This document shows, piece by piece, positions 1 to 64,000 of a DNA stretch of 64,000 bases. Each line of letters opens with the position of its first letter. Position 1 is the stretch's first letter. The DNA lies in NCBI RefSeq assembly GCF_004168285.1, contig NZ_SEWF01000006.1, forward strand, positions 1 through 64,000. Direction: 5' to 3'. The notes beneath the pieces were generated by a model. It worked only from the letters and a program-made list of their open reading frames with translations, did not search any database and was not told where the DNA came from. The position numbers were made by a program, and so were the translations under genes. Origin of the DNA: Emticicia agri. GTDB lineage: Bacteria > Bacteroidota > Bacteroidia > Cytophagales > Spirosomataceae.

Positions 1-448
1 GTTTTCTGCTCACAGGCTCTTCATTTCTTGATTCTCTTTTACCCAAAGAAGAATTCTTTTGTAGAGTAAATGGCGAAAAATTCAGACCTGAAAAAGATGA
101 TTCTCCTGTTGGAGGCATTGGGTCTGACCCTTTAAAAGTTTCTTGGAATAGACAAAGTAAAAATTTAAGCATTTATGTTAGAGGAAAAGGAAAACTCGTT
201 GGTTAAAACTATTAATGCCTAATTCAGAAATTGAAATTGGAAAATACCAGTTGACTAACAATAAACTATTAAATGTCGGATTATTTAGTCCTAATAACAA
301 TAGCTCGTTCCCAACTGATTTAATCTCAGAAATAGGCGAAGTAAACATCACAAAGATAGATGGTTACAATTTGTCGGGTACTTTCTTTTTTACATGTAAA
401 GAGTACAAGATAACTAAAGGAGAATTTAACGATATTTCTTATTACTGA
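1..448 (+). pseudogene. Frameshifted small secreted protein, partial copy at the window edge
   Basis: This is the left-most visible copy of the 525-bp unit; its 5' end lies before base 1. The N-terminal frame stops at a TAA near 204-206 (after ...KGKLVG). The rest of the protein continues in another frame from about 215 to the stop at 446-448 (ending FNDISYY). The same break is found in the next copy. Compared with the intact gene at 981-1520, one base appears to be missing in the GGTTAAAACT stretch. The product would be a truncated ~90-residue N-terminal half. Confidence 0.8.
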
Positions 449-455
449 TGTGTTG

Positions 456-973
456 ATGAAAAAAGTGCTATTCAATCATAAAGCTTCAATTTTTATGAAA
501 GCCATGATTTTAACATGCTTTTTGTGTTTTCTGCTCACAGGCTCTTCATTTCTTGATTCTCTTTTACCCAAAGAAGAATTCTTTTGTAGAGTAAATGGCG
601 AAAAATTCAGACCTGAAAAAGATGATTCTCCTGTTGGAGGCATTGGGTCTGACCCTTTAAAAGTTTCTTGGAATAGACAAAGTAAAAATTTAAGCATTTA
701 TGTTAGAGGAAAAGGAAAACTCGTTGGTTAAAACTATTAATGCCTAATTCAGAAATTGAAATTGGAAAATACCAGTTGACTAACAATAAACTATTAAATG
801 TCGGATTATTTAGTCCTAATAACAATAGCTCGTTCCCAACTGATTTAATCTCAGAAATAGGCGAAGTAAACATCACAAAGATAGATGGTTACAATTTGTC
901 GGGTACTTTCTTTTTTACATGTAAAGAGTACAAGATAACTAAAGGAGAATTTAACGATATTTCTTATTACTGA
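456..973 (+). pseudogene. Frameshifted small secreted protein (DUF6252-like), second copy
   Basis: The start at ATG 456 gives MKKVLFNHKASIF, followed by the hydrophobic MILTCFLCFLLTGSS that looks like a signal peptide. The frame ends at TAA 729-731. The remainder (MPNSEIEIGKYQL to FNDISYY) is in another frame, 740-973. Aligned by eye with the intact copy, the two pieces make one ~175-residue protein with a 1-base deletion near 727-735. The N-terminal ~60 codons are identical to the intact gene, the middle is different, and the last ~25 codons are again near-identical. It was therefore duplicated after the frameshift arose. Confidence 0.8.
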
Positions 974-980
974 TGTGTTG

Positions 981-1520
981 ATGAAAAAAGTGCTATTCAA
1001 TCATAAAGCTTCAATTTTTATGAAAGCCATGATTTTAACATGCTTTTTGTGTTTTCTGCTCACAGGCTCTTCATTTCTTGATTCTCTTTTACCCAAAGAA
1101 GAATTCTTTTGTAGAGTAAATGGCGAAAAATTCAGACCTGAAAAAGATGATTCTCCTGTTGGAGGCATTGGTTCTACTCCTTTAAGAGTCGAATGGTATA
1201 AAGACAAAAAAACTTTATTTATAAGTGTTCGTGATAGTCCGAGAGAAATAGGTTTTATAATTCTCTTTCCAAACGAGCAGATTGAAGTTCAATCCTTTTT
1301 ATTGAAACCGGATATAAATGCATCAAAAGCGTATTTTACCCCAAGTAACAGTCATTCAGCGCCAGTTGAAAATATTATTTCTCAGGAAGGCACTTTTACC
1401 GTTTCCAAAATTGATGGCTATAATCTTTCCGGCACATTTGAATTTACCTGTAAGAGTGCCAAAAACGGGAAAGAATATACAATCACTAAAGGAGAGTTTA
1501 ACGATATTTCTTATTACTGA
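981..1520 (+). CDS. Small secreted protein, probable DUF6252 family (intact copy)
   Basis: About 179 residues from ATG 981. An internal Met (MKAMILTCF) could also be the start and would give a tighter signal peptide. The mature part contains FFCRVNGEKFRPE near the start and TFTVSKIDGYNLSGTFEFTCKS near the end, followed by ITKGEFNDISYY. This resembles the beta-sandwich layout of Bacteroidota DUF6252 proteins: an opening F.a.vnG motif and a closing vsGtFsF...G.F motif. The function is unknown and the family call is from memory. It is the only unbroken member of the array and probably the functional locus. Confidence 0.65.
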   Translation: MKKVLFNHKASIFMKAMILTCFLCFLLTGSSFLDSLLPKEEFFCRVNGEKFRPEKDDSPVGGIGSTPLRVEWYKDKKTLFISVRDSPREIGFIILFPNEQIEVQSFLLKPDINASKAYFTPSNSHSAPVENIISQEGTFTVSKIDGYNLSGTFEFTCKSAKNGKEYTITKGEFNDISYY

Positions 1521-1559
1521 TTTTGGTTTTTTAACCTATCGCCCAACTAATAATTCCTA

Positions 1560-2267
1560 CTACTGCAACTGCTTCACTACATCTTTCTTCTCAATAAACC
1601 CGACATTTGACCATTGGATGGTTTTGTTTTTGTAGAGTTGTAAAACAGGTAAAGCATCTACTCCCAAACTTTTGCATAAGGCCTGGTTATCGTCGGCATT
1701 GATGCGTATTACTTCTACTTGCGCTTTCATATCCGAAGCAATTTCTTTCAGATATGGTTCCATTCTTTTACAGGGTTCACACCAGTCGGCATAGAAATCT
1801 ATCAATACCAGTTTATCAGAATCAATCAACTGATTGAATTGTTGTTGGCTCATGCCTTCAGGTTTGGTTGAACCCTCAGTAGTTTCCGGCAAATTAGCTG
1901 CCCGCCATTTCATGATTCCTCCGTCTAATTCATAGACTTCCTTAAAACCCATTTCACGCATTTTTTTTGCGGCGGCGGCACTACGTGCTCCACTCAGACA
2001 ATACACAAACACAGGGTTCGATTTATCCATGCCCTCAATTCTGGCTGCAAAATTAGTGTCTCTCCAGTTAATATTTTTAGCATCTGTTAAATGTCCTTTG
2101 GCAAATTCTTCCGGTGTTCTTACATCAAGTACAGTTTCATTAGCCAATTCTTTAATTTTCTCCGAAAACGTATCAGCCGGAAGGTTAGTTGACTGGCTTT
2201 GTCCTTGTGAACAAGCTGCGCCAAGTATCGAGATAAATATCAGGCAGGTATAAAAGTATCTTTTCAT
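1560..2267 (-). CDS. Rhodanese-thioredoxin fusion lipoprotein
   Basis: The N-terminus (MKRYFYTCLIFISILGAAC) is a lipoprotein signal with lipobox LGAAC, so the protein is membrane-anchored outside the cytoplasm. Residues ~35-115 form a rhodanese domain with the active-site loop VYCLSGARS (catalytic Cys). Residues ~130-235 form a thioredoxin domain with the redox motif WCEPCK instead of the usual WCGPC. Such fusions probably handle sulfane sulfur or thiol oxidation in the periplasm; the substrate is unknown. I start at the second of two consecutive Met codons. A -7 element lies at 2291-2298, and the gene stands alone. Confidence 0.85.
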   Translation of the reverse strand: MKRYFYTCLIFISILGAACSQGQSQSTNLPADTFSEKIKELANETVLDVRTPEEFAKGHLTDAKNINWRDTNFAARIEGMDKSNPVFVYCLSGARSAAAAKKMREMGFKEVYELDGGIMKWRAANLPETTEGSTKPEGMSQQQFNQLIDSDKLVLIDFYADWCEPCKRMEPYLKEIASDMKAQVEVIRINADDNQALCKSLGVDALPVLQLYKNKTIQWSNVGFIEKKDVVKQLQ

Positions 2268-2290
2268 CATAGTATTGTCTTATCTGATAG

Positions 2291-2298
2291 CAAATATA
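2291..2298 (-). promoter_or_regulatory. Bacteroidota -7 element (TATATTTG)
   Basis: On the minus strand the sequence TATATTTG matches the TAnnTTTG -7 consensus and lies about 24 bp before the rhodanese-thioredoxin start. No clear TTG -33 element is visible upstream. Confidence 0.5.
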
Positions 2299-2459
2299 GG
2301 ATATACATCTTTATTATACATATGATTATTATCAGATTTGCTACAATATAAATAATAAGAGAGATAACCAGTTAATGTTGTACCCTTCTTATAAATAGCA
2401 AATTTTTCAACATTGTGTCATTTGCATCAATTATGGCAACTCATTCGTAAGAAACCAAA

Positions 2460-2516
2460 CATAATTAACCCATAATATTGACTTAACATTTACTTAATAT
2501 TGGCGCAGTAGTTTTG
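2460..2516 (+). promoter_or_regulatory. Pho-box-like direct repeats plus -7 element
   Basis: Four consecutive 11-bp units occur at 2460 (CATAATTAACC), 2471 (CATAATATTGA), 2482 (CTTAACATTTA) and 2493 (CTTAATATTGG). They are followed by a perfect -7 element TAGTTTTG at 2509-2516. The CTTAACATT unit at 2482 starts 27 bp before the -7, the same spacing as upstream of the SusC gene. PhoB-type regulators bind 11-bp-spaced direct repeats, and no -33 TTG is present, which suits an activator-dependent promoter. Assignment to PhoB is inference. Confidence 0.6.
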
Positions 2517-2547
2517 CATCGTGAAAATTAAGACACGAAAAACCAAT

Positions 2548-5364
2548 ATGAACAAGATAAAAATTTCTACTACGCTATTTTTGCTATTTGCTACTTTTCT
2601 CACTTTTGCCCAGTCGGGTACTATTTGCGGAACAATTAAAGATGCTAAAACCAACGAAGATTTAATAGGTGCTACTGTTAAAGTTGATGGCACCGCTTTG
2701 GGTACAGTTACTGATGTAAACGGTTTCTTTTCGATTGCTAAGGTTCCGGCAGGTAAAGCAAAAATAGTGATTACTTATGTTTCTTATAAAGATAAAGTAA
2801 TTGCTGATGTAGCAGTTGTGGCAGATAATGTTACAGAAATCAATACATTCCTTGAAGAAGAAGGAGCAGTTTTACAGGAAGTAAAAGTAACGGCCAGCCG
2901 ATTGACAAACACTGAGGTATCGGTAATTTCAGAAATAAAAGCAGCCCAGATGGTGGTAAACGGTATTTCGGCACAACAGATTGCCAAATCTCTTGACCGT
3001 GATGCCGCACAGGTAGTAAAACGTGTACCAGGTATTACCATTGTAGGTGATAGATTTATCAACATCAGAGGTCTGAACTCACGTTATAATAATGTAATGT
3101 TGCACAATGCTTTTACGCCAAGTATGGAAACTGACGTAAAATCGTTCTCGTTTGATATTATCCCAAGTTCACAAATCGACAGAATGTTGATTTTCAAAAG
3201 CCCATCGGCTGAATTACCCGGCGAATTTGCCGGTGGTTTAGTAAAAATCTTCACCAAGAATATTCCTGATAGAAACTCTTTAGTAATCGATTACAGCACT
3301 TCTTACCGTAGTAATACTACTTTCGGCGATTTCTATCAGCCTAATCAGGGCAAAAACTACTGGACAGGCTTTAACAACGGTTATTACGATTTGCCTAAGT
3401 ATTTTCCGGCTAATATCAGCCAGATTGGCAACAATCCTGCAGCCTTAGAAACGGCAGGTCGGTCATTGAAAAACGAATGGATTGCCAATCAGGGTACTGC
3501 CACACCAGACCAGAGAATTGGTGTAACAGGTAACTACAGATTTAATATAGGTAATGTAAAAGCTGGTAATGTAACAGCTGTGAACTACTCAGATACCCGT
3601 ACTAATTTTGTGGTTGACCGTAACGACTTCAATGCCAATATCGACAATACTCAATCTCCGATTTATAATTTTAACGACCAGCAATATAGCCGCAATATCC
3701 GTGTGGGTATTATGCACAACTGGGCATTCCGTTTGAATGAGAATCATTCTATTGAATTTAAAAACCTATTCAACCAGTTAAGCAATTCAAACTATACCCG
3801 TCGTACAGGTCGTGCCATTGAGGCTAACTATAACCCTGATAACCACTCATTTAATCAGGTATATCGTGGGATTTACACCGGACAATTAACGGGTAAACAT
3901 ACCGTAGCTAAAGGTAAAACAACCATCGACTGGGTAGTTGGCTATAATAATTCTTACCGTGACCAACCTGACTACCGTCGTTATCGTTCAGATGTGGACC
4001 AAACCAGTGGTTCAAAAACTGTTTATATTCCGGTTGGTACAGCACAGGCTTTCTTCTTAGGGAGATGGTTCTCGAAAATGATAGAAAACGGTTATACCGG
4101 AGCAGTAAATGTAAGTCAGAAAATTACGCTTTCGAAAGAAAAAGAAACCGAAATGGAATTGAAAGCAGGGGTTTTCTATGAGAAAAAAGACCGTACTTTC
4201 GATGGTAGAAACTTAGGTTATGTACGTAGTTCTAACTTTAACGGAGAGCTTTTTACTGCCCCCATTAATGTTATCTTCAATAACATCAATAATACCAATG
4301 GTATCAGAATTGACGAGCAGACTAACCCTAATGACTCTTATACCGCAGGTAATAAATTATTAGCTTATTATGCAAACGCAAATATTCCGCTTACCAAAAA
4401 ACTGAATATTATCGGTGGGGTACGTGTAGAAGACAATACACAAAGCTTGCAAAGTGCCTTTATTGGTGGTGCTAAAGTATCAGTGAGAAATCCTGTGCTT
4501 AGTGTGCTTCCATCGGCTAACCTTTCTTACAACTTCTCTGAAAAAATGCTGGTAAGAGCTGCTTACGGACAAACCATCAACCGTCCTGAATTCAGAGAGT
4601 TAGCGCCTTTCTCTTTTTATGATTTCGATTTCAACGTAGTATATGAAGGTTATACAGGCTTAAAAATTTCAACTGTAAACAACTTTGATGCCCGTTGGGA
4701 GTTTTATCCGACACCATCTGAGGTGATTAGCGTAGCGGCCTTCCACAAAGATTTCAGAAATCCGATTGAGATTGAAGTAGAAGCAGGTAGTGGCTCATTA
4801 GGCGCAAAAACTTTCATTTATAACAATGCCAAAAGTGCCAGAAGTACAGGTATCGAATTAGAAATCAAGAAAGGTCTGGCAAGCATCACTTCATCAAAAC
4901 TGCTTGAAAGAGTAAGCGTATTGTTTAATACTACCTTACTGGTAAGTAAAGTAAAACTAAGAGATGGTTCGGTGGGTCAGTCAGACAATCGTCCGTTACA
5001 AGGACAGTCTCCATACATTGTGAATACAGGTATCAACTACAACGACCAGGACAGAGACTTTCAGGTGAATGTTCTTTACAATGTAATTGGTAAAAGAATC
5101 TTCGCCGTAGGTTTTGATGGCTACCCTGACCTTTATGAAATGCCAAGAAATGTACTTGACCTTACTTTCTCGAAAGGGGTAGGAAGAGATAACAGATTTG
5201 TAATCAAAGGCGGTGTGAACGACATTTTCAACCAGGCAGCTTTGATTTTACAGGATGGTAATCAGGATGGCAAATTCGACCGTAAGAAAGATGAAATCAT
5301 GCAGGAGTACAGACCGGGCAGATTATTCTCTATAGGTGTGAGCTACACTTTAAATGGCAAATAA
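2548..5364 (+). CDS. TonB-dependent outer-membrane receptor
   Basis: About 938 residues from ATG 2548 (MNKIKISTTLFLL signal peptide). An upstream GTG at 2521 is in frame but sits only ~4 bp after the -7 element and is unlikely. Residues ~25-110 are a carboxypeptidase-regulatory-like beta domain (GTIKDAKTNEDLIGATV). Residues ~125-235 are the TonB plug (RVPGITIVGDRFINIRGLN), and the rest is a beta-barrel ending in a typical short strand (FSIGVSYTLNGK). It imports an unidentified ligand using TonB energy. It is paired with the beta-helix lipoprotein 61 bp downstream and preceded by Pho-box-like repeats, suggesting a phosphorus-linked ligand. Confidence 0.9.
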   Translation: MNKIKISTTLFLLFATFLTFAQSGTICGTIKDAKTNEDLIGATVKVDGTALGTVTDVNGFFSIAKVPAGKAKIVITYVSYKDKVIADVAVVADNVTEINTFLEEEGAVLQEVKVTASRLTNTEVSVISEIKAAQMVVNGISAQQIAKSLDRDAAQVVKRVPGITIVGDRFINIRGLNSRYNNVMLHNAFTPSMETDVKSFSFDIIPSSQIDRMLIFKSPSAELPGEFAGGLVKIFTKNIPDRNSLVIDYSTSYRSNTTFGDFYQPNQGKNYWTGFNNGYYDLPKYFPANISQIGNNPAALETAGRSLKNEWIANQGTATPDQRIGVTGNYRFNIGNVKAGNVTAVNYSDTRTNFVVDRNDFNANIDNTQSPIYNFNDQQYSRNIRVGIMHNWAFRLNENHSIEFKNLFNQLSNSNYTRRTGRAIEANYNPDNHSFNQVYRGIYTGQLTGKHTVAKGKTTIDWVVGYNNSYRDQPDYRRYRSDVDQTSGSKTVYIPVGTAQAFFLGRWFSKMIENGYTGAVNVSQKITLSKEKETEMELKAGVFYEKKDRTFDGRNLGYVRSSNFNGELFTAPINVIFNNINNTNGIRIDEQTNPNDSYTAGNKLLAYYANANIPLTKKLNIIGGVRVEDNTQSLQSAFIGGAKVSVRNPVLSVLPSANLSYNFSEKMLVRAAYGQTINRPEFRELAPFSFYDFDFNVVYEGYTGLKISTVNNFDARWEFYPTPSEVISVAAFHKDFRNPIEIEVEAGSGSLGAKTFIYNNAKSARSTGIELEIKKGLASITSSKLLERVSVLFNTTLLVSKVKLRDGSVGQSDNRPLQGQSPYIVNTGINYNDQDRDFQVNVLYNVIGKRIFAVGFDGYPDLYEMPRNVLDLTFSKGVGRDNRFVIKGGVNDIFNQAALILQDGNQDGKFDRKKDEIMQEYRPGRLFSIGVSYTLNGK

Positions 5365-5425
5365 CAAACGAATCATAGAGTAAAATTAAACATTCACTGA
5401 GTTTACATTATAAACCCCAAAAATT

Positions 5426-7186
5426 ATGCAATTTTCTAAATTCTCTCGATTGTTTGCAGCGTGTACAATGGCAGTTTCTGCTGTGTTTGTACTGAATGCA
5501 TGTAAAGAAGATGAAGAAGTGTTCCCGGCACCAAGTGTATCGGCAGGTACAGAAGCATCAGGTGTGCCAGGTGCTAAAGTTAACGTTACGGCTTCTATCA
5601 GTGCACCAGCAGGCTTAAAAACCTTGACAGTTTTGAAAAACGGAGCAGCATTTGATACTAAAACATATACTGCCAACGAAACATCAGATAACTATACCAA
5701 AGAATATACCATTGAAAATTTAGCTGCTGGTACAGCTGTTAACTTCACAATCATTGCAACAGACAGCAAAAACCAATCGTCGGCTCCTGCTACATTTACT
5801 GTAAAATCAACGGCTGTTCCTCCAAAAGAAATAGTAACAGTAAAAGGTGTATTAACAGGAAACGTAACCTGGTCGAAAAGCAAAATCTATAAATTATCAG
5901 GTTTTGTGCGTGTAGGTGGCGACACTACTGCCGTTACAGCAGCAGGTGCAGCAACAGGTACACTTACCATTGAGCCTGGTACAGTTATTATCGGCGAACG
6001 TGCTACGAAAGGAACTTTGATTATTCAGCGTGGTAGCAAAATCATCGCTAATGGTACAGCCACTGAACCTATCGTGTTTACATCAGAGCGTGGTGTAGGT
6101 GAGCGTGAAGCAGGTGACTGGGGTGGTTTAGTCATTTGTGGTAAAGCAGCAAATAACTTACCTGGTGGTTCTGGTCAATTAGAAGGTAGCTATAAAGGCT
6201 GGCATGGTGGCACAGATGACGCTGACAACTCAGGTAGTCTGAAATATGTACGTGTTGAATATGCAGGAGTACCTATCAACCCAAATCAGGAAATTAACTC
6301 TTTCACTTTCGGTTCAGTAGGTAGTGGTACCGTATTGGAGTACTTACAGGCTTCTTACGGTGGCGATGATGCTTTTGAGTGGTTTGGTGGTACTGTAAAC
6401 GCTAAATATTTGGTTTCTTACAGAACATTGGATGATGATTTTGATATGGATAACGGTTTTAGAGGAAATATCCAGTTTGCCGTAGCACTTCGTGGTGCAA
6501 CAAGTGCTGACCAATCAGGTTCAAACGGATTTGAAGTGGATAACGACGGACAAGGAACTGCTAATGAACCATTCACTTCGCCAACACTTGCCAACGTTTC
6601 GTTGATTGGTGCTAAACAAAGCCAGGAGACATTTATCAGTACTTTGTTCCAGAATGGTATGCACTTGCGTCGTAATAACAGAATTAAAGTATATAATACA
6701 TTCATAACAGGTTTCCCTAACGGCATCTATATTGATGGTGCTACTACAGCAGCTAACGCCAATGGTGGTTCTTTAGTATTGAACAACATCGTATTGGCTG
6801 GTGTAACAGGTTGGGGTTCAAATGGTTACGGACAAGGAGCAGCTACACAACCACAAGGTTTCCCTGTGCGTGATGTTAATACCGCCACTCCTGCCGCTGA
6901 CTTAATGATTGGTACTAAAAAACCATCTGAGTGGTTTGCAGGTCTTACAGGTAACAAAACAGTAGCTTCGTGGTCAACTACTGGTGTGAGCAATAGCGTA
7001 TTCGGTACTGGCCGTCCAACATTTACAATTATTGGTACAGCCGCTGATGCTTTAAACAAAGCGGTTACAGTACCAACTTTACCGGCGTTCTTTACAGCTA
7101 CTACTTATGTAGGTGCATTCAATGATACAGACTGGACTGCAACATGGGCAGAGTTTAACCCAAGTACAGTAACTTATATTAAGTAA
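5426..7186 (+). CDS. Surface/periplasmic beta-helix lipoprotein, receptor partner
   Basis: 586 residues. The N-terminus ends in the lipobox VLNAC followed by an acidic KEDEE stretch, often a surface-export signal in Bacteroidota lipoproteins. Residues ~35-130 look like an Ig-like/fibronectin-type module. The rest has the GTLTIEPGTVIIG...GTLIIQRGSKIIANG pattern and later right-handed beta-helix turns. Related proteins recur next to TonB receptors in this phylum and probably bind the ligand. It shares an operon with the receptor (61-bp gap). No catalytic motif is recognised; ligand and exact family are unknown. Confidence 0.75.
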   Translation: MQFSKFSRLFAACTMAVSAVFVLNACKEDEEVFPAPSVSAGTEASGVPGAKVNVTASISAPAGLKTLTVLKNGAAFDTKTYTANETSDNYTKEYTIENLAAGTAVNFTIIATDSKNQSSAPATFTVKSTAVPPKEIVTVKGVLTGNVTWSKSKIYKLSGFVRVGGDTTAVTAAGAATGTLTIEPGTVIIGERATKGTLIIQRGSKIIANGTATEPIVFTSERGVGEREAGDWGGLVICGKAANNLPGGSGQLEGSYKGWHGGTDDADNSGSLKYVRVEYAGVPINPNQEINSFTFGSVGSGTVLEYLQASYGGDDAFEWFGGTVNAKYLVSYRTLDDDFDMDNGFRGNIQFAVALRGATSADQSGSNGFEVDNDGQGTANEPFTSPTLANVSLIGAKQSQETFISTLFQNGMHLRRNNRIKVYNTFITGFPNGIYIDGATTAANANGGSLVLNNIVLAGVTGWGSNGYGQGAATQPQGFPVRDVNTATPAADLMIGTKKPSEWFAGLTGNKTVASWSTTGVSNSVFGTGRPTFTIIGTAADALNKAVTVPTLPAFFTATTYVGAFNDTDWTATWAEFNPSTVTYIK

Positions 7187-7200
7187 TATTTCTGAGAAAA

Positions 7201-7311
7201 AGTACCCCATCCCCAACCCTTCCGCATCGGCGTTCCGACCCAACAATGGGGAAGGGAGTTAAAGTCCCTCTCCCCACTGTTGGGGAGAAGGATTTAGGGA
7301 GAGGGGTTTTG
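7201..7311. repeat. GC-rich palindromic repeat (CCCCAACAATGGGG type)
   Basis: An imperfect inverted repeat pairs CCCAACAATGGGGAAGGG (7239-7256) with CCTCTCCCCACTGTTGGG (7266-7283), flanked by CCCATCCCC and AGAGGGGTTTT. It follows the beta-helix lipoprotein gene directly and could also stop transcription. The composition is much richer in G+C than the surroundings, as for dispersed REP-like elements. Confidence 0.7.
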
Positions 7312-7342
7312 TATTACTTTTTCTGATTGCCTGAACACCAAT

Positions 7343-7891
7343 ATGAAGAAAATTTTTGTATTATGTATTTGTCTGCTCACGCTATCATGCGAAAAAGACA
7401 AGTATGATGTAAATACCTATTTTGATAAAGCACAACAAGATTCTTTACTGACAAATATCATAACCTATATTTATCAAAAGGCTCCTCAGTCAAGCAATCA
7501 AACAAGATTCCAGCCACAATACCGGAATTTTTATGTAGGTGTTCTACCAAAATTCAGTATCCAGAATTATTACATCGCACCCGATAGTACACATTATTTT
7601 TTTGTGATTCGTCCGGTTGGTGGTCTGCCTTTTAAAAGGGGTGTAATAGGTCGATATAAATTAGGCAAAAACCTGATGCCGACTGATTTTGAAGAAGTGG
7701 TAAATACACCGCATCTCGACGAAAAAGTAGTGAAGGAACGAGGAAAGTTCTTGTTTAATGAACTGATTAAAAATGGCAATTTAGATAAGTATCTATCCAT
7801 GAAGCATTATGTTGAATGGCCTGATGCAAATCTAATTTATGATAAAAAACTGAATGAATGGGTAGCGCCCAGACCTGAATCCATACAATAA
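7343..7891 (+). CDS. Hypothetical lipoprotein
   Basis: 182 residues with a short lipoprotein signal (MKKIFVLCICLLTLSC, lipobox LTLSC). The mature part is rich in aromatic and basic residues (YRNFYVGVLPKF, HYFFVIRPVGGLPF). I do not recognise a family. It lies after a palindromic repeat and before a terminator, so it is probably a single-gene unit rather than part of the receptor operon. Confidence 0.75.
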   Translation: MKKIFVLCICLLTLSCEKDKYDVNTYFDKAQQDSLLTNIITYIYQKAPQSSNQTRFQPQYRNFYVGVLPKFSIQNYYIAPDSTHYFFVIRPVGGLPFKRGVIGRYKLGKNLMPTDFEEVVNTPHLDEKVVKERGKFLFNELIKNGNLDKYLSMKHYVEWPDANLIYDKKLNEWVAPRPESIQ

Positions 7892-7972
7892 AAGACATTA
7901 GTTTAAATACTAAAAGACTATCAGCCCTTTGGTTGAGAATTGAATCAGCAGATTCATATTGGTGTTAAATCA

Positions 7973-8005
7973 GAAAAGTCAGGAGCCTTGCTTCTGACTT
8001 TTTCT
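7973..8005 (+). terminator. Rho-independent terminator
   Basis: The stem AAAAGTCAG / CTGACTTTTT with a short loop is followed by TTTCTTTT. It ends the hypothetical lipoprotein transcript. Confidence 0.75.
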
Positions 8006-8077
8006 TTTGGTTGAATATTTTAGCAATAAATTTGTTGTTATTTTCTTTTAACAATAAGTTTATTGTTAAACTACAAG

Positions 8078-9199
8078 TTACTTCTCCTCCTTCTTCTTCC
8101 CCCTTTTTTCCATGCCTTTAAAATTAAAAATCACTTTCCCTACCCGGGGTTGGTTATCACCAATCAGGAAGCCGAAGGGTTTTAAATCATCAATCCTATC
8201 GAAAATTACTTTTAAAATGGCCGTTAAGGGAATAGATAGAAACATACCCGCAACTCCCCATAAAGCACCACCTATAAGTACTACTATAATAGAGACAAGT
8301 GCGTTTACATTCACTTTGCTTGCTACAATTTTGGGTACAATCAGATTGTTATCTATAAATTGCACTACCGAAAATAATACAATTACCCAAATTGCATAGC
8401 TGGGTTCTTTAGTGGTCAGTGCCATTAAAATAGGAAAAACCATCGCTATCATATTTCCAATATAAGGGATTAAATTGAGAAGGGCAGCGATGATACCCAT
8501 TAAAATAGCATACTCAATTCCCATAATTAATAATCCTGCTGAAATAAGTGTGGCCACTATTACTGCTTCAGTAAGCAAGCCTATAAGGTAGCTTTGAATA
8601 AGCGTTTTGGTTTCATACAATACTTCTTCTACAATTTTCTTTTTAGGACCCTGAAAAAGCATGGCAATAAACTCAAGCAATAAAGGCTTATAGAACAGAA
8701 TAAGAAAGATATAGACCGGCATCAGAATGAGTAAGGTAAATATATTACCCATAGCACCCAGCGTGGCAGTAATTACAGCACTACCATTTTTCAAGCCCTG
8801 GTCTTTGGCACTTTCAATGCCTTGCTGAATCTTGGGCTTGCTGAGATTAAAGGTCTGGGAAACCCAGTTAATAGTATTCTGGGCAAATTCATCGAGTTTT
8901 TCTTTAAACTGTGGTGCTGAATCGCTGAACATAACTAATTGCGAACCAATAAAAAACATCACTCCGCCAATAACAACAGTTGCCAGCAGAATGGCTAATG
9001 CAATAGCTAATATCTTGTTGAAGTTTTTGCTCATCAGAAAATTAACTATCGGATTGAGCAGAATGGCTACAATAGTAGCTAATAAAAAGGGAATAATGAT
9101 GCCTTGCCCGATATACAGTATATAGAAAAAGGCCAGTAACCCTATAGTGATTTGAGCCAGTTTGAGATAGACGGGTATTTTAGAAGATGATGAGTCCAT
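8078..9199 (-). CDS. AI-2E family transporter (PerM-like permease)
   Basis: About 373 residues from Met at 9199 (MDSSSSKIPVYLKLAQ). A longer reading to 9280 adds 27 residues but no signal. Several hydrophobic helices are visible: two near residues 15-60, one near 65-95, then a long central segment, then four to five helices in the C-terminal half with the conserved PYIGNMIAMVFP stretch. The family exports small molecules, and members have been linked to AI-2 export, sodium/proton antiport and envelope stress; the substrate here is open. The C-terminal tail is very lysine-rich. It is transcribed away from DUF5690. Confidence 0.85.
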   Translation of the reverse strand: MDSSSSKIPVYLKLAQITIGLLAFFYILYIGQGIIIPFLLATIVAILLNPIVNFLMSKNFNKILAIALAILLATVVIGGVMFFIGSQLVMFSDSAPQFKEKLDEFAQNTINWVSQTFNLSKPKIQQGIESAKDQGLKNGSAVITATLGAMGNIFTLLILMPVYIFLILFYKPLLLEFIAMLFQGPKKKIVEEVLYETKTLIQSYLIGLLTEAVIVATLISAGLLIMGIEYAILMGIIAALLNLIPYIGNMIAMVFPILMALTTKEPSYAIWVIVLFSVVQFIDNNLIVPKIVASKVNVNALVSIIVVLIGGALWGVAGMFLSIPLTAILKVIFDRIDDLKPFGFLIGDNQPRVGKVIFNFKGMEKRGKKKEEK

Positions 9200-9379
9200 T
9201 AGTTTGTTTCTTATTAGGTGTTTGACTTTATAGATATTGAATCTATTTAAAAACCCTATCCAGACTGATTTTATAGCCAATTCAATAGAACAAAGGTGTT
9301 TATACGTTGAAAGATAAAAGTTATGTGGAATGCTACGTATATAGATTGTGGAATTAATTCCTCAGCCTGAAATTCTTTA

Positions 9380-9412
9380 TTTAATACTGGCATAACATTG
9401 AGTTTATATGGG
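9380..9412 (+). promoter_or_regulatory. Pho-box-like 11-bp direct repeats before DUF5690
   Basis: Three 11-bp units: TTTAATACTGG (9380), CATAACATTGA (9391) and GTTTATATGGG (9402). The first two are each one or two bases from units in the box at 2460-2503 (CTTAATATTGG and CATAATATTGA). No convincing -7 element is found at the expected position near 9418, so this is weaker than the others. Confidence 0.4.
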
Positions 9413-9449
9413 TTGCCGAAATTACAGGTTTAATAAATAGAGGCAACCT

Positions 9450-10745
9450 GTGAAGAAAATCCTTGAGAAATCTGAAGTATTATTGATAGTCTGGTGTATC
9501 ATAGCGGCTTTTGGTACCTACTTCTGTATGTATGCTTTCCGCAAGCCTTTCACTACTGGTTTGTATGAAAATTATGAACTGTGGGGCATAGGCTATAAAA
9601 GTATTCTGATTATCTCTCAGGTATTTGGTTATATGCTTTCCAAGATTATCGGGATAAAGGTGATAGCTGAATTGAAAGCCAAAAGCCGGATACTGTTGAT
9701 TATTGGTCTGATAGCCTTTGCCGAAGTGGCCTTGCTAGCCTTTGGTTTTGTGCCTTTTCCATACAATTTTGGTTTTCTGTTTTTGAATGGCTTGCCATTG
9801 GGTATGGTCTGGGGCGTGATTTTTAGTTTTTTAGAAGGACGCAAACTGACAGAGTTTTTGTCGTTAGGATTAAGCCTGAATCTGGTAATGACATCGGGGG
9901 TATTAAAAACCATTTATCTCTATTTGCAGGAAACTTATCATATCAGCGAGTTTCATTTGCCTTACGTAATCGGCCTCGTTTTTCTGCCTTTCTTTCTGTT
10001 TTTTGTCTGGATGCTGGCCCAGATACCGCCACCTAATGAAGAAGATACACGACTGAGAAACAAACGGACAGCTATGACTAATGCCGATAAAGACAGAATT
10101 ATCAGAGAATTTGGCATCGGTCTATTCTGCTTTATAGGAATGTATCTGCTGATGGCCACCATGCGTGATTTCAGAGATAATTTTGCGGTAGAAGTCTGGC
10201 GGGAAATTGACCCTCAATTCAGTAAAGTTATTTTTTCAGAAATAGAAACCACTATTGGTCTGGTAGTGGTAAGCCTGATTGCACTGATAGCTTTTATCCG
10301 TAATAACTTTTATTCATACCTTACCTTTTCGGGTATGATGATAATTGCTGTAATAGCTTGTGGAGGGAGTACATGGGCTTTTCAGCAGGAAATGATTTCA
10401 GCAAAATTGTGGATGCTGAGTTTAGGCATTGGTTTATTTCTGCCTTATTTGTTGATACAAACGGTTGTCTTTGAGCGCCTGATAGCCCTGTTCAAAGCCC
10501 AGGGAAATGTAGGATTTCTGGTTTATATCTGTGATTCGATAGGGTATTTAGGAAGTGTGTTGCTCTTGTTATACCGGGAGTTTTTCTTGAAGCAGATTTC
10601 TTTTCTGAATGTATTGATTACGTTCGGCTATATCATTTCAGGCGTTTGTCTGGTTTTACTGATTATACAACTCATATACTTTACCAACAAGCATCTGAAT
10701 GGACGTGTGTGGTGGAAAGCGGTGCCGAAGTCGGAGATGGTTTAG
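9450..10745 (+). CDS. DUF5690 family multi-pass membrane protein (MFS-like)
   Basis: 431 residues starting with GTG at 9450; no nearby in-frame ATG would keep the first helix (SEVLLIVWCIIAAFGTYFCMYAFRKPF). About twelve hydrophobic segments are visible with a central charged linker (~residues 185-215), the layout of a major-facilitator-type transporter. The matching Pfam family is DUF5690, function unknown. From memory, relatives sit beside the phosphonatase-like/FAD oxidase pair in other genomes; both genes lie 3-6 kb downstream here. Together with the Pho-like repeats upstream, this suggests an inner-membrane importer of a phosphonate or its product. That role is inference. Confidence 0.75.
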   Translation: MKKILEKSEVLLIVWCIIAAFGTYFCMYAFRKPFTTGLYENYELWGIGYKSILIISQVFGYMLSKIIGIKVIAELKAKSRILLIIGLIAFAEVALLAFGFVPFPYNFGFLFLNGLPLGMVWGVIFSFLEGRKLTEFLSLGLSLNLVMTSGVLKTIYLYLQETYHISEFHLPYVIGLVFLPFFLFFVWMLAQIPPPNEEDTRLRNKRTAMTNADKDRIIREFGIGLFCFIGMYLLMATMRDFRDNFAVEVWREIDPQFSKVIFSEIETTIGLVVVSLIALIAFIRNNFYSYLTFSGMMIIAVIACGGSTWAFQQEMISAKLWMLSLGIGLFLPYLLIQTVVFERLIALFKAQGNVGFLVYICDSIGYLGSVLLLLYREFFLKQISFLNVLITFGYIISGVCLVLLIIQLIYFTNKHLNGRVWWKAVPKSEMV

Positions 10746-10766
10746 GTGATGAATAGCGAATGATTA

Positions 10767-10883
10767 AATTGTCTGAACTTTGATTTAACTGATTTATGTG
10801 ATTACAATGATTTTTAATTCATTGGTTACTCAGATTATTATCAGTGAAATCATCAAATCAGTTAAATCAAAGTTCAGACAATT
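10767..10883. repeat. Dispersed palindrome family A, copy 1
   Basis: A long inverted repeat: AATTGTCTGAACTTTGATTT (from 10767) continuing through AACTGATTT pairs with AAATCAGTTAAATCAAAGTT followed by CAGACAATT (ending 10882). A second copy of the family is at 24990-25142. It sits exactly between two convergent genes and may serve as a bidirectional terminator as well. Confidence 0.85.
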
Positions 10884-10884
10884 A

Positions 10885-11367
10885 TCAATTCACCAACACC
10901 TCTGCTAATGGCTTAAAGTTGCCTTGTTTGAGCTTTTCTTCTACGGCGTCGTAAGGAATTACTTCTAAGATATTGGTGATGTTAATATCCGTAATTTGGT
11001 AGTCTTCTACCGTACCTAATCTTTCCGAGATAAGCTGGTAGGCTTCTAATGGGTTTTCTGCATTAATAAGCATATTGAAAGGCGTGCGTTTCTCTTTCTG
11101 CGATTTCTCATCGAAACTCATAAAGTTTACCTTTACCTTAAACCACGTTTCGGCACCTTCTTCTACAAAATACACTTCCTGTAGTTTCATGCGTGAAAGC
11201 CCGAATAAATGAAAGTCGGGGGTGTTAGAGGCAACCGTTGAGTAGATTCTTGCTTCGGCATCGGTATAAGATACGGCATCTACTAAATATACCTCGGTGA
11301 TTTTAATGGTTTTGTCTTTTTCATCTACTTTCTGGTAGCGAATTTTCCCTTGATACCAAGCTGACAT
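10885..11367 (-). CDS. DUF4494 domain-containing protein
   Basis: 160 residues, the full length of this Bacteroidota-only family. Typical features are MSAWYQGKIRYQKVDEKDK at the start, EVYLVDAVSYTDAEARIY and the FHLFGLSRMKLQEVYF stretch. No signal peptide, so cytoplasmic. The function is unknown; phage-related and chromosomal copies both occur. It stands alone between a palindromic repeat and a membrane-protein gene. Confidence 0.85.
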   Translation of the reverse strand: MSAWYQGKIRYQKVDEKDKTIKITEVYLVDAVSYTDAEARIYSTVASNTPDFHLFGLSRMKLQEVYFVEEGAETWFKVKVNFMSFDEKSQKEKRTPFNMLINAENPLEAYQLISERLGTVEDYQITDINITNILEVIPYDAVEEKLKQGNFKPLAEVLVN

Positions 11368-11469
11368 AGTGTAAATGGATTATTAATGAATGGAAAACAA
11401 TTATATGCAAAAATACGGAGGCTAATTTAAACTAAAGGTATATACGCATCAATTAAATTACAATCCGGC

Positions 11470-12651
11470 TTATTCCTTACATTGTTGCCCTTTGAGGCTA
11501 AAGAAATCAATGTGAGCTGGTATGGCAGGTATATCGGGTCTGAAGCCTTTCAGAGCAAAAATGCCCACATATTTAGGGTTGATGAGTATATCACGGCTGA
11601 TGATTTCTTTAAAAGCAAATAAATCATCATTACCAGAGGCAAAGAGAAACCGATAGGTATGGTTTAGCTTTTCAATCCGTAGAGCCGATTTCCTTAAATT
11701 TTTAGTCATGATTGCCGATTGCGCAGCATCTGTAGTAAAAACAACAGAATGGGCTATTTCCTCCGGTTTACTGAAGGCTCCTTCAGTAGTGCTGATAGCT
11801 TGCAGAAGTACCTCACCTGGCTTTTGAAAGCCGCCAAAAAAATCATTGAACGACAGCGTAAACCTGACACTCTTGCTCGTAAAAGTGGTATCTTCCATCA
11901 ATAAAATGCCTACCTGCTGCCAGTTTTGCTGAGGAATAAAATTGCTCAGATGAATCTCAGTTGAAAAGCAGGAAGTGGCTATTTGTTTCACTAAGAGATT
12001 TTTGATACCAATGCGGCCTGCGGTATCAGGGTAATTGTCGCCATCTAATGTATAGAGGGTCAAATGTCCTGTTTTTTCGTCTCTCTTATCCCAATAAATC
12101 GGGTCTTCTGTTTTCAGCATCCAGCCTTTTTGACTGAGTGAATCCTGGCTAACAGTGGTAAAATTGTCTGTAAAATCAGTTGAGATAGTATTGTTTCTGT
12201 ATAAGTAAAAAGCTATTGTAATCAGCAAAATAAGTGCAGCAATCAAATCCCAGATTTTCAGCTTAAAAGCAAACACAGGTTTTGTCCGTTTACGTCTGGT
12301 GCTGTGAGCTCTGGCATAGGTATCACGGTAATTGTACCAGTACCTGAAATGTGCCTCATTCTTTTTTCGGGTGGCCTCATCGGTTTTAGCAGCGTTACTA
12401 ACATAGCGGGCAAAGGTATCTAAAGTAGCCGTGCTTGGGTTCTCCGGCTTATTGGTAGCCGGATTGAGAATGTGCAGTGAATAGTTTTTAATACTTTTCC
12501 AACCTACCACCAAGCCTGTGCGTTCCAGAATCTCATTAGAAAAATGTTTGCTTTCTGTTTCTGAAAGAGGAGTCGTCAACTCTTTCCAAAAGCATTTTTC
12601 ATGGGCTTCGTGAAATAATCTGAAAAACGCTTTTTCGTCTATAGTGCTCAT
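11470..12651 (-). CDS. Membrane-spanning protein with cytoplasmic N-domain and extracytoplasmic beta-sandwich
   Basis: 393 residues. The N-terminal ~115 are soluble and helical, and similar leading domains occur in Bacteroidota proteins annotated as hypothetical. A basic stretch (TRRKRTKPVF) precedes one transmembrane helix (~residues 132-152, LKIWDLIAALILLITIAFYLY). The C-terminal ~230 residues lie outside and resemble a concanavalin-like (DUF1349-like) sandwich: GWMLKTEDPIYWDKR..LTLYTLDGDNYP. The layout suggests a one-protein signal transducer or anchored sugar sensor; no function can be assigned. It is divergent from the DUF5020 gene. Confidence 0.6.
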   Translation of the reverse strand: MSTIDEKAFFRLFHEAHEKCFWKELTTPLSETESKHFSNEILERTGLVVGWKSIKNYSLHILNPATNKPENPSTATLDTFARYVSNAAKTDEATRKKNEAHFRYWYNYRDTYARAHSTRRKRTKPVFAFKLKIWDLIAALILLITIAFYLYRNNTISTDFTDNFTTVSQDSLSQKGWMLKTEDPIYWDKRDEKTGHLTLYTLDGDNYPDTAGRIGIKNLLVKQIATSCFSTEIHLSNFIPQQNWQQVGILLMEDTTFTSKSVRFTLSFNDFFGGFQKPGEVLLQAISTTEGAFSKPEEIAHSVVFTTDAAQSAIMTKNLRKSALRIEKLNHTYRFLFASGNDDLFAFKEIISRDILINPKYVGIFALKGFRPDIPAIPAHIDFFSLKGQQCKE

Positions 12652-12760
12652 CGCAGGGTTTATGGTATGCGTAATTAACGTTTCCGCAAGGTTTATGCTT
12701 CAATTACGAAGCAAATTTTTTTTTCAGGCAAATTTTGAATCAACAAAATTAAAGATTCAA

Positions 12761-13498
12761 ATGAACTCACGCATGAACACAGGCCTGATTTTTCTAAGCC
12801 TTTTTTTCTTTTCGTTTGTCGTACTGTCGCAAGACCTGCAAATCCATTACGATTTTCGCCATACGGTTGACCCGAAGCTGAACCCAAGGAATTTTCCGAT
12901 GATTAGTTTTCAGTACTTTAAGCAGTTAGATACCGTGGGTACAGGCTCGTTTCTGTTCAAAGTACAAACCTTTTTAGATGGCGAAAAAAACAATACCAAT
13001 CAGGCTTTTTTACAGGTTTCTCAATCTTTGCGTTTCTGGAAACCTAAAGTTTATCTCTCACTCAATTATAGCGGTGGTTTGGGTATTGCTCAACCCTCTT
13101 TTGGCTATTATCTCCGAAACTCTTTTGGTGCGGGTGTGGCATACCCGTTTCAATGGAAAGGTGCATGGTTAAGTGCGGCCGCTTTGTATCGGTATAATGC
13201 TTTTCAGAAAGGCAGCCACGACCCGCAATTTATTTTTTACTTTGGCAGGGGTTTTCTGAACTATAAAATTTTTGTTGAGGGAAGTATTGTGGCATGGACA
13301 GAAAACCGTGACCAGGGCGTTGACTATACCAAAGGACAAACAGGCAAGAAATTTGCGTTCTTCGGAGACCCACAAATATGGTTCAACATTAAAAAAGGAT
13401 TGGCTGTTGGCTCAAGAATCAGTTTATATTACCACCTGTTGACCGATAAAAATACGATTCAGGCTTATCCTACTATCGGGACAAGGTATAAATTCTAA
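12761..13498 (+). CDS. DUF5020 family outer-membrane barrel protein
   Basis: 245 residues from ATG 12761 (MNSRMNTGLIFLSLFFFSFVVLSQ signal peptide). Upstream in-frame codons would overlap the divergent gene and add nothing recognisable. The mature part (DLQIHYDFRHTVDPKLNPRN, FQYFKQLDTVGTGSFLFKVQ) and alternating aromatic strands match DUF5020. That family is related to the Tsx-type nucleoside channel fold. It ends with TIGTRYKF, a C-terminal aromatic typical of outer-membrane barrels. Substrate unknown. Confidence 0.75.
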   Translation: MNSRMNTGLIFLSLFFFSFVVLSQDLQIHYDFRHTVDPKLNPRNFPMISFQYFKQLDTVGTGSFLFKVQTFLDGEKNNTNQAFLQVSQSLRFWKPKVYLSLNYSGGLGIAQPSFGYYLRNSFGAGVAYPFQWKGAWLSAAALYRYNAFQKGSHDPQFIFYFGRGFLNYKIFVEGSIVAWTENRDQGVDYTKGQTGKKFAFFGDPQIWFNIKKGLAVGSRISLYYHLLTDKNTIQAYPTIGTRYKF

Positions 13499-13526
13499 GC
13501 ATTATGTCGCTGCCAGAAAATGGTTC

Positions 13527-14669
13527 TTACAACAAGCTATCAATCACATGTTCGGCATACCCGGCACTGGTAGTCATACCTTTGCCGCCGATACCCGTAC
13601 GGATATGAATATTCGGGCTGATGTCATGTTCATAAATCTCGTCGGGGTGTTGGGCATAGAAGCCTGCCCAGGCACGGGCAATTTTCCTGACCGGAAAACT
13701 CATGATACGTTCAGCCTCTTTCAGCATGAGGTCGTTGATATAGGTTTTCGTATCAAAACCTAATTCGTCGGTGCGTCCGACAGGTGCGTATTCGTGCGAG
13801 TCTCCAATGATAATAGAACCATCAATGGCCTGTTTGAACAGGATATGGACACCCCATTTTTTTAATTCAGCGTAATGGTCAGGTGTAGTGATATTTTTAA
13901 AAGAAGGGCATTGCTCAAAAGACTCATAACGGCGAATAGAAAGCCCGGTAAGAATATTCCCTTTGATTGATACATTGGTCATAGGTACAGTTTGCAACAT
14001 CTGCAATTTGCTCACTATCATGCCACTCTGGGCATATACCTCAGGGAAAAGCAGATTAAATACATAGCCGCTACAAATAATGGCTTTGTCGGCAGTGTAT
14101 TGAGTATTGCCACTTGTGGTAACAGTTACTTTGTCTGATGTTTCCACGCAGTCAATCACACTTGTATTGGTCAAGTAAGTAACTTGTAATTGCTCTTGCA
14201 GGTATTGTAGCAATTTATAGATAAGCAAGTTAGGCTCTACGCTTACCTCGTTAGGGTAGTAGATAGCCCCACGCGCATAATCTTCCTTGAGTTCAGGATA
14301 TAAATCGAGGCATTGTCTTTTAGAGAGCAGAATACAATCGTAACGTTGACTGTGGTGTATGTCATATAGTTCGTTAGCTAATTGCCATTCGGTTTCGTCA
14401 GAAGCAAAATAGACAGTGCCATTTTTTCTGACTGATATATCAAATTGTTGTTGGATTTCTTTGTAAATGTCAAGGCTTCTTCTGCCAAAGTCAAACCATT
14501 TTCCGGCTGAACCTGAGGGTACAGCCTGCCCGAAATTGCGAACAGTAGAACTGACCGGAAAATTGTCTTTTTCTATAATCAGGACTTTCTTGCCTTTTTT
14601 AGCGGCATGGTAAGCATGAAAAGCCCCCATAATACCACTACCCACTATAATAATATCGAAATTTTTCAT
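13527..14669 (-). CDS. FAD-dependent oxidoreductase, phosphonate-linked TIGR03364 type
   Basis: 380 residues, DAO/GlpO-type amine oxidase. The FAD-binding GSGIMG motif is at residues 10-15 and the ribose-binding acidic end of strand 2 (IIEKD) is near 33. VRNFGQAVPSGSAG and the C-terminal GIGGKGMTTSAGYAEHV complete the flavin site. This family was defined by its neighbourhood with phosphonatase-like hydrolases and is proposed to deaminate an aminophosphonate such as 2-aminoethylphosphonate or an N-methyl or hydroxy derivative. Here the start codon abuts the stop of the phosphonatase-like gene (no gap), so the two are co-translated. The aldehyde product would feed that hydrolase. Confidence 0.8.
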   Translation of the reverse strand: MKNFDIIIVGSGIMGAFHAYHAAKKGKKVLIIEKDNFPVSSTVRNFGQAVPSGSAGKWFDFGRRSLDIYKEIQQQFDISVRKNGTVYFASDETEWQLANELYDIHHSQRYDCILLSKRQCLDLYPELKEDYARGAIYYPNEVSVEPNLLIYKLLQYLQEQLQVTYLTNTSVIDCVETSDKVTVTTSGNTQYTADKAIICSGYVFNLLFPEVYAQSGMIVSKLQMLQTVPMTNVSIKGNILTGLSIRRYESFEQCPSFKNITTPDHYAELKKWGVHILFKQAIDGSIIIGDSHEYAPVGRTDELGFDTKTYINDLMLKEAERIMSFPVRKIARAWAGFYAQHPDEIYEHDISPNIHIRTGIGGKGMTTSAGYAEHVIDSLL

Positions 14670-15410
14670 TTATGCTTCACTAAGAACCCCTAATTTAATA
14701 ATAATGTCTTTTAAATCTTTCAGCGAATTTAATAAGCCATCATTACGCAGAATAGTTAATTGCTGGCGGGTATGTGTGCCATTTACTACTCCTAAAGACA
14801 AACGACACCCGGCTCTTACACCTGATTTTAAATCAGAAGGAGTATCACCGATGTTTATTACTTCGTAAGGGTCAGTAACACCCATCAGTTTCATGGCTTT
14901 CTGAATCATATAAGGCTCCGGGCGGCCTTTAGGTACTTCATCGCTGGCAATAGATAAATCTATGACGGACTTGCCTGATGTATTCACATAATTGTATTCT
15001 AACCCCGCAAGCCAGCCTAATTTTTCGAGAATAATATTAGTTACTACCCGATAGAAACCCGTAGTCAGGGCTATTTTGATATTATTTTTGCGCAAGAACT
15101 CAAATACTTCCAAACAACCCTCGGTGGGCAGTACCTCACTATTTCGGTAATGCTCTTCCAGAATCATACGGAAATAGTCGTAAGAATAAAGTACGTTTTC
15201 ATTATATTCAGGATGGTCTTTGCCTGATTTCTCTTCCCAGAGCATTCTGAAAACTTCTATTTTGGAATAGCCCTGTAAGGCCAGTATCCTTTCTTCTGAT
15301 ACATTCAAGCCTACATATTCGCAAGCTATTGCAAAACAGGTTTCAACTTCTTTTTTGTCCTGAACGGTAGTTCCAGCCATATCGAAAACAACTAATTTGA
15401 TTGGGTACAT
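14670..15410 (-). CDS. Phosphonatase-like HAD hydrolase (PhnX-related)
   Basis: 246 residues from Met 15410 (MYPIKLVVFDMAGTT). A longer reading to 15458 would start upstream of the predicted -7 element (15428-15435) and is rejected. The HAD motif I is DMAGT (Asp10), the phosphonatase variant. Lys50 in LQGYSKIEVFRML lies where the Schiff-base lysine of PhnX (Lys53 in Bacillus cereus) would fall. KGRPEP carries Arg in place of the usual HAD lysine, and INIGDTPSDLKSG is motif III. The expected reaction is C-P cleavage of phosphonoacetaldehyde or a close relative, releasing phosphate. It forms an operon with the FAD oxidase. Confidence 0.8.
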   Translation of the reverse strand: MYPIKLVVFDMAGTTVQDKKEVETCFAIACEYVGLNVSEERILALQGYSKIEVFRMLWEEKSGKDHPEYNENVLYSYDYFRMILEEHYRNSEVLPTEGCLEVFEFLRKNNIKIALTTGFYRVVTNIILEKLGWLAGLEYNYVNTSGKSVIDLSIASDEVPKGRPEPYMIQKAMKLMGVTDPYEVINIGDTPSDLKSGVRAGCRLSLGVVNGTHTRQQLTILRNDGLLNSLKDLKDIIIKLGVLSEA

Positions 15411-15427
15411 AAGGTGCTGTTTTTTGA

Positions 15428-15475
15428 CAAAAATAACTGACTTACTTTTATAAAACATATTATGTTTTTGTTAAG
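15428..15475 (-). promoter_or_regulatory. Promoter with Pho-box-like repeats for the phosphonatase operon
   Basis: On the minus strand CTTAACAAAAA (15475-15465) is followed directly by CATAATATGTT (15464-15454), two 11-bp units like those at 2460-2503. A -7 element TATTTTTG lies at 15435-15428, giving a leader of only ~15 nt before ATG 15410. The repeat-to-minus-7 spacing is 29 bp rather than the 27 bp seen elsewhere. Confidence 0.45.
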
Positions 15476-15882
15476 TAATCATTCGAAATAGCTAAAAAAG
15501 TGTGAAAATAACACTTAAAAAAGGGCATTTTTATATCTACATTCTCAAGAAATACGTCTCTCTTCTTCCTGCTTTCATAGAAGTGTAAATCAGACAGTTT
15601 TAGCTAAAAAATTACGTTTTGAGGAAAATATTCCCCGTAATTACCCTAAAAATTATACATACTTAGCTACAAGTAAATTACCCAATAAAGTAATTTGCTT
15701 TCTGTTAAGTTGTTTATTATCAATGTTTTATGGTTGGTTGCTGTCTTCTGTAATAACTTTTCATCATACCGGGAATTATTTTTTTATGAATTAATATAGC
15801 TGATAAATTTTAGCTGTTATTATCAATTTTAAACTTTTAAGACGTGTTACTGTCAATAACCACAAATAAACACGATACAATT
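15476..15882. other. AT-rich intergenic region, no gene seen
   Basis: About 400 bp between two divergent transcripts. It is AT-rich, with no ORF, tRNA or clear hairpin that I can support. It must contain the promoter of the glycine-zipper lipoprotein gene, but no exact TAnnTTTG is found near 15840-15880. Confidence 0.5.
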
Positions 15883-16398
15883 ATGAAAAATGTAATAATT
15901 CTTGCCTCACTTGTAGTAGCTACAATGGGGTGTAATAACAAAGAAAATACAAATGATAAGATACAAGCAGCCAGACAAGCTGCAATTGACTCGGTAAACA
16001 GAGTAGTACAAATAGAGCGTATGAAACAGGCAACTATTGACTCAATGAATCTGGTAAGAGAAGAGGAAATAGCAAAAGCCAAAAAAGCCAATACAGCAAC
16101 CAAAACTAAAGAAACCGTAGTTTACAGAGACGGTGGCTCATCTAATAGTGGTTACACTCCCGTGTCTTATGCTTCAACAACTCCGGCTAAGAAGAAAATG
16201 AATCCTGCGCTGAAAGGTGCTTTGATTGGTACAGGTGTGGGTGCATTGGCAGGGGTAGCGATTGCTAAGGATAAAAAGGGTAAAGGTGCCTTGATTGGTG
16301 CGGCGGCAGGTGCAGCGGCAGGTGCCGTGGGTGGAGTAATTATTGATAAGCAGAAACAGAAAAAACAGGCACAACAACAGCCCCGTATTTATTACTAA
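15883..16398 (+). CDS. Glycine-zipper lipoprotein
   Basis: 171 residues from ATG 15883 (MKNVIILASLVVATMGCNN, lipobox ATMGC). A mid-region of alternating QAAIDSVNR/QATIDSMNL repeats is likely coiled-coil. The C-terminal half carries two glycine-zipper helices (KGALIGTGVGALAGVAIA and KGALIGAAAGAAAGAVGG) joined by KDKKGK and ends in a basic Gln-rich tail. Such YMGG/Gly-zipper proteins associate with the outer membrane; the function is unclear. A strong terminator follows. Confidence 0.8.
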   Translation: MKNVIILASLVVATMGCNNKENTNDKIQAARQAAIDSVNRVVQIERMKQATIDSMNLVREEEIAKAKKANTATKTKETVVYRDGGSSNSGYTPVSYASTTPAKKKMNPALKGALIGTGVGALAGVAIAKDKKGKGALIGAAAGAAAGAVGGVIIDKQKQKKQAQQQPRIYY

Positions 16399-16420
16399 TT
16401 TCACAACCTGACTATATATT

Positions 16421-16470
16421 CACCCTCCTGAAAGAGTCTTAGGATTTTTCTCAGGAGGGTTTTCTTTTTC
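16421..16470 (+). terminator. Rho-independent terminator
   Basis: The stem ACCCTCCTGA / TCAGGAGGGT with a ~20-nt loop is followed by TTTCTTTTTC. It ends the glycine-zipper lipoprotein gene. Confidence 0.85.
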
Positions 16471-16640
16471 TATCATTCAGCAGACCTGAAAAGCATTTAA
16501 TAATACCATTTATCAATCTAAGAGAGTGTTGAACGATAATGAATAAACGTAAGATAGAGTGTGCTAAATTTTACGTAATCAATATTACACAGTAAAGTTT
16601 ACCGATTTCAAAAGCTATCTACCAGCAAGAGAGCATAAAC

Positions 16641-17462
16641 TCACACAATTTCTTGTATGAGTTTAGCCCATTTTTCAATAGTATCTTCAAAAACACCCCG
16701 GTAATAGTTAATCAGGTTGTGGTTTTTTGCCTGAAATTCAGGTGTCATTCTTTTATTAAAACTCTTGTCTCTGAACACACATTCAAAATTGTTGATACTG
16801 CCAATCAGGTATTTATAATCGTTGATAAGCGTAGCAGGGGCATTATTTCTGATAGCAGGTTTAATCACTTCTTCGTGCATAATCAGGGCCGTTTCATTAG
16901 CAGCTAATCCTTTCTCAAACCATCTATTTTCCAGGCAAGTGCCTTCAATCGGGTAAAAACTGCCATTAAAAAGGCTTTTATGAGGATTTTGAAGTCCGGG
17001 CGACGAATAAAAAAGAAAATTTTCAGGTTCCTCAATTATATACTGATAATTCTTGGTATTCATATGATTCAACCATTCTTCCAGGCTAAGAGGGGCGTCT
17101 TCTGAAAAATTGAAATCAAAAATCAATTCCCGATTGCCTGACTGAATGATAGGAGCTACATGATAGCCCCATCGGATATACCCTTTAGGAGCTATCTGAT
17201 TATGGTCTTGAATCAGGAATACTTCACTTGAAGTTTCAGAATAGCGGCAAGGAGCAAAAACCCAGATTTTTTTGTGCGGTATTTCATGCTTTTTCAACAG
17301 CAAAGAACTCAAGTGAGCATTGCAGTGACAATTACCCTGCAAATAACGATAAGATGGATAGAGATAATGCTTGATTTCATTAAATACTCTATCGATTAAA
17401 GGTTGAACCAAAGTTTTCGATTCAAATACATTCAGCATTTTTGTGAGTTGATTAGGTTTCAA
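16641..17462 (-). CDS. Protein-glutaminase-like cysteine hydrolase
   Basis: 273 residues, no signal peptide and no membrane segment. GNCHCNAHLSSLLLKKHEI (Cys47), RWGYHVAPI (His101) and LIFDFNFSE (Asp116) have the order and rough spacing of the Cys-His-Asp triad in protein-glutamine glutaminase (Chryseobacterium type), including the downstream LSLEEW. That family deamidates glutamine in proteins and is normally secreted, whereas this copy appears cytoplasmic. It stands alone in an AT-rich stretch. The family call rests on motif resemblance; a non-catalytic or different amidase role is possible. Confidence 0.55.
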   Translation of the reverse strand: MKPNQLTKMLNVFESKTLVQPLIDRVFNEIKHYLYPSYRYLQGNCHCNAHLSSLLLKKHEIPHKKIWVFAPCRYSETSSEVFLIQDHNQIAPKGYIRWGYHVAPIIQSGNRELIFDFNFSEDAPLSLEEWLNHMNTKNYQYIIEEPENFLFYSSPGLQNPHKSLFNGSFYPIEGTCLENRWFEKGLAANETALIMHEEVIKPAIRNNAPATLINDYKYLIGSINNFECVFRDKSFNKRMTPEFQAKNHNLINYYRGVFEDTIEKWAKLIQEIV

Positions 17463-18061
17463 ATCTAATAGTTAAAAACCGATTGTTATATTATATTATG
17501 GTAAAGGAATTGTAACCCAGAGATTAAAATAAATCTCTGTTTTTAACCCTTCAGAAGGTCAGTAATTGAATGTTAAGAAAAACTTAATAAAAAATTAAAA
17601 AAGACATTTGGTTTATAAAAAAAGTAGCTAAATTGGAGCTGTATGCCATGCAAATCTATTATCAGATTCAAAAAATACCTACTTATGAAAAAAACACGCA
17701 CCCTTTTGTACCTACCCTGAAATTTCTTTTCTAACCGGTTTTTAAGCATCAATTTTTTATTGCTTAGTAGAACCAGAGAAGAAAAGAAATTTATCGCTTT
17801 GCTGAGTATCGGCTATCAGGCTACTTTAAACGTATAACAGAAGAGTTTTATTGCACACTTTAAACTATCCTTAAACCTCAAAAATTCACTGACCTATTAT
17901 CCTCCACCATACCGTCAATAAGCCGGTTACGACTTTGCCTACTTGTGGTGCTTTCTGGCACTCAATCCTGCATGAGTAAAATTACTTAGTTCTTGAAAAA
18001 TGCCTGTTTTTTCATGTTTTTACACAAAAAGGTGTGAAAAAATGGATAATTTCTGCATGGA
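17463..18061 (+). other. Long leader/intergenic region with a possible 11-residue peptide
   Basis: About 600 bp without a normal gene upstream of the SusC promoter. The only start with coding character is ATG 17685, giving MKKTRTLLYLP and a stop at 17718-17720; it could be a leader peptide or chance. An imperfect GTTAAG-AAAAA-CTTAAT inverted repeat lies at 17571-17587. No riboswitch or tRNA is recognised. Confidence 0.4.
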
Positions 18062-18118
18062 CTTAACAATAGCTTAATTAGGGCTTAACATTCAAGGAAT
18101 GTAAGAAATGTACTTTTG
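18062..18118 (+). promoter_or_regulatory. Pho-box-like direct repeats plus -7 element before SusC
   Basis: Three 11-bp units occur at 18062 (CTTAACAATAG), 18073 (CTTAATTAGGG) and 18084 (CTTAACATTCA). The -7 element TACTTTTG is at 18111-18118, 27 bp after the start of the last repeat. Downstream, GCATCCTGAAAAT matches the TonB receptor promoter (GCATCGTGAAAAT) at the same offset. The mRNA leader would be ~75 nt. Confidence 0.65.
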
Positions 18119-18198
18119 CATCCTGAAAATCATGCTGGCAATTATAATTTTTTTAATGACTTAACTCTTTACAAAATCAAACAAAAAACAAATAGTTT

Positions 18199-21100
18199 AT
18201 GAAAAAACAACTCCTATTATGCATGGTAGTTTTTCTGACGGGTCTGTTCATCAGTGAGGCAACTTATGCACAGACATCAGTAAGCGGGAAAATATCTTCT
18301 GCCAATGGTGAAGGTATTCCGGGTGTAAGCGTGTTAGTGAAAGGAAGCAATCATGGGACAAACTCAGATGCCAGTGGAAATTTCAGATTGAGCAATGTTA
18401 ATTCAAACACAGTTATCGTTTTTTCGGCCATCGGTTTCGTAACAGAAGAGCGTACCGTAGGTAACCAGACTACACTAAACGTAACACTAAACGAAGATAC
18501 CAAAACTTTGAACGAGGTAGTGGTTACGGCCTTGGGTATCAAAAAAGACATTCGCCGTATCGGGGTGGCTATCCAGTCAATTGATGGTGCTTCTACCGTT
18601 AAAGCACGTGAGCCTAATGCCATCAATGCGCTGGCAGGTAAAGTAGCAGGTTTGACCATTGGTGCACAACCTGAAATGTTGCGTAAACCAAACATTTCGT
18701 TACGTGGTAATACCGAGATATTATATGTTGTGGACGGTGTACCGATTAACTCAGATACCTGGAACATCAGCCCTGATGATATTGAGACTTATTCAGTATT
18801 GAAAGGTGCTTCTGCTTCGGCCTTATATGGTTTCCGTGGTAAAAACGGTGCGATTCTGATTACTACCAAACGTGGTTCGAAAGACAAACGTGGATTCTCG
18901 GTTGAGGTAAACTCTTCGACCATGTTAGATAAAGGATTTTATGCAATCCCTAAAACTCAGGATTTATATGGACCCGGCGATCACGGCCGTTATGCCTTTG
19001 TTGATGGTAAAGGTGGTGGATTGAACGATGGTGATTATGATGGTGGCTGGGGACCTAAATTTGAAGGCCAGTTGATACCTCAGTATGATAGCCCGGTTGA
19101 CCCTGTTACAGGTGTAAGACAAGGAACACCCTGGATTGCCCGTGGTAAAGATAACTTAGCCCGTTTCTTACAGGCTGGTATCCTTTCAACGAATAATATT
19201 GCGGTTTCTGCATCAGGAGAAAAATATAACTTACGTTTTTCTACTTCACAGATTTCGCAGCGTGGGATTGTGCCTAATACCAAACTCAACATCAGCAACT
19301 TTAATATAGCGGCTGATTATAAATTCTCTGACAGACTTTCGTTCACATCGAACTTACAGTATAACAGACAATATACACCGAATATTCCTGATATTAACTA
19401 CGGTCCTAACTCAATTATCTATAACATGACACTTTGGGCAGGTGCTGACTGGGATGTGGATGATATGCGTAACTACTGGCAACCGGGTAAAGAAGGTATC
19501 CAACAGATTTATGCTGAGTACCAACGTTACAATAACCCATATTTTATGAGTTATGAGTGGTTGAGAGGTCATCAGAAATCTGATATTATTGGTCAGGCCG
19601 CTTTAACCTATAAATTTACAGATTATTTAGAGGCAACGCTTCGTTCGCAGATTACTACCTGGAACTTGTTCCGTAGCGAAAAAATGCCTTATTCAGCAGG
19701 TTCTTATGGCCGTGATGAACGTCGTGGTGATTACCGTGAAGACCGCCGTAACCTGTTCGAAAACAACACCGACATCTTGCTTAAATTTGATAAAGACATT
19801 GTTAGAGGCTTAAACGCAAAAATCTGGGCAGGGGGTAATATCCGTACGTTTGAGTATAGCTCCCAATATGGGTCTACCGATTACCTGAATGTGCCTGGTT
19901 TATACAATTTCAGCAACTCAGCTAACCCTGTTCGTTCGGCTAACTTCAATTCGGCTATGCGTGTAAATTCAGGCTATTATTCTGCCGACTTTACAATCAA
20001 AAACTTCATCACCATCGGAACCACAGGCCGTGTAGATAAATTATCAACTTTACCATCAGGTAACAATACTTTCTTCTACCCATCGGTTTCTGCTTCAACG
20101 GTTTTATCTGATTACATCAATCTTCCGTCGGTAGTCTCTTTCTTCAAACTGAGAGGTTCGTATGCAAACGTTAAAGATGGTCTGACCCGTTCTACTATCG
20201 GTTCAACACCAAGTTTAGGCGATGGCAACCCGATAGGTTATGGCGAGCAGTACTATTCTCCGTATGATGGCCCTGCTTATAGCAACTCTGCGGTTTATTC
20301 TACGCCATTTGCTTATAATAACCAGCCATCGGCTTACTTTACAGGAACTTTAAACAACCCTGGTTTGAACCCAAGCTCAACTTCTCAAACTGAGGTTGGT
20401 CTTGATTTCAGAGTATTACAAAACCGTATTGGTTTAGATGTAACGTATTTTATATCGAACGAAGGACCAAGAATCTTCTCATTACCTATTTCTTCAACTA
20501 CAGGTTATACCGCAGCGCTTGTCAACGGTATCAAAACACAGAAAAAAGGTTGGGAAGTTGCCCTGACAGGCTCACCAATCAAAAATGCTGATGGATTGAA
20601 CTGGGATGTAACAGTCAACTACTCTACTTTCCAGGAGAGATTAACAGAGATTTATCCGGGTGTTGAGAGTCTGAATACATTCTTTAAAGTAGGCGACCGT
20701 TTAGATAAATTCTATGGTACTGCCTTTGCAAGAACACCAGACAGACAAATTATCAATGATGCTTCTGGTCGTCCGATTACTACACCAGTAGCACAATTCT
20801 TGGGGTATATCAATCCTAAATTTGTATTTGGTATCAATAACAGATTCAATTACAAAAACCTGAGCTTCAGCTTCCAGTTTGATGGTCGTATCGGTGGGGT
20901 AATCTCTAACTATATTCAGCGTCAGACCTACCGTGGTGGTCGTCATATAGGTACTACTGAAGGCGTAATGGGTGTTGCCCGTGAGCAGGACTACAAAGGT
21001 ATCAAAGCCTATGTAGGCGAAGGTGTACAGGTGTCTAATGGCGTACCGATCAGATTTGATGCCAATGGTATTATTACCAATTATGGCGAATTACAATATA

Positions 21101-21402
21101 AGACAAATGATACAAAACAATTTGTACAAGATTACGTAAGCCGTTATTATAATACTGATGATGGTAACCTGATGAGCCGCTCGTTTGCCATGTTGCGTGA
21201 AGTGGTAATTGGTTATTCATTGCCTGAAAGATGGTTTGGCGGTGTGGTAAGAAATGCTTCGGTATCTTTGGTAGGTAGAAATCTATTGTACTTTGCTGAA
21301 AAGAAAGACATTGATTTGAACCAATACATCAATGATGGTGGTTCAGGTCTGCAAACACCTTCGACCAGAAGATACGGTATCAACCTGAACTTCACTTTCT
21401 AA
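18199..21402 (+). CDS. SusC/RagA-type TonB-linked outer-membrane protein
   Basis: 1067 residues with a signal peptide (MKKQLLLCMVVFLTGLFISEATYAQ). Residues ~28-110 are the carboxypeptidase-regulatory-like domain (VSGKISSANGEGIPGVSVLVKG). The NEVVVTALGI TonB-box-like signature is at ~112, the plug at ~120-235, and the barrel follows, ending in RYGINLNFTF. It forms the transport half of a SusCD complex with the next gene (59-bp gap). The operon continues into a PhnZ oxygenase, unlike the glycan-degradation enzymes normally found there. The imported ligand is therefore probably phosphorus-bearing. This is inference. Confidence 0.9.
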   Translation: MKKQLLLCMVVFLTGLFISEATYAQTSVSGKISSANGEGIPGVSVLVKGSNHGTNSDASGNFRLSNVNSNTVIVFSAIGFVTEERTVGNQTTLNVTLNEDTKTLNEVVVTALGIKKDIRRIGVAIQSIDGASTVKAREPNAINALAGKVAGLTIGAQPEMLRKPNISLRGNTEILYVVDGVPINSDTWNISPDDIETYSVLKGASASALYGFRGKNGAILITTKRGSKDKRGFSVEVNSSTMLDKGFYAIPKTQDLYGPGDHGRYAFVDGKGGGLNDGDYDGGWGPKFEGQLIPQYDSPVDPVTGVRQGTPWIARGKDNLARFLQAGILSTNNIAVSASGEKYNLRFSTSQISQRGIVPNTKLNISNFNIAADYKFSDRLSFTSNLQYNRQYTPNIPDINYGPNSIIYNMTLWAGADWDVDDMRNYWQPGKEGIQQIYAEYQRYNNPYFMSYEWLRGHQKSDIIGQAALTYKFTDYLEATLRSQITTWNLFRSEKMPYSAGSYGRDERRGDYREDRRNLFENNTDILLKFDKDIVRGLNAKIWAGGNIRTFEYSSQYGSTDYLNVPGLYNFSNSANPVRSANFNSAMRVNSGYYSADFTIKNFITIGTTGRVDKLSTLPSGNNTFFYPSVSASTVLSDYINLPSVVSFFKLRGSYANVKDGLTRSTIGSTPSLGDGNPIGYGEQYYSPYDGPAYSNSAVYSTPFAYNNQPSAYFTGTLNNPGLNPSSTSQTEVGLDFRVLQNRIGLDVTYFISNEGPRIFSLPISSTTGYTAALVNGIKTQKKGWEVALTGSPIKNADGLNWDVTVNYSTFQERLTEIYPGVESLNTFFKVGDRLDKFYGTAFARTPDRQIINDASGRPITTPVAQFLGYINPKFVFGINNRFNYKNLSFSFQFDGRIGGVISNYIQRQTYRGGRHIGTTEGVMGVAREQDYKGIKAYVGEGVQVSNGVPIRFDANGIITNYGELQYKTNDTKQFVQDYVSRYYNTDDGNLMSRSFAMLREVVIGYSLPERWFGGVVRNASVSLVGRNLLYFAEKKDIDLNQYINDGGSGLQTPSTRRYGINLNFTF

Positions 21403-21461
21403 TTTCACTTATTGCTCTTTTGAGCCTTATTTCAACATCATTCAGATAAAAATATTTACAA

Positions 21462-23054
21462 ATGAAGATACATCAAATATTCGCAGGGGCTTTAGCAGTG
21501 TTAGCTGTTACCCTTAGCAGTTGCGAAAAATCGTTTGAAGACCTTGAAAAAGACCCCAACCGTCCGGTAAATGTGCCTGCTTCTTTGGTTTTGCAAGGCG
21601 TTGAAGCCGACTTAGCCAATAATACAGGTCGCCCTTTCAGTGCCGAAATGCGCTGGAATCAATTCTATGCATCAAACTATAACTATTATGCGACGAATGA
21701 ATATACCTGGACATCGACTCCGAACCACTACAATACGCTTAAAAACGTAGTGAAAATGGAAGAAGAGGCTAAACGTGCAGGTCTGGCAGAGGTAAACGGA
21801 TATACTGCGCTTGGTAAGTTTTTCCGTGCCTATTTCATCGACGAAATGTCAAAGCGTGTAGGTGACCTTCCGGTAACAGAGGCTTTGAAAGGTATTGAGA
21901 ACACCACTCCTAAATATGATACACAAAAAGCAGTATATGTACAGATTTTGAAATGGCTTGATGAGGCTAATGACAATTTGGCTTCTTTAATTGCACAGGG
22001 GCAGACTGTACAGGGTGATTTCTATTTTGGTGGCGACCTGCGTAAATGGCAGAAAGCAGTCAATGCTTTTAAACTGAGAGTATTGATTTCGTTGAGCAAA
22101 AAAGAAGCAGAGGGTGAGTTGAATGTAAAAGCCCGTTTTGCTGAAATTTTAGGTAATCCTACCAAATACCCTTTGTTTGCAGGTATGGAAGATAACCTGG
22201 AGTTTAAGTATAACAACTTTAACAAATATCCGTCTAACCCTGATAACTTTGGTTTTGATGCTACCCGTCAGAACATGGCGAAAACGTATGTAGGCTTGTT
22301 ATCAGGCTTGAACGACCCACGTGTAATGGTTACTACTGAGCCTGCAGGAGCAGAATTAAAAGCAGGTAAATTGCCGTCAGACTATACAGCTTATGTAGGG
22401 GCAAGTTCGGCAGAAGATTTGGCAGATATGAGTGATAAAGCCGGAAGAAACAACGGTGCAGGTTTTGCGCCGGGTGTATATTCGTTCCAGAATCGTTACC
22501 GTTATTACCGCAACTATACTGCCGAAAACACGTTTATTGTAGGTTACCCTGAAATGTGTTTCAACATTGCAGAAGGTTTGCACAGAGGCTGGGCAACAGG
22601 CGATGCAGAATCATGGTATAAAAAAGGTATTCAGGCATCAATTAGTTTCTACGGAATTGTAAACGGAACCAATACCATGACCTACTCAAGAACAGGGGGT
22701 AGAGAAGCAGCAGATTTATCAACCTTTACAATTAACTTTAATTTTGATACATACTATGCGCAGAATATGGTGAAATATGACGGTAAAACCACAACAGGTT
22801 TAGAACAGATTATCAGCCAGAAATATGCAGCATTTTTTATGAACTCGGGCATGGAAGCCTATTTCAACTGGAGACGTACGGGCTTTCCTAAATTTGAAAC
22901 AGGGGTAGGTAATGGTAACTCCAACCGTATCGCACTTCGTTGGCAATATCCGATTTCTGAACGCAATACGAACACCAAAAATTATAATGACGCTATCAAT
23001 AGCCAGTATGCCGGTAAAGACGACATTAACGATAGTGTCTGGATTATGAAATAG
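21462..23054 (+). CDS. SusD/RagB-family surface lipoprotein (SusD-like_2 type)
   Basis: 530 residues with lipoprotein signal MKIHQIFAGALAVLAVTLSSC (lipobox LSSC). The opening KSFEDLEKDPNRPVNVPAS is the hallmark of the SusD-like_2 group. TPR-type helices include LDEANDNLASLI and WQKAVNAFKLRVLISLSKK. Toward the end, QIISQKYAAFFMNSGMEAYFNWRRTGFPKF is the usual SusD C-terminal signature, followed by RWQYPISERNTN. It should sit as a lid on the SusC barrel and capture the ligand. No sign of truncation. Confidence 0.9.
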   Translation: MKIHQIFAGALAVLAVTLSSCEKSFEDLEKDPNRPVNVPASLVLQGVEADLANNTGRPFSAEMRWNQFYASNYNYYATNEYTWTSTPNHYNTLKNVVKMEEEAKRAGLAEVNGYTALGKFFRAYFIDEMSKRVGDLPVTEALKGIENTTPKYDTQKAVYVQILKWLDEANDNLASLIAQGQTVQGDFYFGGDLRKWQKAVNAFKLRVLISLSKKEAEGELNVKARFAEILGNPTKYPLFAGMEDNLEFKYNNFNKYPSNPDNFGFDATRQNMAKTYVGLLSGLNDPRVMVTTEPAGAELKAGKLPSDYTAYVGASSAEDLADMSDKAGRNNGAGFAPGVYSFQNRYRYYRNYTAENTFIVGYPEMCFNIAEGLHRGWATGDAESWYKKGIQASISFYGIVNGTNTMTYSRTGGREAADLSTFTINFNFDTYYAQNMVKYDGKTTTGLEQIISQKYAAFFMNSGMEAYFNWRRTGFPKFETGVGNGNSNRIALRWQYPISERNTNTKNYNDAINSQYAGKDDINDSVWIMK

Positions 23055-23137
23055 TTTTTGTACATCATAGGTAAGAGTTGAAAGTAGCGGAGCATTGTTC
23101 CGCTACTTTTTAATTCAAGCCTCCATAAGTTAGACCC

Positions 23138-23719
23138 ATGAAGCAAGTGAATCAGGTAATTGATGAAATTCGTGCCATTTTTCTGTCGCAAGGCGATGAG
23201 CAGTATTATGGCGAACCTGTCAGCCAGTTTGAACACGCCGCACAGTCAGCTATTCTGGCCGAGAAATCAGGCTTTGATGCAGAAGTGCAGATAGCTGCTT
23301 TTCTGCACGACATCGGGCATCTGTTGCCGGCGGCTTCAGAAGAAGAATTGATGGCAAATTACGGCAGAAAAGACCATGAAGGGGTAGCTGCTGACTGGCT
23401 CCGAGACAGAGGGTTTTCTGAAAAAATAGCCGTACTGGTAGAGAATCATGTAAATGCCAAACGTTACCTTTGCTATGCCAATCCGGCTTATTATAACCAT
23501 TTGTCTGATGCCAGTAAACAAACCCTTGCGTTTCAGGGAGGAAAAATGGAGCAGGTAGAAGTAGAGGCATTCGAAAAGAACCCTTATTTCGATCTTATTA
23601 TCAGAATGCGCAGATGGGACGAAGCCGCTAAAGTAGAACATCAGCAATTGCCTGATTTAGATTATTTTCTGAAAATCTGTGAAGATTATTTAGCCCATTC
23701 CATAAATGTCAGCGAATAG
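23138..23719 (+). CDS. phnZ: PhnZ-type HD-domain mixed-valent di-iron phosphonate oxygenase
   Basis: 193 residues, the size of PhnZ (~190). Metal ligands are visible at His33 (QFEHAAQSA), His57-Asp58 (FLHDIGH), His80 (KDHEG), His104 (VENHVNAKRY) and Asp161 (MRRWDEA). Tyr24, His61 and Lys108 occupy the positions recalled for the substrate pocket of PhnZ. The expected reaction is oxidative C-P cleavage of (R)-1-hydroxy-2-aminoethylphosphonate to glycine and phosphate. The partner hydroxylase PhnY is not in this window. It is the third gene of the SusCD operon (83-bp gap), and its last codons fall inside a palindromic repeat. Confidence 0.8.
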   Translation: MKQVNQVIDEIRAIFLSQGDEQYYGEPVSQFEHAAQSAILAEKSGFDAEVQIAAFLHDIGHLLPAASEEELMANYGRKDHEGVAADWLRDRGFSEKIAVLVENHVNAKRYLCYANPAYYNHLSDASKQTLAFQGGKMEQVEVEAFEKNPYFDLIIRMRRWDEAAKVEHQQLPDLDYFLKICEDYLAHSINVSE

Positions 23720-23857
23720 AAACGATCCGCCTTTGCGGTCGCTGCCTAAGATAACAAAGCGAACGTAGCATGGGTATTTTTTCTTTCTTAAACGGACTTA
23801 AGTCCGCGCTACTAAACTCATTCCTTTGTTTAATTAGACGGCGAATTCTATTCGCTG
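23711..23857. repeat. Palindromic repeat family E, containing the phnZ stop codon
   Basis: Outer arms CAGCGAATAGAA (23711-23722) and TTCTATTCGCTG (23846-23857) are perfect inverted repeats. Inside is the palindrome GGACTTAAGTCC with flanking GCGCTAC and GCGAACGTAGC. The phnZ stop (TAG) is supplied by the left arm. The element separates phnZ from the downstream hydrolase and may attenuate or process the transcript. Confidence 0.85.
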
Positions 23858-23919
23858 TTAAGTTGATATTAGTTAATCATTTTCTCCTCGCACAAAATCA
23901 TAAAAAACATCTATCTACT

Positions 23920-24987
23920 ATGAAAAAAATACTTGTATTGCTTTTATTAGTTATTGAGACCTTTGCCCAGCAAAAAACGGAGAACGTATTTATTATTACG
24001 ACCGACGGTTTTCGCTGGCAGGAAGTTTTTGGTGGCATGGACTCGGCTCTGTTAAATAAAAAAGAGTTTGTCAGAAACAAAGACCGTTTGAAAACTACAT
24101 TCGGTTCAGATAATTTAGAAGAGAGAAGAAAGAAATTGCTGCCTTTTTTCTGGAATACCATTGCCAGAGAAGGACAGTTGTATGGGAATCGTTGGCATAA
24201 TAATAAGGTAAATGTCATGAACCCTTACTGGTTCTCATATCCGGGGTATAATGAAATTCTGACCGGATACGCTGATGATAAAGTGAATTCTAATGACAAA
24301 AAACAAAATGAGAATATTACGGTATTAGAGTTTCTGAACCAACAAAAAGGCTTAAAAGGAAAAGTAGCAGCCTACGCAACCTGGGATTGTTTTCCATACA
24401 TTATTAACGAGCAACGCAGTGGTATTACGGTTAATTCGGGTAAAGAATTAGTAGAAGGCAAAACGACTGATAAAGAGGAGATGTTAAACGAAATCCAGTC
24501 AAATTATCCGAGTTTAGCCAGCGACCGCCACGATTTTGTTACCTATTACTTAGCAAAGGAATATATCAAGAAAAACGACCCTAAAGTATTCTTTTTGTCG
24601 TTTGATGAAACCGATGAATTTGCCCATGAAGCCAAATATGACGAATATCTTTTTGCGGCCAATACAGTAGATAAATTCATTGGCGACTTATGGAAGTATT
24701 GCCAGAGCAACCCGAAATATAAAGATAAAACAACGTTTATTATTACTACCGACCACGGTAGAGGTGATAAGAATAAGTCTCAATGGACAAGCCACGGGCA
24801 AAAAGTGTCCGATTGTTACCAAATATGGTTTGCAGTCATTGGCCCGGACACTCCTGCCTTGGGTGAAATCAAAACAGAAGGACAGTTATTCCAGAATCAG
24901 ATAGCGAAAACAGCCGCTAAATTCTTGGGCTTTGATTTCCAGAACGGAAAAGAGATTGGTAAAGAAATATCTACGGTGATGAAGTAA
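23920..24987 (+). CDS. Alkaline-phosphatase-superfamily phosphodiesterase/phosphohydrolase
   Basis: 355 residues from ATG 23920 (MKKILVLLLLVIETFAQQ signal peptide). An in-frame extension to 23770 runs through the palindromic repeat and is rejected. Metal-binding motifs of the superfamily are visible: IITTDGFRWQEVF, FLSFDETDEFAHEAKYDEY, IITTDHGRG and TSHGQKVSD. EILTGYADD resembles the segment that follows the nucleophile, but the nucleophile Ser/Thr itself is not clear. It should hydrolyse a phosphate or phosphonate ester in the periplasm. It lies downstream of SusC-SusD-phnZ, probably releasing substrate for that system. Confidence 0.75.
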   Translation: MKKILVLLLLVIETFAQQKTENVFIITTDGFRWQEVFGGMDSALLNKKEFVRNKDRLKTTFGSDNLEERRKKLLPFFWNTIAREGQLYGNRWHNNKVNVMNPYWFSYPGYNEILTGYADDKVNSNDKKQNENITVLEFLNQQKGLKGKVAAYATWDCFPYIINEQRSGITVNSGKELVEGKTTDKEEMLNEIQSNYPSLASDRHDFVTYYLAKEYIKKNDPKVFFLSFDETDEFAHEAKYDEYLFAANTVDKFIGDLWKYCQSNPKYKDKTTFIITTDHGRGDKNKSQWTSHGQKVSDCYQIWFAVIGPDTPALGEIKTEGQLFQNQIAKTAAKFLGFDFQNGKEIGKEISTVMK

Positions 24988-24989
24988 TT

Positions 24990-25142
24990 ATTGTCTGAAC
25001 TGTGATTTACCTGATTGTGCTGATTATTATGATTTTGGAAATGATTATGTACAGACAACTTTACTTTATAAGAAAAATTAATCAGTTAAATCAATTCAAT
25101 CAGTTAAATCAGTTAAATCAGTTAAATCAAAGTTCAGACAAA
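24990..25142. repeat. Dispersed palindrome family A, copy 2
   Basis: The left arm TTGTCTGAACTGTGATTTAC pairs with the right arm ATCAAAGTTCAGACAA; the family matches 10767-10883. The right half has expanded to consecutive units of TCAGTTAAAT (25083-25125). It lies immediately after the phosphohydrolase gene. Confidence 0.85.
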
Positions 25143-25150
25143 ATCAAAAA

Positions 25151-25170
25151 AAACGAGCTTTGGCTCGTTT
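25151..25170. terminator. Terminator hairpin
   Basis: AAACGAGC / GCTCGTTT with a TTTG... loop, A-rich on the left and T-rich on the right. It can end the plus-strand operon; the minus-strand gene ends ~120 bp away. Confidence 0.65.
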
Positions 25171-25288
25171 AATACGTCGTTTTCCTGACTATGGGTTTCT
25201 CAGCAAATTTTCTATTGGGACACTACATACGTTTATAGTGCAAGTGTTTGAGCTAAGGTTAATTGAGAAACTTGCTGATGGACTATTG

Positions 25289-26467
25289 TTAGCTTCTGGT
25301 TGAAGGCGAAACAAGAGACAAGGCCAGGCGTTTAACCAATTGTGGTAAAACCTCAAGGCGACGGAAGGTACGGCGTTCAGGTATATTAAACAAACTTTCT
25401 ATTTCTCTTAAAAAGATAAAACTGCTACGGCTATGCCATGCCTTAAATTCTGCGCTGATATCTTTATGCGAAGGCAGATAGTTCATAAAGGCGGTTAAGT
25501 CAAAACTTGTTGCGCTGATGCCTGCACCTGCTCTACTGGCATCTATGGCATTACAGGCTTGCTCGTAATGCTTGGGTACTGGGATCATAAACGTAGGCTT
25601 TCCTAAATACATGGCTTCACATACCGACTCAAAACCTGCGGTAGTAACTAACCCCCGGCAATTCTGCATCATTTCCAGAAACTTTTTGCCATTGATTTTA
25701 TGAAAATGAAGATTAGGCGAATACTGGTAAGTGTCGCTGTAGTCAGGGTTATCCCAGAAGCAGTGCATTTCTACACCAGGATTTTTATCGTGCCACGCCA
25801 TTATCTGCTCGGCTAATGAATGTTGCGTTACATAAGCGAGCAGATAATTATGAGCATTGGTACTTAAACGTGACAAATCTGACCGAAGCAAGGGTGGAAT
25901 GGCAAAGATTCTCTGGTTTTTAGCGTCAGCAAATGGGGTAAAGGAGAGTGCTAGTTTTTTGGCTGCACCTAAAGCTGTAATACGGGTATTGGTATTGACT
26001 AATAGTTTGTCTAACCAATGATTTTTTGGGTGGTGAAAATTGGGATGAAGCAATAAATATTGGTGTGCAATACAAACCATTGGTACTTTAGAACGGAACA
26101 ATAACTGATGGATTCCGCCTAAAACATCATAAAAATTAATAATTATGTCAGGCTTCAGTTCTTTTGTATGAAGTCGAATCTTTTTAAGACTGCTCAAATA
26201 GCCTCGCAGGTTAAAAATTGTATGCGTAATGGTTTTGGTTATATCTAATGCCTTGGTTTTTGGGCAATAAGCCAGATAGGGGCTTGCAAATGGAATAATC
26301 TTGTTTCTGAAGTTTTCTGAGAAAAAAGAAGAAACATCTTTCCCATGAGCAGTACCTACCAAAGCACCCACTACTGTATGACCATTGTTTTCCAATATTT
26401 CGGTTAGTGCAATGGCCTGAGTCAGATGCCCTCTGCCTTCTCCTTGTACAATTAACAAAAACCTCAT
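25289..26467 (-). CDS. GT-B glycosyltransferase (MGDG-synthase/GT28-like), probable glycolipid synthase
   Basis: 392 residues, no signal peptide. It opens with MRFLLIVQGEGRGHLTQAIALTEIL, the glycine/histidine loop of GT28/MurG-type enzymes. A second Rossmann half includes GLVTTAGFESVCEAMYLGKPTFMIPV, the sugar-nucleotide-binding signature, with EQACNAIDASRAGAG following. It overlaps the upstream phosphoesterase gene by 4 bp (translational coupling). In phosphorus-starved bacteria, PlcP makes diacylglycerol and the adjacent glycosyltransferase (Agt) makes glycolipid. The arrangement here fits that pathway, but the exact sugar and acceptor are not shown. Confidence 0.75.
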   Translation of the reverse strand: MRFLLIVQGEGRGHLTQAIALTEILENNGHTVVGALVGTAHGKDVSSFFSENFRNKIIPFASPYLAYCPKTKALDITKTITHTIFNLRGYLSSLKKIRLHTKELKPDIIINFYDVLGGIHQLLFRSKVPMVCIAHQYLLLHPNFHHPKNHWLDKLLVNTNTRITALGAAKKLALSFTPFADAKNQRIFAIPPLLRSDLSRLSTNAHNYLLAYVTQHSLAEQIMAWHDKNPGVEMHCFWDNPDYSDTYQYSPNLHFHKINGKKFLEMMQNCRGLVTTAGFESVCEAMYLGKPTFMIPVPKHYEQACNAIDASRAGAGISATSFDLTAFMNYLPSHKDISAEFKAWHSRSSFIFLREIESLFNIPERRTFRRLEVLPQLVKRLALSLVSPSTRS

Positions 26468-27300
26468 AGTGTAGCTGCTATTCTTGGTAAAACAAACCTT
26501 TCTTCTTTCATAGCTTCAACTTCTTCTTCCTCCGATTCTTCTTCAGCTTTGCAATCGCTTACCGAATAATAGACCAGACTCCAGTTGCCATCAAAATCTT
26601 CCACCAATGCCGACATTGTTTCTACCCAGTCGCCCGAATTAAGGTATAAAATCCCATCTATGGTTCTGATGGCAGGCTGATGAATATGCCCGCAGATAAT
26701 ACCATCGCAGTTTTTTGCTTTGGCCAGTTCGGCTAATTTTTCTTCAAAATCTGTTACATAGTTCACCGCCAGTTTTACGGCCTGCTTTACCTGCTGCGAT
26801 AGCGAGTAATAGGGTAATCCTCTCCATTCACGGTATTTGTTGTAATTTTTGTTCAGCCACAGTAAAAAAGTATAGCCCAGGTCGCCTAAATGCGCCAGCC
26901 ATTTCATATTAGTAGTAACACTATCGAACACATCGCCATGTGTTATATAGAATCGTTTGTCGCCCGATTTAAGGATATAGTCTCTGCGTATCTGAAATTG
27001 TTTGCCAATAACCAAAGGCAGAATCTGGTCGAGAAAATCGTCATGATTTCCACGCAGATATATCACTTTGGTATCATGTTTATCCATCTTTTTCAGCACA
27101 ACTCTGAAAAAAGCTGTATGCTTTTTCTTCCAGTTTCCGTATTTTTTTAGTTGCCAGCCATCAATTATATCTCCGTTAAGGATGAGTCTTTCGCAGTGGT
27201 ATTGTTTGAGAAACTCTGTTACCTCTTTCGCTTTACAACCACTTGTACCCAAGTGTAAGTCAGAAAGCACTATTGTCCGAAAATGTTTGCCTTTATTCAT
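26464..27300 (-). CDS. plcP: PlcP-like calcineurin-type metallophosphoesterase
   Basis: 278 residues, cytoplasmic. Metal motifs in order: LSDLHLG (~13-19), GDIIDGW (~43-49), GNHDDF (~84-89), HGDVFD (~114-119) and GHIHQP (~201-206). The pattern is shared by LpxH-type UDP-diacylglucosamine hydrolases. SLSQQVKQAVKLAVNYVTDFEEKLA and LNSGDWVETMSALVED agree best with PlcP, the phospholipase C used to remodel membranes under phosphorus limitation. LpxH remains the alternative. The coupled glycosyltransferase and the Pho-like box upstream favour PlcP. The tail has an acidic EEESEEEEVEA run. Confidence 0.7.
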   Translation of the reverse strand: MNKGKHFRTIVLSDLHLGTSGCKAKEVTEFLKQYHCERLILNGDIIDGWQLKKYGNWKKKHTAFFRVVLKKMDKHDTKVIYLRGNHDDFLDQILPLVIGKQFQIRRDYILKSGDKRFYITHGDVFDSVTTNMKWLAHLGDLGYTFLLWLNKNYNKYREWRGLPYYSLSQQVKQAVKLAVNYVTDFEEKLAELAKAKNCDGIICGHIHQPAIRTIDGILYLNSGDWVETMSALVEDFDGNWSLVYYSVSDCKAEEESEEEEVEAMKEERFVLPRIAATL

Positions 27301-27305
27301 ATAGA

Positions 27306-27362
27306 CAAATTTGAGAAACTATTATAAATTGTTGATTAAGAGGATATTACCAAAATGTAAAG
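27306..27362 (-). promoter_or_regulatory. Pho-box-like repeats and -7-like element before plcP
   Basis: Minus-strand 11-bp units: CTTTACATTTT (27362-27352), GGTAATATCCT (27351-27341) and CTTAATCAACA (27340-27330). A -7-like CAAATTTG (27313-27306; one mismatch to TAnnTTTG) starts 27 bp after the last unit, as in the SusC and TonB-receptor promoters. The leader to ATG 27300 is only a few bases, so a leaderless or near-leaderless mRNA is implied. Confidence 0.45.
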
Positions 27363-27372
27363 AAAAAAATAA

Positions 27373-27395
27373 AGCAGAAGAAAAATTCCTCTGCT
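27373..27395 (-). terminator. Rho-independent terminator
   Basis: On the minus strand AGCAGAGGAATTTTTCTTCTGCT forms a hairpin followed by TTATTTTTTTC. It terminates the small acidic protein gene. Confidence 0.6.
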
Positions 27396-27449
27396 AATCT
27401 TCAATCAATTAACCTAAACAAACTATAATACTGTACGTATGAACTTCTG

Positions 27450-27641
27450 TTAAGCAACCAGTTTCATCTCTTTAATAGAGATTTCATCTTCATAAAATTC
27501 ATCAAATTCATCACCATCAAATGCCTCCTCATAAAACTCATCATCTGAATCTTCATAGATACGCTCTTCATTAAACCCATTAGTGATTCTGGCTGTATAT
27601 TTCCAGTGAAACTGATTCAATTGATAAGGTATTCTTTTCAT
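27450..27641 (-). CDS. Small acidic hypothetical protein
   Basis: 63 residues. The N-terminal third is basic/aromatic (MKRIPYQLNQFHWKY); the middle is strongly acidic (EDSDDEFYEEAFDGDEFDEFYEDE). A terminator lies just downstream, supporting a real transcript. A partial -7 element (GACCTTTG) lies at 27669-27662. No family recognised. Confidence 0.5.
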   Translation of the reverse strand: MKRIPYQLNQFHWKYTARITNGFNEERIYEDSDDEFYEEAFDGDEFDEFYEDEISIKEMKLVA

Positions 27642-27847
27642 ATACTTTTATTTTAATGCCACAAAGGTCGGGTTAAGATGTAAACTTACTATTGCCGTAA
27701 TATTAAGAAACTGCTAAGACCACGTTTCTGAAAGCTAAAACAGGCATATTAAAGGCATTGAAAGGAATGAAACTTTATTTTTTCTTAATATTCGGGTAAA
27801 CTCTATTTAATCTTAAAGGGGCTATTTTGTAGAAAACTTTATAAGTC

Positions 27848-28246
27848 ATGTTTCTTCTGCGACAAACCTATTTTCAGAATTTTTTATCTGTACTCCTTTT
27901 TATGCTTATTGTCTGTTATTATGCTTTTAATGGTATTCCGGAAGAGAGTTTCGAAAAGCAAAGCTACCCGGTAGAGAAAGCCACAGAATATGAAAATAGT
28001 GTTGAATTTGAAAAAAATGCCAGTCAGTTAAGGGCAGCTATATTAATGGAGGCTGATGCAGTACAGATAAATGGCTTGCTTTATCAGTTAGAGGTAGCAG
28101 TAGCCAATCTGAGTTCGGAGAAGGAAGCCAGAACACAGATACAGCGCATTTATGATTTGTTACTAAAGGATAATAAAAAAGCAGCTATTAAAAGTATCAA
28201 TCAGTTACGTACTTATTTGTTGAATAAATCTAAGGTTATTACTTAG
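27848..28246 (+). CDS. Hypothetical membrane-anchored or secreted protein
   Basis: 132 residues with one N-terminal hydrophobic segment (NFLSVLLFMLIVCYYAF, ~11-27), followed by a soluble, mostly helical region (RAAILMEADAVQINGLLYQLEVAVANLSSEKEA). It may be an uncleaved anchor or a signal peptide. It is followed by a strong terminator. I do not recognise the family. Confidence 0.65.
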   Translation: MFLLRQTYFQNFLSVLLFMLIVCYYAFNGIPEESFEKQSYPVEKATEYENSVEFEKNASQLRAAILMEADAVQINGLLYQLEVAVANLSSEKEARTQIQRIYDLLLKDNKKAAIKSINQLRTYLLNKSKVIT

Positions 28247-28266
28247 TCGAAATAATTAAATCAATG

Positions 28267-28301
28267 AAAAGGAGACCTTTTGAGCTAAAGGCCTCCTTTT
28301 T
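28267..28301 (+). terminator. Rho-independent terminator
   Basis: AAAGGAGACCTTT / AAAGGCCTCCTTTTT forms a stable hairpin ending in a T run, 20 bp after the 132-residue gene. Confidence 0.85.
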
Positions 28302-28550
28302 AGTTTATTTAGTGCTGAGAACTGGCTGTAATTACCGGAATAATCTGCAATTGCTGCGTGCGGATAATCGAACATTTTTTTTATTATGTGGAATAAAAAC
28401 AGAACGACTGCTGAAATATCCTGTTTTCTGTGCTTTATATAGAAAAATGAATGATTTGAAAAGAATAATGACAAGAGTGATATAATGATGTAAAGGTGCT
28501 GTTGTGCAGGTATCTGTTAAATTGATAAGGTCATTGTTACATATAAAAAT
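28302..28550. other. Intergenic spacer, nothing recognised
   Basis: About 250 bp between two convergent genes. No convincing ORF, RNA gene or repeat is seen. Confidence 0.5.
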
Positions 28551-28578
28551 GGTCTCCCTATATAACTATAAAGAGACC
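28551..28578 (-). terminator. Terminator for the beta-helix gene
   Basis: GGTCTC / GAGACC stem with an AT-rich loop; on the minus strand it is followed by ATTTTTAT. Confidence 0.6.
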
Positions 28579-28603
28579 GGTTTATCTATATATGATACAT
28601 TAG

Positions 28604-29470
28604 TTATTGAGAAGAACTGACTGTTGTAGGTGGTGCGCTGACAGCGTTTCCAACAATCTGATTATTGCCAAACGATACTACTTTTCCATTATATCCTACT
28701 CCTGCGGCTATACCGGTGTTGTTGCTGATAATTATATTATTTGAAAGTCGGGTTATGGAAGTAGACTGTTCAGGAGCAATTGCGATGGTGTTATTTGAAA
28801 TGTAAGAATTAACCACATTAACCCTTGATTTTTCTTTAGCTATAATGGCTGTTCCAACTCCCTGAATATGTACATTATCAATGAAAGCGACTGCACTGTC
28901 GGTAGCAGCAGCAGCGGTGCATTTTACACTTATGCCATTCATGGCATGTGGCCCGGTGATGGTTGTGTTTTTAACCGTAAGTATTGACTTACTGGCCGAA
29001 TTTTCTACTACAATACCATTCCCGCTTGCCCCACTGGCTGCCACAATTCCGCTGATAGAACAATCTTCAATATGAACCTGTGCCGCATTAAGAATTCTGA
29101 TTCCATTGGTACCTGTCCCGGCCCCATTGATAAAGACATCTTTGATGGTTACATGAATACCAGCTCCATTAATAATTATACCGTTAACACCAACAGATAA
29201 GATACTTGCCAGAGTACCTTCACCATTAATTGTGATAGATTTTGTAATCGAAATCGCTCCATATCCGGCCGGGTCTAAAGCTGATATTTCACCACCAGCA
29301 GCAGTTTTTGAAATAGCTCCTGCAAAAGTTTTACAGGGAGCAGTTCGGCTACAAGGATTAGCGTCATCACCCACACCTGAAACCCATGTACGGGTAGCTT
29401 GGGCGAAAGTAGTTTGCTGAAATACAACAGAAACCAGCAGCGTAATCAATAAAGTACTTATTTTTTTCAT
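28604..29470 (-). CDS. Secreted right-handed parallel beta-helix protein
   Basis: 288 residues with signal peptide MKKISTLLITLLVSVVFQQTTFAQ. The mature start TRTWVSGVGDDANPCSRTAPCKTFAGAI is a widely shared opening of secreted beta-helix proteins. Regular ~22-residue turns follow (ITKSITINGEG, IIINGAGIHVTIKDVFING, VHIEDCSISGI). No catalytic residues of a pectate lyase are evident. Possibly a surface or adhesin-like protein. It is 28 bp downstream of the DUF1566-like gene, so the two are likely co-transcribed. Confidence 0.75.
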   Translation of the reverse strand: MKKISTLLITLLVSVVFQQTTFAQATRTWVSGVGDDANPCSRTAPCKTFAGAISKTAAGGEISALDPAGYGAISITKSITINGEGTLASILSVGVNGIIINGAGIHVTIKDVFINGAGTGTNGIRILNAAQVHIEDCSISGIVAASGASGNGIVVENSASKSILTVKNTTITGPHAMNGISVKCTAAAATDSAVAFIDNVHIQGVGTAIIAKEKSRVNVVNSYISNNTIAIAPEQSTSITRLSNNIIISNNTGIAAGVGYNGKVVSFGNNQIVGNAVSAPPTTVSSSQ

Positions 29471-29498
29471 GAGAAATGTCTTTTAAATAGATGAGAAA

Positions 29499-30275
29499 TT
29501 AGAATCTTCTGATAGCTCTTACTTTGTAAGCTGTATTTTTAGGAGAAGTACCCTGACTACCTGTACTGAAATTAACATAATTGGCAGTTTCTGAAACCTG
29601 TCCGTAAGGTGCAGCTACTTCTGTCGAGCTCCAGTAATAACCAGCAGCATCATCCATTTCTACATTATTTCTTACCTGATATAAGATATACAATTCAGCT
29701 TTGGAAGGCAGATACCAGTCGCCATAATTTCCGCTTGAGGTTTGCGCAGCAGCCAAAGCCGCAGAAATACCATTTCCCTGCGCTTCATTAATAAGCTCGG
29801 TATTATACTGACCACCATATACACCATTTCTTACGGCGTTAGTATTCATATTACTGCCACTTATCCATTTCACACCTGCTCCGCCTGCATAGTCTCCCGA
29901 TGCCACCACCAAGCCGTGCTGTCCACTGTCATCTACATAAAATATAATTCCGCCTTGTGCCGATTGGCCAACCGAATAGGTAATTCCGGCTGTATTAAAC
30001 ATAGGAAGCCAGACAGACCCATTGTATGTATAAGGCCCGGCACCGCCCGCACAATTGGTACAATAAACCTGAATACCTGCCACAGGACTACTGATGGCAG
30101 TACGCTGAGATTCTGTCATTCGGGGCATAAGCATTCCTTTTTTGGTAGAAGTAGCTTCAATAATACTTCCGGGAGTTGCATCTTTGGGGTCAATGGTTAC
30201 GCTCTGTGCCTGTCCCGGAAAACAGAAGCCCAAGGCAATCATAACCCATAAAATGGCATGTAGGTGTTTTTTCAT
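29499..30275 (-). CDS. Secreted protein with a DUF1566/Lcl-type C-terminal domain
   Basis: 258 residues with signal peptide MKKHLHAILWVMIALGFCFPGQAQ. The N-terminal region has the KGMLMPRMTESQRTAI...PVAGIQVYCTNC pattern common in Bacteroidota surface proteins, then a short NGSVWLPM turn. From ~95 to the end, GGIIFYVDDSGQHGLVVASGDY...WYLPSKAELYILY...YWSSTE...AYKVRAIRRF is the DUF1566 (Lcl C-terminal) fold, a C-type-lectin-like module. Probably a cell-surface binding protein. Confidence 0.75.
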   Translation of the reverse strand: MKKHLHAILWVMIALGFCFPGQAQSVTIDPKDATPGSIIEATSTKKGMLMPRMTESQRTAISSPVAGIQVYCTNCAGGAGPYTYNGSVWLPMFNTAGITYSVGQSAQGGIIFYVDDSGQHGLVVASGDYAGGAGVKWISGSNMNTNAVRNGVYGGQYNTELINEAQGNGISAALAAAQTSSGNYGDWYLPSKAELYILYQVRNNVEMDDAAGYYWSSTEVAAPYGQVSETANYVNFSTGSQGTSPKNTAYKVRAIRRF

Positions 30276-30478
30276 GGTTAATTCAATGGTGAAAAGAGAT
30301 TATCAATTACTTTAGTATGTTTATCAAAATTAAGTAAAACACTCAACAGATACTATCATAGGGTGCCAATAAATCAGAATTATTTATTGAATGATAATCA
30401 ATTTTGAAAAATAGACCTGAAACGTTTCTACAAATCAGCTTCAAGCAGGGTATTAGCAAAGTCTCAACCAATTATTGC

Positions 30479-30486
30479 TATCTTTG
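30479..30486 (+). promoter_or_regulatory. -7 element TATCTTTG
   Basis: Exact match to TAnnTTTG, 54 bp before the response-regulator start. No obvious -33 TTG at 19 bp. Confidence 0.45.
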
Positions 30487-30540
30487 TAAATATCTATACA
30501 ATTAGAATGATATTATTCTACCTATCCTATACTTGGCTTT

Positions 30541-31236
30541 ATGAAAAAAATACTTCTTGTCGAAGACGAAATCAGTGTAGTCAGTTTTATCAGAAGCGGG
30601 TTGTCTGAAGAGAATTATGCTGTTTCAGTAGCACTTGATGGTACTACAGGCTCAAGCATGGCATTGGGCAATGAATTTGATTTGATTATTTTAGATATTA
30701 TGCTGCCTGATAAAAATGGCCTTGAAATATGCAAAGAGCTACGGGCTCATGCTATTCAGACACCTGTTTTGTTTCTGACTGCATTAGGAACCTCTGAAAA
30801 CATTGCCTTAGGTTTAAATACAGGAGCAGACGATTATCTGGTAAAACCCTTTAAATTTATTGAATTAAGTGCCCGCATTAAAGCATTGCTACGCAGGTCG
30901 GCTAATAAAACTGAATCTGTGAGCGAGTCTGCCCAGAATATATATACAATGGCAGACCTGAAAATTAATGATGATGCAAAAATAGTAGAGAGAGGAGGAG
31001 CAGTGATTTCGCTCACGGCTACCGAATACCGTTTGCTTTTAACATTGATGAAAAACAGAGGCAAAGTACTATCAAGATTAGATTTATTGGAAAGTGCCTG
31101 GGATATTAATTTCGATTTAGGTACAAATGTAGTGGACGTATATATCAATTATTTGCGCAAAAAATTAGACGGGGAGAATAAACAGAAACTAATCCATACG
31201 GTTATCGGCATGGGATATGTGTTGAAAGAAGCATGA
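30541..31236 (+). CDS. OmpR/PhoB-family response regulator
   Basis: 231 residues. Receiver domain ~1-118 with acidic VEDE (8-11), phospho-acceptor Asp in ILDIMLPD (~52), Thr in FLTALG and Lys in DDYLVKPF. Winged-helix DNA-binding domain ~130-228 (LTATEYRLLLTLMKNRGKVLSRLDLLE and VVDVYINYLRKKLD). The start of the kinase gene overlaps its end by 4 bp. The target genes are unknown; proximity does not show that it reads the Pho-like boxes. Confidence 0.9.
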   Translation: MKKILLVEDEISVVSFIRSGLSEENYAVSVALDGTTGSSMALGNEFDLIILDIMLPDKNGLEICKELRAHAIQTPVLFLTALGTSENIALGLNTGADDYLVKPFKFIELSARIKALLRRSANKTESVSESAQNIYTMADLKINDDAKIVERGGAVISLTATEYRLLLTLMKNRGKVLSRLDLLESAWDINFDLGTNVVDVYINYLRKKLDGENKQKLIHTVIGMGYVLKEA

Positions 31237-32609
31237 AAACTCAAACAAAAATAGCCGTTTCATTAGTAGTATTCAATATTGGTCTATTGCTACTCTTTGG
31301 CATTGGAATTTACTTTTTTCTGAATGAATATTCTTACGTTGATTTCTATAAACGTCTGGAAACCCGTGCTACCATAGGGGCAAAATATAACCTGAAAATT
31401 GACAGCGCTAATGCTGAAGCTTTTAAGAAAGTAAGAGAGCAACATCTTGAAAAACTGGAAGCAGAAAAAGAACATATCATAAAAATCAGCCCAGAAGTAT
31501 CATTAGAACAACAGGCTTCTACTTACCATTTACCTTTATCATTATTACAAGACTTACTAAAAGACGGTCGGGCGAGGTATCAGGAAGGAAGTAAGTTTTA
31601 TGGAGGAATCAAACTTCGGCACAATAATGCTACTTATTTATCTATTGTTTCGGCTAATAGTCGGTTTGTTTCTCATCATTTAACTTTTCTGCGGAATATA
31701 TTGCTCTGGGGCTTTTTATTCATTGTGGTGGTTACGGTATATCTGTCTATTTATTTCTCAAAGCATTTCTTTGACCCTATCAGAGAAATGATAGATAAAG
31801 TAAAGCAGATTAGTACCGAGAGTATTCACCTGAGATTGAAAGAGCCGGAAAATAACAATGAAATAAGCGAGCTGGCGAGTACTTTCAACGATTTGCTGAA
31901 TAGGATAGAAACCGCTTTTGAAACCCAGAAAAACTTTATCAGTAATGCTTCGCATGAATTGGCTACGCCACTAACGGCCATTATGGGAGAAGCAGACGTG
32001 GCTTTGATTAAAGAACGAAAACCCGAAGAGTATCAGAATGTACTACACAATGTGCTGACACAGGCCGAAAGGCTTAATCAGATAACTAAATCCTTACTTT
32101 TTCTTGCACAGACCGGGTATAAAGGTAAGAAAATAGTTTTTGAGATACTCAGGACGGATGAGTTAATATGGGAAGTAAAAGAATTAATAGACCGATTGAA
32201 CCCTGACAATAAAATTCTGGTAGATTTAAGTTTGCTACCCGAAGACCCCAAAAAACTCAAGATTAACGGCAACAGGCAGTTATTGCACTTAGCCTTAGCC
32301 AATATACTCAACAACGCCTGTAAATATTCACATAACAAACCTGTATCAGTACACATAGGCGCAAGTCAGGAACAGGTACTGCTTTTTATCAAAGATCAGG
32401 GAATTGGTATTCCTGAAAGCGAGCTTCCTTTTATCTATGACCCTTTCTTCAGGGCTTCAAATACCCGTTTATTTGAAGGATACGGCATTGGTCTGCCTTT
32501 GGCACGCAATATTATTAAACTGCATAACGGTACACTTTTAGTTACTTCTAAGGCCAATAGTGGCACAAGTGTACAAATCAATTTTCCCTTAGCTAAATTG
32601 ATTAAATAA
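31233..32609 (+). CDS. Membrane sensor histidine kinase (HAMP, HisKA, HATPase)
   Basis: 458 residues. Transmembrane helix 1 (~9-30), periplasmic loop of ~115 residues, helix 2 (~150-172), HAMP linker, then HisKA with phospho-acceptor His in ISNASHELATPLTAI. The ATPase domain shows NILNNACKYS (N box), DQGIGIP (G1) and GYGIGLPLARNII (G2). There is no PAS domain, so it is closer to CusS/QseC-like kinases than to PhoR. It is translationally coupled to the regulator. Confidence 0.9.
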   Translation: MKTQTKIAVSLVVFNIGLLLLFGIGIYFFLNEYSYVDFYKRLETRATIGAKYNLKIDSANAEAFKKVREQHLEKLEAEKEHIIKISPEVSLEQQASTYHLPLSLLQDLLKDGRARYQEGSKFYGGIKLRHNNATYLSIVSANSRFVSHHLTFLRNILLWGFLFIVVVTVYLSIYFSKHFFDPIREMIDKVKQISTESIHLRLKEPENNNEISELASTFNDLLNRIETAFETQKNFISNASHELATPLTAIMGEADVALIKERKPEEYQNVLHNVLTQAERLNQITKSLLFLAQTGYKGKKIVFEILRTDELIWEVKELIDRLNPDNKILVDLSLLPEDPKKLKINGNRQLLHLALANILNNACKYSHNKPVSVHIGASQEQVLLFIKDQGIGIPESELPFIYDPFFRASNTRLFEGYGIGLPLARNIIKLHNGTLLVTSKANSGTSVQINFPLAKLIK

Positions 32610-32714
32610 TTTTCTAATCTGATTCTAATCTCATTTATCGTATTCTAATTTGGTTCTTATACCTGACTAATACGGGCTATAGACATTTGTACCTAATAAT
32701 CAATTTAATTAGGC

Positions 32715-33197
32715 ATGCAAAAAACTATATTAATTCCAATTGATTTCCGCGTAGCTTCGCTGAATACCCTGAAATTTGCTCTTGAGAGTAGCACCGGAGA
32801 ACCACACAAAGTAATACTTATCTACGCTGAATTTTTGGACGACTCCATTACAGAACTGCTGTTCTACAGACCAGAAAGCAAAATAGCCAGTAAAATTACT
32901 CCTGAGTTTAAGAATGCAATGGAAGTGTTAAGAAACAGATTTGAATACCAGATAGCAGACCTGGAAATCAAATTGTTTCATAACAGAAGCAGGAGGGGCT
33001 TACGACGCTTCGTTGAAAACCATCAGGTTGATGCCATTTATATTCCGAAAACCTACCGCCTGAAAATGCCTAAAAAAGCATTTGATCTGGTAACTATTAT
33101 CAGACAGACTTTTAGTGACTTTCAGGAGATAGACTGGCCTCAGGATCTTGGTAATGCTTCAGAGAAAGATCATCTACAATACCTATTTAATCAATAA
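32715..33197 (+). CDS. Universal-stress-protein-like cytosolic protein
   Basis: 160 residues. It opens with KTILIPIDFRVASLNTLKFAL and KVILIYAEF, the beta1-alpha1-beta2 pattern of the Usp fold, but the usual ATP-binding G-2x-G-9x-G(S/T) motif is not evident. It lies 6 bp before the SulP transporter, suggesting a regulatory or accessory role for transport. Confidence 0.6.
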   Translation: MQKTILIPIDFRVASLNTLKFALESSTGEPHKVILIYAEFLDDSITELLFYRPESKIASKITPEFKNAMEVLRNRFEYQIADLEIKLFHNRSRRGLRRFVENHQVDAIYIPKTYRLKMPKKAFDLVTIIRQTFSDFQEIDWPQDLGNASEKDHLQYLFNQ

Positions 33198-33203
33198 AAA
33201 ATC

Positions 33204-34589
33204 ATGAGCAAGACCTCATTTCCTACCACTCCTTTGGGAAGGATAAAATTGTTTTTTACTTTTTTTGATTCCCGCTGGGAAGACATCAACAAAGACAACT
33301 GGGCTAAAGTTGTTTACAAAGATTTCAGTGCAGGGCTCATTGTTGCTATGACCGCTATACCTATGGCTATGGGTTTTGCTATGGCTATGGGCATGAGACC
33401 AGAAAACGGAATTATTGCGGGGGCTTTGGCTTGTATGGTCGGACGTACTTTTGGAGGATCAAAGTATCAGGTATATGGCCCCACAGCGGCTTTTATTCCG
33501 GTTATTGCGGCACTGTTTACGAAATACGGCCCTGCGAGTGGAGGTACATTTGAGGTTGCACACGGTTTTTTAGTTTTAGTTTCAATTATTGCAGGTATCA
33601 TACTCATTATTATGGGTACTTATGGTTTCGGGCGATTTGCCAAATTAGTTCCTAATTCTATTATTGTGGGTTTTACGATAGGTATTGCCGTAGCTATTGC
33701 TCTTACCAATTTAGAAGATGTATTAGGTATTGAATCATTCCGTGACTTATTGGGGCAAGATGAAGAAATAAGGGGGGGTATCATACACAACTTGCAAAGT
33801 GCCTTCCAGAACCTCGATAAAATCAATGTATGGTCTATTTTTCTGGGTTTATTAACTTTTGCTCTCGCCAAAGGACTGCTGCGTATTTCTATTTTTATTC
33901 CGGGTCCAATTATTGCCTTAGGTGTTTCTACGCTACTTTCTGCTACTGTTTTATCTGATAAGGGTATTATTTTAGTGAAAGATATCTATGGTTCAATCCC
34001 GAATAATTTCTTTGTATTTACTCCACCAAGCATGCCGGATATGACTGCTCAGGTAATAATCGACATCTTTTATTTTGTGGGGGCTATCGTATTTGTATCA
34101 GGTGTTGAAAGCGTTCTTTGTTCATCAATGGCCGATAGGTTAGCTAATAATAAAAGAACACCGTTTAATCCTGATAAAGAGTTTTTCGGGCAAGGTCTGG
34201 TACAGATAATTACACCATTAGTTCAGGGTTTTCCTTGTACGGGTGCTTTGGCCAGAACTGCCACCAGTATCAAGGCAGGGGCTACTACGCCGTTGGCAGG
34301 ATATTTCAAAGCTATTCTGAAATTAACAATGGCCTATTATTTAGCCCAATACCTGGAGTTGATTCCGATGGCTTGTATTGGTGGAATTCTTATCTGGGTA
34401 GCCAGCAATATGATAAAACCTTCTGAAATAAGAGAGGTAAAACACTTGGGTAAATTTGAGTTTGCCATGCTGTTGTACACAGCAGTAATGGTACCAGTAA
34501 CAGACTTCCTGACAGGGGTATTATCAGCCTTGATTATTTATTTTGTAGTAAAGGCTGTTTTCAAGAGAAAGGTTAAGAGTATATTATAA
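33204..34589 (+). CDS. SulP/SLC26 family anion transporter lacking a STAS domain
   Basis: 461 residues with the SulP core: DFSAGLIVAMTAIPMAMGFAMAMG (first helices), GPTAAFIPVIAA (helix 3) and ten or more further hydrophobic helices, including VSGVESVLCSSMADRLANN and QIITPLVQGFPCTGALARTATSIKAGATTPLAG. The protein ends right after the last helix, so the cytoplasmic STAS domain of typical SulP proteins is absent. The substrate may be sulfate, bicarbonate or another anion. It forms an operon with the Usp-like gene. Confidence 0.85.
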   Translation: MSKTSFPTTPLGRIKLFFTFFDSRWEDINKDNWAKVVYKDFSAGLIVAMTAIPMAMGFAMAMGMRPENGIIAGALACMVGRTFGGSKYQVYGPTAAFIPVIAALFTKYGPASGGTFEVAHGFLVLVSIIAGIILIIMGTYGFGRFAKLVPNSIIVGFTIGIAVAIALTNLEDVLGIESFRDLLGQDEEIRGGIIHNLQSAFQNLDKINVWSIFLGLLTFALAKGLLRISIFIPGPIIALGVSTLLSATVLSDKGIILVKDIYGSIPNNFFVFTPPSMPDMTAQVIIDIFYFVGAIVFVSGVESVLCSSMADRLANNKRTPFNPDKEFFGQGLVQIITPLVQGFPCTGALARTATSIKAGATTPLAGYFKAILKLTMAYYLAQYLELIPMACIGGILIWVASNMIKPSEIREVKHLGKFEFAMLLYTAVMVPVTDFLTGVLSALIIYFVVKAVFKRKVKSIL

Positions 34590-34610
34590 AGTTGAGTTGA
34601 CACACTTTTA

Positions 34611-34645
34611 TGAGAGCCATTGGATTATCTGATGGCTCATTTTTA
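34611..34645 (+). terminator. Rho-independent terminator
   Basis: TGAGAGCCAT / ATGGCTCA with a TGGATTATCTG loop, then TTTTTAA. It follows the SulP gene. Confidence 0.8.
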
Positions 34646-34741
34646 ATCAATAGCAGCAGTCTGGTGTTTATATTTGCCTGGGGATACCTTGAATTTCTTT
34701 TTAAACATCCGGTTGATTAAACTTCTTGATTCTTTATTGGG
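34643..34741 (-). pseudogene. 3' remnant of an AraC-family regulator
   Basis: Minus-strand reading with no start codon. Its 32 residues include SRSLINRMFKKKFKVSPGKY and end at a TAA stop (34645-34643). This is the conserved last helix-turn-helix of AraC/XylS proteins (S-x-x-x-x-R-x-F-K-x-x-x-G-x-[ST]-P-x-x-Y). An in-frame stop lies directly upstream, and the 5' part has been replaced by the DinB gene, whose end it overlaps. It is a deletion relic. Confidence 0.7.
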
Positions 34742-35243
34742 TTAAAATCTTCACGGTAACTAATAGCTGCCCTACATGCCTTGTGGTATGCTCGGCGGAG
34801 TGGGTTAATAGTCCGATGACTGTTGAAGGGAGTTTTGCCCGACCCACTTCCCGTGCTTGCGTTAGTATTTTTTCGTCGGTATTAGCTAATGCCGCAATAG
34901 ATTGTTCAATCTGCCTGTCGAGCGCTGATAATAACTCTTTTGCTGTAATTTTTTCATTATATTTTCCTTCTGCTGCCAAAGCAGTCAATTGTGCAGTAGT
35001 GAGTGTTTCTCCACGTGCATACGTAAAGAGCCTGTCTAAAACGCCTGTGAGGTGTTGCAAATGAAAAGCCGGAGCCGCTACATTGGCAGGGCGTTCCCAT
35101 AAAAGATTATCAGGGAAATCGGCCAGCATCGCATGCACTTCTTCCTGTGCTTGTAGTAGTGCATGGGCAATTGGTTGCAACAAAGCAGGAATATTCGGGA
35201 GTGGCCCACGGAGCCATACTTCTAATTTTGGAGCATCAGCCAT
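34734..35243 (-). CDS. DinB-family protein
   Basis: 169 residues, four-helix-bundle DinB_2/DfsB type. It carries FHLQHLTGVLDRL (first metal-binding His region) and LTHSAEHTTRHVGQLLV (two further His), the usual three-His divalent-metal site. These are thiol or damage-responsive hydrolases or transferases of unknown substrate. The 3' end replaces the body of an AraC-type gene. Confidence 0.85.
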   Translation of the reverse strand: MADAPKLEVWLRGPLPNIPALLQPIAHALLQAQEEVHAMLADFPDNLLWERPANVAAPAFHLQHLTGVLDRLFTYARGETLTTAQLTALAAEGKYNEKITAKELLSALDRQIEQSIAALANTDEKILTQAREVGRAKLPSTVIGLLTHSAEHTTRHVGQLLVTVKILTQ

Positions 35244-35386
35244 TTTTTAGCTTCTATTGGTTGTTATACTTACTGCTTCGGAAAAGAGTTCTAATCTGCC
35301 CAAAGCATCTCTTAGGGTACTAACACCAATCATATTAACTAAATTTCATCTCATACCTAATTGAATGAAAAAGAAATAAGATGCTC

Positions 35387-36055
35387 TTAATCATCGCTGT
35401 CGCCTCCTCCATAAGCGGCGCTTTTGGTCTCATTTTCATTTGAATAATAAAAAGCATGAATACGGGCTACATCTCGCAGAAAATCGACATTCAGTATCTC
35501 AACCCTGTGAATAGGTAAGCCGATTCTTTTTCTTAAATCTGCTATCATTTCCTCCCGACGTTCGGGCACTACCAATTCTACTTTCTCGTAGCGAACCTCT
35601 CTGAAATTCTCATGTTTAATGTTCAACCCATGTTCTAAACCCAACGTAAGTGCCACTAATAAAACATCGGCCATGATTAATTCATAATGGGTCATGCTTA
35701 AAGGGGTAAGCGCATTAATAATACCAATAGCTACGCACACAAAAAAGTAGCCCATTTCACGCACAGGCACTGTAACTGTACGGTAGCGGATAATAGAAAA
35801 TATAGCAAAAAGCCCAAAGGCAAAGCCCATTTTCAGTTTGGTGGTACTCAGTAGAAAACAAATCAGAAAATTGACAACATTGAATAAAAAGAAAGTAAAA
35901 ACAAAGTCTTTGTTTTTGTAGCGATTATAATAAATGCCACGCACCAGTATCAGAATAACAACCATATTCAGCAAAAATCTGACGCTAAATTCTATAGCTA
36001 TACTATCTCCTAAAAATTGATTAATGGTGTGTGACGAGCCTTCGAGTTCTTCCAT
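35387..36055 (-). CDS. DUF4956 membrane protein
   Basis: 222 residues. Four hydrophobic segments (~23-42, ~51-70, ~76-90, ~105-135), with the conserved MGFAFGLFAIFSIIRYRT between them. A soluble C-terminal domain ending in GGGDSDD follows. DUF4956 proteins travel with VTC-type polyphosphate polymerase and CotH proteins, exactly the next two genes upstream on this strand. It is probably the membrane partner of that system. Confidence 0.85.
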   Translation of the reverse strand: MEELEGSSHTINQFLGDSIAIEFSVRFLLNMVVILILVRGIYYNRYKNKDFVFTFFLFNVVNFLICFLLSTTKLKMGFAFGLFAIFSIIRYRTVTVPVREMGYFFVCVAIGIINALTPLSMTHYELIMADVLLVALTLGLEHGLNIKHENFREVRYEKVELVVPERREEMIADLRKRIGLPIHRVEILNVDFLRDVARIHAFYYSNENETKSAAYGGGDSDD

Positions 36056-36226
36056 GAATGAATGGTGAATTAGTGAATTGCGAATTAGTGAATGATGAGT
36101 TTTATGATTAATTGGTGAATAGGGTCGCCGTGAAGGTGAATTAGCGAATAGTTTAGTCTTGAAATATGAATGAGTAGGGTAATGGTTTAATTAATTCACT
36201 AATTCACCATTCGCTATTCACAATTA
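36056..36226. repeat. Dispersed palindrome family B, copy 1
   Basis: The left side contains GAATGGTGAATTAGTGAATT and the right side AATTCACTAATTCACCATTC plus GCTATTCACAAT (36193-36224). They can pair into a long hairpin with a ~90-nt loop holding GGTCGCCGTGAAG. A related copy lies at 44958-45107. It fills the whole gap between the VTC and DUF4956 genes. Confidence 0.8.
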
Positions 36227-36961
36227 CTACTCACTCAATATCTTATCCAACTTCCGCAATACAGGTTTGAATGAATTGCGTTTGACATTTTCTAAGGTGG
36301 CGATACCTATGGAGTATTTACTGAAACTTGCCTGAGCGATATGCCTTTTTTTGAAACATTGTACAATAGGACTGAAAACTGAACCTTTATCCTGTTTGAT
36401 TTCTGCTACTATCAGTCCCTGATTCGCTTTTTTTAATTCTCCTTTCTGAAATACCAGATTCAGGTCTAAAGTCAGGCGTTCGGTAAAATCTTTTCTGACC
36501 AAAGTGATGCGGTCGAAATAAATCCAGAGTTGGTCATGGAGTCGTTCGGGTTTCTGCAAAAAGCTGTTAAAGAGTTGATAATCGGCATTTTGCAGTTCTT
36601 TGTTCAGGCTGATTCGCTCTTCTCTGTATTTAACCGTACGGCTATTGCTGATTTTCTTTTTTACCTCAAAAAACACCAGACCCGTATCAGAATATCGGCG
36701 GTAACGTACTTTCAGCCTATTTGGCTTGCCATTGTGGTGTTGATAGTATAATGCGTAATCGTCGGTATCAAAATACAGAGATTCGTAACTATGTGCACGT
36801 TTCTGATTGATTTCGAGTATATGGTAGTAAGGTTTGATTTCTTCGAGAATATCAGGCAATACATTTGTATGAAAGATATACTTACTATCTATCCTATTGA
36901 GTAGCTTCACAGCTTCAATTTCGGGCAGAGAGATACTTTCAAATGTTTGCAGGTCAATCAT
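36227..36961 (-). CDS. VTC-domain (polyphosphate polymerase-like) protein
   Basis: 244 residues with a tunnel-fold VTC domain. Basic and acidic strand residues seen include RIDSKYIF, SLYFDTDDYALYYQHHNG, KVRYRRYSDTGLVFFEVKKK, KYREERI and LIVAEIKQDKGS. In yeast the VTC domain polymerises ATP phosphate into polyphosphate; bacterial homologues in DUF4956/CotH operons are not well characterised. No transmembrane segments. If active, it would link this cluster to phosphate storage. Confidence 0.8.
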   Translation of the reverse strand: MIDLQTFESISLPEIEAVKLLNRIDSKYIFHTNVLPDILEEIKPYYHILEINQKRAHSYESLYFDTDDYALYYQHHNGKPNRLKVRYRRYSDTGLVFFEVKKKISNSRTVKYREERISLNKELQNADYQLFNSFLQKPERLHDQLWIYFDRITLVRKDFTERLTLDLNLVFQKGELKKANQGLIVAEIKQDKGSVFSPIVQCFKKRHIAQASFSKYSIGIATLENVKRNSFKPVLRKLDKILSE

Positions 36962-37009
36962 ATCGGGTATAATAATTTTAAACAGCCTGTTAATCTACGG
37001 AATTATTTG

Positions 37010-38419
37010 TTATTTTAAAAATGTGGCTACGGCCTGATTCCTTGTATTGACATGCGTTTTAAGTGTGGCTAACTCACTGGTAAAGGCCGCCGTGCTTGTC
37101 AGATTTGAATAAGGCTTCTGCTCTACCTCACTTCCGTTTACATAAGGTGCTATCAGGTTATGATATTTGTCAAAAAGTGTACCCATCTTTGCTGCCGTAA
37201 ATACATTGTTAGTAAACGCTGCCACATATTGTTTGTATTGGGCATAATAAACCGCATCCTCGGCCACATATCTAAGCAATGGCCATGTTTTGGCAACTTC
37301 TGTCATCGCCAACGAAACGGCATTTCGTCCACTGGTTTTCATGGCTTCATTATGATCCCACGGAATCCAGATAAGCTTTTTTGTTGGCGAATTGTACAAA
37401 TAATAGTTATGCGCCATAGCTCCATACACGTCCCAACTTACCATCGTGTTATTAACCGCCAGATATTTCAGGTAATGGTCAACATTGAAGGTCTTTTCAA
37501 GATTGTCTCGCCAGATAGATGCAGCTGAGGTACGATTCGTTGCATTGAGTGCTGTAATAAATGCCTGCACATCGCCATAATTGGCTTCCTCTTTATTATT
37601 CTTTTTCTCAAACTGGCTTTGTACAAAAGATTGAAAAGTAGATTCGGGCTTGTAAATATTGCCCTTCGCTTCCGGGTCATCAGTAAACTGGTCTTTTACC
37701 ATCGTATCGTCTATTACTTCAACCATCGTATAAATTCCACAGTATTTTTTACCCTCACCAAAATCTATATATACTTTGTAGAAAGCTGTTTTAGCAGCAG
37801 GTACACCTGCTTCTCTGAAAATATCGGCAGCTACTTTTTCTCTTATCAAAGAATTATCTCCATAGCCCGGCGACATGGATAGTTCCTGAAAACCATAGAG
37901 GCGCTGATTTTTGATAGCAGGGAACTGATCTTCAAATTCGTCCATCTTTAAACGAAAAGGAAGTTTATAAATACCCGAACGCCAGATAGAAGATAAACTC
38001 GAATTTCCTTTGAGACGAAAACCTAAGTTTGTCCAGGTCTTTTCATTGAATTTCATCGTAACGGCAAAGTAGTTGGGTTCTCCTGTACCGAAAGTAGGAA
38101 CACCACCATTGCCTCCTCCGCCGATACCGCCACCTCCCGGGCTACCACCTCCTGCGCCAAAATCGCGACCGAATTTAGCTTTCATATCAGTTCTGATACT
38201 ATCCCATTGCGTTTTGCGGATAGTAATTTCTAAAGCATTAACAGCCTCTTGCGGAAAGACAACAGCATAGTTAGGCGATACATCGTTGCCGTGAGACTCG
38301 GCTGTCCAGTCGGGATTAGTAGCGGTAACATCAGGGGTAACTTCTTCCTCTTTAGGTTTGCAGGCTGCAACCCAGCATAGAAAAACTACCGTAGGCAATA
38401 TAAATCGCAGTTGGTTCAT
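37010..38419 (-). CDS. CotH-family lipoprotein
   Basis: 469 residues from Met 38419 (MNQLRFILPTVVFLCWVAAC, lipobox VAAC). Upstream in-frame Met codons would bury the signal. A Gly-rich linker (GGGSPGGGGIGGGGNGG) lies at ~95-115. The CotH domain shows GFRLKGNSSL, GFQELSMSPGYGDNSLIREKVA, AAKTAFYKVYIDFG and IPWDHNEAM. CotH proteins are atypical kinases in spore coats; in Bacteroidota they are extracytoplasmic and occur with DUF4956 and VTC genes. Confidence 0.85.
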   Translation of the reverse strand: MNQLRFILPTVVFLCWVAACKPKEEEVTPDVTATNPDWTAESHGNDVSPNYAVVFPQEAVNALEITIRKTQWDSIRTDMKAKFGRDFGAGGGSPGGGGIGGGGNGGVPTFGTGEPNYFAVTMKFNEKTWTNLGFRLKGNSSLSSIWRSGIYKLPFRLKMDEFEDQFPAIKNQRLYGFQELSMSPGYGDNSLIREKVAADIFREAGVPAAKTAFYKVYIDFGEGKKYCGIYTMVEVIDDTMVKDQFTDDPEAKGNIYKPESTFQSFVQSQFEKKNNKEEANYGDVQAFITALNATNRTSAASIWRDNLEKTFNVDHYLKYLAVNNTMVSWDVYGAMAHNYYLYNSPTKKLIWIPWDHNEAMKTSGRNAVSLAMTEVAKTWPLLRYVAEDAVYYAQYKQYVAAFTNNVFTAAKMGTLFDKYHNLIAPYVNGSEVEQKPYSNLTSTAAFTSELATLKTHVNTRNQAVATFLK

Positions 38420-38540
38420 TTTGGTGTTAAAAAGGGTGTTTGTCGGGATAGACGCAAAAAAATTAAAACGGGTTGCTTGTTTCATCTCAGGCAAACTTTT
38501 ATGAATGTTGTGTAACTTGCAGTTGATAAACTTTCCGGCA

Positions 38541-39143
38541 ATGATACCTGAAGAAAAAAACGCTATTTGTGAGTTTATACTAAAAACCTACCCGATGTCG
38601 CAGGAGCAACTGGCATCAGTAGTGCAGTATTTTAAACCTAAAGCGTTTCATAAAAACGATTTCGTAGTAGAAGAGGGCAAGATATGCCAGTTCTATTGTT
38701 TTATGGAAGAGGGCTTTATGCGGGCCTATACTTATGACCATGCCGGGAATGAAGTTACAACTGCGCTTTATTCACCAAACCAAATCGTTTGCGATTTATC
38801 TTCCTTTTTCAAACAAACACCTTCTCAGGAATATATTCAGTCGTTGACCAATAGCAGGGTATGGTATATTACTTTTGATGAACTACAACACGCATTTCAT
38901 GCCATGCCTTATTTTCGTGAGTTTGGCAGGTTGATTTTAGTAAATTCCTATACGCAATTGAAACAACGGATGTTATCAATGTTGCAAGAAACAGCCGAAG
39001 CCAGGTATGCAAAATTGATGGAAACCAATCCGGTGATTTTTCAGAAAGTGCCCTTGAAAATGATAGCCTCTTATATTGGCGTAACAGATACTTCGTTGAG
39101 CCGCATCAGAAAAGAGTATGCTAAAAACAGGGCTAAAGCCTGA
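38541..39143 (+). CDS. Crp/Fnr-family transcriptional regulator
   Basis: About 200 residues from ATG 38541 (MIPEEKNAICEF). Residues ~20-130 are a cyclic-nucleotide-binding-like beta-roll (VVEEGKICQFYCFMEEGFMRAY). The C-terminal helix-turn-helix is short (PLKMIASYIGVTDTSLSRIRKEYAK). No Fe-S cysteine cluster. It is the Bacteroidota type that often controls an adjacent membrane gene; a 223-residue membrane protein follows 71 bp downstream. Confidence 0.85.
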   Translation: MIPEEKNAICEFILKTYPMSQEQLASVVQYFKPKAFHKNDFVVEEGKICQFYCFMEEGFMRAYTYDHAGNEVTTALYSPNQIVCDLSSFFKQTPSQEYIQSLTNSRVWYITFDELQHAFHAMPYFREFGRLILVNSYTQLKQRMLSMLQETAEARYAKLMETNPVIFQKVPLKMIASYIGVTDTSLSRIRKEYAKNRAKA

Positions 39144-39214
39144 AAACTTGCCAAATGGCAAGAATAAATTCATATCTGAGTCTTTCCTTTGTGTAAATTT
39201 TAATAGGTTAATCA

Positions 39215-39886
39215 ATGGAACAACTGCCTTTTTATATTGCTTTAGTGATGGGGTTAAGCACTTTTCTGTCTGCATATTTTTTAGCAAAGGCTTCTCCGAA
39301 ACACAAAACCCGGATTCTGACTATTGCTATTGGCTGGCTTATTTTGCAAAGCCTGATAAGCATCAGTGGCTTTTATACGCACACTAAGGCAATGCCACCA
39401 AGGTTTCTGTTGGCTATTGGTCCACCTTTCTTGTTAATCATTGGCCTTTTTGCCACTAAAAGCGGACGCTATTTTATAGACAGCCTTGAGATAAAAACGC
39501 TGACAATGCTGCATGTTGTGAGAATTCCGGTAGAACTGGTTTTATTCTGGTTGTTCCTGCACAAAACAGTGCCGGAAATCATGACCTTTGAAGGACAGAA
39601 TTTTGATATTATTTCGGGTATTACGGCACCTGTTGTCTATTATCTTTTCAAAAAAGAGTATATAGGTATGGGCATTCTGCTTATGTGGAATTTTGCCTGT
39701 TTAATGCTTCTGATAAACATTGTATCCACAGCTATCTTATCGGCACCATTTCCATTTCAACAACTGGCATTCGACCAGCCAAATATTGCAGTCTTATATT
39801 TTCCTTTCAACTGGCTGCCTTGTTGTATAGTACCGATAGTATTGTTTTCGCACCTGGTGGCAATTAGGAAGTTGATGAGGGAGTAG
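39215..39886 (+). CDS. Hypothetical multi-pass membrane protein
   Basis: 223 residues with about seven hydrophobic segments, beginning MEQLPFYIALVMGLSTFLSAYFLAK and ending in IVPIVLFSHLVAIRKLMRE. I do not recognise a family. Its position just after a Crp/Fnr regulator suggests control by that protein. Confidence 0.7.
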   Translation: MEQLPFYIALVMGLSTFLSAYFLAKASPKHKTRILTIAIGWLILQSLISISGFYTHTKAMPPRFLLAIGPPFLLIIGLFATKSGRYFIDSLEIKTLTMLHVVRIPVELVLFWLFLHKTVPEIMTFEGQNFDIISGITAPVVYYLFKKEYIGMGILLMWNFACLMLLINIVSTAILSAPFPFQQLAFDQPNIAVLYFPFNWLPCCIVPIVLFSHLVAIRKLMRE

Positions 39887-39950
39887 GAGAGACTTTTACT
39901 TTAGTGCCTTCTGTTTGGTTTAAGTATCAATAGGCCAATATTTTATTTGT

Positions 39951-40035
39951 GTTCCCGAAGGGATTCGAACTCCCATCATCACAACCGGAATCTGACGGGG
40001 CGACCTTCGCATTCTATCCGTTGAACTACGGGAAC
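39951..40035 (-). pseudogene. tRNA-Arg-like degenerate copy 1 (15-nt insert)
   Basis: On the minus strand an acceptor stem GTTCCCG/CGGGAAC pairs perfectly. The D-arm (GTTCAACGGATAGAAT), anticodon loop TTCCGGT (CCG) and T-loop TTCGAAT are all recognisable. About 15 extra GC-rich nt (GCGAAGGTCGCCCCG, itself able to form GCGA-AGG-TCGC) are inserted between the D-arm and the anticodon stem. The anticodon stem has a G-G mismatch and the T-stem an A-C mismatch. Probably a pseudo-tRNA, though the changed but still paired acceptor stem is notable. Confidence 0.7.
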
Positions 40036-40073
40036 TAATATATCTATTTTACTTTACTACTTCTTGAAATTAT

Positions 40074-40173
40074 ATCCCCAAGGGATTCGAACTCCCATCA
40101 TCACAACCGGAATCTGACAGGGCGGCTTCCCGTGGGGCGGCCATCCGCATTCCATCCATTGAACTACAGAGAT
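40074..40173 (-). pseudogene. tRNA-Arg-like degenerate copy 2 (about 30-nt insert)
   Basis: Same architecture as copy 1. The acceptor stem ATCTCTG/TGGGGAT pairs only with three G-U wobbles. The anticodon loop is TTCCGGT. The D-arm/anticodon insert has grown to about 30 nt and contains GGGCGGC twice in direct orientation on the plus strand. It shares the G-G and A-C mismatches with copy 1. Confidence 0.7.
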
Positions 40174-40192
40174 TAATTGACTATAATTTTGT

Positions 40193-40263
40193 GTCCTCGA
40201 AGGGATTCGAACCCCCATCTTCAGAACCGGAATCTGAAATTCTATCCATTGAACTACGAAGAC
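40193..40263 (-). tRNA. tRNA-Arg (anticodon CCG)
   Basis: A 71-nt tRNA without encoded CCA. Acceptor stem GTCTTCG/CGAGGAC (one wobble), D-arm GTTC-AATGGATA-GAAT, anticodon stem-loop TCAGA-TTCCGGT-TCTGA with CCG anticodon, short variable loop and T-loop TTCGAAT. It reads the arginine codon CGG. It is upstream of, and co-oriented with, the two degenerate copies. Confidence 0.9.
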
Positions 40264-40317
40264 AAGTACTATTCTGTTTTGAAACGCAAAACTACAAAAA
40301 TCTTTTCTTAAATACTA

Positions 40318-40896
40318 TCAAGGATTCAAATGATAACAGCGGCGGCAGCGGGCTTCGTAGTTATCAGACTCTCCTAAGAATACTTGTGGGCCATCGGCGG
40401 TTTTTCGATAAGAATAATGTGCAATATCGCCACAGACCACACAAATGGCGTGTACTTTGGTAACATATTCGGCAATAGCCATCAATTGCGGCATAGGCCC
40501 AAAAGGAATCCCCCTTGAATCCATATCCAACCCTGCTACTATCACTCTTTTGCCTTGTTCGGCCAATTTATTGACTACCTCTACAATTCCCTCATCAAAA
40601 AATTGTGCTTCATCAAGCCCTACTACTTCGCAGTCGCTGCACATCAGCAGAATTTCTTCTGAGGTATTAACAGGCGTAGAGCGGATAGCCGTCTGGTTGT
40701 GCGATACAATATTGGCTTCATGATACCGTACATCAATAGCAGGCTTGAATATCTCTACTTTCTGCTGGGCAATTTTAGCACGGTTGAGCCTGCGAATCAG
40801 TTCTTCAGTCTTACCCGAAAACATTGAGCCGCAAATTACCTCTACCCAACCTGTTTTATGTCCTTGCCCTCTGCCTCTTTTTGGTTCAATAAACAT
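40318..40896 (-). CDS. tdk: Thymidine kinase
   Basis: 192 residues, type II thymidine kinase. P-loop GSMFSGKT (~23-30), catalytic Glu in [10 protein letters not shown] (~95), [12 protein letters not shown] lasso region and a zinc site (CVVCGD and CRRCYHL). It phosphorylates thymidine in the salvage pathway. An N-terminal basic stretch ([16 protein letters not shown]) is normal for Bacteroidota. Confidence 0.95.
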
Positions 40897-41052
40897 TATT
40901 TTCTTAATTTTTTCGTTCTATGTAAAACTGGCAAAAAAGTTGTAGTAAATTTACTGTCAGTTAGCCGAAATCATACATCCACATGACGTGCTAACATTAG
41001 CTTCTTTTATAAACCAATAGCTATTTAAATTACAAAACAAACAAATTTAAGA

Positions 41053-42321
41053 ATGTCGAACAAATTGAATTTGTCCGCCGTCGAACGGTACAGTAAGGCT
41101 TATGCAGCCCGTGTGTGTGATGAGTTTTTTGCCCAGAATAATACTATATCTGGCAAACAAATCCTTTCTTTATGTAATGTTCAGCAGGTAAATCTGTTGA
41201 CTATCAGGGCTTTATTTGAAAAGTGGCAGGGAGATACGCAGCGTTTACGTAGCCCATATTTTGATTTTACTGCGCCGGAAGTACAGCAAGCACTAAAGAG
41301 TTTTATGAATACAGTTTCGCAATTTATTTCTGTGAAACGTGAACAGTTTGAGCCCCTGTTAGTAGATTCGGTAGGAGAAACACTTGTATTGATTCTTGAA
41401 CCGCAGACTTTCTATAAAGAACTGATGCGTGACCTGCCTAATTTCAGATTTACACAGGAGAATGCAGCTCCGCTTGCCAAATATATTCAGATTAATAAAC
41501 AGGTGATACCGGGTCTGGTTGAAAAACTGAACGGTAAAGAGTATGTTTTTGCCAACCAGGCAATGGCATGGATTGACGAAATGCCTATTGTTGCCGAAAG
41601 CTCTGATAAATATCTGTCGCTTTTTGCGCAGAAAGTAGCTATTCCGGACGAACTGGTGCCTGCCAAGGCGGTTCCCGTTTCAGAAATCATCAATAACCCA
41701 TCTTCTGCTTCTTTCTTTGATTTAGAATTAAGCAAGCCTGTGATAGAAGAAAAACCCTATACGCCGCCTCCGGTGGTAATTCCCCCTCCGGTAGTGATTC
41801 CTGAGCCTAAGGTACAAGAATACAATGCTTATGTAGAACCTCCGAAATATGTTGAGCCTCCTAAGCCTGAACCTGTAAAAGAGGTAGTAGTTGAAAGACC
41901 CGCACCAATATTTGAGCAAAAACTGAATCTGGTAACATCGAAAATGAATGAGTCGGTTTATGAAAAATCGCCATCAAAAGAGATAGAAGAAATGCGGTTG
42001 AACGAAAGACTGGCCAGTGAGCAAAAAAGCCTGAATGACCAGACTAAAGCCAACAGAACCATTTTAGACCACCATCAGAATAATCGTATTGAGGGTATCA
42101 ATAGTGCGATTTCATTAAATCAGCGATTCTTGTTTACCAATAACCTTTTTGGAGGGAATATACAGGCATTTTCACATGCGCTTGATGAAATTGAGTTGTG
42201 CAAGGATTTTGGAGAGGCAAAAGAACTGATTCTGAAAAAATATGTTCCTCGTTACCTATGGGATATTACAGGGGCAGAAGCCGAAGAATTTATAGAAATT
42301 GTAAAGCGCAGATTTAATTAA
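41053..42321 (+). CDS. Conserved hypothetical cytoplasmic protein with Pro-rich linker
   Basis: 422 residues, no signal peptide. The N-terminal ~190 are helical (LSAVERYSKAYAARVCDEFFAQNNTISGKQIL). A linker rich in Pro and Glu (~230-285, PPPVVIPPPVV and YVEPPKYVEPPK) follows. The C-terminal helical domain holds ISLNQRFLFTNNLFGGNIQAFSHALDEIE and KYVPRYLWDITGAEAEEFIEIVKRRF. Similar proteins are common in Cytophagales; the function is not known to me. Likely the first gene of an operon with the next two. Confidence 0.75.
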   Translation: MSNKLNLSAVERYSKAYAARVCDEFFAQNNTISGKQILSLCNVQQVNLLTIRALFEKWQGDTQRLRSPYFDFTAPEVQQALKSFMNTVSQFISVKREQFEPLLVDSVGETLVLILEPQTFYKELMRDLPNFRFTQENAAPLAKYIQINKQVIPGLVEKLNGKEYVFANQAMAWIDEMPIVAESSDKYLSLFAQKVAIPDELVPAKAVPVSEIINNPSSASFFDLELSKPVIEEKPYTPPPVVIPPPVVIPEPKVQEYNAYVEPPKYVEPPKPEPVKEVVVERPAPIFEQKLNLVTSKMNESVYEKSPSKEIEEMRLNERLASEQKSLNDQTKANRTILDHHQNNRIEGINSAISLNQRFLFTNNLFGGNIQAFSHALDEIELCKDFGEAKELILKKYVPRYLWDITGAEAEEFIEIVKRRFN

Positions 42322-42397
42322 CACATACCATTTGCCTTTTTCTTAACAACCCCGTATTTTGCTTCAAAATTCAAACGCTGCCTTGGCTGAGAAAGAA

Positions 42398-43252
42398 GTG
42401 AAATACGGGATTTTGTTTTATCAGCAAGCAAGTCTGTTTGTCTTTTATTACCTTGTTGTTTTTTCTGCTCACTATAGCCGGGCATCGGGCGAACCCTTTC
42501 CTATTGGTGCCAGAAGCTGGGGAATAGGCAATGCTACGGTAGCTGTAGCCGACAAACAATCGGTTTTTAATAATCCTGCCGGATTAGGTTTTCTAGCCCA
42601 TAACTATGTTAGTACTTCGTATCATAACCGATACACCATAGCTGGACTTAATACCTTTTCTTTAGGGGGTAATTATACCCATAAATTGGCCAATGTAGGA
42701 CTTGTGATAGAAAGGTTCGGCGATAAACTGTATCATGAACAGAAAATCGGTCTGGCTTTGGCCAAAAGTACCGGCAGGGTTTCGCTTGGCATACAGGTAG
42801 CTTATATGCAAGCCGCCATTGCGGGATATGCGGCAAAGCATACGCTATTAACCCAGTTTGGTGTAATGGCTAAACTAAATTCTACCATTCATATAGGTTT
42901 CAATGCCTACAACCTTACAGCCGCAAGGCTTTTTGTTTCTCAACGTGTGCCTACCGTACTTCGTTTAGGATTTTCGTATCAGCCTGTCAAACAATTGCTG
43001 CTGATAGGAGAAGCTGAAAAAGATATATTTTTACCTGTTTTATTTAAGGCAGGATTAGAATACCAGATAGTCAGAAATTTTTATCTTCGTACGGGTATCA
43101 CCTCTAAATTAAGTAATGCCCATTTTGGCATTGGTTTTCAGGCTAAACAATTTATTTTTGATTATGCCGCAAGCAATCATTCAATGCTTGGTTTTTCTCA
43201 TCATCTGACACTCGCCTATCAGTTAGGCAAAACCCCACAGAAATCATCATGA
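42398..43252 (+). CDS. PorV/PorQ-like outer-membrane barrel protein
   Basis: About 284 residues. There is no in-frame ATG near the 5' end; GTG 42398 (VKYGILFYQQASLFVFYYLVVFSAHYS) gives a signal peptide and is preferred over TTG 42359. The mature start (GEPFPIGARSWGIGNATVAVADKQSVFNNPAGLGFL) is the hallmark of the PorV/PorQ/FadL-like group, some of which serve type IX secretion. The remaining strands end in LTLAYQLGKTPQ. It overlaps the dehydrogenase gene by 4 bp. Confidence 0.75.
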   Translation: MKYGILFYQQASLFVFYYLVVFSAHYSRASGEPFPIGARSWGIGNATVAVADKQSVFNNPAGLGFLAHNYVSTSYHNRYTIAGLNTFSLGGNYTHKLANVGLVIERFGDKLYHEQKIGLALAKSTGRVSLGIQVAYMQAAIAGYAAKHTLLTQFGVMAKLNSTIHIGFNAYNLTAARLFVSQRVPTVLRLGFSYQPVKQLLLIGEAEKDIFLPVLFKAGLEYQIVRNFYLRTGITSKLSNAHFGIGFQAKQFIFDYAASNHSMLGFSHHLTLAYQLGKTPQKSS

Positions 43253-44232
43253 AAATTGCATTTTTCAGTACAAAACCTTACGACAAAGATTTCTTTGAAA
43301 GGTATAACACAATACATCAGTTCAATTTTTATGAAGTCGCTCTCAATGAGCAGTCAGTTCGTTTAGCAGAGGGTGTCGATGTAGTTTGTGTGTTTGTCAA
43401 TGATAAACTGAATGCACAGGTAATTGATTCGCTACAAAAATTGGGCGTTCAACTTATTGCGCTCCGGTGTGCGGGTTTTAATAATGTAGATTTGGTTGCT
43501 GCCAAAAATGCCGACATGAGAGTAGTGCGTGTGCCTGCTTATTCTCCATATGCAGTAGCCGAACATGCGCTGGCACTGATTATGGCCTTGAACCGCAAAA
43601 CACATAAAGCCTATAACCGTGTGCGTGAGGGAAATTTTTCATTAGAAAAACTGACAGGTTTCGACCTTTATCATAAGACTGTTGGCGTAGTAGGAACAGG
43701 CAAAATAGGCGGAGTATTTGCCAGAATCATGTCAGGGCTGGGTTGCAAAATATTAGCTTATGATAAGTTTCAGGATGAGACATTAATCAAAGCAGGTGTC
43801 AGTTATGTGAGTTTTGAAGAACTACTGGTACAATCTGATATAATATCGTTGCATTGCCCCCTGACAGCAGATACCAGACATCTGATTAATGCGCAGGCAT
43901 TGGCACAAATGAAAAAAGGGGTAATGCTCATTAATACCAGTCGTGGAGCGTTGATAGACACACAGGCAGTAGTAGAGGCACTTAAAAATAAAACAGTGGG
44001 TTATCTGGGGATTGATGTATATGAGCAGGAAGAAAATATATTCTTTAATGACTTATCAGAAGAGATCTTGCAAGATGATACTTTAGCCCGATTGATGACT
44101 TTCCCAAATGTGCTGATTACCTCGCATCAGGGCTTTCTCACCGAAGAAGCATTGACACAGATTGCTATTACAACCTTACAGAATATCAGCGATTTTGCGG
44201 ATAAAAAGTTGTTGATAAATGAAGTAAAGTAG
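43249..44232 (+). CDS. D-2-hydroxyacid dehydrogenase (D-lactate dehydrogenase type)
   Basis: 327 residues. Catalytic and NAD-binding parts in order: ALRCAGFNNVDL, YSPYAVAEHALALIMALNRK, GVVGTGKIGGVFARI (GxGxxG), CPLTADTRHLINAQALAQMKKGVMLINTSRGALIDT, GIDVYEQE and SHQGFLTEEAL (catalytic His). It reduces pyruvate or a related 2-oxoacid to the D-hydroxyacid with NADH. Its start overlaps the preceding barrel gene. Confidence 0.92.
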   Translation: MKIAFFSTKPYDKDFFERYNTIHQFNFYEVALNEQSVRLAEGVDVVCVFVNDKLNAQVIDSLQKLGVQLIALRCAGFNNVDLVAAKNADMRVVRVPAYSPYAVAEHALALIMALNRKTHKAYNRVREGNFSLEKLTGFDLYHKTVGVVGTGKIGGVFARIMSGLGCKILAYDKFQDETLIKAGVSYVSFEELLVQSDIISLHCPLTADTRHLINAQALAQMKKGVMLINTSRGALIDTQAVVEALKNKTVGYLGIDVYEQEENIFFNDLSEEILQDDTLARLMTFPNVLITSHQGFLTEEALTQIAITTLQNISDFADKKLLINEVK

Positions 44233-44281
44233 TTGGGAACTTTTATTGTCGGCGAAATGATTCTGTAAATAAACTCAAGCT

Positions 44282-44953
44282 ATGATTCATGCACCGACTT
44301 TACAGTTTTTAGAAGATTTAAAGGCCAATAACAACAAACCCTGGTTTGATGCCAACCGCAGAACTTACGAAACCGCCAAACAGAATTTCGGAGAGGTGGT
44401 TGCACAACTTATTAAAGGTATTGGTAAGTTTGATAAAGCTATTGAAGAGAGCAATTTACAGGTAAAAGACTGTATCTTTCGTATCAACCGTGATGTGCGG
44501 TTTTCAAAAGATAAATCGCCCTATAAAACAAATTTTGGCGCATGGTTTAATGCAGGAGGTAAAAAAGTACATGGCGCAGGCTACTATTTTCATATTGATG
44601 CCAAAGAATGTTTTTTTGCCGGAGGTGTGTGGATGCCCGAAAATGCTGACCTGAAGAAAATCCGTGATGAAATTGACTATAACTACGAAGAAATAAAGGC
44701 AATCATTGATGCCGCTCCTTTCAGAAAATATTTCCCGAATGGGCTTGACAGAGAAGCCGCCACTACACGTCCACCCAAAGGATATGATGAGAGTAATCCT
44801 GCCATAGAACTGCTTAAACTGAAAAGTTTTACTGTTTCACAAAGTTTTCCTGCTACTAAAGTATTAAGTCAGGGTTTTATAGAAGAAATATTAGCAGGCT
44901 TTGAAGCCATGTATCCTTATGTACAGTTTTTGAATAGAGCGATAAGGGGGTAA
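44282..44953 (+). CDS. DUF2461 domain protein
   Basis: 223 residues, full-length DUF2461 (TIGR02453). TLQFLEDLKANNNKPWFDANR, IFRINRDVRFSKDKSPYKTNFGAW and GAGYYFHIDAKECFFAGGVWMPE are the family signatures. Cytoplasmic, function unknown. It lies 49 bp after the dehydrogenase. Confidence 0.9.
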   Translation: MIHAPTLQFLEDLKANNNKPWFDANRRTYETAKQNFGEVVAQLIKGIGKFDKAIEESNLQVKDCIFRINRDVRFSKDKSPYKTNFGAWFNAGGKKVHGAGYYFHIDAKECFFAGGVWMPENADLKKIRDEIDYNYEEIKAIIDAAPFRKYFPNGLDREAATTRPPKGYDESNPAIELLKLKSFTVSQSFPATKVLSQGFIEEILAGFEAMYPYVQFLNRAIRG

Positions 44954-44957
44954 GGGA

Positions 44958-45107
44958 ATTGTGAATTGCGAATGGTGAATTAGTGAATAATTCAATTAAC
45001 TCACTAAAATTATGAAACATAGTGCACTATTGGGTAAATTATGGCAAATCGTTTATCTAATATTCACTAATTCACCCGCGCGGCGTCCGCATTCGTTATT
45101 CACGATT
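44958..45107. repeat. Dispersed palindrome family B, copy 2
   Basis: The left arm runs ATTGTGAATTGCGAATGGTG then AATTAGTGAAT; the right arm contains ATTCACTAATTCACC, a CGCGCGGCGTCCGC interruption, then ATTCGTTATTCACGATT. It matches the family at 36056-36226. Confidence 0.8.
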
Positions 45108-45157
45108 AAAAACAATCACTCAATACAGATGAACTATTTTACTCGTATATATGTATA

Positions 45158-45170
45158 TACATTAAATGTA
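45158..45170. promoter_or_regulatory. Operator-like palindrome TACATT-A-AATGTA
   Basis: A perfect 13-bp palindrome 11 bp before the pirin start, preceded by another AT palindrome (GTATATATGTATATAC, 45145-45160) and followed by a half site AAATGTA. The layout suits a MarR/HxlR-type repressor of the pirin-FMN reductase operon. The regulator is not identified here. Confidence 0.45.
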
Positions 45171-45181
45171 AATGTATTAAA

Positions 45182-45898
45182 ATGAAAGCCATCTATTATA
45201 AAGCGTCAGAAAGAGGGCATGCCAATCATGGTTGGTTAGATGCCTGGCATTCTTTCAGTTTTGCAGGGTTTCATAATCCTGAAAAAGTGCATTTCGGTGC
45301 ATTAAGAGTATTGAACGATGATATGATTATAGGAGGCAGAGGCTTTGGTATGCACCCACACGACAACATGGAGATTGTGACAATTCCGCTTTCAGGGGAT
45401 TTAGAACATTCTGACAGTATGGGGAATACAGGAGCTATTGGTAAAGGAGAGGTACAAATCATGTCTGCTGGTACAGGAATTTATCATTCAGAGAGAAACA
45501 AGAATATCGACAAAGCACTTAGATTGTTGCAAATCTGGGTATTTCCGAAGTTAAGAGATATTCAGCCACGTTACGACCAGAGAGCGTTTCCGGTTGAAGG
45601 TAGAAAAAATCAGTTGCAGACTATTGTTTCTCCCTTGGACGGTCAAGATGGAGGAATGGGTATCAATCAGGATGCCTGGTTTTCTTTAACTAACCTTGAA
45701 CAAGGCAAAGAACTCAACTATACAGTCAAACTGCTTACTAATGGCATATATGTCTTTGTGATTGAGGGAGAAGCCGAAATAAACGGACAGGTATTAGGTC
45801 GTAGAGATGCTTTAGGTATCAGTGAAACCAATGAAATAACCATTAAAGCCAATACAGACTCGGAAATCTTGTTGATAGATGTACCGATGTCATTTTGA
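45182..45898 (+). CDS. Pirin-family cupin protein (YhaK/quercetinase type)
   Basis: 238 residues. The N-terminal cupin has the pirin signature GGRGFGMHPHDNMEIVTIPLSGDLEHSDSMGN with metal ligands of the His-x-His...Glu type, then IMSAGTGIYHSERN. The second cupin is degenerate. Related proteins open flavonols or respond to redox stress. It is followed by an FMN reductase whose start is 23 bp after its stop. Confidence 0.9.
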   Translation: MKAIYYKASERGHANHGWLDAWHSFSFAGFHNPEKVHFGALRVLNDDMIIGGRGFGMHPHDNMEIVTIPLSGDLEHSDSMGNTGAIGKGEVQIMSAGTGIYHSERNKNIDKALRLLQIWVFPKLRDIQPRYDQRAFPVEGRKNQLQTIVSPLDGQDGGMGINQDAWFSLTNLEQGKELNYTVKLLTNGIYVFVIEGEAEINGQVLGRRDALGISETNEITIKANTDSEILLIDVPMSF

Positions 45899-45921
45899 TA
45901 AGAATCTTAAACCAGAGAAAA

Positions 45922-46497
45922 ATGAAAATTGAAATCATTTCAGGAAGCCCAAGACAAGAAAGCCTTACGGCAAGAGTAGCCAGGTATCTACATAAACATT
46001 TAAGCGAAATTACTGATGCCGAAGTGGGTATTATTGATGTAAGAACCTACGAATTACCGTTTGTGCAAAAAGTATGGACTTCGAAAGAAGTTGTTCCGGC
46101 ACAATGGAACGAATTAGGTGAGCGTATGTTTTCGGCAGATGCCTTTGTACTGGTAACACCTGAGTATAATGGTAGCTACTCGCCAGCAATGAAAAATCTG
46201 TTAGACCATTTCCCGAAACAGTTACATAAACCTTTTGGTATCGTAACGGCTTCGCCGGGAGTGATGGGTGGTATGCGGGCAAGCCAGCAAATGATAACTT
46301 TGGTAGCTGCTTTGTTTGGTATTGTATCGCCACATATGCTGATTGTGCCGACAGTCGATAAGAAGTTCGATGCCGAAGGGAATTTAACAGACCCAACCTT
46401 CTTAAAGGCCATTGAGCTATTTACCAACGAATATATATGGCTGGTAAATAAAATAGTGGTTAAAACAGAAGAACAAGTATTACAACCACATGCGTAG
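45922..46497 (+). CDS. NADPH-dependent FMN reductase
   Basis: 191 residues from ATG 45922 (MKIEIISGSPRQESLT). The flavodoxin-like fold carries the phosphate-binding SGSPRQES loop, VLVTPEYNGSYSPAMKNLLDHF and TASPGVMGGMRASQQM. It reduces FMN or quinones with NADPH. It sits between two pirin genes in one operon, suggesting a redox or quinone stress function. Confidence 0.9.
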   Translation: MKIEIISGSPRQESLTARVARYLHKHLSEITDAEVGIIDVRTYELPFVQKVWTSKEVVPAQWNELGERMFSADAFVLVTPEYNGSYSPAMKNLLDHFPKQLHKPFGIVTASPGVMGGMRASQQMITLVAALFGIVSPHMLIVPTVDKKFDAEGNLTDPTFLKAIELFTNEYIWLVNKIVVKTEEQVLQPHA

Positions 46498-46525
46498 TGC
46501 TAAAGGAAGCACGCAATTTACAACA

Positions 46526-47380
46526 ATGAAAGCTCGTAATATTCAGCATACAAGTTTTGCTAATGAGGTTCAGATGGGACCCATGCGGGTGAAACAACCT
46601 TTGCCTGCTACCAATATCAGGCAGATGAGTCCGTTTATTTTGTTACACCATGCAGGGCCTACTTACTATAACCCTGATACCAGTAAACCTCGTTTGAGCC
46701 CTCACCCTCACAGAGGATTCGAGCCTGTTACCTTTTTATTTCAGGGTAAAATACATCATAAAGATTCATTAGGCAATGAGGGTTTCCTAAATGCCGGAGA
46801 TGTACAATGGATGACCTCCGGTAAAGGAATTATCCATTCAGAAGGTCCCTCAGCAGAGTTTATGCAAGAGGGAGGCAATTTTGAACTGATACAATTATGG
46901 GTAAATCTGCCACGGGTACATAAAATGACAGAACCTAAGTATCAGCACCTGACCAAAGAAACCATGCCTGTAATCAAAGAGGACGGATTGGAATTGCAGT
47001 TAGTAGCCGGGAATTACAAAGGTCAAACAGGTGCTGCCTCAACATTTTCACCGATACTGGCGATGATGGTACATTTTGATGCAGGTGCAAAAACTTTCTT
47101 TGAGTTACCAGACTCTTATAATGCCCTGGTATATGTGCTTGACGGAGAGATAAAAACCAACGAAACCACAGTAGAAAAATTGAATATGGTTACTTTTGAC
47201 CATGAGGGAGAGGGGATAGACTTTGAGGCAGTTAGTAAAGGTAAACTGTTATTGTTAGCAGGTGAACCTATTCAGGAACCCCTTTCTACCTACGGGCCTT
47301 TTGTCATGAATTATCCTGCTGAACTGAAACAGGCGATAGAAGATTATGAATTGGGCTTAATGGGAGTTTTAGAAGATTAA
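46526..47380 (+). CDS. Pirin-family protein
   Basis: About 284 residues from ATG 46526 (MKARNIQHTSFANEVQMG); an upstream ATG at 46490 overlaps the previous gene by 8 bp. The pirin cupin shows PHPHRGFEPVTFLFQGKIHHKDSLGNEG and WMTSGKGIIHSE, with the C-terminal pirin half (LLLAGEPIQEPLSTYGPFVMN). It is longer than the first pirin and of the classical two-domain type. Confidence 0.9.
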   Translation: MKARNIQHTSFANEVQMGPMRVKQPLPATNIRQMSPFILLHHAGPTYYNPDTSKPRLSPHPHRGFEPVTFLFQGKIHHKDSLGNEGFLNAGDVQWMTSGKGIIHSEGPSAEFMQEGGNFELIQLWVNLPRVHKMTEPKYQHLTKETMPVIKEDGLELQLVAGNYKGQTGAASTFSPILAMMVHFDAGAKTFFELPDSYNALVYVLDGEIKTNETTVEKLNMVTFDHEGEGIDFEAVSKGKLLLLAGEPIQEPLSTYGPFVMNYPAELKQAIEDYELGLMGVLED

Positions 47381-47384
47381 CCAC

Positions 47385-47528
47385 CGTGTCACGGCTCTAC
47401 TCGTCAGCAAAAGACCGTGGCACGGTTATTCTGAAATCTATCTGTCATGAAATATCCCAAATTATAACATTTCAGGCTAAGCCCAGTGTGCCACGCCCGC
47501 TTAAGTTCGAGTAGAGGCGTGACACACT
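47385..47528. repeat. Palindromic repeat family C, copy 1 (two hairpins)
   Basis: Hairpin one involves CCGTGTCACGG and CCGTGGCACGG (47384-47425). Hairpin two pairs AGTGTGCCACGCC (47485-47497) with GGCGTGACACACT (47516-47528). The GTGCCACGC core recurs at 48712-48758. It fills the gap between convergent genes and could terminate both. Confidence 0.8.
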
Positions 47529-47533
47529 AGGCA

Positions 47534-48337
47534 TTACTTCTGCACACCTTCTTTAGGGGCTTGCTGTTTATAAACTCTCTCAGCCACAATTTCGTCAGGT
47601 GTAATGCTGCTCATGGCTACCTGTAGCTTGTTATTAAAGCCCGATACTACCATATCATCTCCGTTCATCAGCGCATTGTATCCATCCAAAGCCACTTCAG
47701 CCGGGTCAGCTAATTTGCCGTCTTTTACAGTTTTAGAATGTAACATATCTGCTTTTCTGAAAAAATCGGTTGCCGTAGCTCCCGGTAGAAGCGAGGTAAT
47801 CACAACTCCGCTATCTTTTACCTCGGCACGAATCGCCTCTGTAAATGAGTGAACAAAGGCTTTTGTACCATGATACACTGCCTGAAAAGGCCCGGGTACT
47901 TTACTGGCTACAGAAGCGAGGTTCAGAATTTTACCGCTTTTTCGCTCTACCATTTCTATCAGAAACAGTTTGGTAAGGGCTACCAGACTAGTAATATTCA
48001 ACTGGATAATATCTATCTCACGTTCAATATCGGTATTAATAAACTCTCCGTATTGCCCTTGTCCGGCATCGTTTACTAAAATATCTACCTGTAAGCCCTG
48101 CGATTTTACAAAATCATATACCTCGAAAGGTGCATTTTTCTTAAATAAATCTTTGGCAAAGGTAACTACACCAATTTTATAAGCTGAGGTTAGTTCATGA
48201 GACACTCTGTCAAGCTCTTCCTGGCTACGGGCAACAATCAATAGATTATAACCGTCTTTTGCCAAAAGCCGAGCCAATTCATAACCAATACCGCTTGTTC
48301 CGCCTGTAATCAATACGTATTTCTTGTTCTTAGTCAT
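47534..48337 (-). CDS. Short-chain dehydrogenase/reductase (SDR)
   Basis: 267 residues from Met 48337 (MTKNKKYVLITGGTSGIG). NAD(P)-binding TGGTSGIG, NDAGQGQYG, catalytic Ser in LNLASVAS and YHGTK (Tyr-x-x-x-Lys). Cytoplasmic, substrate unknown. The C-terminal ~40 residues extend past the SDR core, as in the DltE/YqjQ-like group. Confidence 0.9.
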   Translation of the reverse strand: MTKNKKYVLITGGTSGIGYELARLLAKDGYNLLIVARSQEELDRVSHELTSAYKIGVVTFAKDLFKKNAPFEVYDFVKSQGLQVDILVNDAGQGQYGEFINTDIEREIDIIQLNITSLVALTKLFLIEMVERKSGKILNLASVASKVPGPFQAVYHGTKAFVHSFTEAIRAEVKDSGVVITSLLPGATATDFFRKADMLHSKTVKDGKLADPAEVALDGYNALMNGDDMVVSGFNNKLQVAMSSITPDEIVAERVYKQQAPKEGVQK

Positions 48338-48711
48338 GACTATCTGATGTGAATGATTATGAACAAAGAAGCGAAAAAACAGCACCACCCGTATTTTTAT
48401 GGAAAATGAGGGTTAATGAGGGAGGAAATCAACAAAGAGCCATGACTTGAGGAATAATGCCTACATTGGACAAGAAGGAATAAATGGTCATTTTGTAGAG
48501 ACACAATACTATGTAATAAAATCACGCTCTGTATTTCTTTCTATCCTAAATAATATAGTCGAGCAAGACGAGTGAAATTATGGCAAACTAACAAGCAATA
48601 GTACGCAGACTGGTGATTTGCCAGCTAACCTGTCCTGTAAGTTAATTGATATGGGATTGGTCGGTTACTTTTTAAATTGACAAAGCTCTTGGATAGTAAT
48701 TCAAGCGTCCT
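48338..48711. other. Intergenic region, no gene seen
   Basis: About 370 bp between two minus-strand genes. It contains TTGTAGAGACACAATACTAT (48496-48515), half of a commonly dispersed palindrome, and no supportable gene. Confidence 0.5.
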
Positions 48712-48758
48712 AACCGTGCCACGCACTTTTACGGACGAGGATATGCGTGGCACGGTGG
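48712..48758. repeat. Palindromic repeat family C, copy 2
   Basis: A perfect 13-bp inverted repeat ACCGTGCCACGCA / TGCGTGGCACGGT with a ~20-nt loop, just before the 3' end of the minus-strand DinB gene. It can serve as its terminator stem. Confidence 0.8.
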
Positions 48759-48760
48759 TA

Positions 48761-49243
48761 TCAGGCATTATAAATATTCTGAAATTTACTTGTAATACTT
48801 GCATCAGGCAGAATGGCTTTCAAATGATGTTTCAGGTGCTCTACATAATCTTCCATGATAAAAGCTAAGGTAAAAGGCCCACTGCCCTCAATGCTGATAG
48901 TGTTTGACAGATATGCCGGATTAACTGATTCAATAATATGGGCAATGTGCAGGTTATAGGCATACCAGAAGTTAATAATCTCTTTCCAATTTCTGTGGTT
49001 ATAGCGTTGCTCAGCTACCCAGAAATCCTGCGCATAACCTACAAAGTCTATATGCGGTTGCGCCATTGTTCTCACAAATTTATGCTGGTTGTTAGTAGCA
49101 GAATCTATCAGATGCCCTAAAATCTCTTTTTTCGACCACTTATTTGGTTGTGGTTTAATACTGGCATCTTCCTCAGAAATAACTTGTAGTAAAGGCAAAA
49201 CTTCCTGTAAAGTCTGGCATAAGTAATCGGCAACGGCTTTCAT
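48761..49243 (-). CDS. DinB-family protein
   Basis: 160 residues. KWSKKEILGHLIDSATNNQHKF carries the first metal His and YVEHLKHHLKAIL the C-terminal His pair of the four-helix DinB fold. It differs from the other DinB protein at 34734-35243. The last codons are adjacent to a palindromic repeat. Confidence 0.85.
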   Translation of the reverse strand: MKAVADYLCQTLQEVLPLLQVISEEDASIKPQPNKWSKKEILGHLIDSATNNQHKFVRTMAQPHIDFVGYAQDFWVAEQRYNHRNWKEIINFWYAYNLHIAHIIESVNPAYLSNTISIEGSGPFTLAFIMEDYVEHLKHHLKAILPDASITSKFQNIYNA

Positions 49244-49347
49244 TTTTATTGCTATATTTATATGAGCAGGTAAAACTATTAAAATTGAATGGTTTTGCTA
49301 ACATTTGGTAGATATTTGCGGTTCATAATCAATAAAATAAAAAACAG

Positions 49348-49944
49348 ATGGATACTTTGTTGAATGACGATTATTGGAGTCAACGGTACAAAGAGGAGCA
49401 AACAGGTTGGGATATTGGCTATGTATCCACACCGCTAAAAGAGTATTTCGACCAACTGACAGATAAGAATGTAGCTATACTGATTCCGGGTTGTGGAAAC
49501 TCTTATGAGGCAGAATATCTGCTGCGGCACGGCTTTGCAGATATTACCCTGATTGATATTTCGGTGGTTTTAGTAGAACGTTTGCAGGAAAAGTTACAAT
49601 TTTACATCGAAAATGGGAACTGTCGGGTAATTCATCAGGATTTCTTCCAGCATACAGGTCAATACGATCTGATTATTGAGCAAACCTTTTTATCAGCTAT
49701 CCATCCTGCACTCAGGCCGAAATATGCCGAGCAGATGTATAACCTGCTAAAGCCCGAGGGTAAGTTAGTAGGGGTAATTTTTGATTTTCCGTTCGAGGGT
49801 GGGCCGCCATTTGGTGGTTCAAAAGAAGAATACCTGACCATGTTTGAGCCATATTTTCGACCTGTTATTTTTGAGAGATGCTTTAATTCGGTGCCACCAA
49901 GGGCAGGAAACGAATTATTTATTCGCCTCAATCGTAAAGAATAA
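49348..49944 (+). CDS. TPMT-family SAM-dependent methyltransferase
   Basis: 198 residues. YWSQRYKEEQTGWDIGYVSTPLKEYF is the thiopurine/thiol methyltransferase opening; IPGCGNSYEAEYLL is SAM motif I; LIIEQTFLSAIHP is motif IV. The substrate is probably a thiol or halide. It is 45 bp before the thioesterase gene. Confidence 0.88.
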   Translation: MDTLLNDDYWSQRYKEEQTGWDIGYVSTPLKEYFDQLTDKNVAILIPGCGNSYEAEYLLRHGFADITLIDISVVLVERLQEKLQFYIENGNCRVIHQDFFQHTGQYDLIIEQTFLSAIHPALRPKYAEQMYNLLKPEGKLVGVIFDFPFEGGPPFGGSKEEYLTMFEPYFRPVIFERCFNSVPPRAGNELFIRLNRKE

Positions 49945-49989
49945 TCTATCCAAGCATTTTTACCAACAAACTATTAGAATACATATTTT

Positions 49990-50511
49990 ATGCAGAAAGC
50001 CAGAAAAGCACAGGAGTCGCTTACAGTAATGACAGAAATGGTTTTTCCGAATGATACCAATACCCTGGGAAATCTGATGGGAGGAAACCTGATGAGACTA
50101 TTAGACATAGCAGGAGCTATTGCCGCCCAGAAACACTGTAATCGGATTGTTGTGACCGCATCGGTTGATAATGTTTCGTTCAAAGAAGCAATCCCGTTAG
50201 GCTCGGTAGTTACCTTACAGGCCAAAGTAACCAGAGCATTCAATTCATCGCTCGAAGTAGGAATTGATGTATGGGCAGAGAATATTCCGGCCGGAACAAA
50301 GGTATATACCAATAAAGCCTTTATGACTTTTGTTGCTGTTGACCAGGTGGGTCGCCCTATTGAAGTACCACCTGTTGAACCGGAAACTACTGAAGAAAAA
50401 GAATTATATGCAGGGGCTTTACGCCGCCGCCAGTTAAGACTGGTACTGGCAGGCAGAATGAAGCCGGAAGAAGCCAAAGAACTGAAAGAGATATTTAAAC
50501 TCGATGTGTAA
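49990..50511 (+). CDS. Hotdog-fold acyl-CoA thioesterase (YciA/BACH type)
   Basis: 173 residues. MTEMVFPNDTNTLGNLMGGNLMRLLDIAGAIAA is the hallmark of this family, with catalytic residues in NTLGNLMGG and VDNVSFKEAI. The C-terminal extension (YAGALRRRQLRLVLAGRMKPEEAKEL) is typical of Bacteroidota members. It hydrolyses acyl-CoA. Likely co-transcribed with the methyltransferase. Confidence 0.9.
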   Translation: MQKARKAQESLTVMTEMVFPNDTNTLGNLMGGNLMRLLDIAGAIAAQKHCNRIVVTASVDNVSFKEAIPLGSVVTLQAKVTRAFNSSLEVGIDVWAENIPAGTKVYTNKAFMTFVAVDQVGRPIEVPPVEPETTEEKELYAGALRRRQLRLVLAGRMKPEEAKELKEIFKLDV

Positions 50512-50562
50512 AAGTTGTTAGACTTTACAAATAAAGGTTATCATAATTAAAGGAGCGACTTG

Positions 50563-50656
50563 AATCCCGTAGGGATGGTATATCGGTAGAAAAAAAGATA
50601 AAATAATCCTTAAGTCCCGTAGGGACGATATATTAATATACCATCCCTACGGGATT
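50563..50656. repeat. Palindromic repeat family D (CCCGTAGGGA)
   Basis: A perfect 21-bp inverted repeat (beginning AATCCCGTAGGGATGGTATA, 50563-50583) pairs with 50636-50656. A third half-copy, AAGTCCCGTAGGGACGATAT, lies in the loop. The core AGTCCC-TAC-GGGACT also occurs inside the insertion at 54104-54180. Confidence 0.85.
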
Positions 50657-50720
50657 ACAATTTCGGCGATAAAATGGGTATTCTGATTATAAATGTTTAT
50701 TTGCTAAAATCTAATCTTTA

Positions 50721-51533
50721 CTATGCGTTTTTTAAGGTCTGTTCAGGAAACAAATAAGGTTGTTCTATCAACCAGGAAGTAGTTCTGAATGTAAAACCTT
50801 CACGTTGTAGAAATGCCATTAACTGGTTAAACCTCTCTTGCATGCTGCGTCCGTTGTTTCTTTTTAAATAAAAAGGATACTTTGCTCCATTAGGCAAATC
50901 GGTATAATCTGTAAATTCCCAGGGGTGAAAATACAAATGCAGGTAACCGTCTGCCTCGGCTACTTTTTTGCATAAATACAAAAAATAAGACAAAGGATAA
51001 TTATGAAAGGCTATCCAGAACAACGGCAGACGCCATTTGGGTGATACCGAAGCAGGTACATGAATGAGCCCGTTCTGCTGAAAAACAGTTCTCGGAATAT
51101 GTCGGTAATCATACCTGCCGGGTAGATAGGTCGGATTATAAGAGGCGTTATATTGATACCCTGCTGCCAGCAAATCGGCATCTGATACAGGAGCCATGCG
51201 TGGCATTCTGAATCCCTTTACTTCTTTTTGTGTAATATCTTCTAAAACCCTTTTAGAGTTCCGTAAATCTTCTGTCTGGTGGCTCGAATGGTAATAATTA
51301 TGGGAGGCAACTTCGTGTGTCTCGCTAATGGCCCTTATACTCGCTGATTGTGCCAGTGCATACACGCTGGTGCAATAAAACGTAGCGTTGGCATCGTATT
51401 TATCTAAAATCTGAAGTACACGCTTCAAGCCAGTTTCTGAGGTAGCAATCTGTTCCTCCATCGATGGTTTGCCGCCATACTCAAAGGGCATATCAAATTC
51501 TTCTACATCAAAACTGAGAATAGCTGTTTTCAT
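50721..51533 (-). CDS. Polysaccharide deacetylase family protein
   Basis: 270 residues from Met 51533 (MKTAILSFDVEEFD). NodB-type motifs: SFDVEEFD (metal Asp), EVASHNYYHSSH (metal His pair), RMPRMAPVSD and HLYFHPWEF. There is no signal peptide, so it probably acts on cytoplasmic or lipid-linked sugars. Its start overlaps the end of the glycosyltransferase gene by 26 bp, so the two are coupled. Confidence 0.85.
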   Translation of the reverse strand: MKTAILSFDVEEFDMPFEYGGKPSMEEQIATSETGLKRVLQILDKYDANATFYCTSVYALAQSASIRAISETHEVASHNYYHSSHQTEDLRNSKRVLEDITQKEVKGFRMPRMAPVSDADLLAAGYQYNASYNPTYLPGRYDYRHIPRTVFQQNGLIHVPASVSPKWRLPLFWIAFHNYPLSYFLYLCKKVAEADGYLHLYFHPWEFTDYTDLPNGAKYPFYLKRNNGRSMQERFNQLMAFLQREGFTFRTTSWLIEQPYLFPEQTLKNA

Positions 51534-52467
51534 AAATATTATGTTCCTGAACAATGTATAGCGGACGTTCCTTATTCTGAATAAGTATTTTGCCTATATA
51601 CAAGCCAATAATTCCTAAAATAAACAAGTTTAATCCGCCAAAAAAGGCAATGGTAATAATCACCGAACTCCAACCGTCAACAGCCTCTCCGCTGAAAAAA
51701 CTGTAAAGCACATAAGGCAGATAGAGAAATGAAGCAACGGCAATCATAAGCCCTAAATAAATAGCCCCATGAAGCGGCTTTACACTGAAAGAAGTAATAC
51801 CCGCCAAGGCGAGTTTAATCATCTTTTTCAAAGTATATTTACTTTCGCCTGAAAAACGTTTGTGTGGTTGATAAGGCAGGTTTATTTGCTTAAACCCAAT
51901 CCACTGAATCATACCACGCAAAAAAACATCTTGCTCTTTAGAGTTTTTCAGGGTTTGGGCTACCTGCCTGTCTATTAGCCGAAAATCTGCCTGTCCGGGC
52001 TCCAGAGACAGGTTACTGAGTTGATTGATAATTTTGTAAAACCACTGACTCGATTGCTTTTTAAACCAAGATAAATCTCGGTCTTCTTCACGCAGGGTAT
52101 TTACAATATTTACACGTTTCTGTAGCCATGTTTCAATCAGTACAGGTATCATGGCAGGTGGGTGCTGCAGGTCGCTGTCCATCATAATAATGGCATCGGC
52201 ATCAATCGAATCAATACCTGCTTTCAGGGCAACCTGTTGTCCGAAATTTCTTGAAAAAGACAGGTATTTTACCGATTGGTCTTCTTGTGCCAGATTTCTG
52301 ATAATCCGTAGTGTACCATCGGTACTACCATCGTTTACAAAGCAGAATTCAAAGGTGTAAGGTAGTCTGTCAATCACATTTTTTACAGCATTATAAAAAA
52401 CGAGTACATTTTCGTTTTCGTTATAAGCAGCAGACAGAATACAGATTTTTAATCTTGAAATATCCAT
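51508..52467 (-). CDS. GT2 glycosyltransferase with C-terminal membrane helices
   Basis: 319 residues from Met 52467 (MDISRLKICILSAAYNENENVLVFYNAV); a longer reading to 52650 runs inside the upstream gene and is rejected. FVNDGSTDGT and IMMDSDLQHPPAMIP are the nucleotide-sugar and metal motifs. It continues with RKRFSGESKYTLKKMIKLALAGITSFS-like sequence and two transmembrane helices near the end, as in ArnC/DPM1 enzymes that load a sugar on undecaprenyl phosphate. It is the middle gene of a three-gene operon. Confidence 0.88.
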   Translation of the reverse strand: MDISRLKICILSAAYNENENVLVFYNAVKNVIDRLPYTFEFCFVNDGSTDGTLRIIRNLAQEDQSVKYLSFSRNFGQQVALKAGIDSIDADAIIMMDSDLQHPPAMIPVLIETWLQKRVNIVNTLREEDRDLSWFKKQSSQWFYKIINQLSNLSLEPGQADFRLIDRQVAQTLKNSKEQDVFLRGMIQWIGFKQINLPYQPHKRFSGESKYTLKKMIKLALAGITSFSVKPLHGAIYLGLMIAVASFLYLPYVLYSFFSGEAVDGWSSVIITIAFFGGLNLFILGIIGLYIGKILIQNKERPLYIVQEHNIYENSYSQF

Positions 52468-53609
52468 TTTTTTTCGGTTAGGGAATGTTTGTCGGTTAGT
52501 AATTGGTAAATGCACGCAAACCATAAAATACAACAAGGAAATGCCTTGATAGAGTAAATGATGAACAGGTGCCGTATATGGGAAGGAAAAAGGTCTGACG
52601 CCGAGAGCGAGGTAAGTACGAGTACAGTACCGAATACTGCCCATACCCAACGCTTAATGGGGTAATCTTGTGTAATAAACCAGATAGCCACCCCCGAAAC
52701 AGCCACTATATAGGTGGACGACTCGGAAGATGAAGAAAAGATAACGACAAATATCAGAATAGAAGCCAGATAGCGTAACTGAAAAATAAGATTCTGGTAA
52801 TAGTTAATTCGTAGCAAAGGGGATAATTGTAGAATCAAACCCGGAACAATAAAAACCAGATTAGATAAATCAAGACCACCTACACGTCTGAATAAGCCCA
52901 TGATTGAAACATCCTGATAGCTACCTATGCCATGACTTCCGGTCTGATTGCTAAGGTTTTTCTCAACCAGACTATGGTACCAGTCTGCATAAGATTGCAC
53001 CACAAATGCCGGCGAACTGATAACCATAGGCAATACAAAAAGCACTGCTGCCCAGAAAAATGACGAGTAGATATATTTGAATTTATGTTTTGAAAAAAGC
53101 CAGAAAACCAGCCCCACAATGCCATAAAGTTTCACAAAAGCTCCAATCATGACAAACAAAGGTGCCCAGAAATCTTTTTCTTCTTTCACAAAATACCACG
53201 ACAGAATAATTAATGCTCCAATGCTCGGATTCACTTGTGTATTGTGCGAAGAGGTGTTTAAATCAACCAAACAAATCATCAGCACTATCCAGAGATTGGC
53301 ATCTTTGAGCGGTAGTGTTTTAAATGCTTTATAGAGTACAAAGGCATGAAACGTTGTCCATAATACCAAGCCTATATAATCCGGGAAAATAGTGAAAGGC
53401 ATTACAATCAGACCAAAAAATGGCCCGTAATGGTTACTGTCGAAATATTCGTTTGGGTAAAGGCTATAGAGATTGGTTTGGGCAACAAGATGATAGAATA
53501 CCCCCTTATAAATGGCGTAGTTATTGGAAGGACGGAAATAATGTATTAAACCTACAACAGCAGGCAAGATAAACCACACAAGACGTGGAATGTCTTTTCT
53601 TTTTCTCAT
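52449..53609 (-). CDS. GT87/DUF2029-type membrane glycosyltransferase
   Basis: 386 residues with about ten hydrophobic helices. NYAIYKGVFYHLVAQTNLYSLYP with the following DSNHYGPFFG, and LNTSSHNTQVNPSIGALIILSWYF, are the DUF2029/GT87 signatures. Such enzymes transfer sugars from polyprenyl-phosphate carriers outside the membrane. Its 3' end overlaps the GT2 start by 19 bp. The trio (GT87, lipid-phosphate GT2, deacetylase) suggests modification of a lipid-linked or surface glycan. Confidence 0.82.
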   Translation of the reverse strand: MRKRKDIPRLVWFILPAVVGLIHYFRPSNNYAIYKGVFYHLVAQTNLYSLYPNEYFDSNHYGPFFGLIVMPFTIFPDYIGLVLWTTFHAFVLYKAFKTLPLKDANLWIVLMICLVDLNTSSHNTQVNPSIGALIILSWYFVKEEKDFWAPLFVMIGAFVKLYGIVGLVFWLFSKHKFKYIYSSFFWAAVLFVLPMVISSPAFVVQSYADWYHSLVEKNLSNQTGSHGIGSYQDVSIMGLFRRVGGLDLSNLVFIVPGLILQLSPLLRINYYQNLIFQLRYLASILIFVVIFSSSSESSTYIVAVSGVAIWFITQDYPIKRWVWAVFGTVLVLTSLSASDLFPSHIRHLFIIYSIKAFPCCILWFACIYQLLTDKHSLTEKKWIFQD

Positions 53610-53766
53610 AAATAATAGGAATAAACTAAAAACCTATGCAAGATAATGAATAGATTCAGAACTACAGATAATGGTTGGAACAAATTGTGTAGATTTAATT
53701 TATTATTTATTAATAGCTCATAATAATGATACCGAGTTGATTAATATATCCGTTTTTTAGCTATTA

Positions 53767-53793
53767 TTGAGTAGTAAAATTGAGGTATTTTTG
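53767..53793 (+). promoter_or_regulatory. Bacteroidota promoter (TTG-N16-TATTTTTG)
   Basis: TTG at 53767-53769 and TATTTTTG at 53786-53793 lie 26 bp before ATG 53819. This supports that start over an in-frame upstream one at 53780. Confidence 0.5.
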
Positions 53794-53818
53794 CAACGAT
53801 TCCCTGTGTCTGAATATA

Positions 53819-54356
53819 ATGAAACTTCTACCCTTTGAAACAATTATACTTGAAACAAAACTGAATGAAGAAGAGATAATAAATCGGTTAACTGATTTTA
53901 TAGAATCTGAGAAAATTTTCAGACTCAGGACACTTTTAAGTAAGGAGCCGGAACTGCCTTATGAAGGTAAAATAGAAGAGCAAAAGTTTAAAATACAGAG
54001 AATTACCGGTGATAGGTTACATATTTTTCCTGTTATTACAGGCAATCTGGAAAACGTTTCCGAAAATACATTAGTAAAACTCAGAATAAGACTTTCTATT
54101 TTAACGTGACTTCAATGGAACAAGTCCCTACGGGACTACAAGTGATTTATAGTCAGTAGTTTATCTATCGAACTCACGTTATTTTAGATATGGTAACATC
54201 AATTATATTGCTAATTTTTGTGGTTTTTATTTTTTTAATTTATTCGCCATCGGTATAATAATCTATACCTGTTTTTTTATTATGTACCGATTTAATAATG
54301 AAAGCCTGAGGGCTAAATCAGATTTGATGAAATTATTAGATGCAAAAGAAGTATAG
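53819..54356 (+). pseudogene. Hypothetical two-helix membrane protein broken by an insertion and a frameshift
   Basis: From ATG 53819 the frame reads MKLLPFETIILETKLNEEEI and stops at TGA 54107-54109 inside a small palindromic insertion. Joining the two flanking ATTTTA copies restores an in-frame RLSILDMVTSIILLIFVVFIFLI transmembrane segment. One further frameshift in a T-rich run (~54225-54245) leads to FAIGIIIYTCFFIMYRF and the C-terminus RAKSDLMKLLDAKEV (stop 54354-54356). The rebuilt protein (~150 residues) matches a common Bacteroidota family with a soluble N-terminal domain and two C-terminal helices; the function is unknown to me. Confidence 0.75.
54104..54180. mobile_element. 77-bp MITE/REP-like insertion with 6-bp target duplication
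   Basis: The element has near-terminal inverted ends AACGTGA / TCACGTT and an inner palindrome AGTCCC-TAC-GGGACT (family D core). It is flanked by direct repeats ATTTTA at 54098-54103 and 54181-54186. The total net insertion is 83 bp. Deleting one flank plus the element rejoins the coding frame across the junction. Confidence 0.7.
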
Positions 54357-54365
54357 ATGACCCAC

Positions 54366-54404
54366 AAAAAAAGCAGCAGCCCCTTACGAGACTGCCGCTT
54401 TTTT
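54366..54404. terminator. Bidirectional terminator hairpin
   Basis: AAAAAAGCAGCAG / CTGCCGCTTTTTT with a ~14-nt loop between the broken gene and the convergent HPF gene. Confidence 0.75.
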
Positions 54405-54418
54405 ATGTAAAAACCTGA

Positions 54419-54781
54419 TTAATATTCGTCTTCAACTAATTCTTCTGCTATGGGCTCTACTTCAGGTTTTTTATGCTCAACTATGTTTTTCTTGTCTTTA
54501 AATTTCTTAATCTGGGATTTTAATACTTCCAGTACTAAATCTGTAGCTTCTTCAAATGTATCGCCTTTTTCTTCTACAAAAATTGTCTGGCCGGGAACGT
54601 TTAATTTAACTTCGATGTGCTTTTTATGAACTTTACTTTTTTCACCTTTTCCTAATTTCAAAAACACTTCGGCATTGGTAACTCTATCATAAAAGGTGTC
54701 TAATTTATTTAACTTGGTTTGAATGAAACCGACTAATCTTGGGTCGGCATCAAAATGTACTGCATGCACATGAATCTTCAT
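54419..54781 (-). CDS. hpf: Ribosome hibernation-promoting factor (HPF/YfiA-like, short form)
   Basis: 120 residues, single S30AE domain. MKIHVHAVHFDADPRLVGFIQTKLNKLD and HIEVKLNVPGQTIFVEEKGDTFEEATDLV are typical of the Bacteroidota short HPF. The tail is acidic (EVEPIAEELVEDEY). It binds the 30S subunit and stabilises idle ribosomes in stationary phase. Confidence 0.92.
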   Translation of the reverse strand: MKIHVHAVHFDADPRLVGFIQTKLNKLDTFYDRVTNAEVFLKLGKGEKSKVHKKHIEVKLNVPGQTIFVEEKGDTFEEATDLVLEVLKSQIKKFKDKKNIVEHKKPEVEPIAEELVEDEY

Positions 54782-55241
54782 ATCTCACTAATTTAAAGTT
54801 AAAAAATGGATTAACTGGTCAGATTCATAAATTCAGGTATCAAGTCGTGTTTTCATCATAGCTAAATCTACGAATCTGGATTTTCAAAGAACTAATCTTT
54901 AACTAACCTATGAAAAAAAATAATACCAGTCAAGAAGAATTTAAAGAAATTTATCGGACGGGTGTGTTTTCCCCAAAACTCAAGCCCTTCTCGTTTATAT
55001 ACGCATAACAACCTTTTACAGCCGTAAGCAACCTTTAAAAAAACTACAGGTAAATTTCTTTGTTTTTTATTTTGCCAAGTTTGTAAATGATTGAATTTCA
55101 GTAGATTATATTTTTTGAGTTAAAGATGGTTTCTGAAAAATGACTCTGAAAAACGCAACAGAATTTCTGTAGAGATTTTCATGTGTTGTAAAGCAAATGC
55201 TAAACCAATTTTATATTTTTGTTGAACATAAACTAAAATTC
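54782..55241. other. Intergenic region with a possible 32-codon ORF
   Basis: About 460 bp. The only coding candidate is ATG 54910 to TAA 55008 (MKKNNTSQEEFKEIYRTGVF then SPKLKPFSFIYA); it is polar and unlike a leader, and support is weak. No RNA gene or repeat is recognised in the rest. Confidence 0.35.
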
Positions 55242-56768
55242 ATGAAAAGCTGCCTTTTCCTGCTCTTGTTATTTACCCAGATAGCTGTTTTTGCGCAAAG
55301 CCCCCTCACTGAACAGGTCAGAAAATACCGTCAGACCAATGAACACACTTTTTTATCAGAGTTCATGGGCTTGCTATCCATCCCGAATGTAGTCTATGAT
55401 ACGGTAGGTATTCAGAAAACAGCTGCCTATATCGTAAAAATGATGGAAGCAAGAGGGATAAAGACCGAACTCCTGGAAGCAAAAACCAAAGGCGTACCTC
55501 CGGCGGTACATGGTGAAGTAAAAGTACCCGGTGCTACCAGAACGGTTATATTTTATGCCCATTATGACGGACAGCCCGTAAACCCGAATCAATGGGCCGA
55601 AGGGATAGAACCATTCAAATCAGTTTTCTTGGATGCCTCTTTAGAGAAAGGTGGAAAGATAATTCCGGTTCCTAAGGCTACTGAACCAATTAATCCTGAA
55701 TGGCGGATTTATGGCCGGAGTGCATCTGATGATAAAGCAGGGGTTTTTGCTATTCTGTCGGCTTATCAGGTATTAAAAAAACTGAACATTCAGCCATCGG
55801 TTAATATCAAATTCTTTTTTGAGGGCGAAGAAGAAGCAGGTTCTACGCATCTGGCTGAAATATTAGAAAAACATGCAGATAAACTCCGTTCAGACCTTTG
55901 GATTATCTGCGACGGCCCTGTGCACCAGTCGGGTCGTAAACAGGTCGTATTTGGCGTAAGAGGTGATGTAAACATGGAAGTAAAAGTATATGCGTCTAAA
56001 AGACCTTTGCACAGCGGGCATTATGGCAACTGGGCGCCTAATCCGGCCATGATGTTGGTTAAATTACTGGCATCAATGAAAAACGATGAGGGGCGTGTAT
56101 TGATTAAGGGTTTTTATGACGACGTAGTGCCTTTTACTGAAACCGAAAAACAGGCCATTGCCCGGGTGCCATCGGTAGATGAACAGATGCAAAACGAATT
56201 AGGGTTTGCCAGACCTGATGGAGGCGGTAAATCTCTGGTAGAGTTAATTAACCTGCCTTCGCTCAATATCAATGGCATTGCCAGTGCCAATGTGGGTAAA
56301 ATGGCAGCTAATGTGATTCCTACTTCGGCTACGGTTGCTTTAGATTTACGACTGGTATTAGGGAACGATGTGCAAAGACAGGTACAGAAAGTAATAGACC
56401 ATATAAAAGAGCAAGGTTATTATGTAACACGCAATGAGAGTATCACTGACGAAGAGCGTATGAAGTACCCGCTTATCGCACGTGTACAGGTAGGCAAAGG
56501 CTATAATGCCCAAAGAACCAAGATGGATTTACCTATTGCACAGGACGTAATAAAAGCGATACAATCGACAGTAAAAGAGGAAATTGTGCTGATGCCGAGT
56601 TTAGGTGGAAGTTTACCCTTATTTTTGTTTGAAAAGTACCTGAAAACGCCTACTATTACAGTACCGATTGCCAATCATGACAATAATCAGCACGCCGAAA
56701 ATGAAAATATCCGTATTCAGAATATCTGGAACGGGATTGAAACCTATGTTGCGCTGATGAAGATGTAA
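55242..56768 (+). CDS. Secreted M20-family metallopeptidase (dipeptidase)
   Basis: 508 residues from ATG 55242 (MKSCLFLLLLFTQIAVFAQ signal peptide). Di-zinc site pieces: VIFYAHYDGQPV (His/Asp), GRSASDDKAGVFAIL (Asp), FFEGEEEAGSTHL (catalytic Glu and metal Glu) and NHDNNQHAENENIR (last His). The dimerisation domain lies in the middle (residues ~220-380). Expected to cleave dipeptides or N-acyl amino acids in the periplasm. The next gene starts 53 bp after its stop. Confidence 0.9.
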   Translation: MKSCLFLLLLFTQIAVFAQSPLTEQVRKYRQTNEHTFLSEFMGLLSIPNVVYDTVGIQKTAAYIVKMMEARGIKTELLEAKTKGVPPAVHGEVKVPGATRTVIFYAHYDGQPVNPNQWAEGIEPFKSVFLDASLEKGGKIIPVPKATEPINPEWRIYGRSASDDKAGVFAILSAYQVLKKLNIQPSVNIKFFFEGEEEAGSTHLAEILEKHADKLRSDLWIICDGPVHQSGRKQVVFGVRGDVNMEVKVYASKRPLHSGHYGNWAPNPAMMLVKLLASMKNDEGRVLIKGFYDDVVPFTETEKQAIARVPSVDEQMQNELGFARPDGGGKSLVELINLPSLNINGIASANVGKMAANVIPTSATVALDLRLVLGNDVQRQVQKVIDHIKEQGYYVTRNESITDEERMKYPLIARVQVGKGYNAQRTKMDLPIAQDVIKAIQSTVKEEIVLMPSLGGSLPLFLFEKYLKTPTITVPIANHDNNQHAENENIRIQNIWNGIETYVALMKM

Positions 56769-56820
56769 TAATTTGCTTGCTAAAGAAGTTTATAATATAC
56801 ACACATTCAACTCTTTGATT

Positions 56821-59268
56821 ATGAAAAAATTACTGTCAATATTTGCTGTTGCTGCCACGCTATTTGCCTTTACTTTTCCGGTAGATTTAGCCGACAGCAT
56901 TGTGAGCCAATTTAACAAATATGCAGGAGCGTATCCACAGGAAAAAGCCTACCTGCATCTGGATAAACCCTATTATACAGCCGGAGAAACTATCTGGCTG
57001 AAAGCCTATCTGATAGAAGCAGCCACAAATGTACTTGATACCGCAAGCATTCCGCTTAATGTAGAACTGATTGACAATCAGTTAGGAAGGGTGGTTGAAA
57101 AAAAGATTCTGAAACTGGAAGGAGGAATGGCCGCAGGTGATTTTGAACTATCTGACAGCCTGCATTCAGGCTATTACCGCTTGCGGGCTTATACCAACTG
57201 GATGAAAAATTTTGATGAAAGCCTGATGTTCAGCAAAGAATTTAAAGTGTATAAAATCGGCGAAGAAATTTTGCCTGTCAAATTCAACGCACAGGAAATT
57301 GACTTTCAGTTTTTCCCGGAAGGTGGGCAGATTGTAGAAGGTTTAGACAATAAAATAGCTTTTAAAGCAACCGATAAAGTAGGAAACGGAATAGATGTGA
57401 GCGGTGTGATAATCTCTGATAAAGAAGATACGGTAATGGTTTTCGGGAGTGAACATTTAGGGATGGGGGTTTTTAACTTTAAAGCTGTGGCAGGAGAAAC
57501 CTATCGGGCAAAAATTAAATACCGCAACATTTTTGAAAAAGAAGTTCCTTTTCCGGCCATCGAAAAAGAAGGATTCATTATGGGGGTAGAAGGTTTTGTT
57601 GATAAAAAAGTGATACGCTTATATGTAGGACACAACTACAACAAACCTAAAGGCAGCGGTGATATTGTAGTGGTGGGGCAGTCGCAGGGAAGAATTTGCT
57701 ATGTGGCACGAACTCCGGCGCATAACAAAGCTATGTCTGTGAAAATTCCCAGAGACAAATTTCCCGAGGGTGTAGCACAATTTACAGCTTTTGACGAAAC
57801 AGGCCGCCCACGTTGTGAGCGACTGGTCTATATTTACAAAGAAGATTATGTAAATGTGAGCATTACCTCTGATAAAAGAACCTATCTGCCCAAAGAGGAA
57901 GTAAAACTGGAAATTGAAGCCAAAGATATGGACGGAGAACCGGTAGCCGGTAATTTCTCGGTAGTTGTCTCTGATGGCAAACAGGTATTAATGCCAGCGC
58001 ACGACGAAAATATCATGACTTATCTTCTGTTAAGTTCAGATGTCAAAGGAAAAATAGAAGAACCTGATTATTATTTCTCTCAGACCAAACCAGAGGTGCG
58101 TCGGCATATGGATATTCTGATGCTTACACAGGGCTGGAGGCGTTTTAAGTGGGAAGATATTATGAAACCAACTTTGCCTGAACCTGTGTTTGCCTTAGAG
58201 CGGGGCATAGGTATTTCGGGCGAAATTACACGGCCAAGCGGAAAGCTATTTGAAAAGCCTGTAAATATTACTTTTATGTTATGGTTAGGAGAAGATGACC
58301 GCCAGTTCGGCACAGGTCAGGCCGATGCCGAGGGAAGATTCTCTTTACAAAACCTTGACTTTACGGGCACAGGTAAGATTCTGGTTCAGGCTGTGGTGGG
58401 TAAATTAAATCGTAATACAAAGATTTTCATCAACAGACCTATGGCTCCCAAATTGCAGCGAAACCTGTTGCCATTTAATCCTATTACCTTTGATGAAAAC
58501 GATTTGGCTGATTATCTGAAAAGAACCGCAGACGATTTAGCCATAGAAAAATTATTGAGAGAGCGCCGGGAACGAATGTTGCAGGAGGTAACCATAAAAG
58601 CGAAAAGAGAAAAAGAACGAGAAGACAGAGTATTGTATTCTCATGCTACTAACTCACTGAAAATAACGCCTGATATGCAGGTTTCGGGTAATGTAATAGA
58701 CTTGCTGAGGGGTAGAGTACCGGGGGTACAGGTATTAGGTAGTGCCAGTGACCCAACGGTGATTATCAGGGGAATAAGCTCTATGATGGGGTCAACTGAA
58801 CCTACTTATCTGTTAGACGGGATGATGGTTGACAAAATGACTTTATTGAGTATTCCGGTTTTTGATGTGGATAAAATTGACGTACTCAAAGGGGCAGATG
58901 CGGCCATTTACGGGTCGAGAGGAGGAAATGGGGTCATATCGGTTTTGACTAAAAGAGGTAGCCCAAGCAATGATGGCGGACCACCACAAGGAATAGATGT
59001 AAGCGATATATATGGCTATGCCGTACCTAAAGAGTTTTATTCGCCCAATCATGCAGAAGCGAGCATGGAAGACTTTACGGCAAATGCCAGACCCGACTAC
59101 AGGTCAACTATTCATTGGGCACCAATCGTAAAAACCAATGCCAAAGGTAAAGCCAAGCTATCTTTCTTTAATACCAATGCCGAAACAACGGTTGACATAA
59201 GACTGGAAGGAATGGCATTGGCAGGAATGCCTGTACGAGCAAAAAGTAGTTATTTAGTAAAAAGATAG
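56821..59268 (+). CDS. MG2-domain protein with C-terminal TonB-plug domain
   Basis: 815 residues from ATG 56821 (MKKLLSIFAVAATLFAFTFPV signal peptide). The N-terminal region (AYPQEKAYLHLDKPYYTAGETIWLKAYL) is a macroglobulin MG2-type beta domain, with further beta domains to ~550. A charged helical linker (ERRERMLQEVTIKAKREKERED) then leads to a TonB-plug-like domain (~625-715: DLLRGRVPGVQVLGSASDPTVIIRG...LKGADAAIYGSRGGNGVISVLTKRG). No barrel follows. Such plug-bearing MG2 proteins are frequent in this phylum; the role is probably surface binding or an accessory to TonB systems. It is downstream of the M20 peptidase. Confidence 0.8.
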   Translation: MKKLLSIFAVAATLFAFTFPVDLADSIVSQFNKYAGAYPQEKAYLHLDKPYYTAGETIWLKAYLIEAATNVLDTASIPLNVELIDNQLGRVVEKKILKLEGGMAAGDFELSDSLHSGYYRLRAYTNWMKNFDESLMFSKEFKVYKIGEEILPVKFNAQEIDFQFFPEGGQIVEGLDNKIAFKATDKVGNGIDVSGVIISDKEDTVMVFGSEHLGMGVFNFKAVAGETYRAKIKYRNIFEKEVPFPAIEKEGFIMGVEGFVDKKVIRLYVGHNYNKPKGSGDIVVVGQSQGRICYVARTPAHNKAMSVKIPRDKFPEGVAQFTAFDETGRPRCERLVYIYKEDYVNVSITSDKRTYLPKEEVKLEIEAKDMDGEPVAGNFSVVVSDGKQVLMPAHDENIMTYLLLSSDVKGKIEEPDYYFSQTKPEVRRHMDILMLTQGWRRFKWEDIMKPTLPEPVFALERGIGISGEITRPSGKLFEKPVNITFMLWLGEDDRQFGTGQADAEGRFSLQNLDFTGTGKILVQAVVGKLNRNTKIFINRPMAPKLQRNLLPFNPITFDENDLADYLKRTADDLAIEKLLRERRERMLQEVTIKAKREKEREDRVLYSHATNSLKITPDMQVSGNVIDLLRGRVPGVQVLGSASDPTVIIRGISSMMGSTEPTYLLDGMMVDKMTLLSIPVFDVDKIDVLKGADAAIYGSRGGNGVISVLTKRGSPSNDGGPPQGIDVSDIYGYAVPKEFYSPNHAEASMEDFTANARPDYRSTIHWAPIVKTNAKGKAKLSFFNTNAETTVDIRLEGMALAGMPVRAKSSYLVKR

Positions 59269-59328
59269 CTAAATTAGCTATGAAAACAGGTTTCGGGTAA
59301 TTTAAATGAGCACCAAATCAGAGATTTA

Positions 59329-59358
59329 TTGCGAAACCAAGAAAAAATTTTACTTTTG
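59329..59358 (+). promoter_or_regulatory. Canonical Bacteroidota promoter TTG-N19-TACTTTTG
   Basis: TTG at 59329-59331 and TACTTTTG at 59351-59358 with a 19-bp spacer, 75 bp before the Rrf2 start. This is the cleanest housekeeping-type promoter in the window. Confidence 0.65.
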
Positions 59359-59433
59359 TTTGATTCATCTGAGAATATACCTAAATATGTGATGAAAATG
59401 AATCAGGTAAAACTCACATCAGCATACTAATAA

Positions 59434-59886
59434 ATGATTTCTAAAAAAGCAAAATATGCACTAAAAGCTTTGAAACTCCTCTCAGAAAGGTTTGAATCAA
59501 AGCAACCTGTTCTTATTGCTGAAATAGCCGAGAAAGAAAATATTCCAAAGAAATTTCTGGAAGCCATATTGCTTGAATTGCGTAATAACGGAATATTGCA
59601 TAGTCAGAAAGGGAAAGGAGGTGGCTATCAGCTCAGGCTTCCGCCCGAGCAGGTAACCATTGCAAAGGTTGTCAGAATTGTAGATGGACCTATTGCTCCT
59701 ATGTTGTGTGTATCGCTTCATTTTTATGGTAAATGCGATGATTGCGCCGATGAGGTAACCTGCCGCATCAGGCCGATTATGGAAAAAGTAAGAGATGCCA
59801 ATCTGGCAGTTTACGAGCATACTACCTTAAAAGACCTGATAGACGAAACGCCTCTGTTGATGGAGCATAAGAAAGCATTAGTATAG
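59434..59886 (+). CDS. Rrf2-family transcriptional regulator with Cys cluster
   Basis: 150 residues. Winged helix ~1-65 (KYALKALKLLSERFESKQPVLIAEIAEKENIPKKFLEAIL), wing RNNGILHSQKGKGGGYQLR. Four cysteines lie in the region LCVSLHFYGKCDDCADEVTC, close to the IscR/NsrR Fe-S ligand pattern. It probably senses Fe-S status, NO or redox state. It stands alone with its own promoter and terminator. Confidence 0.9.
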   Translation: MISKKAKYALKALKLLSERFESKQPVLIAEIAEKENIPKKFLEAILLELRNNGILHSQKGKGGGYQLRLPPEQVTIAKVVRIVDGPIAPMLCVSLHFYGKCDDCADEVTCRIRPIMEKVRDANLAVYEHTTLKDLIDETPLLMEHKKALV

Positions 59887-59900
59887 AACAGTTGATTGTA

Positions 59901-59923
59901 GCCCTCAAAAGGAGGGCTTTTTT
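59901..59923 (+). terminator. Rho-independent terminator
   Basis: GCCCTC-AAAAG-GAGGGC followed by TTTTTTA, 15 bp after the Rrf2 stop. Confidence 0.9.
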
Positions 59924-60120
59924 ATAGTGGTAGTTGATATAAATAATAGGGACTTAGAGGAAGGAAAGGGAAATAACTAAAGAGAAAAAAGAGAGGCGAT
60001 TCGCCAACAGGGGAGCCCCTCTCTTTCTGAATGTTTGTTCATTATGCAATTTAATGCATCATCACACTTATAATTTAGACGATGATTCTGTGTTTGGTCA
60101 GTTCAGAAAGCAAACAAAAA

Positions 60121-60207
60121 GCGGTAAATCTCTTAACAGATTGTACCGCCTTTTAAAACTGATAAAACAGATTCTTTATATAAACTGATAAAACAGATTC
60201 TTTATAT
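60121..60207. terminator. Bidirectional hairpin and 26-bp direct repeat
   Basis: GCGGTA / TACCGC with a 17-nt loop, flanked by AAAAA on the left and TTTTAAAA on the right, can terminate both strands. It is followed by two copies of AAACTGATAAAACAGATTCT then TTATATA with a 26-bp period (60156-60207). Confidence 0.65.
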
Positions 60208-60558
60208 AAATAGATTATCAGATAACTCCTTAGCGCTTTTTGTACGGGAAATACCTGAAAGCATTTCAAACAATCCCCATACTGCCCCGGCAATTGCTAA
60301 ATAAGAGCCTTTATTATCGTTTTGAAAAAGTATGACTGAGGTAATCAATCCACCAACAAACCATAAGCCTCCTCTGACTATTTTTGTTGTGGCATTCTCT
60401 CTTAAAAATTTAATATAAGCCTCCTTTGAAATCCTTGACGCCATTTCTTTCTCGATTCCATTCTCAATTAAAATCCTGCGAACCTGTATAGGCGACTGCC
60501 CTTTTGCGAGATAAGATTGTGCGTTTTCTATTTCGTATTTTATTTCAAAGTCTTCCAT
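60202..60558 (-). CDS. Small hypothetical membrane protein
   Basis: 118 residues. A soluble helical N-terminus (FEIKYEIENAQSYLAKGQSPIQVRRILIENG) resembles a degenerate helix-turn-helix. Two hydrophobic helices follow (GGLWFVGGLITSVILF and YLAIAGAVWGLFEML). No family recognised. It is 45 bp after the peptidase gene on the same strand. Confidence 0.65.
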   Translation of the reverse strand: MEDFEIKYEIENAQSYLAKGQSPIQVRRILIENGIEKEMASRISKEAYIKFLRENATTKIVRGGLWFVGGLITSVILFQNDNKGSYLAIAGAVWGLFEMLSGISRTKSAKELSDNLFI

Positions 60559-60605
60559 CAAGACAGATTTATATAAGTTTTAAGGACTTCGGAGCCAAGC
60601 ACATA

Positions 60606-61520
60606 TCAGGCTCTCGAACGCCTTTTTTTCTTTTTTTGCTCAACAGGCAACGATTCATTTTTTACTATCGGTGCTTTAAATGCAAGCGTTGGCAAAATCT
60701 TAGCTTTTACCTTCATAGGTCTGATATTCCTATGATAGGCCAATGGTTTTAAATCAGCCGCAATACGTGGGTCGAGTAAGGTAGCAGCATTTTTTAACCA
60801 GCCATACGTATTAATAGGGGTCGGATTACCGTCTTCGTCTATTCTCAGATAAGTCAGGTGTAAATGGGTATCCGAACGCTTCATGGCAGCATTGTAGCCT
60901 GTTCGACCAATAATAGAGATTTTTTGCCCTGCCTTTACTACATCGCCTGTTTTTACATAGATTTCTTTCTGGTGGGCATAGTACCATAATCCACCTGTTA
61001 CGGTGTCATAGACCCAGATATAATTGCCCCCCCTGTATTCGCTATCGGGTTGCCAGTTGTTTTCTGTGCCTATTACTACGCCATCACTTACCGATAGGAT
61101 ACTTACATAGTCTCCGGTTCTATCGTCTTTGCAGTCCTGATTTTTGTCTTTAATAAAAATATCATGGGCAGGGTGGCTGCCTTTGGCATTCTGGTCGAAT
61201 AAATCATAGCCTGCTGCCCTGAATCCATTTCCATTTCTTCCTCCAACGGCTCTGTAATCGAAACCCATTAACGGAAAAAAGAGGGTTACCTGCGAGGAAT
61301 CGTAGGATACCGTAGGATTGGCCTGTTTCAATAGACGCATAATCTGTTGAAAACGGCTACGGGCTTCCTCGGGGGTAGCTTTGTACTCTCGTATATCTAC
61401 TAATAATGGCTTAAAACCATTAATAGCTGACTGGTAATCTTCATAAGTAATGGTGGAAGTATCCTTCTGGACAATCAGAAGGTTTAAGCAAAAGGCAAGA
61501 ATGTTAATCATACTTTTCAA
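60606..61520 (-). CDS. M23-family (LytM-type) metallopeptidase
   Basis: 304 residues with a weak signal segment (MKSMINILAFCLNLLIVQ). The peptidase domain (~110-240) has zinc ligands in GSHPAHDIFI (His and Asp) and DTHLHLTYLRID (His-x-His). WYYAHQKEIYVKTGDVVKAGQKISIIGRTGYN is the conserved middle. The C-terminus is basic (KKKKRRSRA). It cuts peptidoglycan cross-links or another peptide in the periplasm. Confidence 0.88.
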   Translation of the reverse strand: MKSMINILAFCLNLLIVQKDTSTITYEDYQSAINGFKPLLVDIREYKATPEEARSRFQQIMRLLKQANPTVSYDSSQVTLFFPLMGFDYRAVGGRNGNGFRAAGYDLFDQNAKGSHPAHDIFIKDKNQDCKDDRTGDYVSILSVSDGVVIGTENNWQPDSEYRGGNYIWVYDTVTGGLWYYAHQKEIYVKTGDVVKAGQKISIIGRTGYNAAMKRSDTHLHLTYLRIDEDGNPTPINTYGWLKNAATLLDPRIAADLKPLAYHRNIRPMKVKAKILPTLAFKAPIVKNESLPVEQKKKKRRSRA

Positions 61521-61692
61521 TTCAATGATTATAATGGCTTGTATGTGGAGTTGATGCAGTTAACCTGCTTAACTTACAAATTACGCCATTTTTGTTGAAT
61601 TATTGTAAGGAATTTATCAGACAGCTTGATTGAATTTGCAGATGGGATTCGTATAGTATATCAGTTATAACTTAAAAAACCGGATAGGAGTG

Positions 61693-62514
61693 CTATCCGG
61701 TTTCTGAAAAAACATATCCTTTATCCAGGTCTTTCAATGTATGTACATTGTGTCGATAGAAGAACCGATAGATAATCGGGAAAATCAAGAGCGTTAAAAC
61801 TGTTGCCGAAATTAACCCTCCTATTACTACTATCGCCAGTGGTTTCTGGGTTTCTGAACCTATACCTGTTGAAATAGCCGCAGGTAATAAACCAATGGCT
61901 GCCATCAGGGCTGTCATTACCACAGGTCGTATTCTGGATTTAACCCCCACTCTGATCGAGTCATCAAGCGACATCCGACTTGTCATGTTTTTATTGAAAA
62001 CAGAAATCAGAATTACCCCATTCTGGACACAGATACCAAACAGCGCAATGAAACCTACCCCTGCCGAAATGCCAGAAATAGTTCCTGTGGTATGTAAGGC
62101 AAGAATACCGCCAATAAGGGCAAAAGGTACATTAACCAATACCAGCCCTGCATCTTTGGCATTCCCGAACATCACAAAGAGAATTACAAAAATAGCGGCT
62201 AAATAGAGCAGAACTACCTGCCCCAGACGTGCACTGGCACGCACCTGATTTTCAAATTCTCCTGTCCATTCAATGCTGGTATCTCTGTCGAGCTTTACTT
62301 TTTGTGCCACTTTTGCCTGTGTTTCGGCAATGGTACTGCCTAAGTCACGTTCACGTACCGAAAACTTCACCCCGATAAAACGCTTATTTTTATCACGATA
62401 CACAAAGGCCGGACCTGTTACGGTTTCAATAGTAGCTATTTCTTTCAGCGGAACTTTGGTGCCTCTGGTAGTTGGTACTAACAAACTGCTCAAATCGTTT
62501 TCATCGTTTCTCAA
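61693..62514 (-). pseudogene. C-terminal remnant of a CusA/CzcA RND metal-efflux pump
   Basis: 273 residues corresponding to roughly the last quarter of a ~1030-residue HME-RND pump. It begins with LLVPTTRGTKVPLKEIATIE (docking domain) and runs through the last transmembrane helices (VVLLYLAAIFVILFVMFGNAK, GICVQNGVILISVFN and RPVVMTALMAAIGLLPAAISTG). The normal C-terminus follows. The N-terminal three quarters and any proper start are missing. It joins directly to a truncated TolC gene. Confidence 0.85.
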
Positions 62515-63641
62515 AACTGACCTTTACATTATCAAATAGCTTGTCGAAATCAACCATAAAAGCCTTGTCGTAACTTTTATAGAGTTGGTCAGCTTCTAAT
62601 GCTTTGCGGTAGGCCAGTTGTATATCTCCAATGATTCTGTCTTCCTGACTTACCACCTGTTTTTGCGCCGATTGAATCCGGTATTCGGCAGCTTTAATAT
62701 TCCCCTGATTTTTGTTGAATACAGGCAAGCCGATCTGAAAAGTAGCGGCAAAGTAATTGGGTACACTACTACCTGCACGGTCGTAGGCAAGTCCTGCCTG
62801 TAAATCAGGTACTTTAAGAGCTTTCTGATAAACAAGATTCTGCTGTTTGTACCTGAGCGACGATTGTTGTAATCGTAAATCCGGGCGGTTTTCAAGAGCG
62901 GTAGTAATCAGGTTATCTAAAGTAAGGTTCTGCATACTTATGCCATCAATGGTATTTTTATTTGCCTGTGGTACAAAAAATACCTCATTGCGTGTACCCG
63001 TAATCGTGCGCAGCATTACCTGACGTTCCAGCATCTGTACTTTCAAATCTTTCCGCTCGGTTTCCAGCGAAAACTGTAAGGCTCTTATACGGGTAATGTC
63101 TTTGATGGGAATAATACCTTTTTCCAGAAGCGTATTCATGCCTGTCAGGGTTTTTACGAGAGAGGCAATTTCTTCATCATAAATTTTTACAACACTCTGC
63201 AAATAATAGAGGTCATAAAAATTGTTACGCAATTCATACTTTAAGCCTCTGAGAACATCGTAATAGGCATCTTCTGCCATTTGCGTGCTTGTTTCGGCCA
63301 ATGCTGCACGTTTGGTGCGTTTTCCGGCCAGATAAAACAATTGTTGCACTTGCGCAGCCTGTTGGGTAGTAGGTGCGCCTTTGGTATCGTTTAAGCCTAA
63401 TATAGGCAATAGGCTTCTTGTATTGTTGTTATAGAGCATCTGCTCGTAAGACAGTGTGGGGTTTTCCCATAATTTAGCTTGTATGATAGTGGCACGATTG
63501 GCCTCAATGTCAAACTTATGCGCCATCAATAAGGCATTTTTCTGTAAAAATAAACCCTCCAATTCCCGCAGGTTTATCTCCGGTAGCTTGCGCTTGTGCA
63601 CAGAAAAGCCATAGAAAAACGATATTTTGTATCTTTTTCAC
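62501..63641 (-). pseudogene. TolC/CzcC-like outer-membrane efflux gene, frameshifted and truncated
   Basis: A GTG at 63641 opens a good signal peptide (VKKIQNIVFLWLFCAQAQATGD). The TolC body (INLRELEGLFLQKNALLMAH and onward) is in a different frame from 63601, so there is a frameshift near 63575-63580. The body covers the usual TolC helical hairpins up to LFDNVKVSFEKR, where a full-length protein would go on with an ISLLEFIDF-type segment. It ends at a TGA inside the CusA remnant. Both ends are therefore damaged. Confidence 0.8.
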
Positions 63642-63767
63642 GGTAATATAGTATAATAATGTAATTGAAAACACAGCAGAAAGCCCTCATCAGGCATAGC
63701 CAATGACAGTTTATCTGAGAAATTCAGATTTGTTCTGGATTAGAAAAAAATAAGAAGGGGGTGGATA

Positions 63768-64000
63768 TCAGATAAGCCAGATACAATTAAGCAGATAGAT
63801 GATCCGGCTTTTGAAGAAGTTTACTGTTTTTTGAACGAATACATCTGATGAAGCATTCTTCTTTAAGAAAAGGTAGCTATAGGTATTTAGCTGGCCATAT
63901 TCATCTGGGTCATCGTTCAGCGTACGTACAAAGTAGTAATTAGTGCGGAAATCTATCGAAAGAAAATCATCTGCACTCGGAGGAAGATTTTTTGCTTTAC
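63768..64000 (-). CDS. Partial hypothetical protein at the right window edge
   Basis: An open minus-strand frame enters from beyond base 64000 and ends at TGA 63770-63768 (76 codons visible). It reads LPPSADDFLSIDFRTNYYFV through TYSYLFLKKNASSDVFVQK and RIIYLLNCIWLI. The codon pattern looks genuine, with no stops. The start and family cannot be seen. Confidence 0.5.
   Translation of the reverse strand, partial: KAKNLPPSADDFLSIDFRTNYYFVRTLNDDPDEYGQLNTYSYLFLKKNASSDVFVQKTVNFFKSRIIYLLNCIWLI

Follow-up and report, generated by a model that had tools for sequence, protein, structure and literature searches.

Tandem 11-bp repeats before phosphorus-related genes of Emticicia agri: a probable Pho box of the PhoB type

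Background

In E. coli the units of the Pho box replace the -35 hexamer. The box recognized there by PhoB is described as 11-bp direct repeats with CTGTCAT (PMC4415409, PMC1906773), and the Pho box of cyanobacterial SphR, CTTAACCT, as 8 bp plus a 3-bp linker in at least three tandem copies (PMC1906773). DAP-seq of Riemerella anatipestifer PhoP gave the motif TTTAACA (PMC9603813). Depletion of Pi in Flavobacterium johnsoniae induces PlcP (pf12850), a pf04101 glycosyltransferase and SusCD-like systems (PMC8115612), and in Bacteroides fragilis a phosphate/sulphate permease, which we infer to be PiT-like, depends on PhoB (PMC3547664). Pho boxes as such are known elements. Among the papers listed by the literature searches, whose listings covered only part of the matches, none was seen to describe the Bacteroidota sequence or its register with the promoter element TAnnTTTG, which is no proof of absence.

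We analysed a stretch of 64,000 nucleotides (the window) of DNA from Emticicia agri, a member of the Cytophagales. A preliminary description had reported 11-bp direct repeats before five transcription units and had proposed that these form a Pho regulon. The present analysis supports that proposal: the repeats are real, and a Pho box of the PhoB type is the best reading of them, an array being present before the phosphate transporter gene PiT and, in this genome and its kin, before phoB.

Results

Arrays and -7 elements in the window

When the sequence was re-inspected all five arrays described earlier were present at their given coordinates, and there was a sixth, absent from that description, at 27718-27675 on the minus strand. 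The candidate Pho-box arrays and their -7 elements are:

2460..2503, plus strand: array 1, four 11-bp units, CATAATTAACC/CATAATATTGA/CTTAACATTTA/CTTAATATTGG
2509..2516, plus strand: -7 element of array 1, TAGTTTTG, with unit starts 16, 27, 38 and 49 bp upstream
9380..9412, plus strand: array 2, weak, three units, TTTAATACTGG/CATAACATTGA/GTTTATATGGG
9418..9425, plus strand: degenerate -7 octamer of array 2, GAAATTAC, 16, 27 and 38 bp from the units
15454..15475, minus strand: array 3, two units, CTTAACAAAAA/CATAATATGTT
15428..15435, minus strand: possible -7 of array 3, TATTTTTG, 29 and 40 bp from the units
18062..18094, plus strand: array 4, three units, CTTAACAATAG/CTTAATTAGGG/CTTAACATTCA
18111..18118, plus strand: -7 element of array 4, TACTTTTG, with units 27, 38 and 49 bp upstream
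27330..27362, minus strand: array 5, three units, CTTTACATTTT/GGTAATATCCT/CTTAATCAACA
27306..27313, minus strand: -7 element of array 5, CAAATTTG, with units 16, 27, 38 and 49 bp upstream
27675..27718, minus strand: array 6, units CTTAGCAGTTT/CTTAATATTAC/GGCAATAGTAA/GTTTACATCTT
27662..27669, minus strand: -7 element of array 6, GACCTTTG, with units 16, 27, 38 and 49 bp upstream

The distance of 27 bp from a unit to the -7, noted earlier for three promoters, is exact in each (2482 to 2509, 18084 to 18111 and 27340 to 27313). The possible -7 of array 3 is 2 bp off this register (29/40 instead of 27/38). A degenerate fourth unit (27329-27319, minus strand) directly follows array 5. The preliminary description had also pointed to GCATCnTGAAAAT after the -7; it is indeed common to both promoters concerned but is conserved in relatives only in part, and it was given no weight.

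Judged by eye, array 1 is conserved in all six congener loci compared, array 4 in eight congener loci (with CTTMAYA-like units in five loci from other genera), and array 5 in every one of the ten congener loci L081-L090 as well as in L091, L101 and L106. Array 2 is conserved in loci L272-L276 and L278, where an octamer lies 38 bp 3' of the first unit. The CTTAACAAAAACATAAT of array 3 is conserved in L272-L274, and array 6 is discernible in L081-L083.

Genes behind the arrays

The arrays lie next to the following genes:

2548..5364, plus strand: TonB-dependent receptor, heading transcription unit 1, with the same gene order in congeners
5426-7186 and 7343-7891, plus strand: two open reading frames after the receptor, without Pfam match
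9450..10745, plus strand: DUF5690 gene, 3' of array 2
14670..15410, minus strand: phosphonatase-like HAD hydrolase (PhnX-like TIGR03351, under cut-off)
13527..14669, minus strand: FAD-dependent oxidoreductase (HpnW, TIGR03364, above cut-off)
18199-21402, plus strand: SusC, behind array 4 in the block 18199..24987
21462-23054, plus strand: SusD, behind array 4
23138-23719, plus strand: PhnZ-type Phn-HD oxygenase (TIGR03276, above cut-off), behind array 4
23770-24987, plus strand: type I phosphodiesterase-like gene, behind array 4
26464..27300, minus strand: PlcP-like calcineurin-type phosphoesterase (PF12850; no curated model confirms the name PlcP)
25289..26467, minus strand: glycosyltransferase of the plcP operon (PF13528, PF04101)
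27450..27641, minus strand: putative 63-aa acidic open reading frame just 5' of plcP, without Pfam match

The HAD hydrolase gene probably starts at 15410 rather than at 15458, which places array 3 upstream of the gene.

Matrix and register scans of the window

To train a matrix, 20 PiT loci from other genera were inspected and the promoters of 19, with 38 units, were used. In a scan of the window at period 11, this outside-trained matrix ranked the sites described earlier highest or nearly so. The best two-unit matches at that period were 2482, 15475 (minus strand), 2471, 27718 (minus), 18073, 18062 and 9380; the best three-unit matches were 18062, 2471, 2460, 2482, 9380, 17572, 27718 (minus) and 27362 (minus). 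Top scores at period 11 were 20.4 for two units and 26.7 for three, against 16.3 and 15.8 for the best at periods 8, 9, 10, 12, 13 and 14. In 40 first-order Markov windows, a control that covers three units only, the maximum was 19.2. Arrays 2460-2503 and 18062-18094 exceed every control, and array 15475 (minus), with a two-unit score of 17.3, stands above the other periods. On score alone the arrays at 9380 (14.5, three units) and 27362 (12.9) do not exceed the controls; their case is one of conservation and register. When 945 octamers were scored for units 16, 27, 38 and 49 bp on their 5' side, the clear winners were 18111, 2509, 27313 (minus) and 27669 (minus). Random matching of AT-rich DNA, against which the preliminary description had warned, is thus not what the two scans of the window found.

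Spacing and gene context in 98 genomes

Among CTTAACA pairs in 98 genomes, 50 of 120 had the 11-bp period, versus 70 for the 20 other spacings together, none of them above 7. These 50 sites are not independent, and collapsing related neighbours left about 24 groups by our own count. The genes behind them include PiT (11 sites), phoB (3) and plcP (1), and at nine sites the gene behind is a relative of one of three window proteins, the TonB receptor, SusC and the 586-aa protein. Eight of the 50 have TAnnTTTG at a distance of 27 bp from the second unit and three have it at 16 bp, the expectation from its density further downstream being about 0.014 per distance. Open frames of at least 120 codons contain 10 of the 21 off-period pairs examined versus 3 of the 50 on-period ones. 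Behind some exact sites stand genes for which no part in phosphorus use is obvious (BipA, ribonucleotide reductase, E1 dehydrogenase, MutS-like).

Total counts are another matter. Over all spacings the 98 genomes hold 120 CTTAACA pairs versus 326 of the reversed pattern (sums), the latter very unevenly spread, from 0 to 16 per strand. Nor do the total pattern counts of the Emticicia genome show enrichment: with up to two mismatches the pattern occurs 74 times and its reverse 102 times, and the three-unit pattern 15 versus 13 times, a comparison that is uninformative alone in one genome. The reversed pattern is a different word and was therefore judged a poor control, so that spacing was relied on instead; with totals below or near this control, it is spacing, register, conservation and gene context that carry the case. 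Only the pair combined with a -7 exceeds its control in this genome (10 versus 1); at least one of these ten matches is inside a gene, and others are without phosphorus link. The match at position 6149 of contig C7, perfect-looking at 27 bp, was rejected because it sits within an aminopeptidase gene. Nor is there a phosphorus link for matches in this genome that precede genes for a thioredoxin-like protein, a TetR protein, a peptidase, chorismate synthase and other products.

Arrays before phoB and PiT

On contig C70 lies the gene of this genome's top-scoring PhoB homologue; directly upstream of it is an array, 1 bp off register (28/39) and conserved in Emticicia kin. This protein has receiver and winged-helix domains, matches PhoB models best and adjoins a histidine kinase; its scores are under the curated cut-offs (TIGR02154, 223.8 versus 296.2; NF053854, 213.3 versus 270). 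It has the recognition-helix pattern RTxDVHIR in common with E. coli PhoB. A scan of viral contigs found no PhoB relatives.

Besides this genome, whose PiT promoter carries a two-unit array, 28 other loci were scored; 26 of them have such an array, and 19 of the 28 had trained the matrix. In all 30 loci had been fetched, and one (L334) was left out because no start was found. Of the 9 other loci outside the training set 7 pass. Eight Emticicia PiT promoters that had been kept apart from the training score 15.1-20.5, and a ninth fails. A strict TAnnTTTG downstream of the array is absent in 13 of 27 array-bearing PiT promoters. The open reading frame after PiT in locus L348 (2982-4301), which has no Pfam match, looks porin-like by eye.

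Before phoA there is just a weak, reverse-oriented pair. In this genome PhoU was not found, nor was PstB, for which 38 of 83 candidates were scored.

Discussion

The repeats share with Pho boxes their tandem 11-bp direct arrangement, a fixed site just 5' of the core promoter element, and a location before phosphate-acquisition genes and phoB. From this period, register and location, and from their conservation, we infer binding by PhoB, activation and a low-phosphate signal. It is highly probable that the arrays are Pho boxes to which this bacterium's PhoB binds, and the repeats are very probably on-switches of the Emticicia phosphate-starvation response.

Could another regulator use these sites? 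OmpR-family regulators other than PhoB also bind 10-11-bp direct repeats, and the PhoB model is matched over almost its full length 11 times in this genome. The arrays might then belong to a different family member (for instance the pair 30541-32609 of the window, or another near-full-length homologue) that responds to a different cue, the phosphorus genes being incidental; the likeness that the Riemerella authors drew between the PhoP motif and ArcA (PMC9603813) would fit. We consider this improbable, as an array precedes phoB itself and, in many genera, PiT, and as the window's other OmpR-type regulator (30541) lacks RTxDVHIR and has a negative score at the nearest listed octamer on its 5' side (30479). 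Smaller still is the likelihood that the repeats are AT-rich sequence arisen by chance or something that strong promoters have in general. Total pattern counts, which do not rise above the reversed control, would agree with chance, but the sharp 11-bp peak, the register with the -7, units conserved while their flanks diverge, the gene context of the period-11 sites and the rarity of on-period relative to off-period pairs in open frames all argue against it.

A less remote alternative, although still an unlikely one, is that PhoB binds the boxes but that some, such as those of plcP and DUF5690, repress or fine-tune, so that not all are induced at low phosphate. The low scores of the units at 9380 and 27362 and degenerate -7 octamers point in that direction; on the other side, the 16/27/38/49 register equals that of the strong promoters, and phosphate starvation induces plcP in Dokdonia (PMC4796936) and in Flavobacterium (PMC8115612).

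If the arrays are activating Pho boxes, as we prefer to read them, each 11-bp unit (consensus CTTAACA and four variable bases) would accommodate a single DNA-binding domain of PhoB. The units, head to tail, lie 16, 27, 38 or 49 bp 5' of the Bacteroidota -7 (TAnnTTTG or a weaker form). With this register phosphorylated PhoB would cover the -33 element, take its place and recruit RNA polymerase, in the layout of a class II activator. Low phosphate would then turn on uptake across the outer membrane (TonB receptors, SusCD), the breakdown of phosphonates (PhnZ, PhnX-like/HpnW), the remodelling of lipids (PlcP and the glycosyltransferase), the PiT transporter and phoB itself. A wider generalization, whose chances we put at about even, is that the Cytophagales, perhaps the Bacteroidota at large, have one Pho box, CTTAACA-N4 phased 16/27/38/49 bp from TAnnTTTG, with PhoB controlling PiT, TonB/SusCD uptake of organophosphorus and possibly nucleotide synthesis (nrdA). 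Most of these genomes would run the regulon without a Pst-PhoU sensor complex, so that PhoR would have to sense phosphate by another route.

The unit sequence, period and register would provide a scannable rule for phosphate-starvation genes in a phylum important in organic phosphorus turnover, and indicate how an OmpR-family activator would sit on the unusual Bacteroidota promoter. They bring within reach the question of how PhoR detects phosphate in genomes in which PstB and PhoU are not found, and make the 63-aa acidic open reading frame, DUF5690 and a SusCD pair on contig C35 testable candidates for a part in phosphorus starvation.

Comparison with described systems

The Pi-depletion regulon of F. 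johnsoniae, with its PusCD systems, resembles the one proposed here in that PlcP, a glycosyltransferase, SusCD-like systems and TonB receptors are induced; the main text of that paper contains neither "pho box" nor "motif" nor "promoter" (PMC8115612). Riemerella PhoP shares with the Emticicia case the phylum, the motif core and a PhoP/PhoB-type regulator, but its authors liken the motif to that of ArcA, and "direct repeat" is absent from their main text (PMC9603813). The E. coli Pho box, like the Emticicia arrays, is described as 11-bp head-to-tail units just 5' of the core promoter (PMC4415409, PMC1906773); Emticicia differs in having the core TAAC rather than GTCA, a -7 rather than a -10, and a genome in which PhoU and PstB were not found. 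The SphR Pho box comes from another phylum and promoter class, whereas the Emticicia register is set by the Bacteroidota -7 TAnnTTTG; as described (PMC1906773), it nevertheless matches the Emticicia arrays in a near-identical unit, the 11-bp period, the tandem arrangement and the regulator family.

Arrays and promoter register

All five arrays of 11-bp-period, CTTAACA-like direct repeats that the preliminary description claimed are present, and a sixth joins them (L, G and C numbers denote fetched loci of other genomes, genomes and contigs; Emticicia agri itself is G000):

2460, array 1, TonB receptor
9380, array 2, DUF5690
15475 (-), array 3, HAD
18062, array 4, SusC-PhnZ
27362 (-), array 5, plcP
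27450-27718 (-), candidate member: sixth phased array, -7 element and 63-aa acidic ORF, recognisable in L081-L083

They were scored with a seven-position matrix built from genes outside both window and genus, namely PiT phosphate-transporter promoters at 20 non-Emticicia loci (19 of them supplied 38 units; L350, below threshold, was left out). At period 11 the best two-unit matches in the window were, in order, 2482, 15475(-), 2471, 27718(-), 18073, 18062 and 9380, and the best three-unit matches 18062, 2471, 2460, 2482, 9380, 17572, 27718(-) and 27362(-). The highest scores were 20.4 (two units) and 26.7 (three units), against 16.3 and 15.8 at periods 8, 9, 10, 12, 13 and 14; lower two-unit entries at period 11 (14.4-15.3) were equalled by other periods. 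Arrays 1 and 4 (26.0, 26.7) exceed the three-unit maximum of 40 Markov windows (19.2). The arrays at 9380 (14.5) and 27362 (12.9) fall below it, and both therefore need further evidence from register and conservation.

The -7 element of Bacteroidetes promoters is TAnnTTTG (excerpts of PMC6414381). For the three strong promoters, mean distances of 27, 49, 38 and 16 bp from unit to -7 octamer were the best four among 66 tried. When the 945 NNNNTTTG octamers of the window were given a phased score, 18111 (26.6), 2509 (25.9), 27669(-) (13.3) and 27313(-) (12.9) led, and the fifth-best reached only 4.3; with registers shifted by -5 to +5 the maximum was 8.9, at the HAD promoter (15435(-), shift 2). 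The octamer at 27669(-) belongs to the sixth unit, whose 63-aa acidic ORF lies directly upstream of plcP. The plcP ATG is 5 bases past its -7 octamer (27300-27313, minus strand), and so the mRNA may be nearly leaderless.

Recurrence in other genomes

Is the 11-bp period peculiar to this window? CTTAACA, 0-20 bases, CTTAACA was searched in 98 genomes, our own included. Of 120 places, 50 have a gap of 4, the other 20 gaps sharing 70 with at most 7 for any one; at least three off-period places (L266, L268, L269) come from array 4 read at twice its period, 22 bp, and our genome contributes none of the 50. Since the reversed pattern, used as control, occurs at 326 places in all, the evidence lies in the spacing and not in the total. 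None of the 50 is inside a gene (start-codon ORFs >120 aa); by a looser stop-to-stop rule 3/50 on-period places are in open frames, versus 10 of 21 off-period places examined. Neighbouring genes were clustered by BLAST, with one member per larger cluster scanned with Pfam. The 50 adjoin PiT (11), phoB (3), plcP (1), kin of the window's TonB receptor (3), SusC (3) and 586-aa protein (3), and another TonB-receptor cluster (5); the remaining 21 neighbours have no clear phosphorus link, and counting related neighbours once reduces the 50 to about 24 groups. Measured from the second unit, TAnnTTTG is 27 bp away at eight of the 50 places, 16 at three, 28 at one, 29 at two and 38 at one.

Within our genome (6.65 Mb, genus Emticicia) raw counts show no enrichment: 74 pairs with up to two mismatches versus 102 for the control, and 15 versus 13 for three units. 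Ten pairs have one mismatch. Two of them stand before phoB and before the array-1 TonB receptor, and a third before a SusC/SusD pair that is probably a further regulon member:

G000:C35:30069-30086 (-), three units 27, 38 and 49 bp from TACTTTTG, before SusC/SusD (L395, L410)

Another TonB receptor (C51), a nuclease and a ribonucleotide reductase account for one each; one pair is inside a gene and three have no link or family. Of the 64 two-mismatch pairs 13, chosen by look, were fetched, and two of these are inside genes. CTTAACA-like pairs stand 5' of genes for the large subunit of ribonucleotide reductase and for a dehydrogenase of E1 type (G000:C16:47506, C1:273468), and both recur in another genus (L294 of G026, L293 of G029).

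Phosphate genes and the regulator

Among the phosphate genes, phoB and PiT have arrays upstream; phoA has a weak pair.

C70:14695-15360 (-), best PhoB match of the genome, 98% identical to the homologue of Emticicia sp. BO119
C70:15425-15442 (-), phoB array pair TTTAACATTGACTTAACA, same strand as phoB, within the pair-plus--7 match C70:15396-15441

By eye, this stretch is kept in kin at 11 of 32 Bacteroidota phoB loci (L110-L117, L125, L138, L141); L128 and L132 have similar pairs, Spirosoma and some Cyclobacteriaceae loci have the box on the opposite strand, and others show no clear box. PiT carries GTTTACAATTTCTTAACA upstream. Of 30 PiT loci fetched, 29 were scorable (L334 was dropped) and 27 score above 10, L335 and L350 failing; among the Emticicia loci, held out of training, 8/9 pass. 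Nine of the 27 passing loci have TAnnTTTG at 27 bp, one at 28 and four at 29; 13 have none. A ACACCAATAT-like stretch recurs by eye before the start codon in the 5' leaders of Emticicia PiT and TonB-receptor genes.

The genome holds PhoB and a PhoR-like kinase; PhoU was not found in it, nor was PstB at E 1e-60 among the 38 of 83 own candidates scored. PstB is present in 7 of 58 genomes at that threshold. Residues of the RTxDVHIR stretch touch DNA. Our PhoB is 37% identical to E. coli PhoB and both have RTxDVHIR, with K replacing the next R; the window's own regulator at 30541 lacks it. Contact residues are conserved in SphR (excerpts of PMC1906773).

Conservation of the window promoters

Congeners share most of the gene order of the island. 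Array 1 is retained, by eye, at all six congener loci that were compared with it. Scoring of the DUF5690 array covered six loci (L272-L276, L278), where the third units are weak; L277 looks alike and L279 has a different stretch (by eye). At the HAD promoter L272-L274 have CTTAACAAAAACATAAT, and L225, L227-L230 and L275 have CTTAACA with other in-phase neighbours (by eye). The listed HAD start, 15458, falls in the box (15408-15458, minus strand), and translation more likely begins at the in-frame ATG at 15410 (MYPIKLVVFD). Among 20 SusC-PhnZ loci, read by eye, three units are kept in eight congeners and CTTMAYA-like units in five loci of other genera (L233, L235, L236, L237, L239); L234 has two units and L240 no clear one, no SusC was matched in L226, L238 or L241, and L231 and L232 had wrong starts. 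The plcP array is visible in 10/10 congeners and in L091, L101 and L106, the rest of the 30 loci being looser or without one (by eye).

Relation to known systems

The matrix scan, the register, the spacing in 98 genomes, the phoB and PiT boxes and conservation together support the earlier proposal of a Pho regulon. The arrays are very probably Pho boxes, an element of known kind, which PhoB would bind and whose downstream genes would be induced at low phosphate. Downstream, PhnZ-type Phn-HD (TIGR03276) and HpnW (TIGR03364) score above curated cut-offs and the PhnX-like protein (TIGR03351) below; PlcP matches general phosphoesterase models only, below cut-off. The window's PF12850 phosphoesterase and PF04101 glycosyltransferase resemble the pair of families among the Pi-induced genes of F. 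johnsoniae (excerpts of PMC8115612) and the plcP-glycosyltransferase operons described in excerpts of PMC4796936. A limited literature search found no description of a Bacteroidota Pho-box sequence with its promoter setting; the closest described motif is the TTTAACA of Riemerella PhoP.
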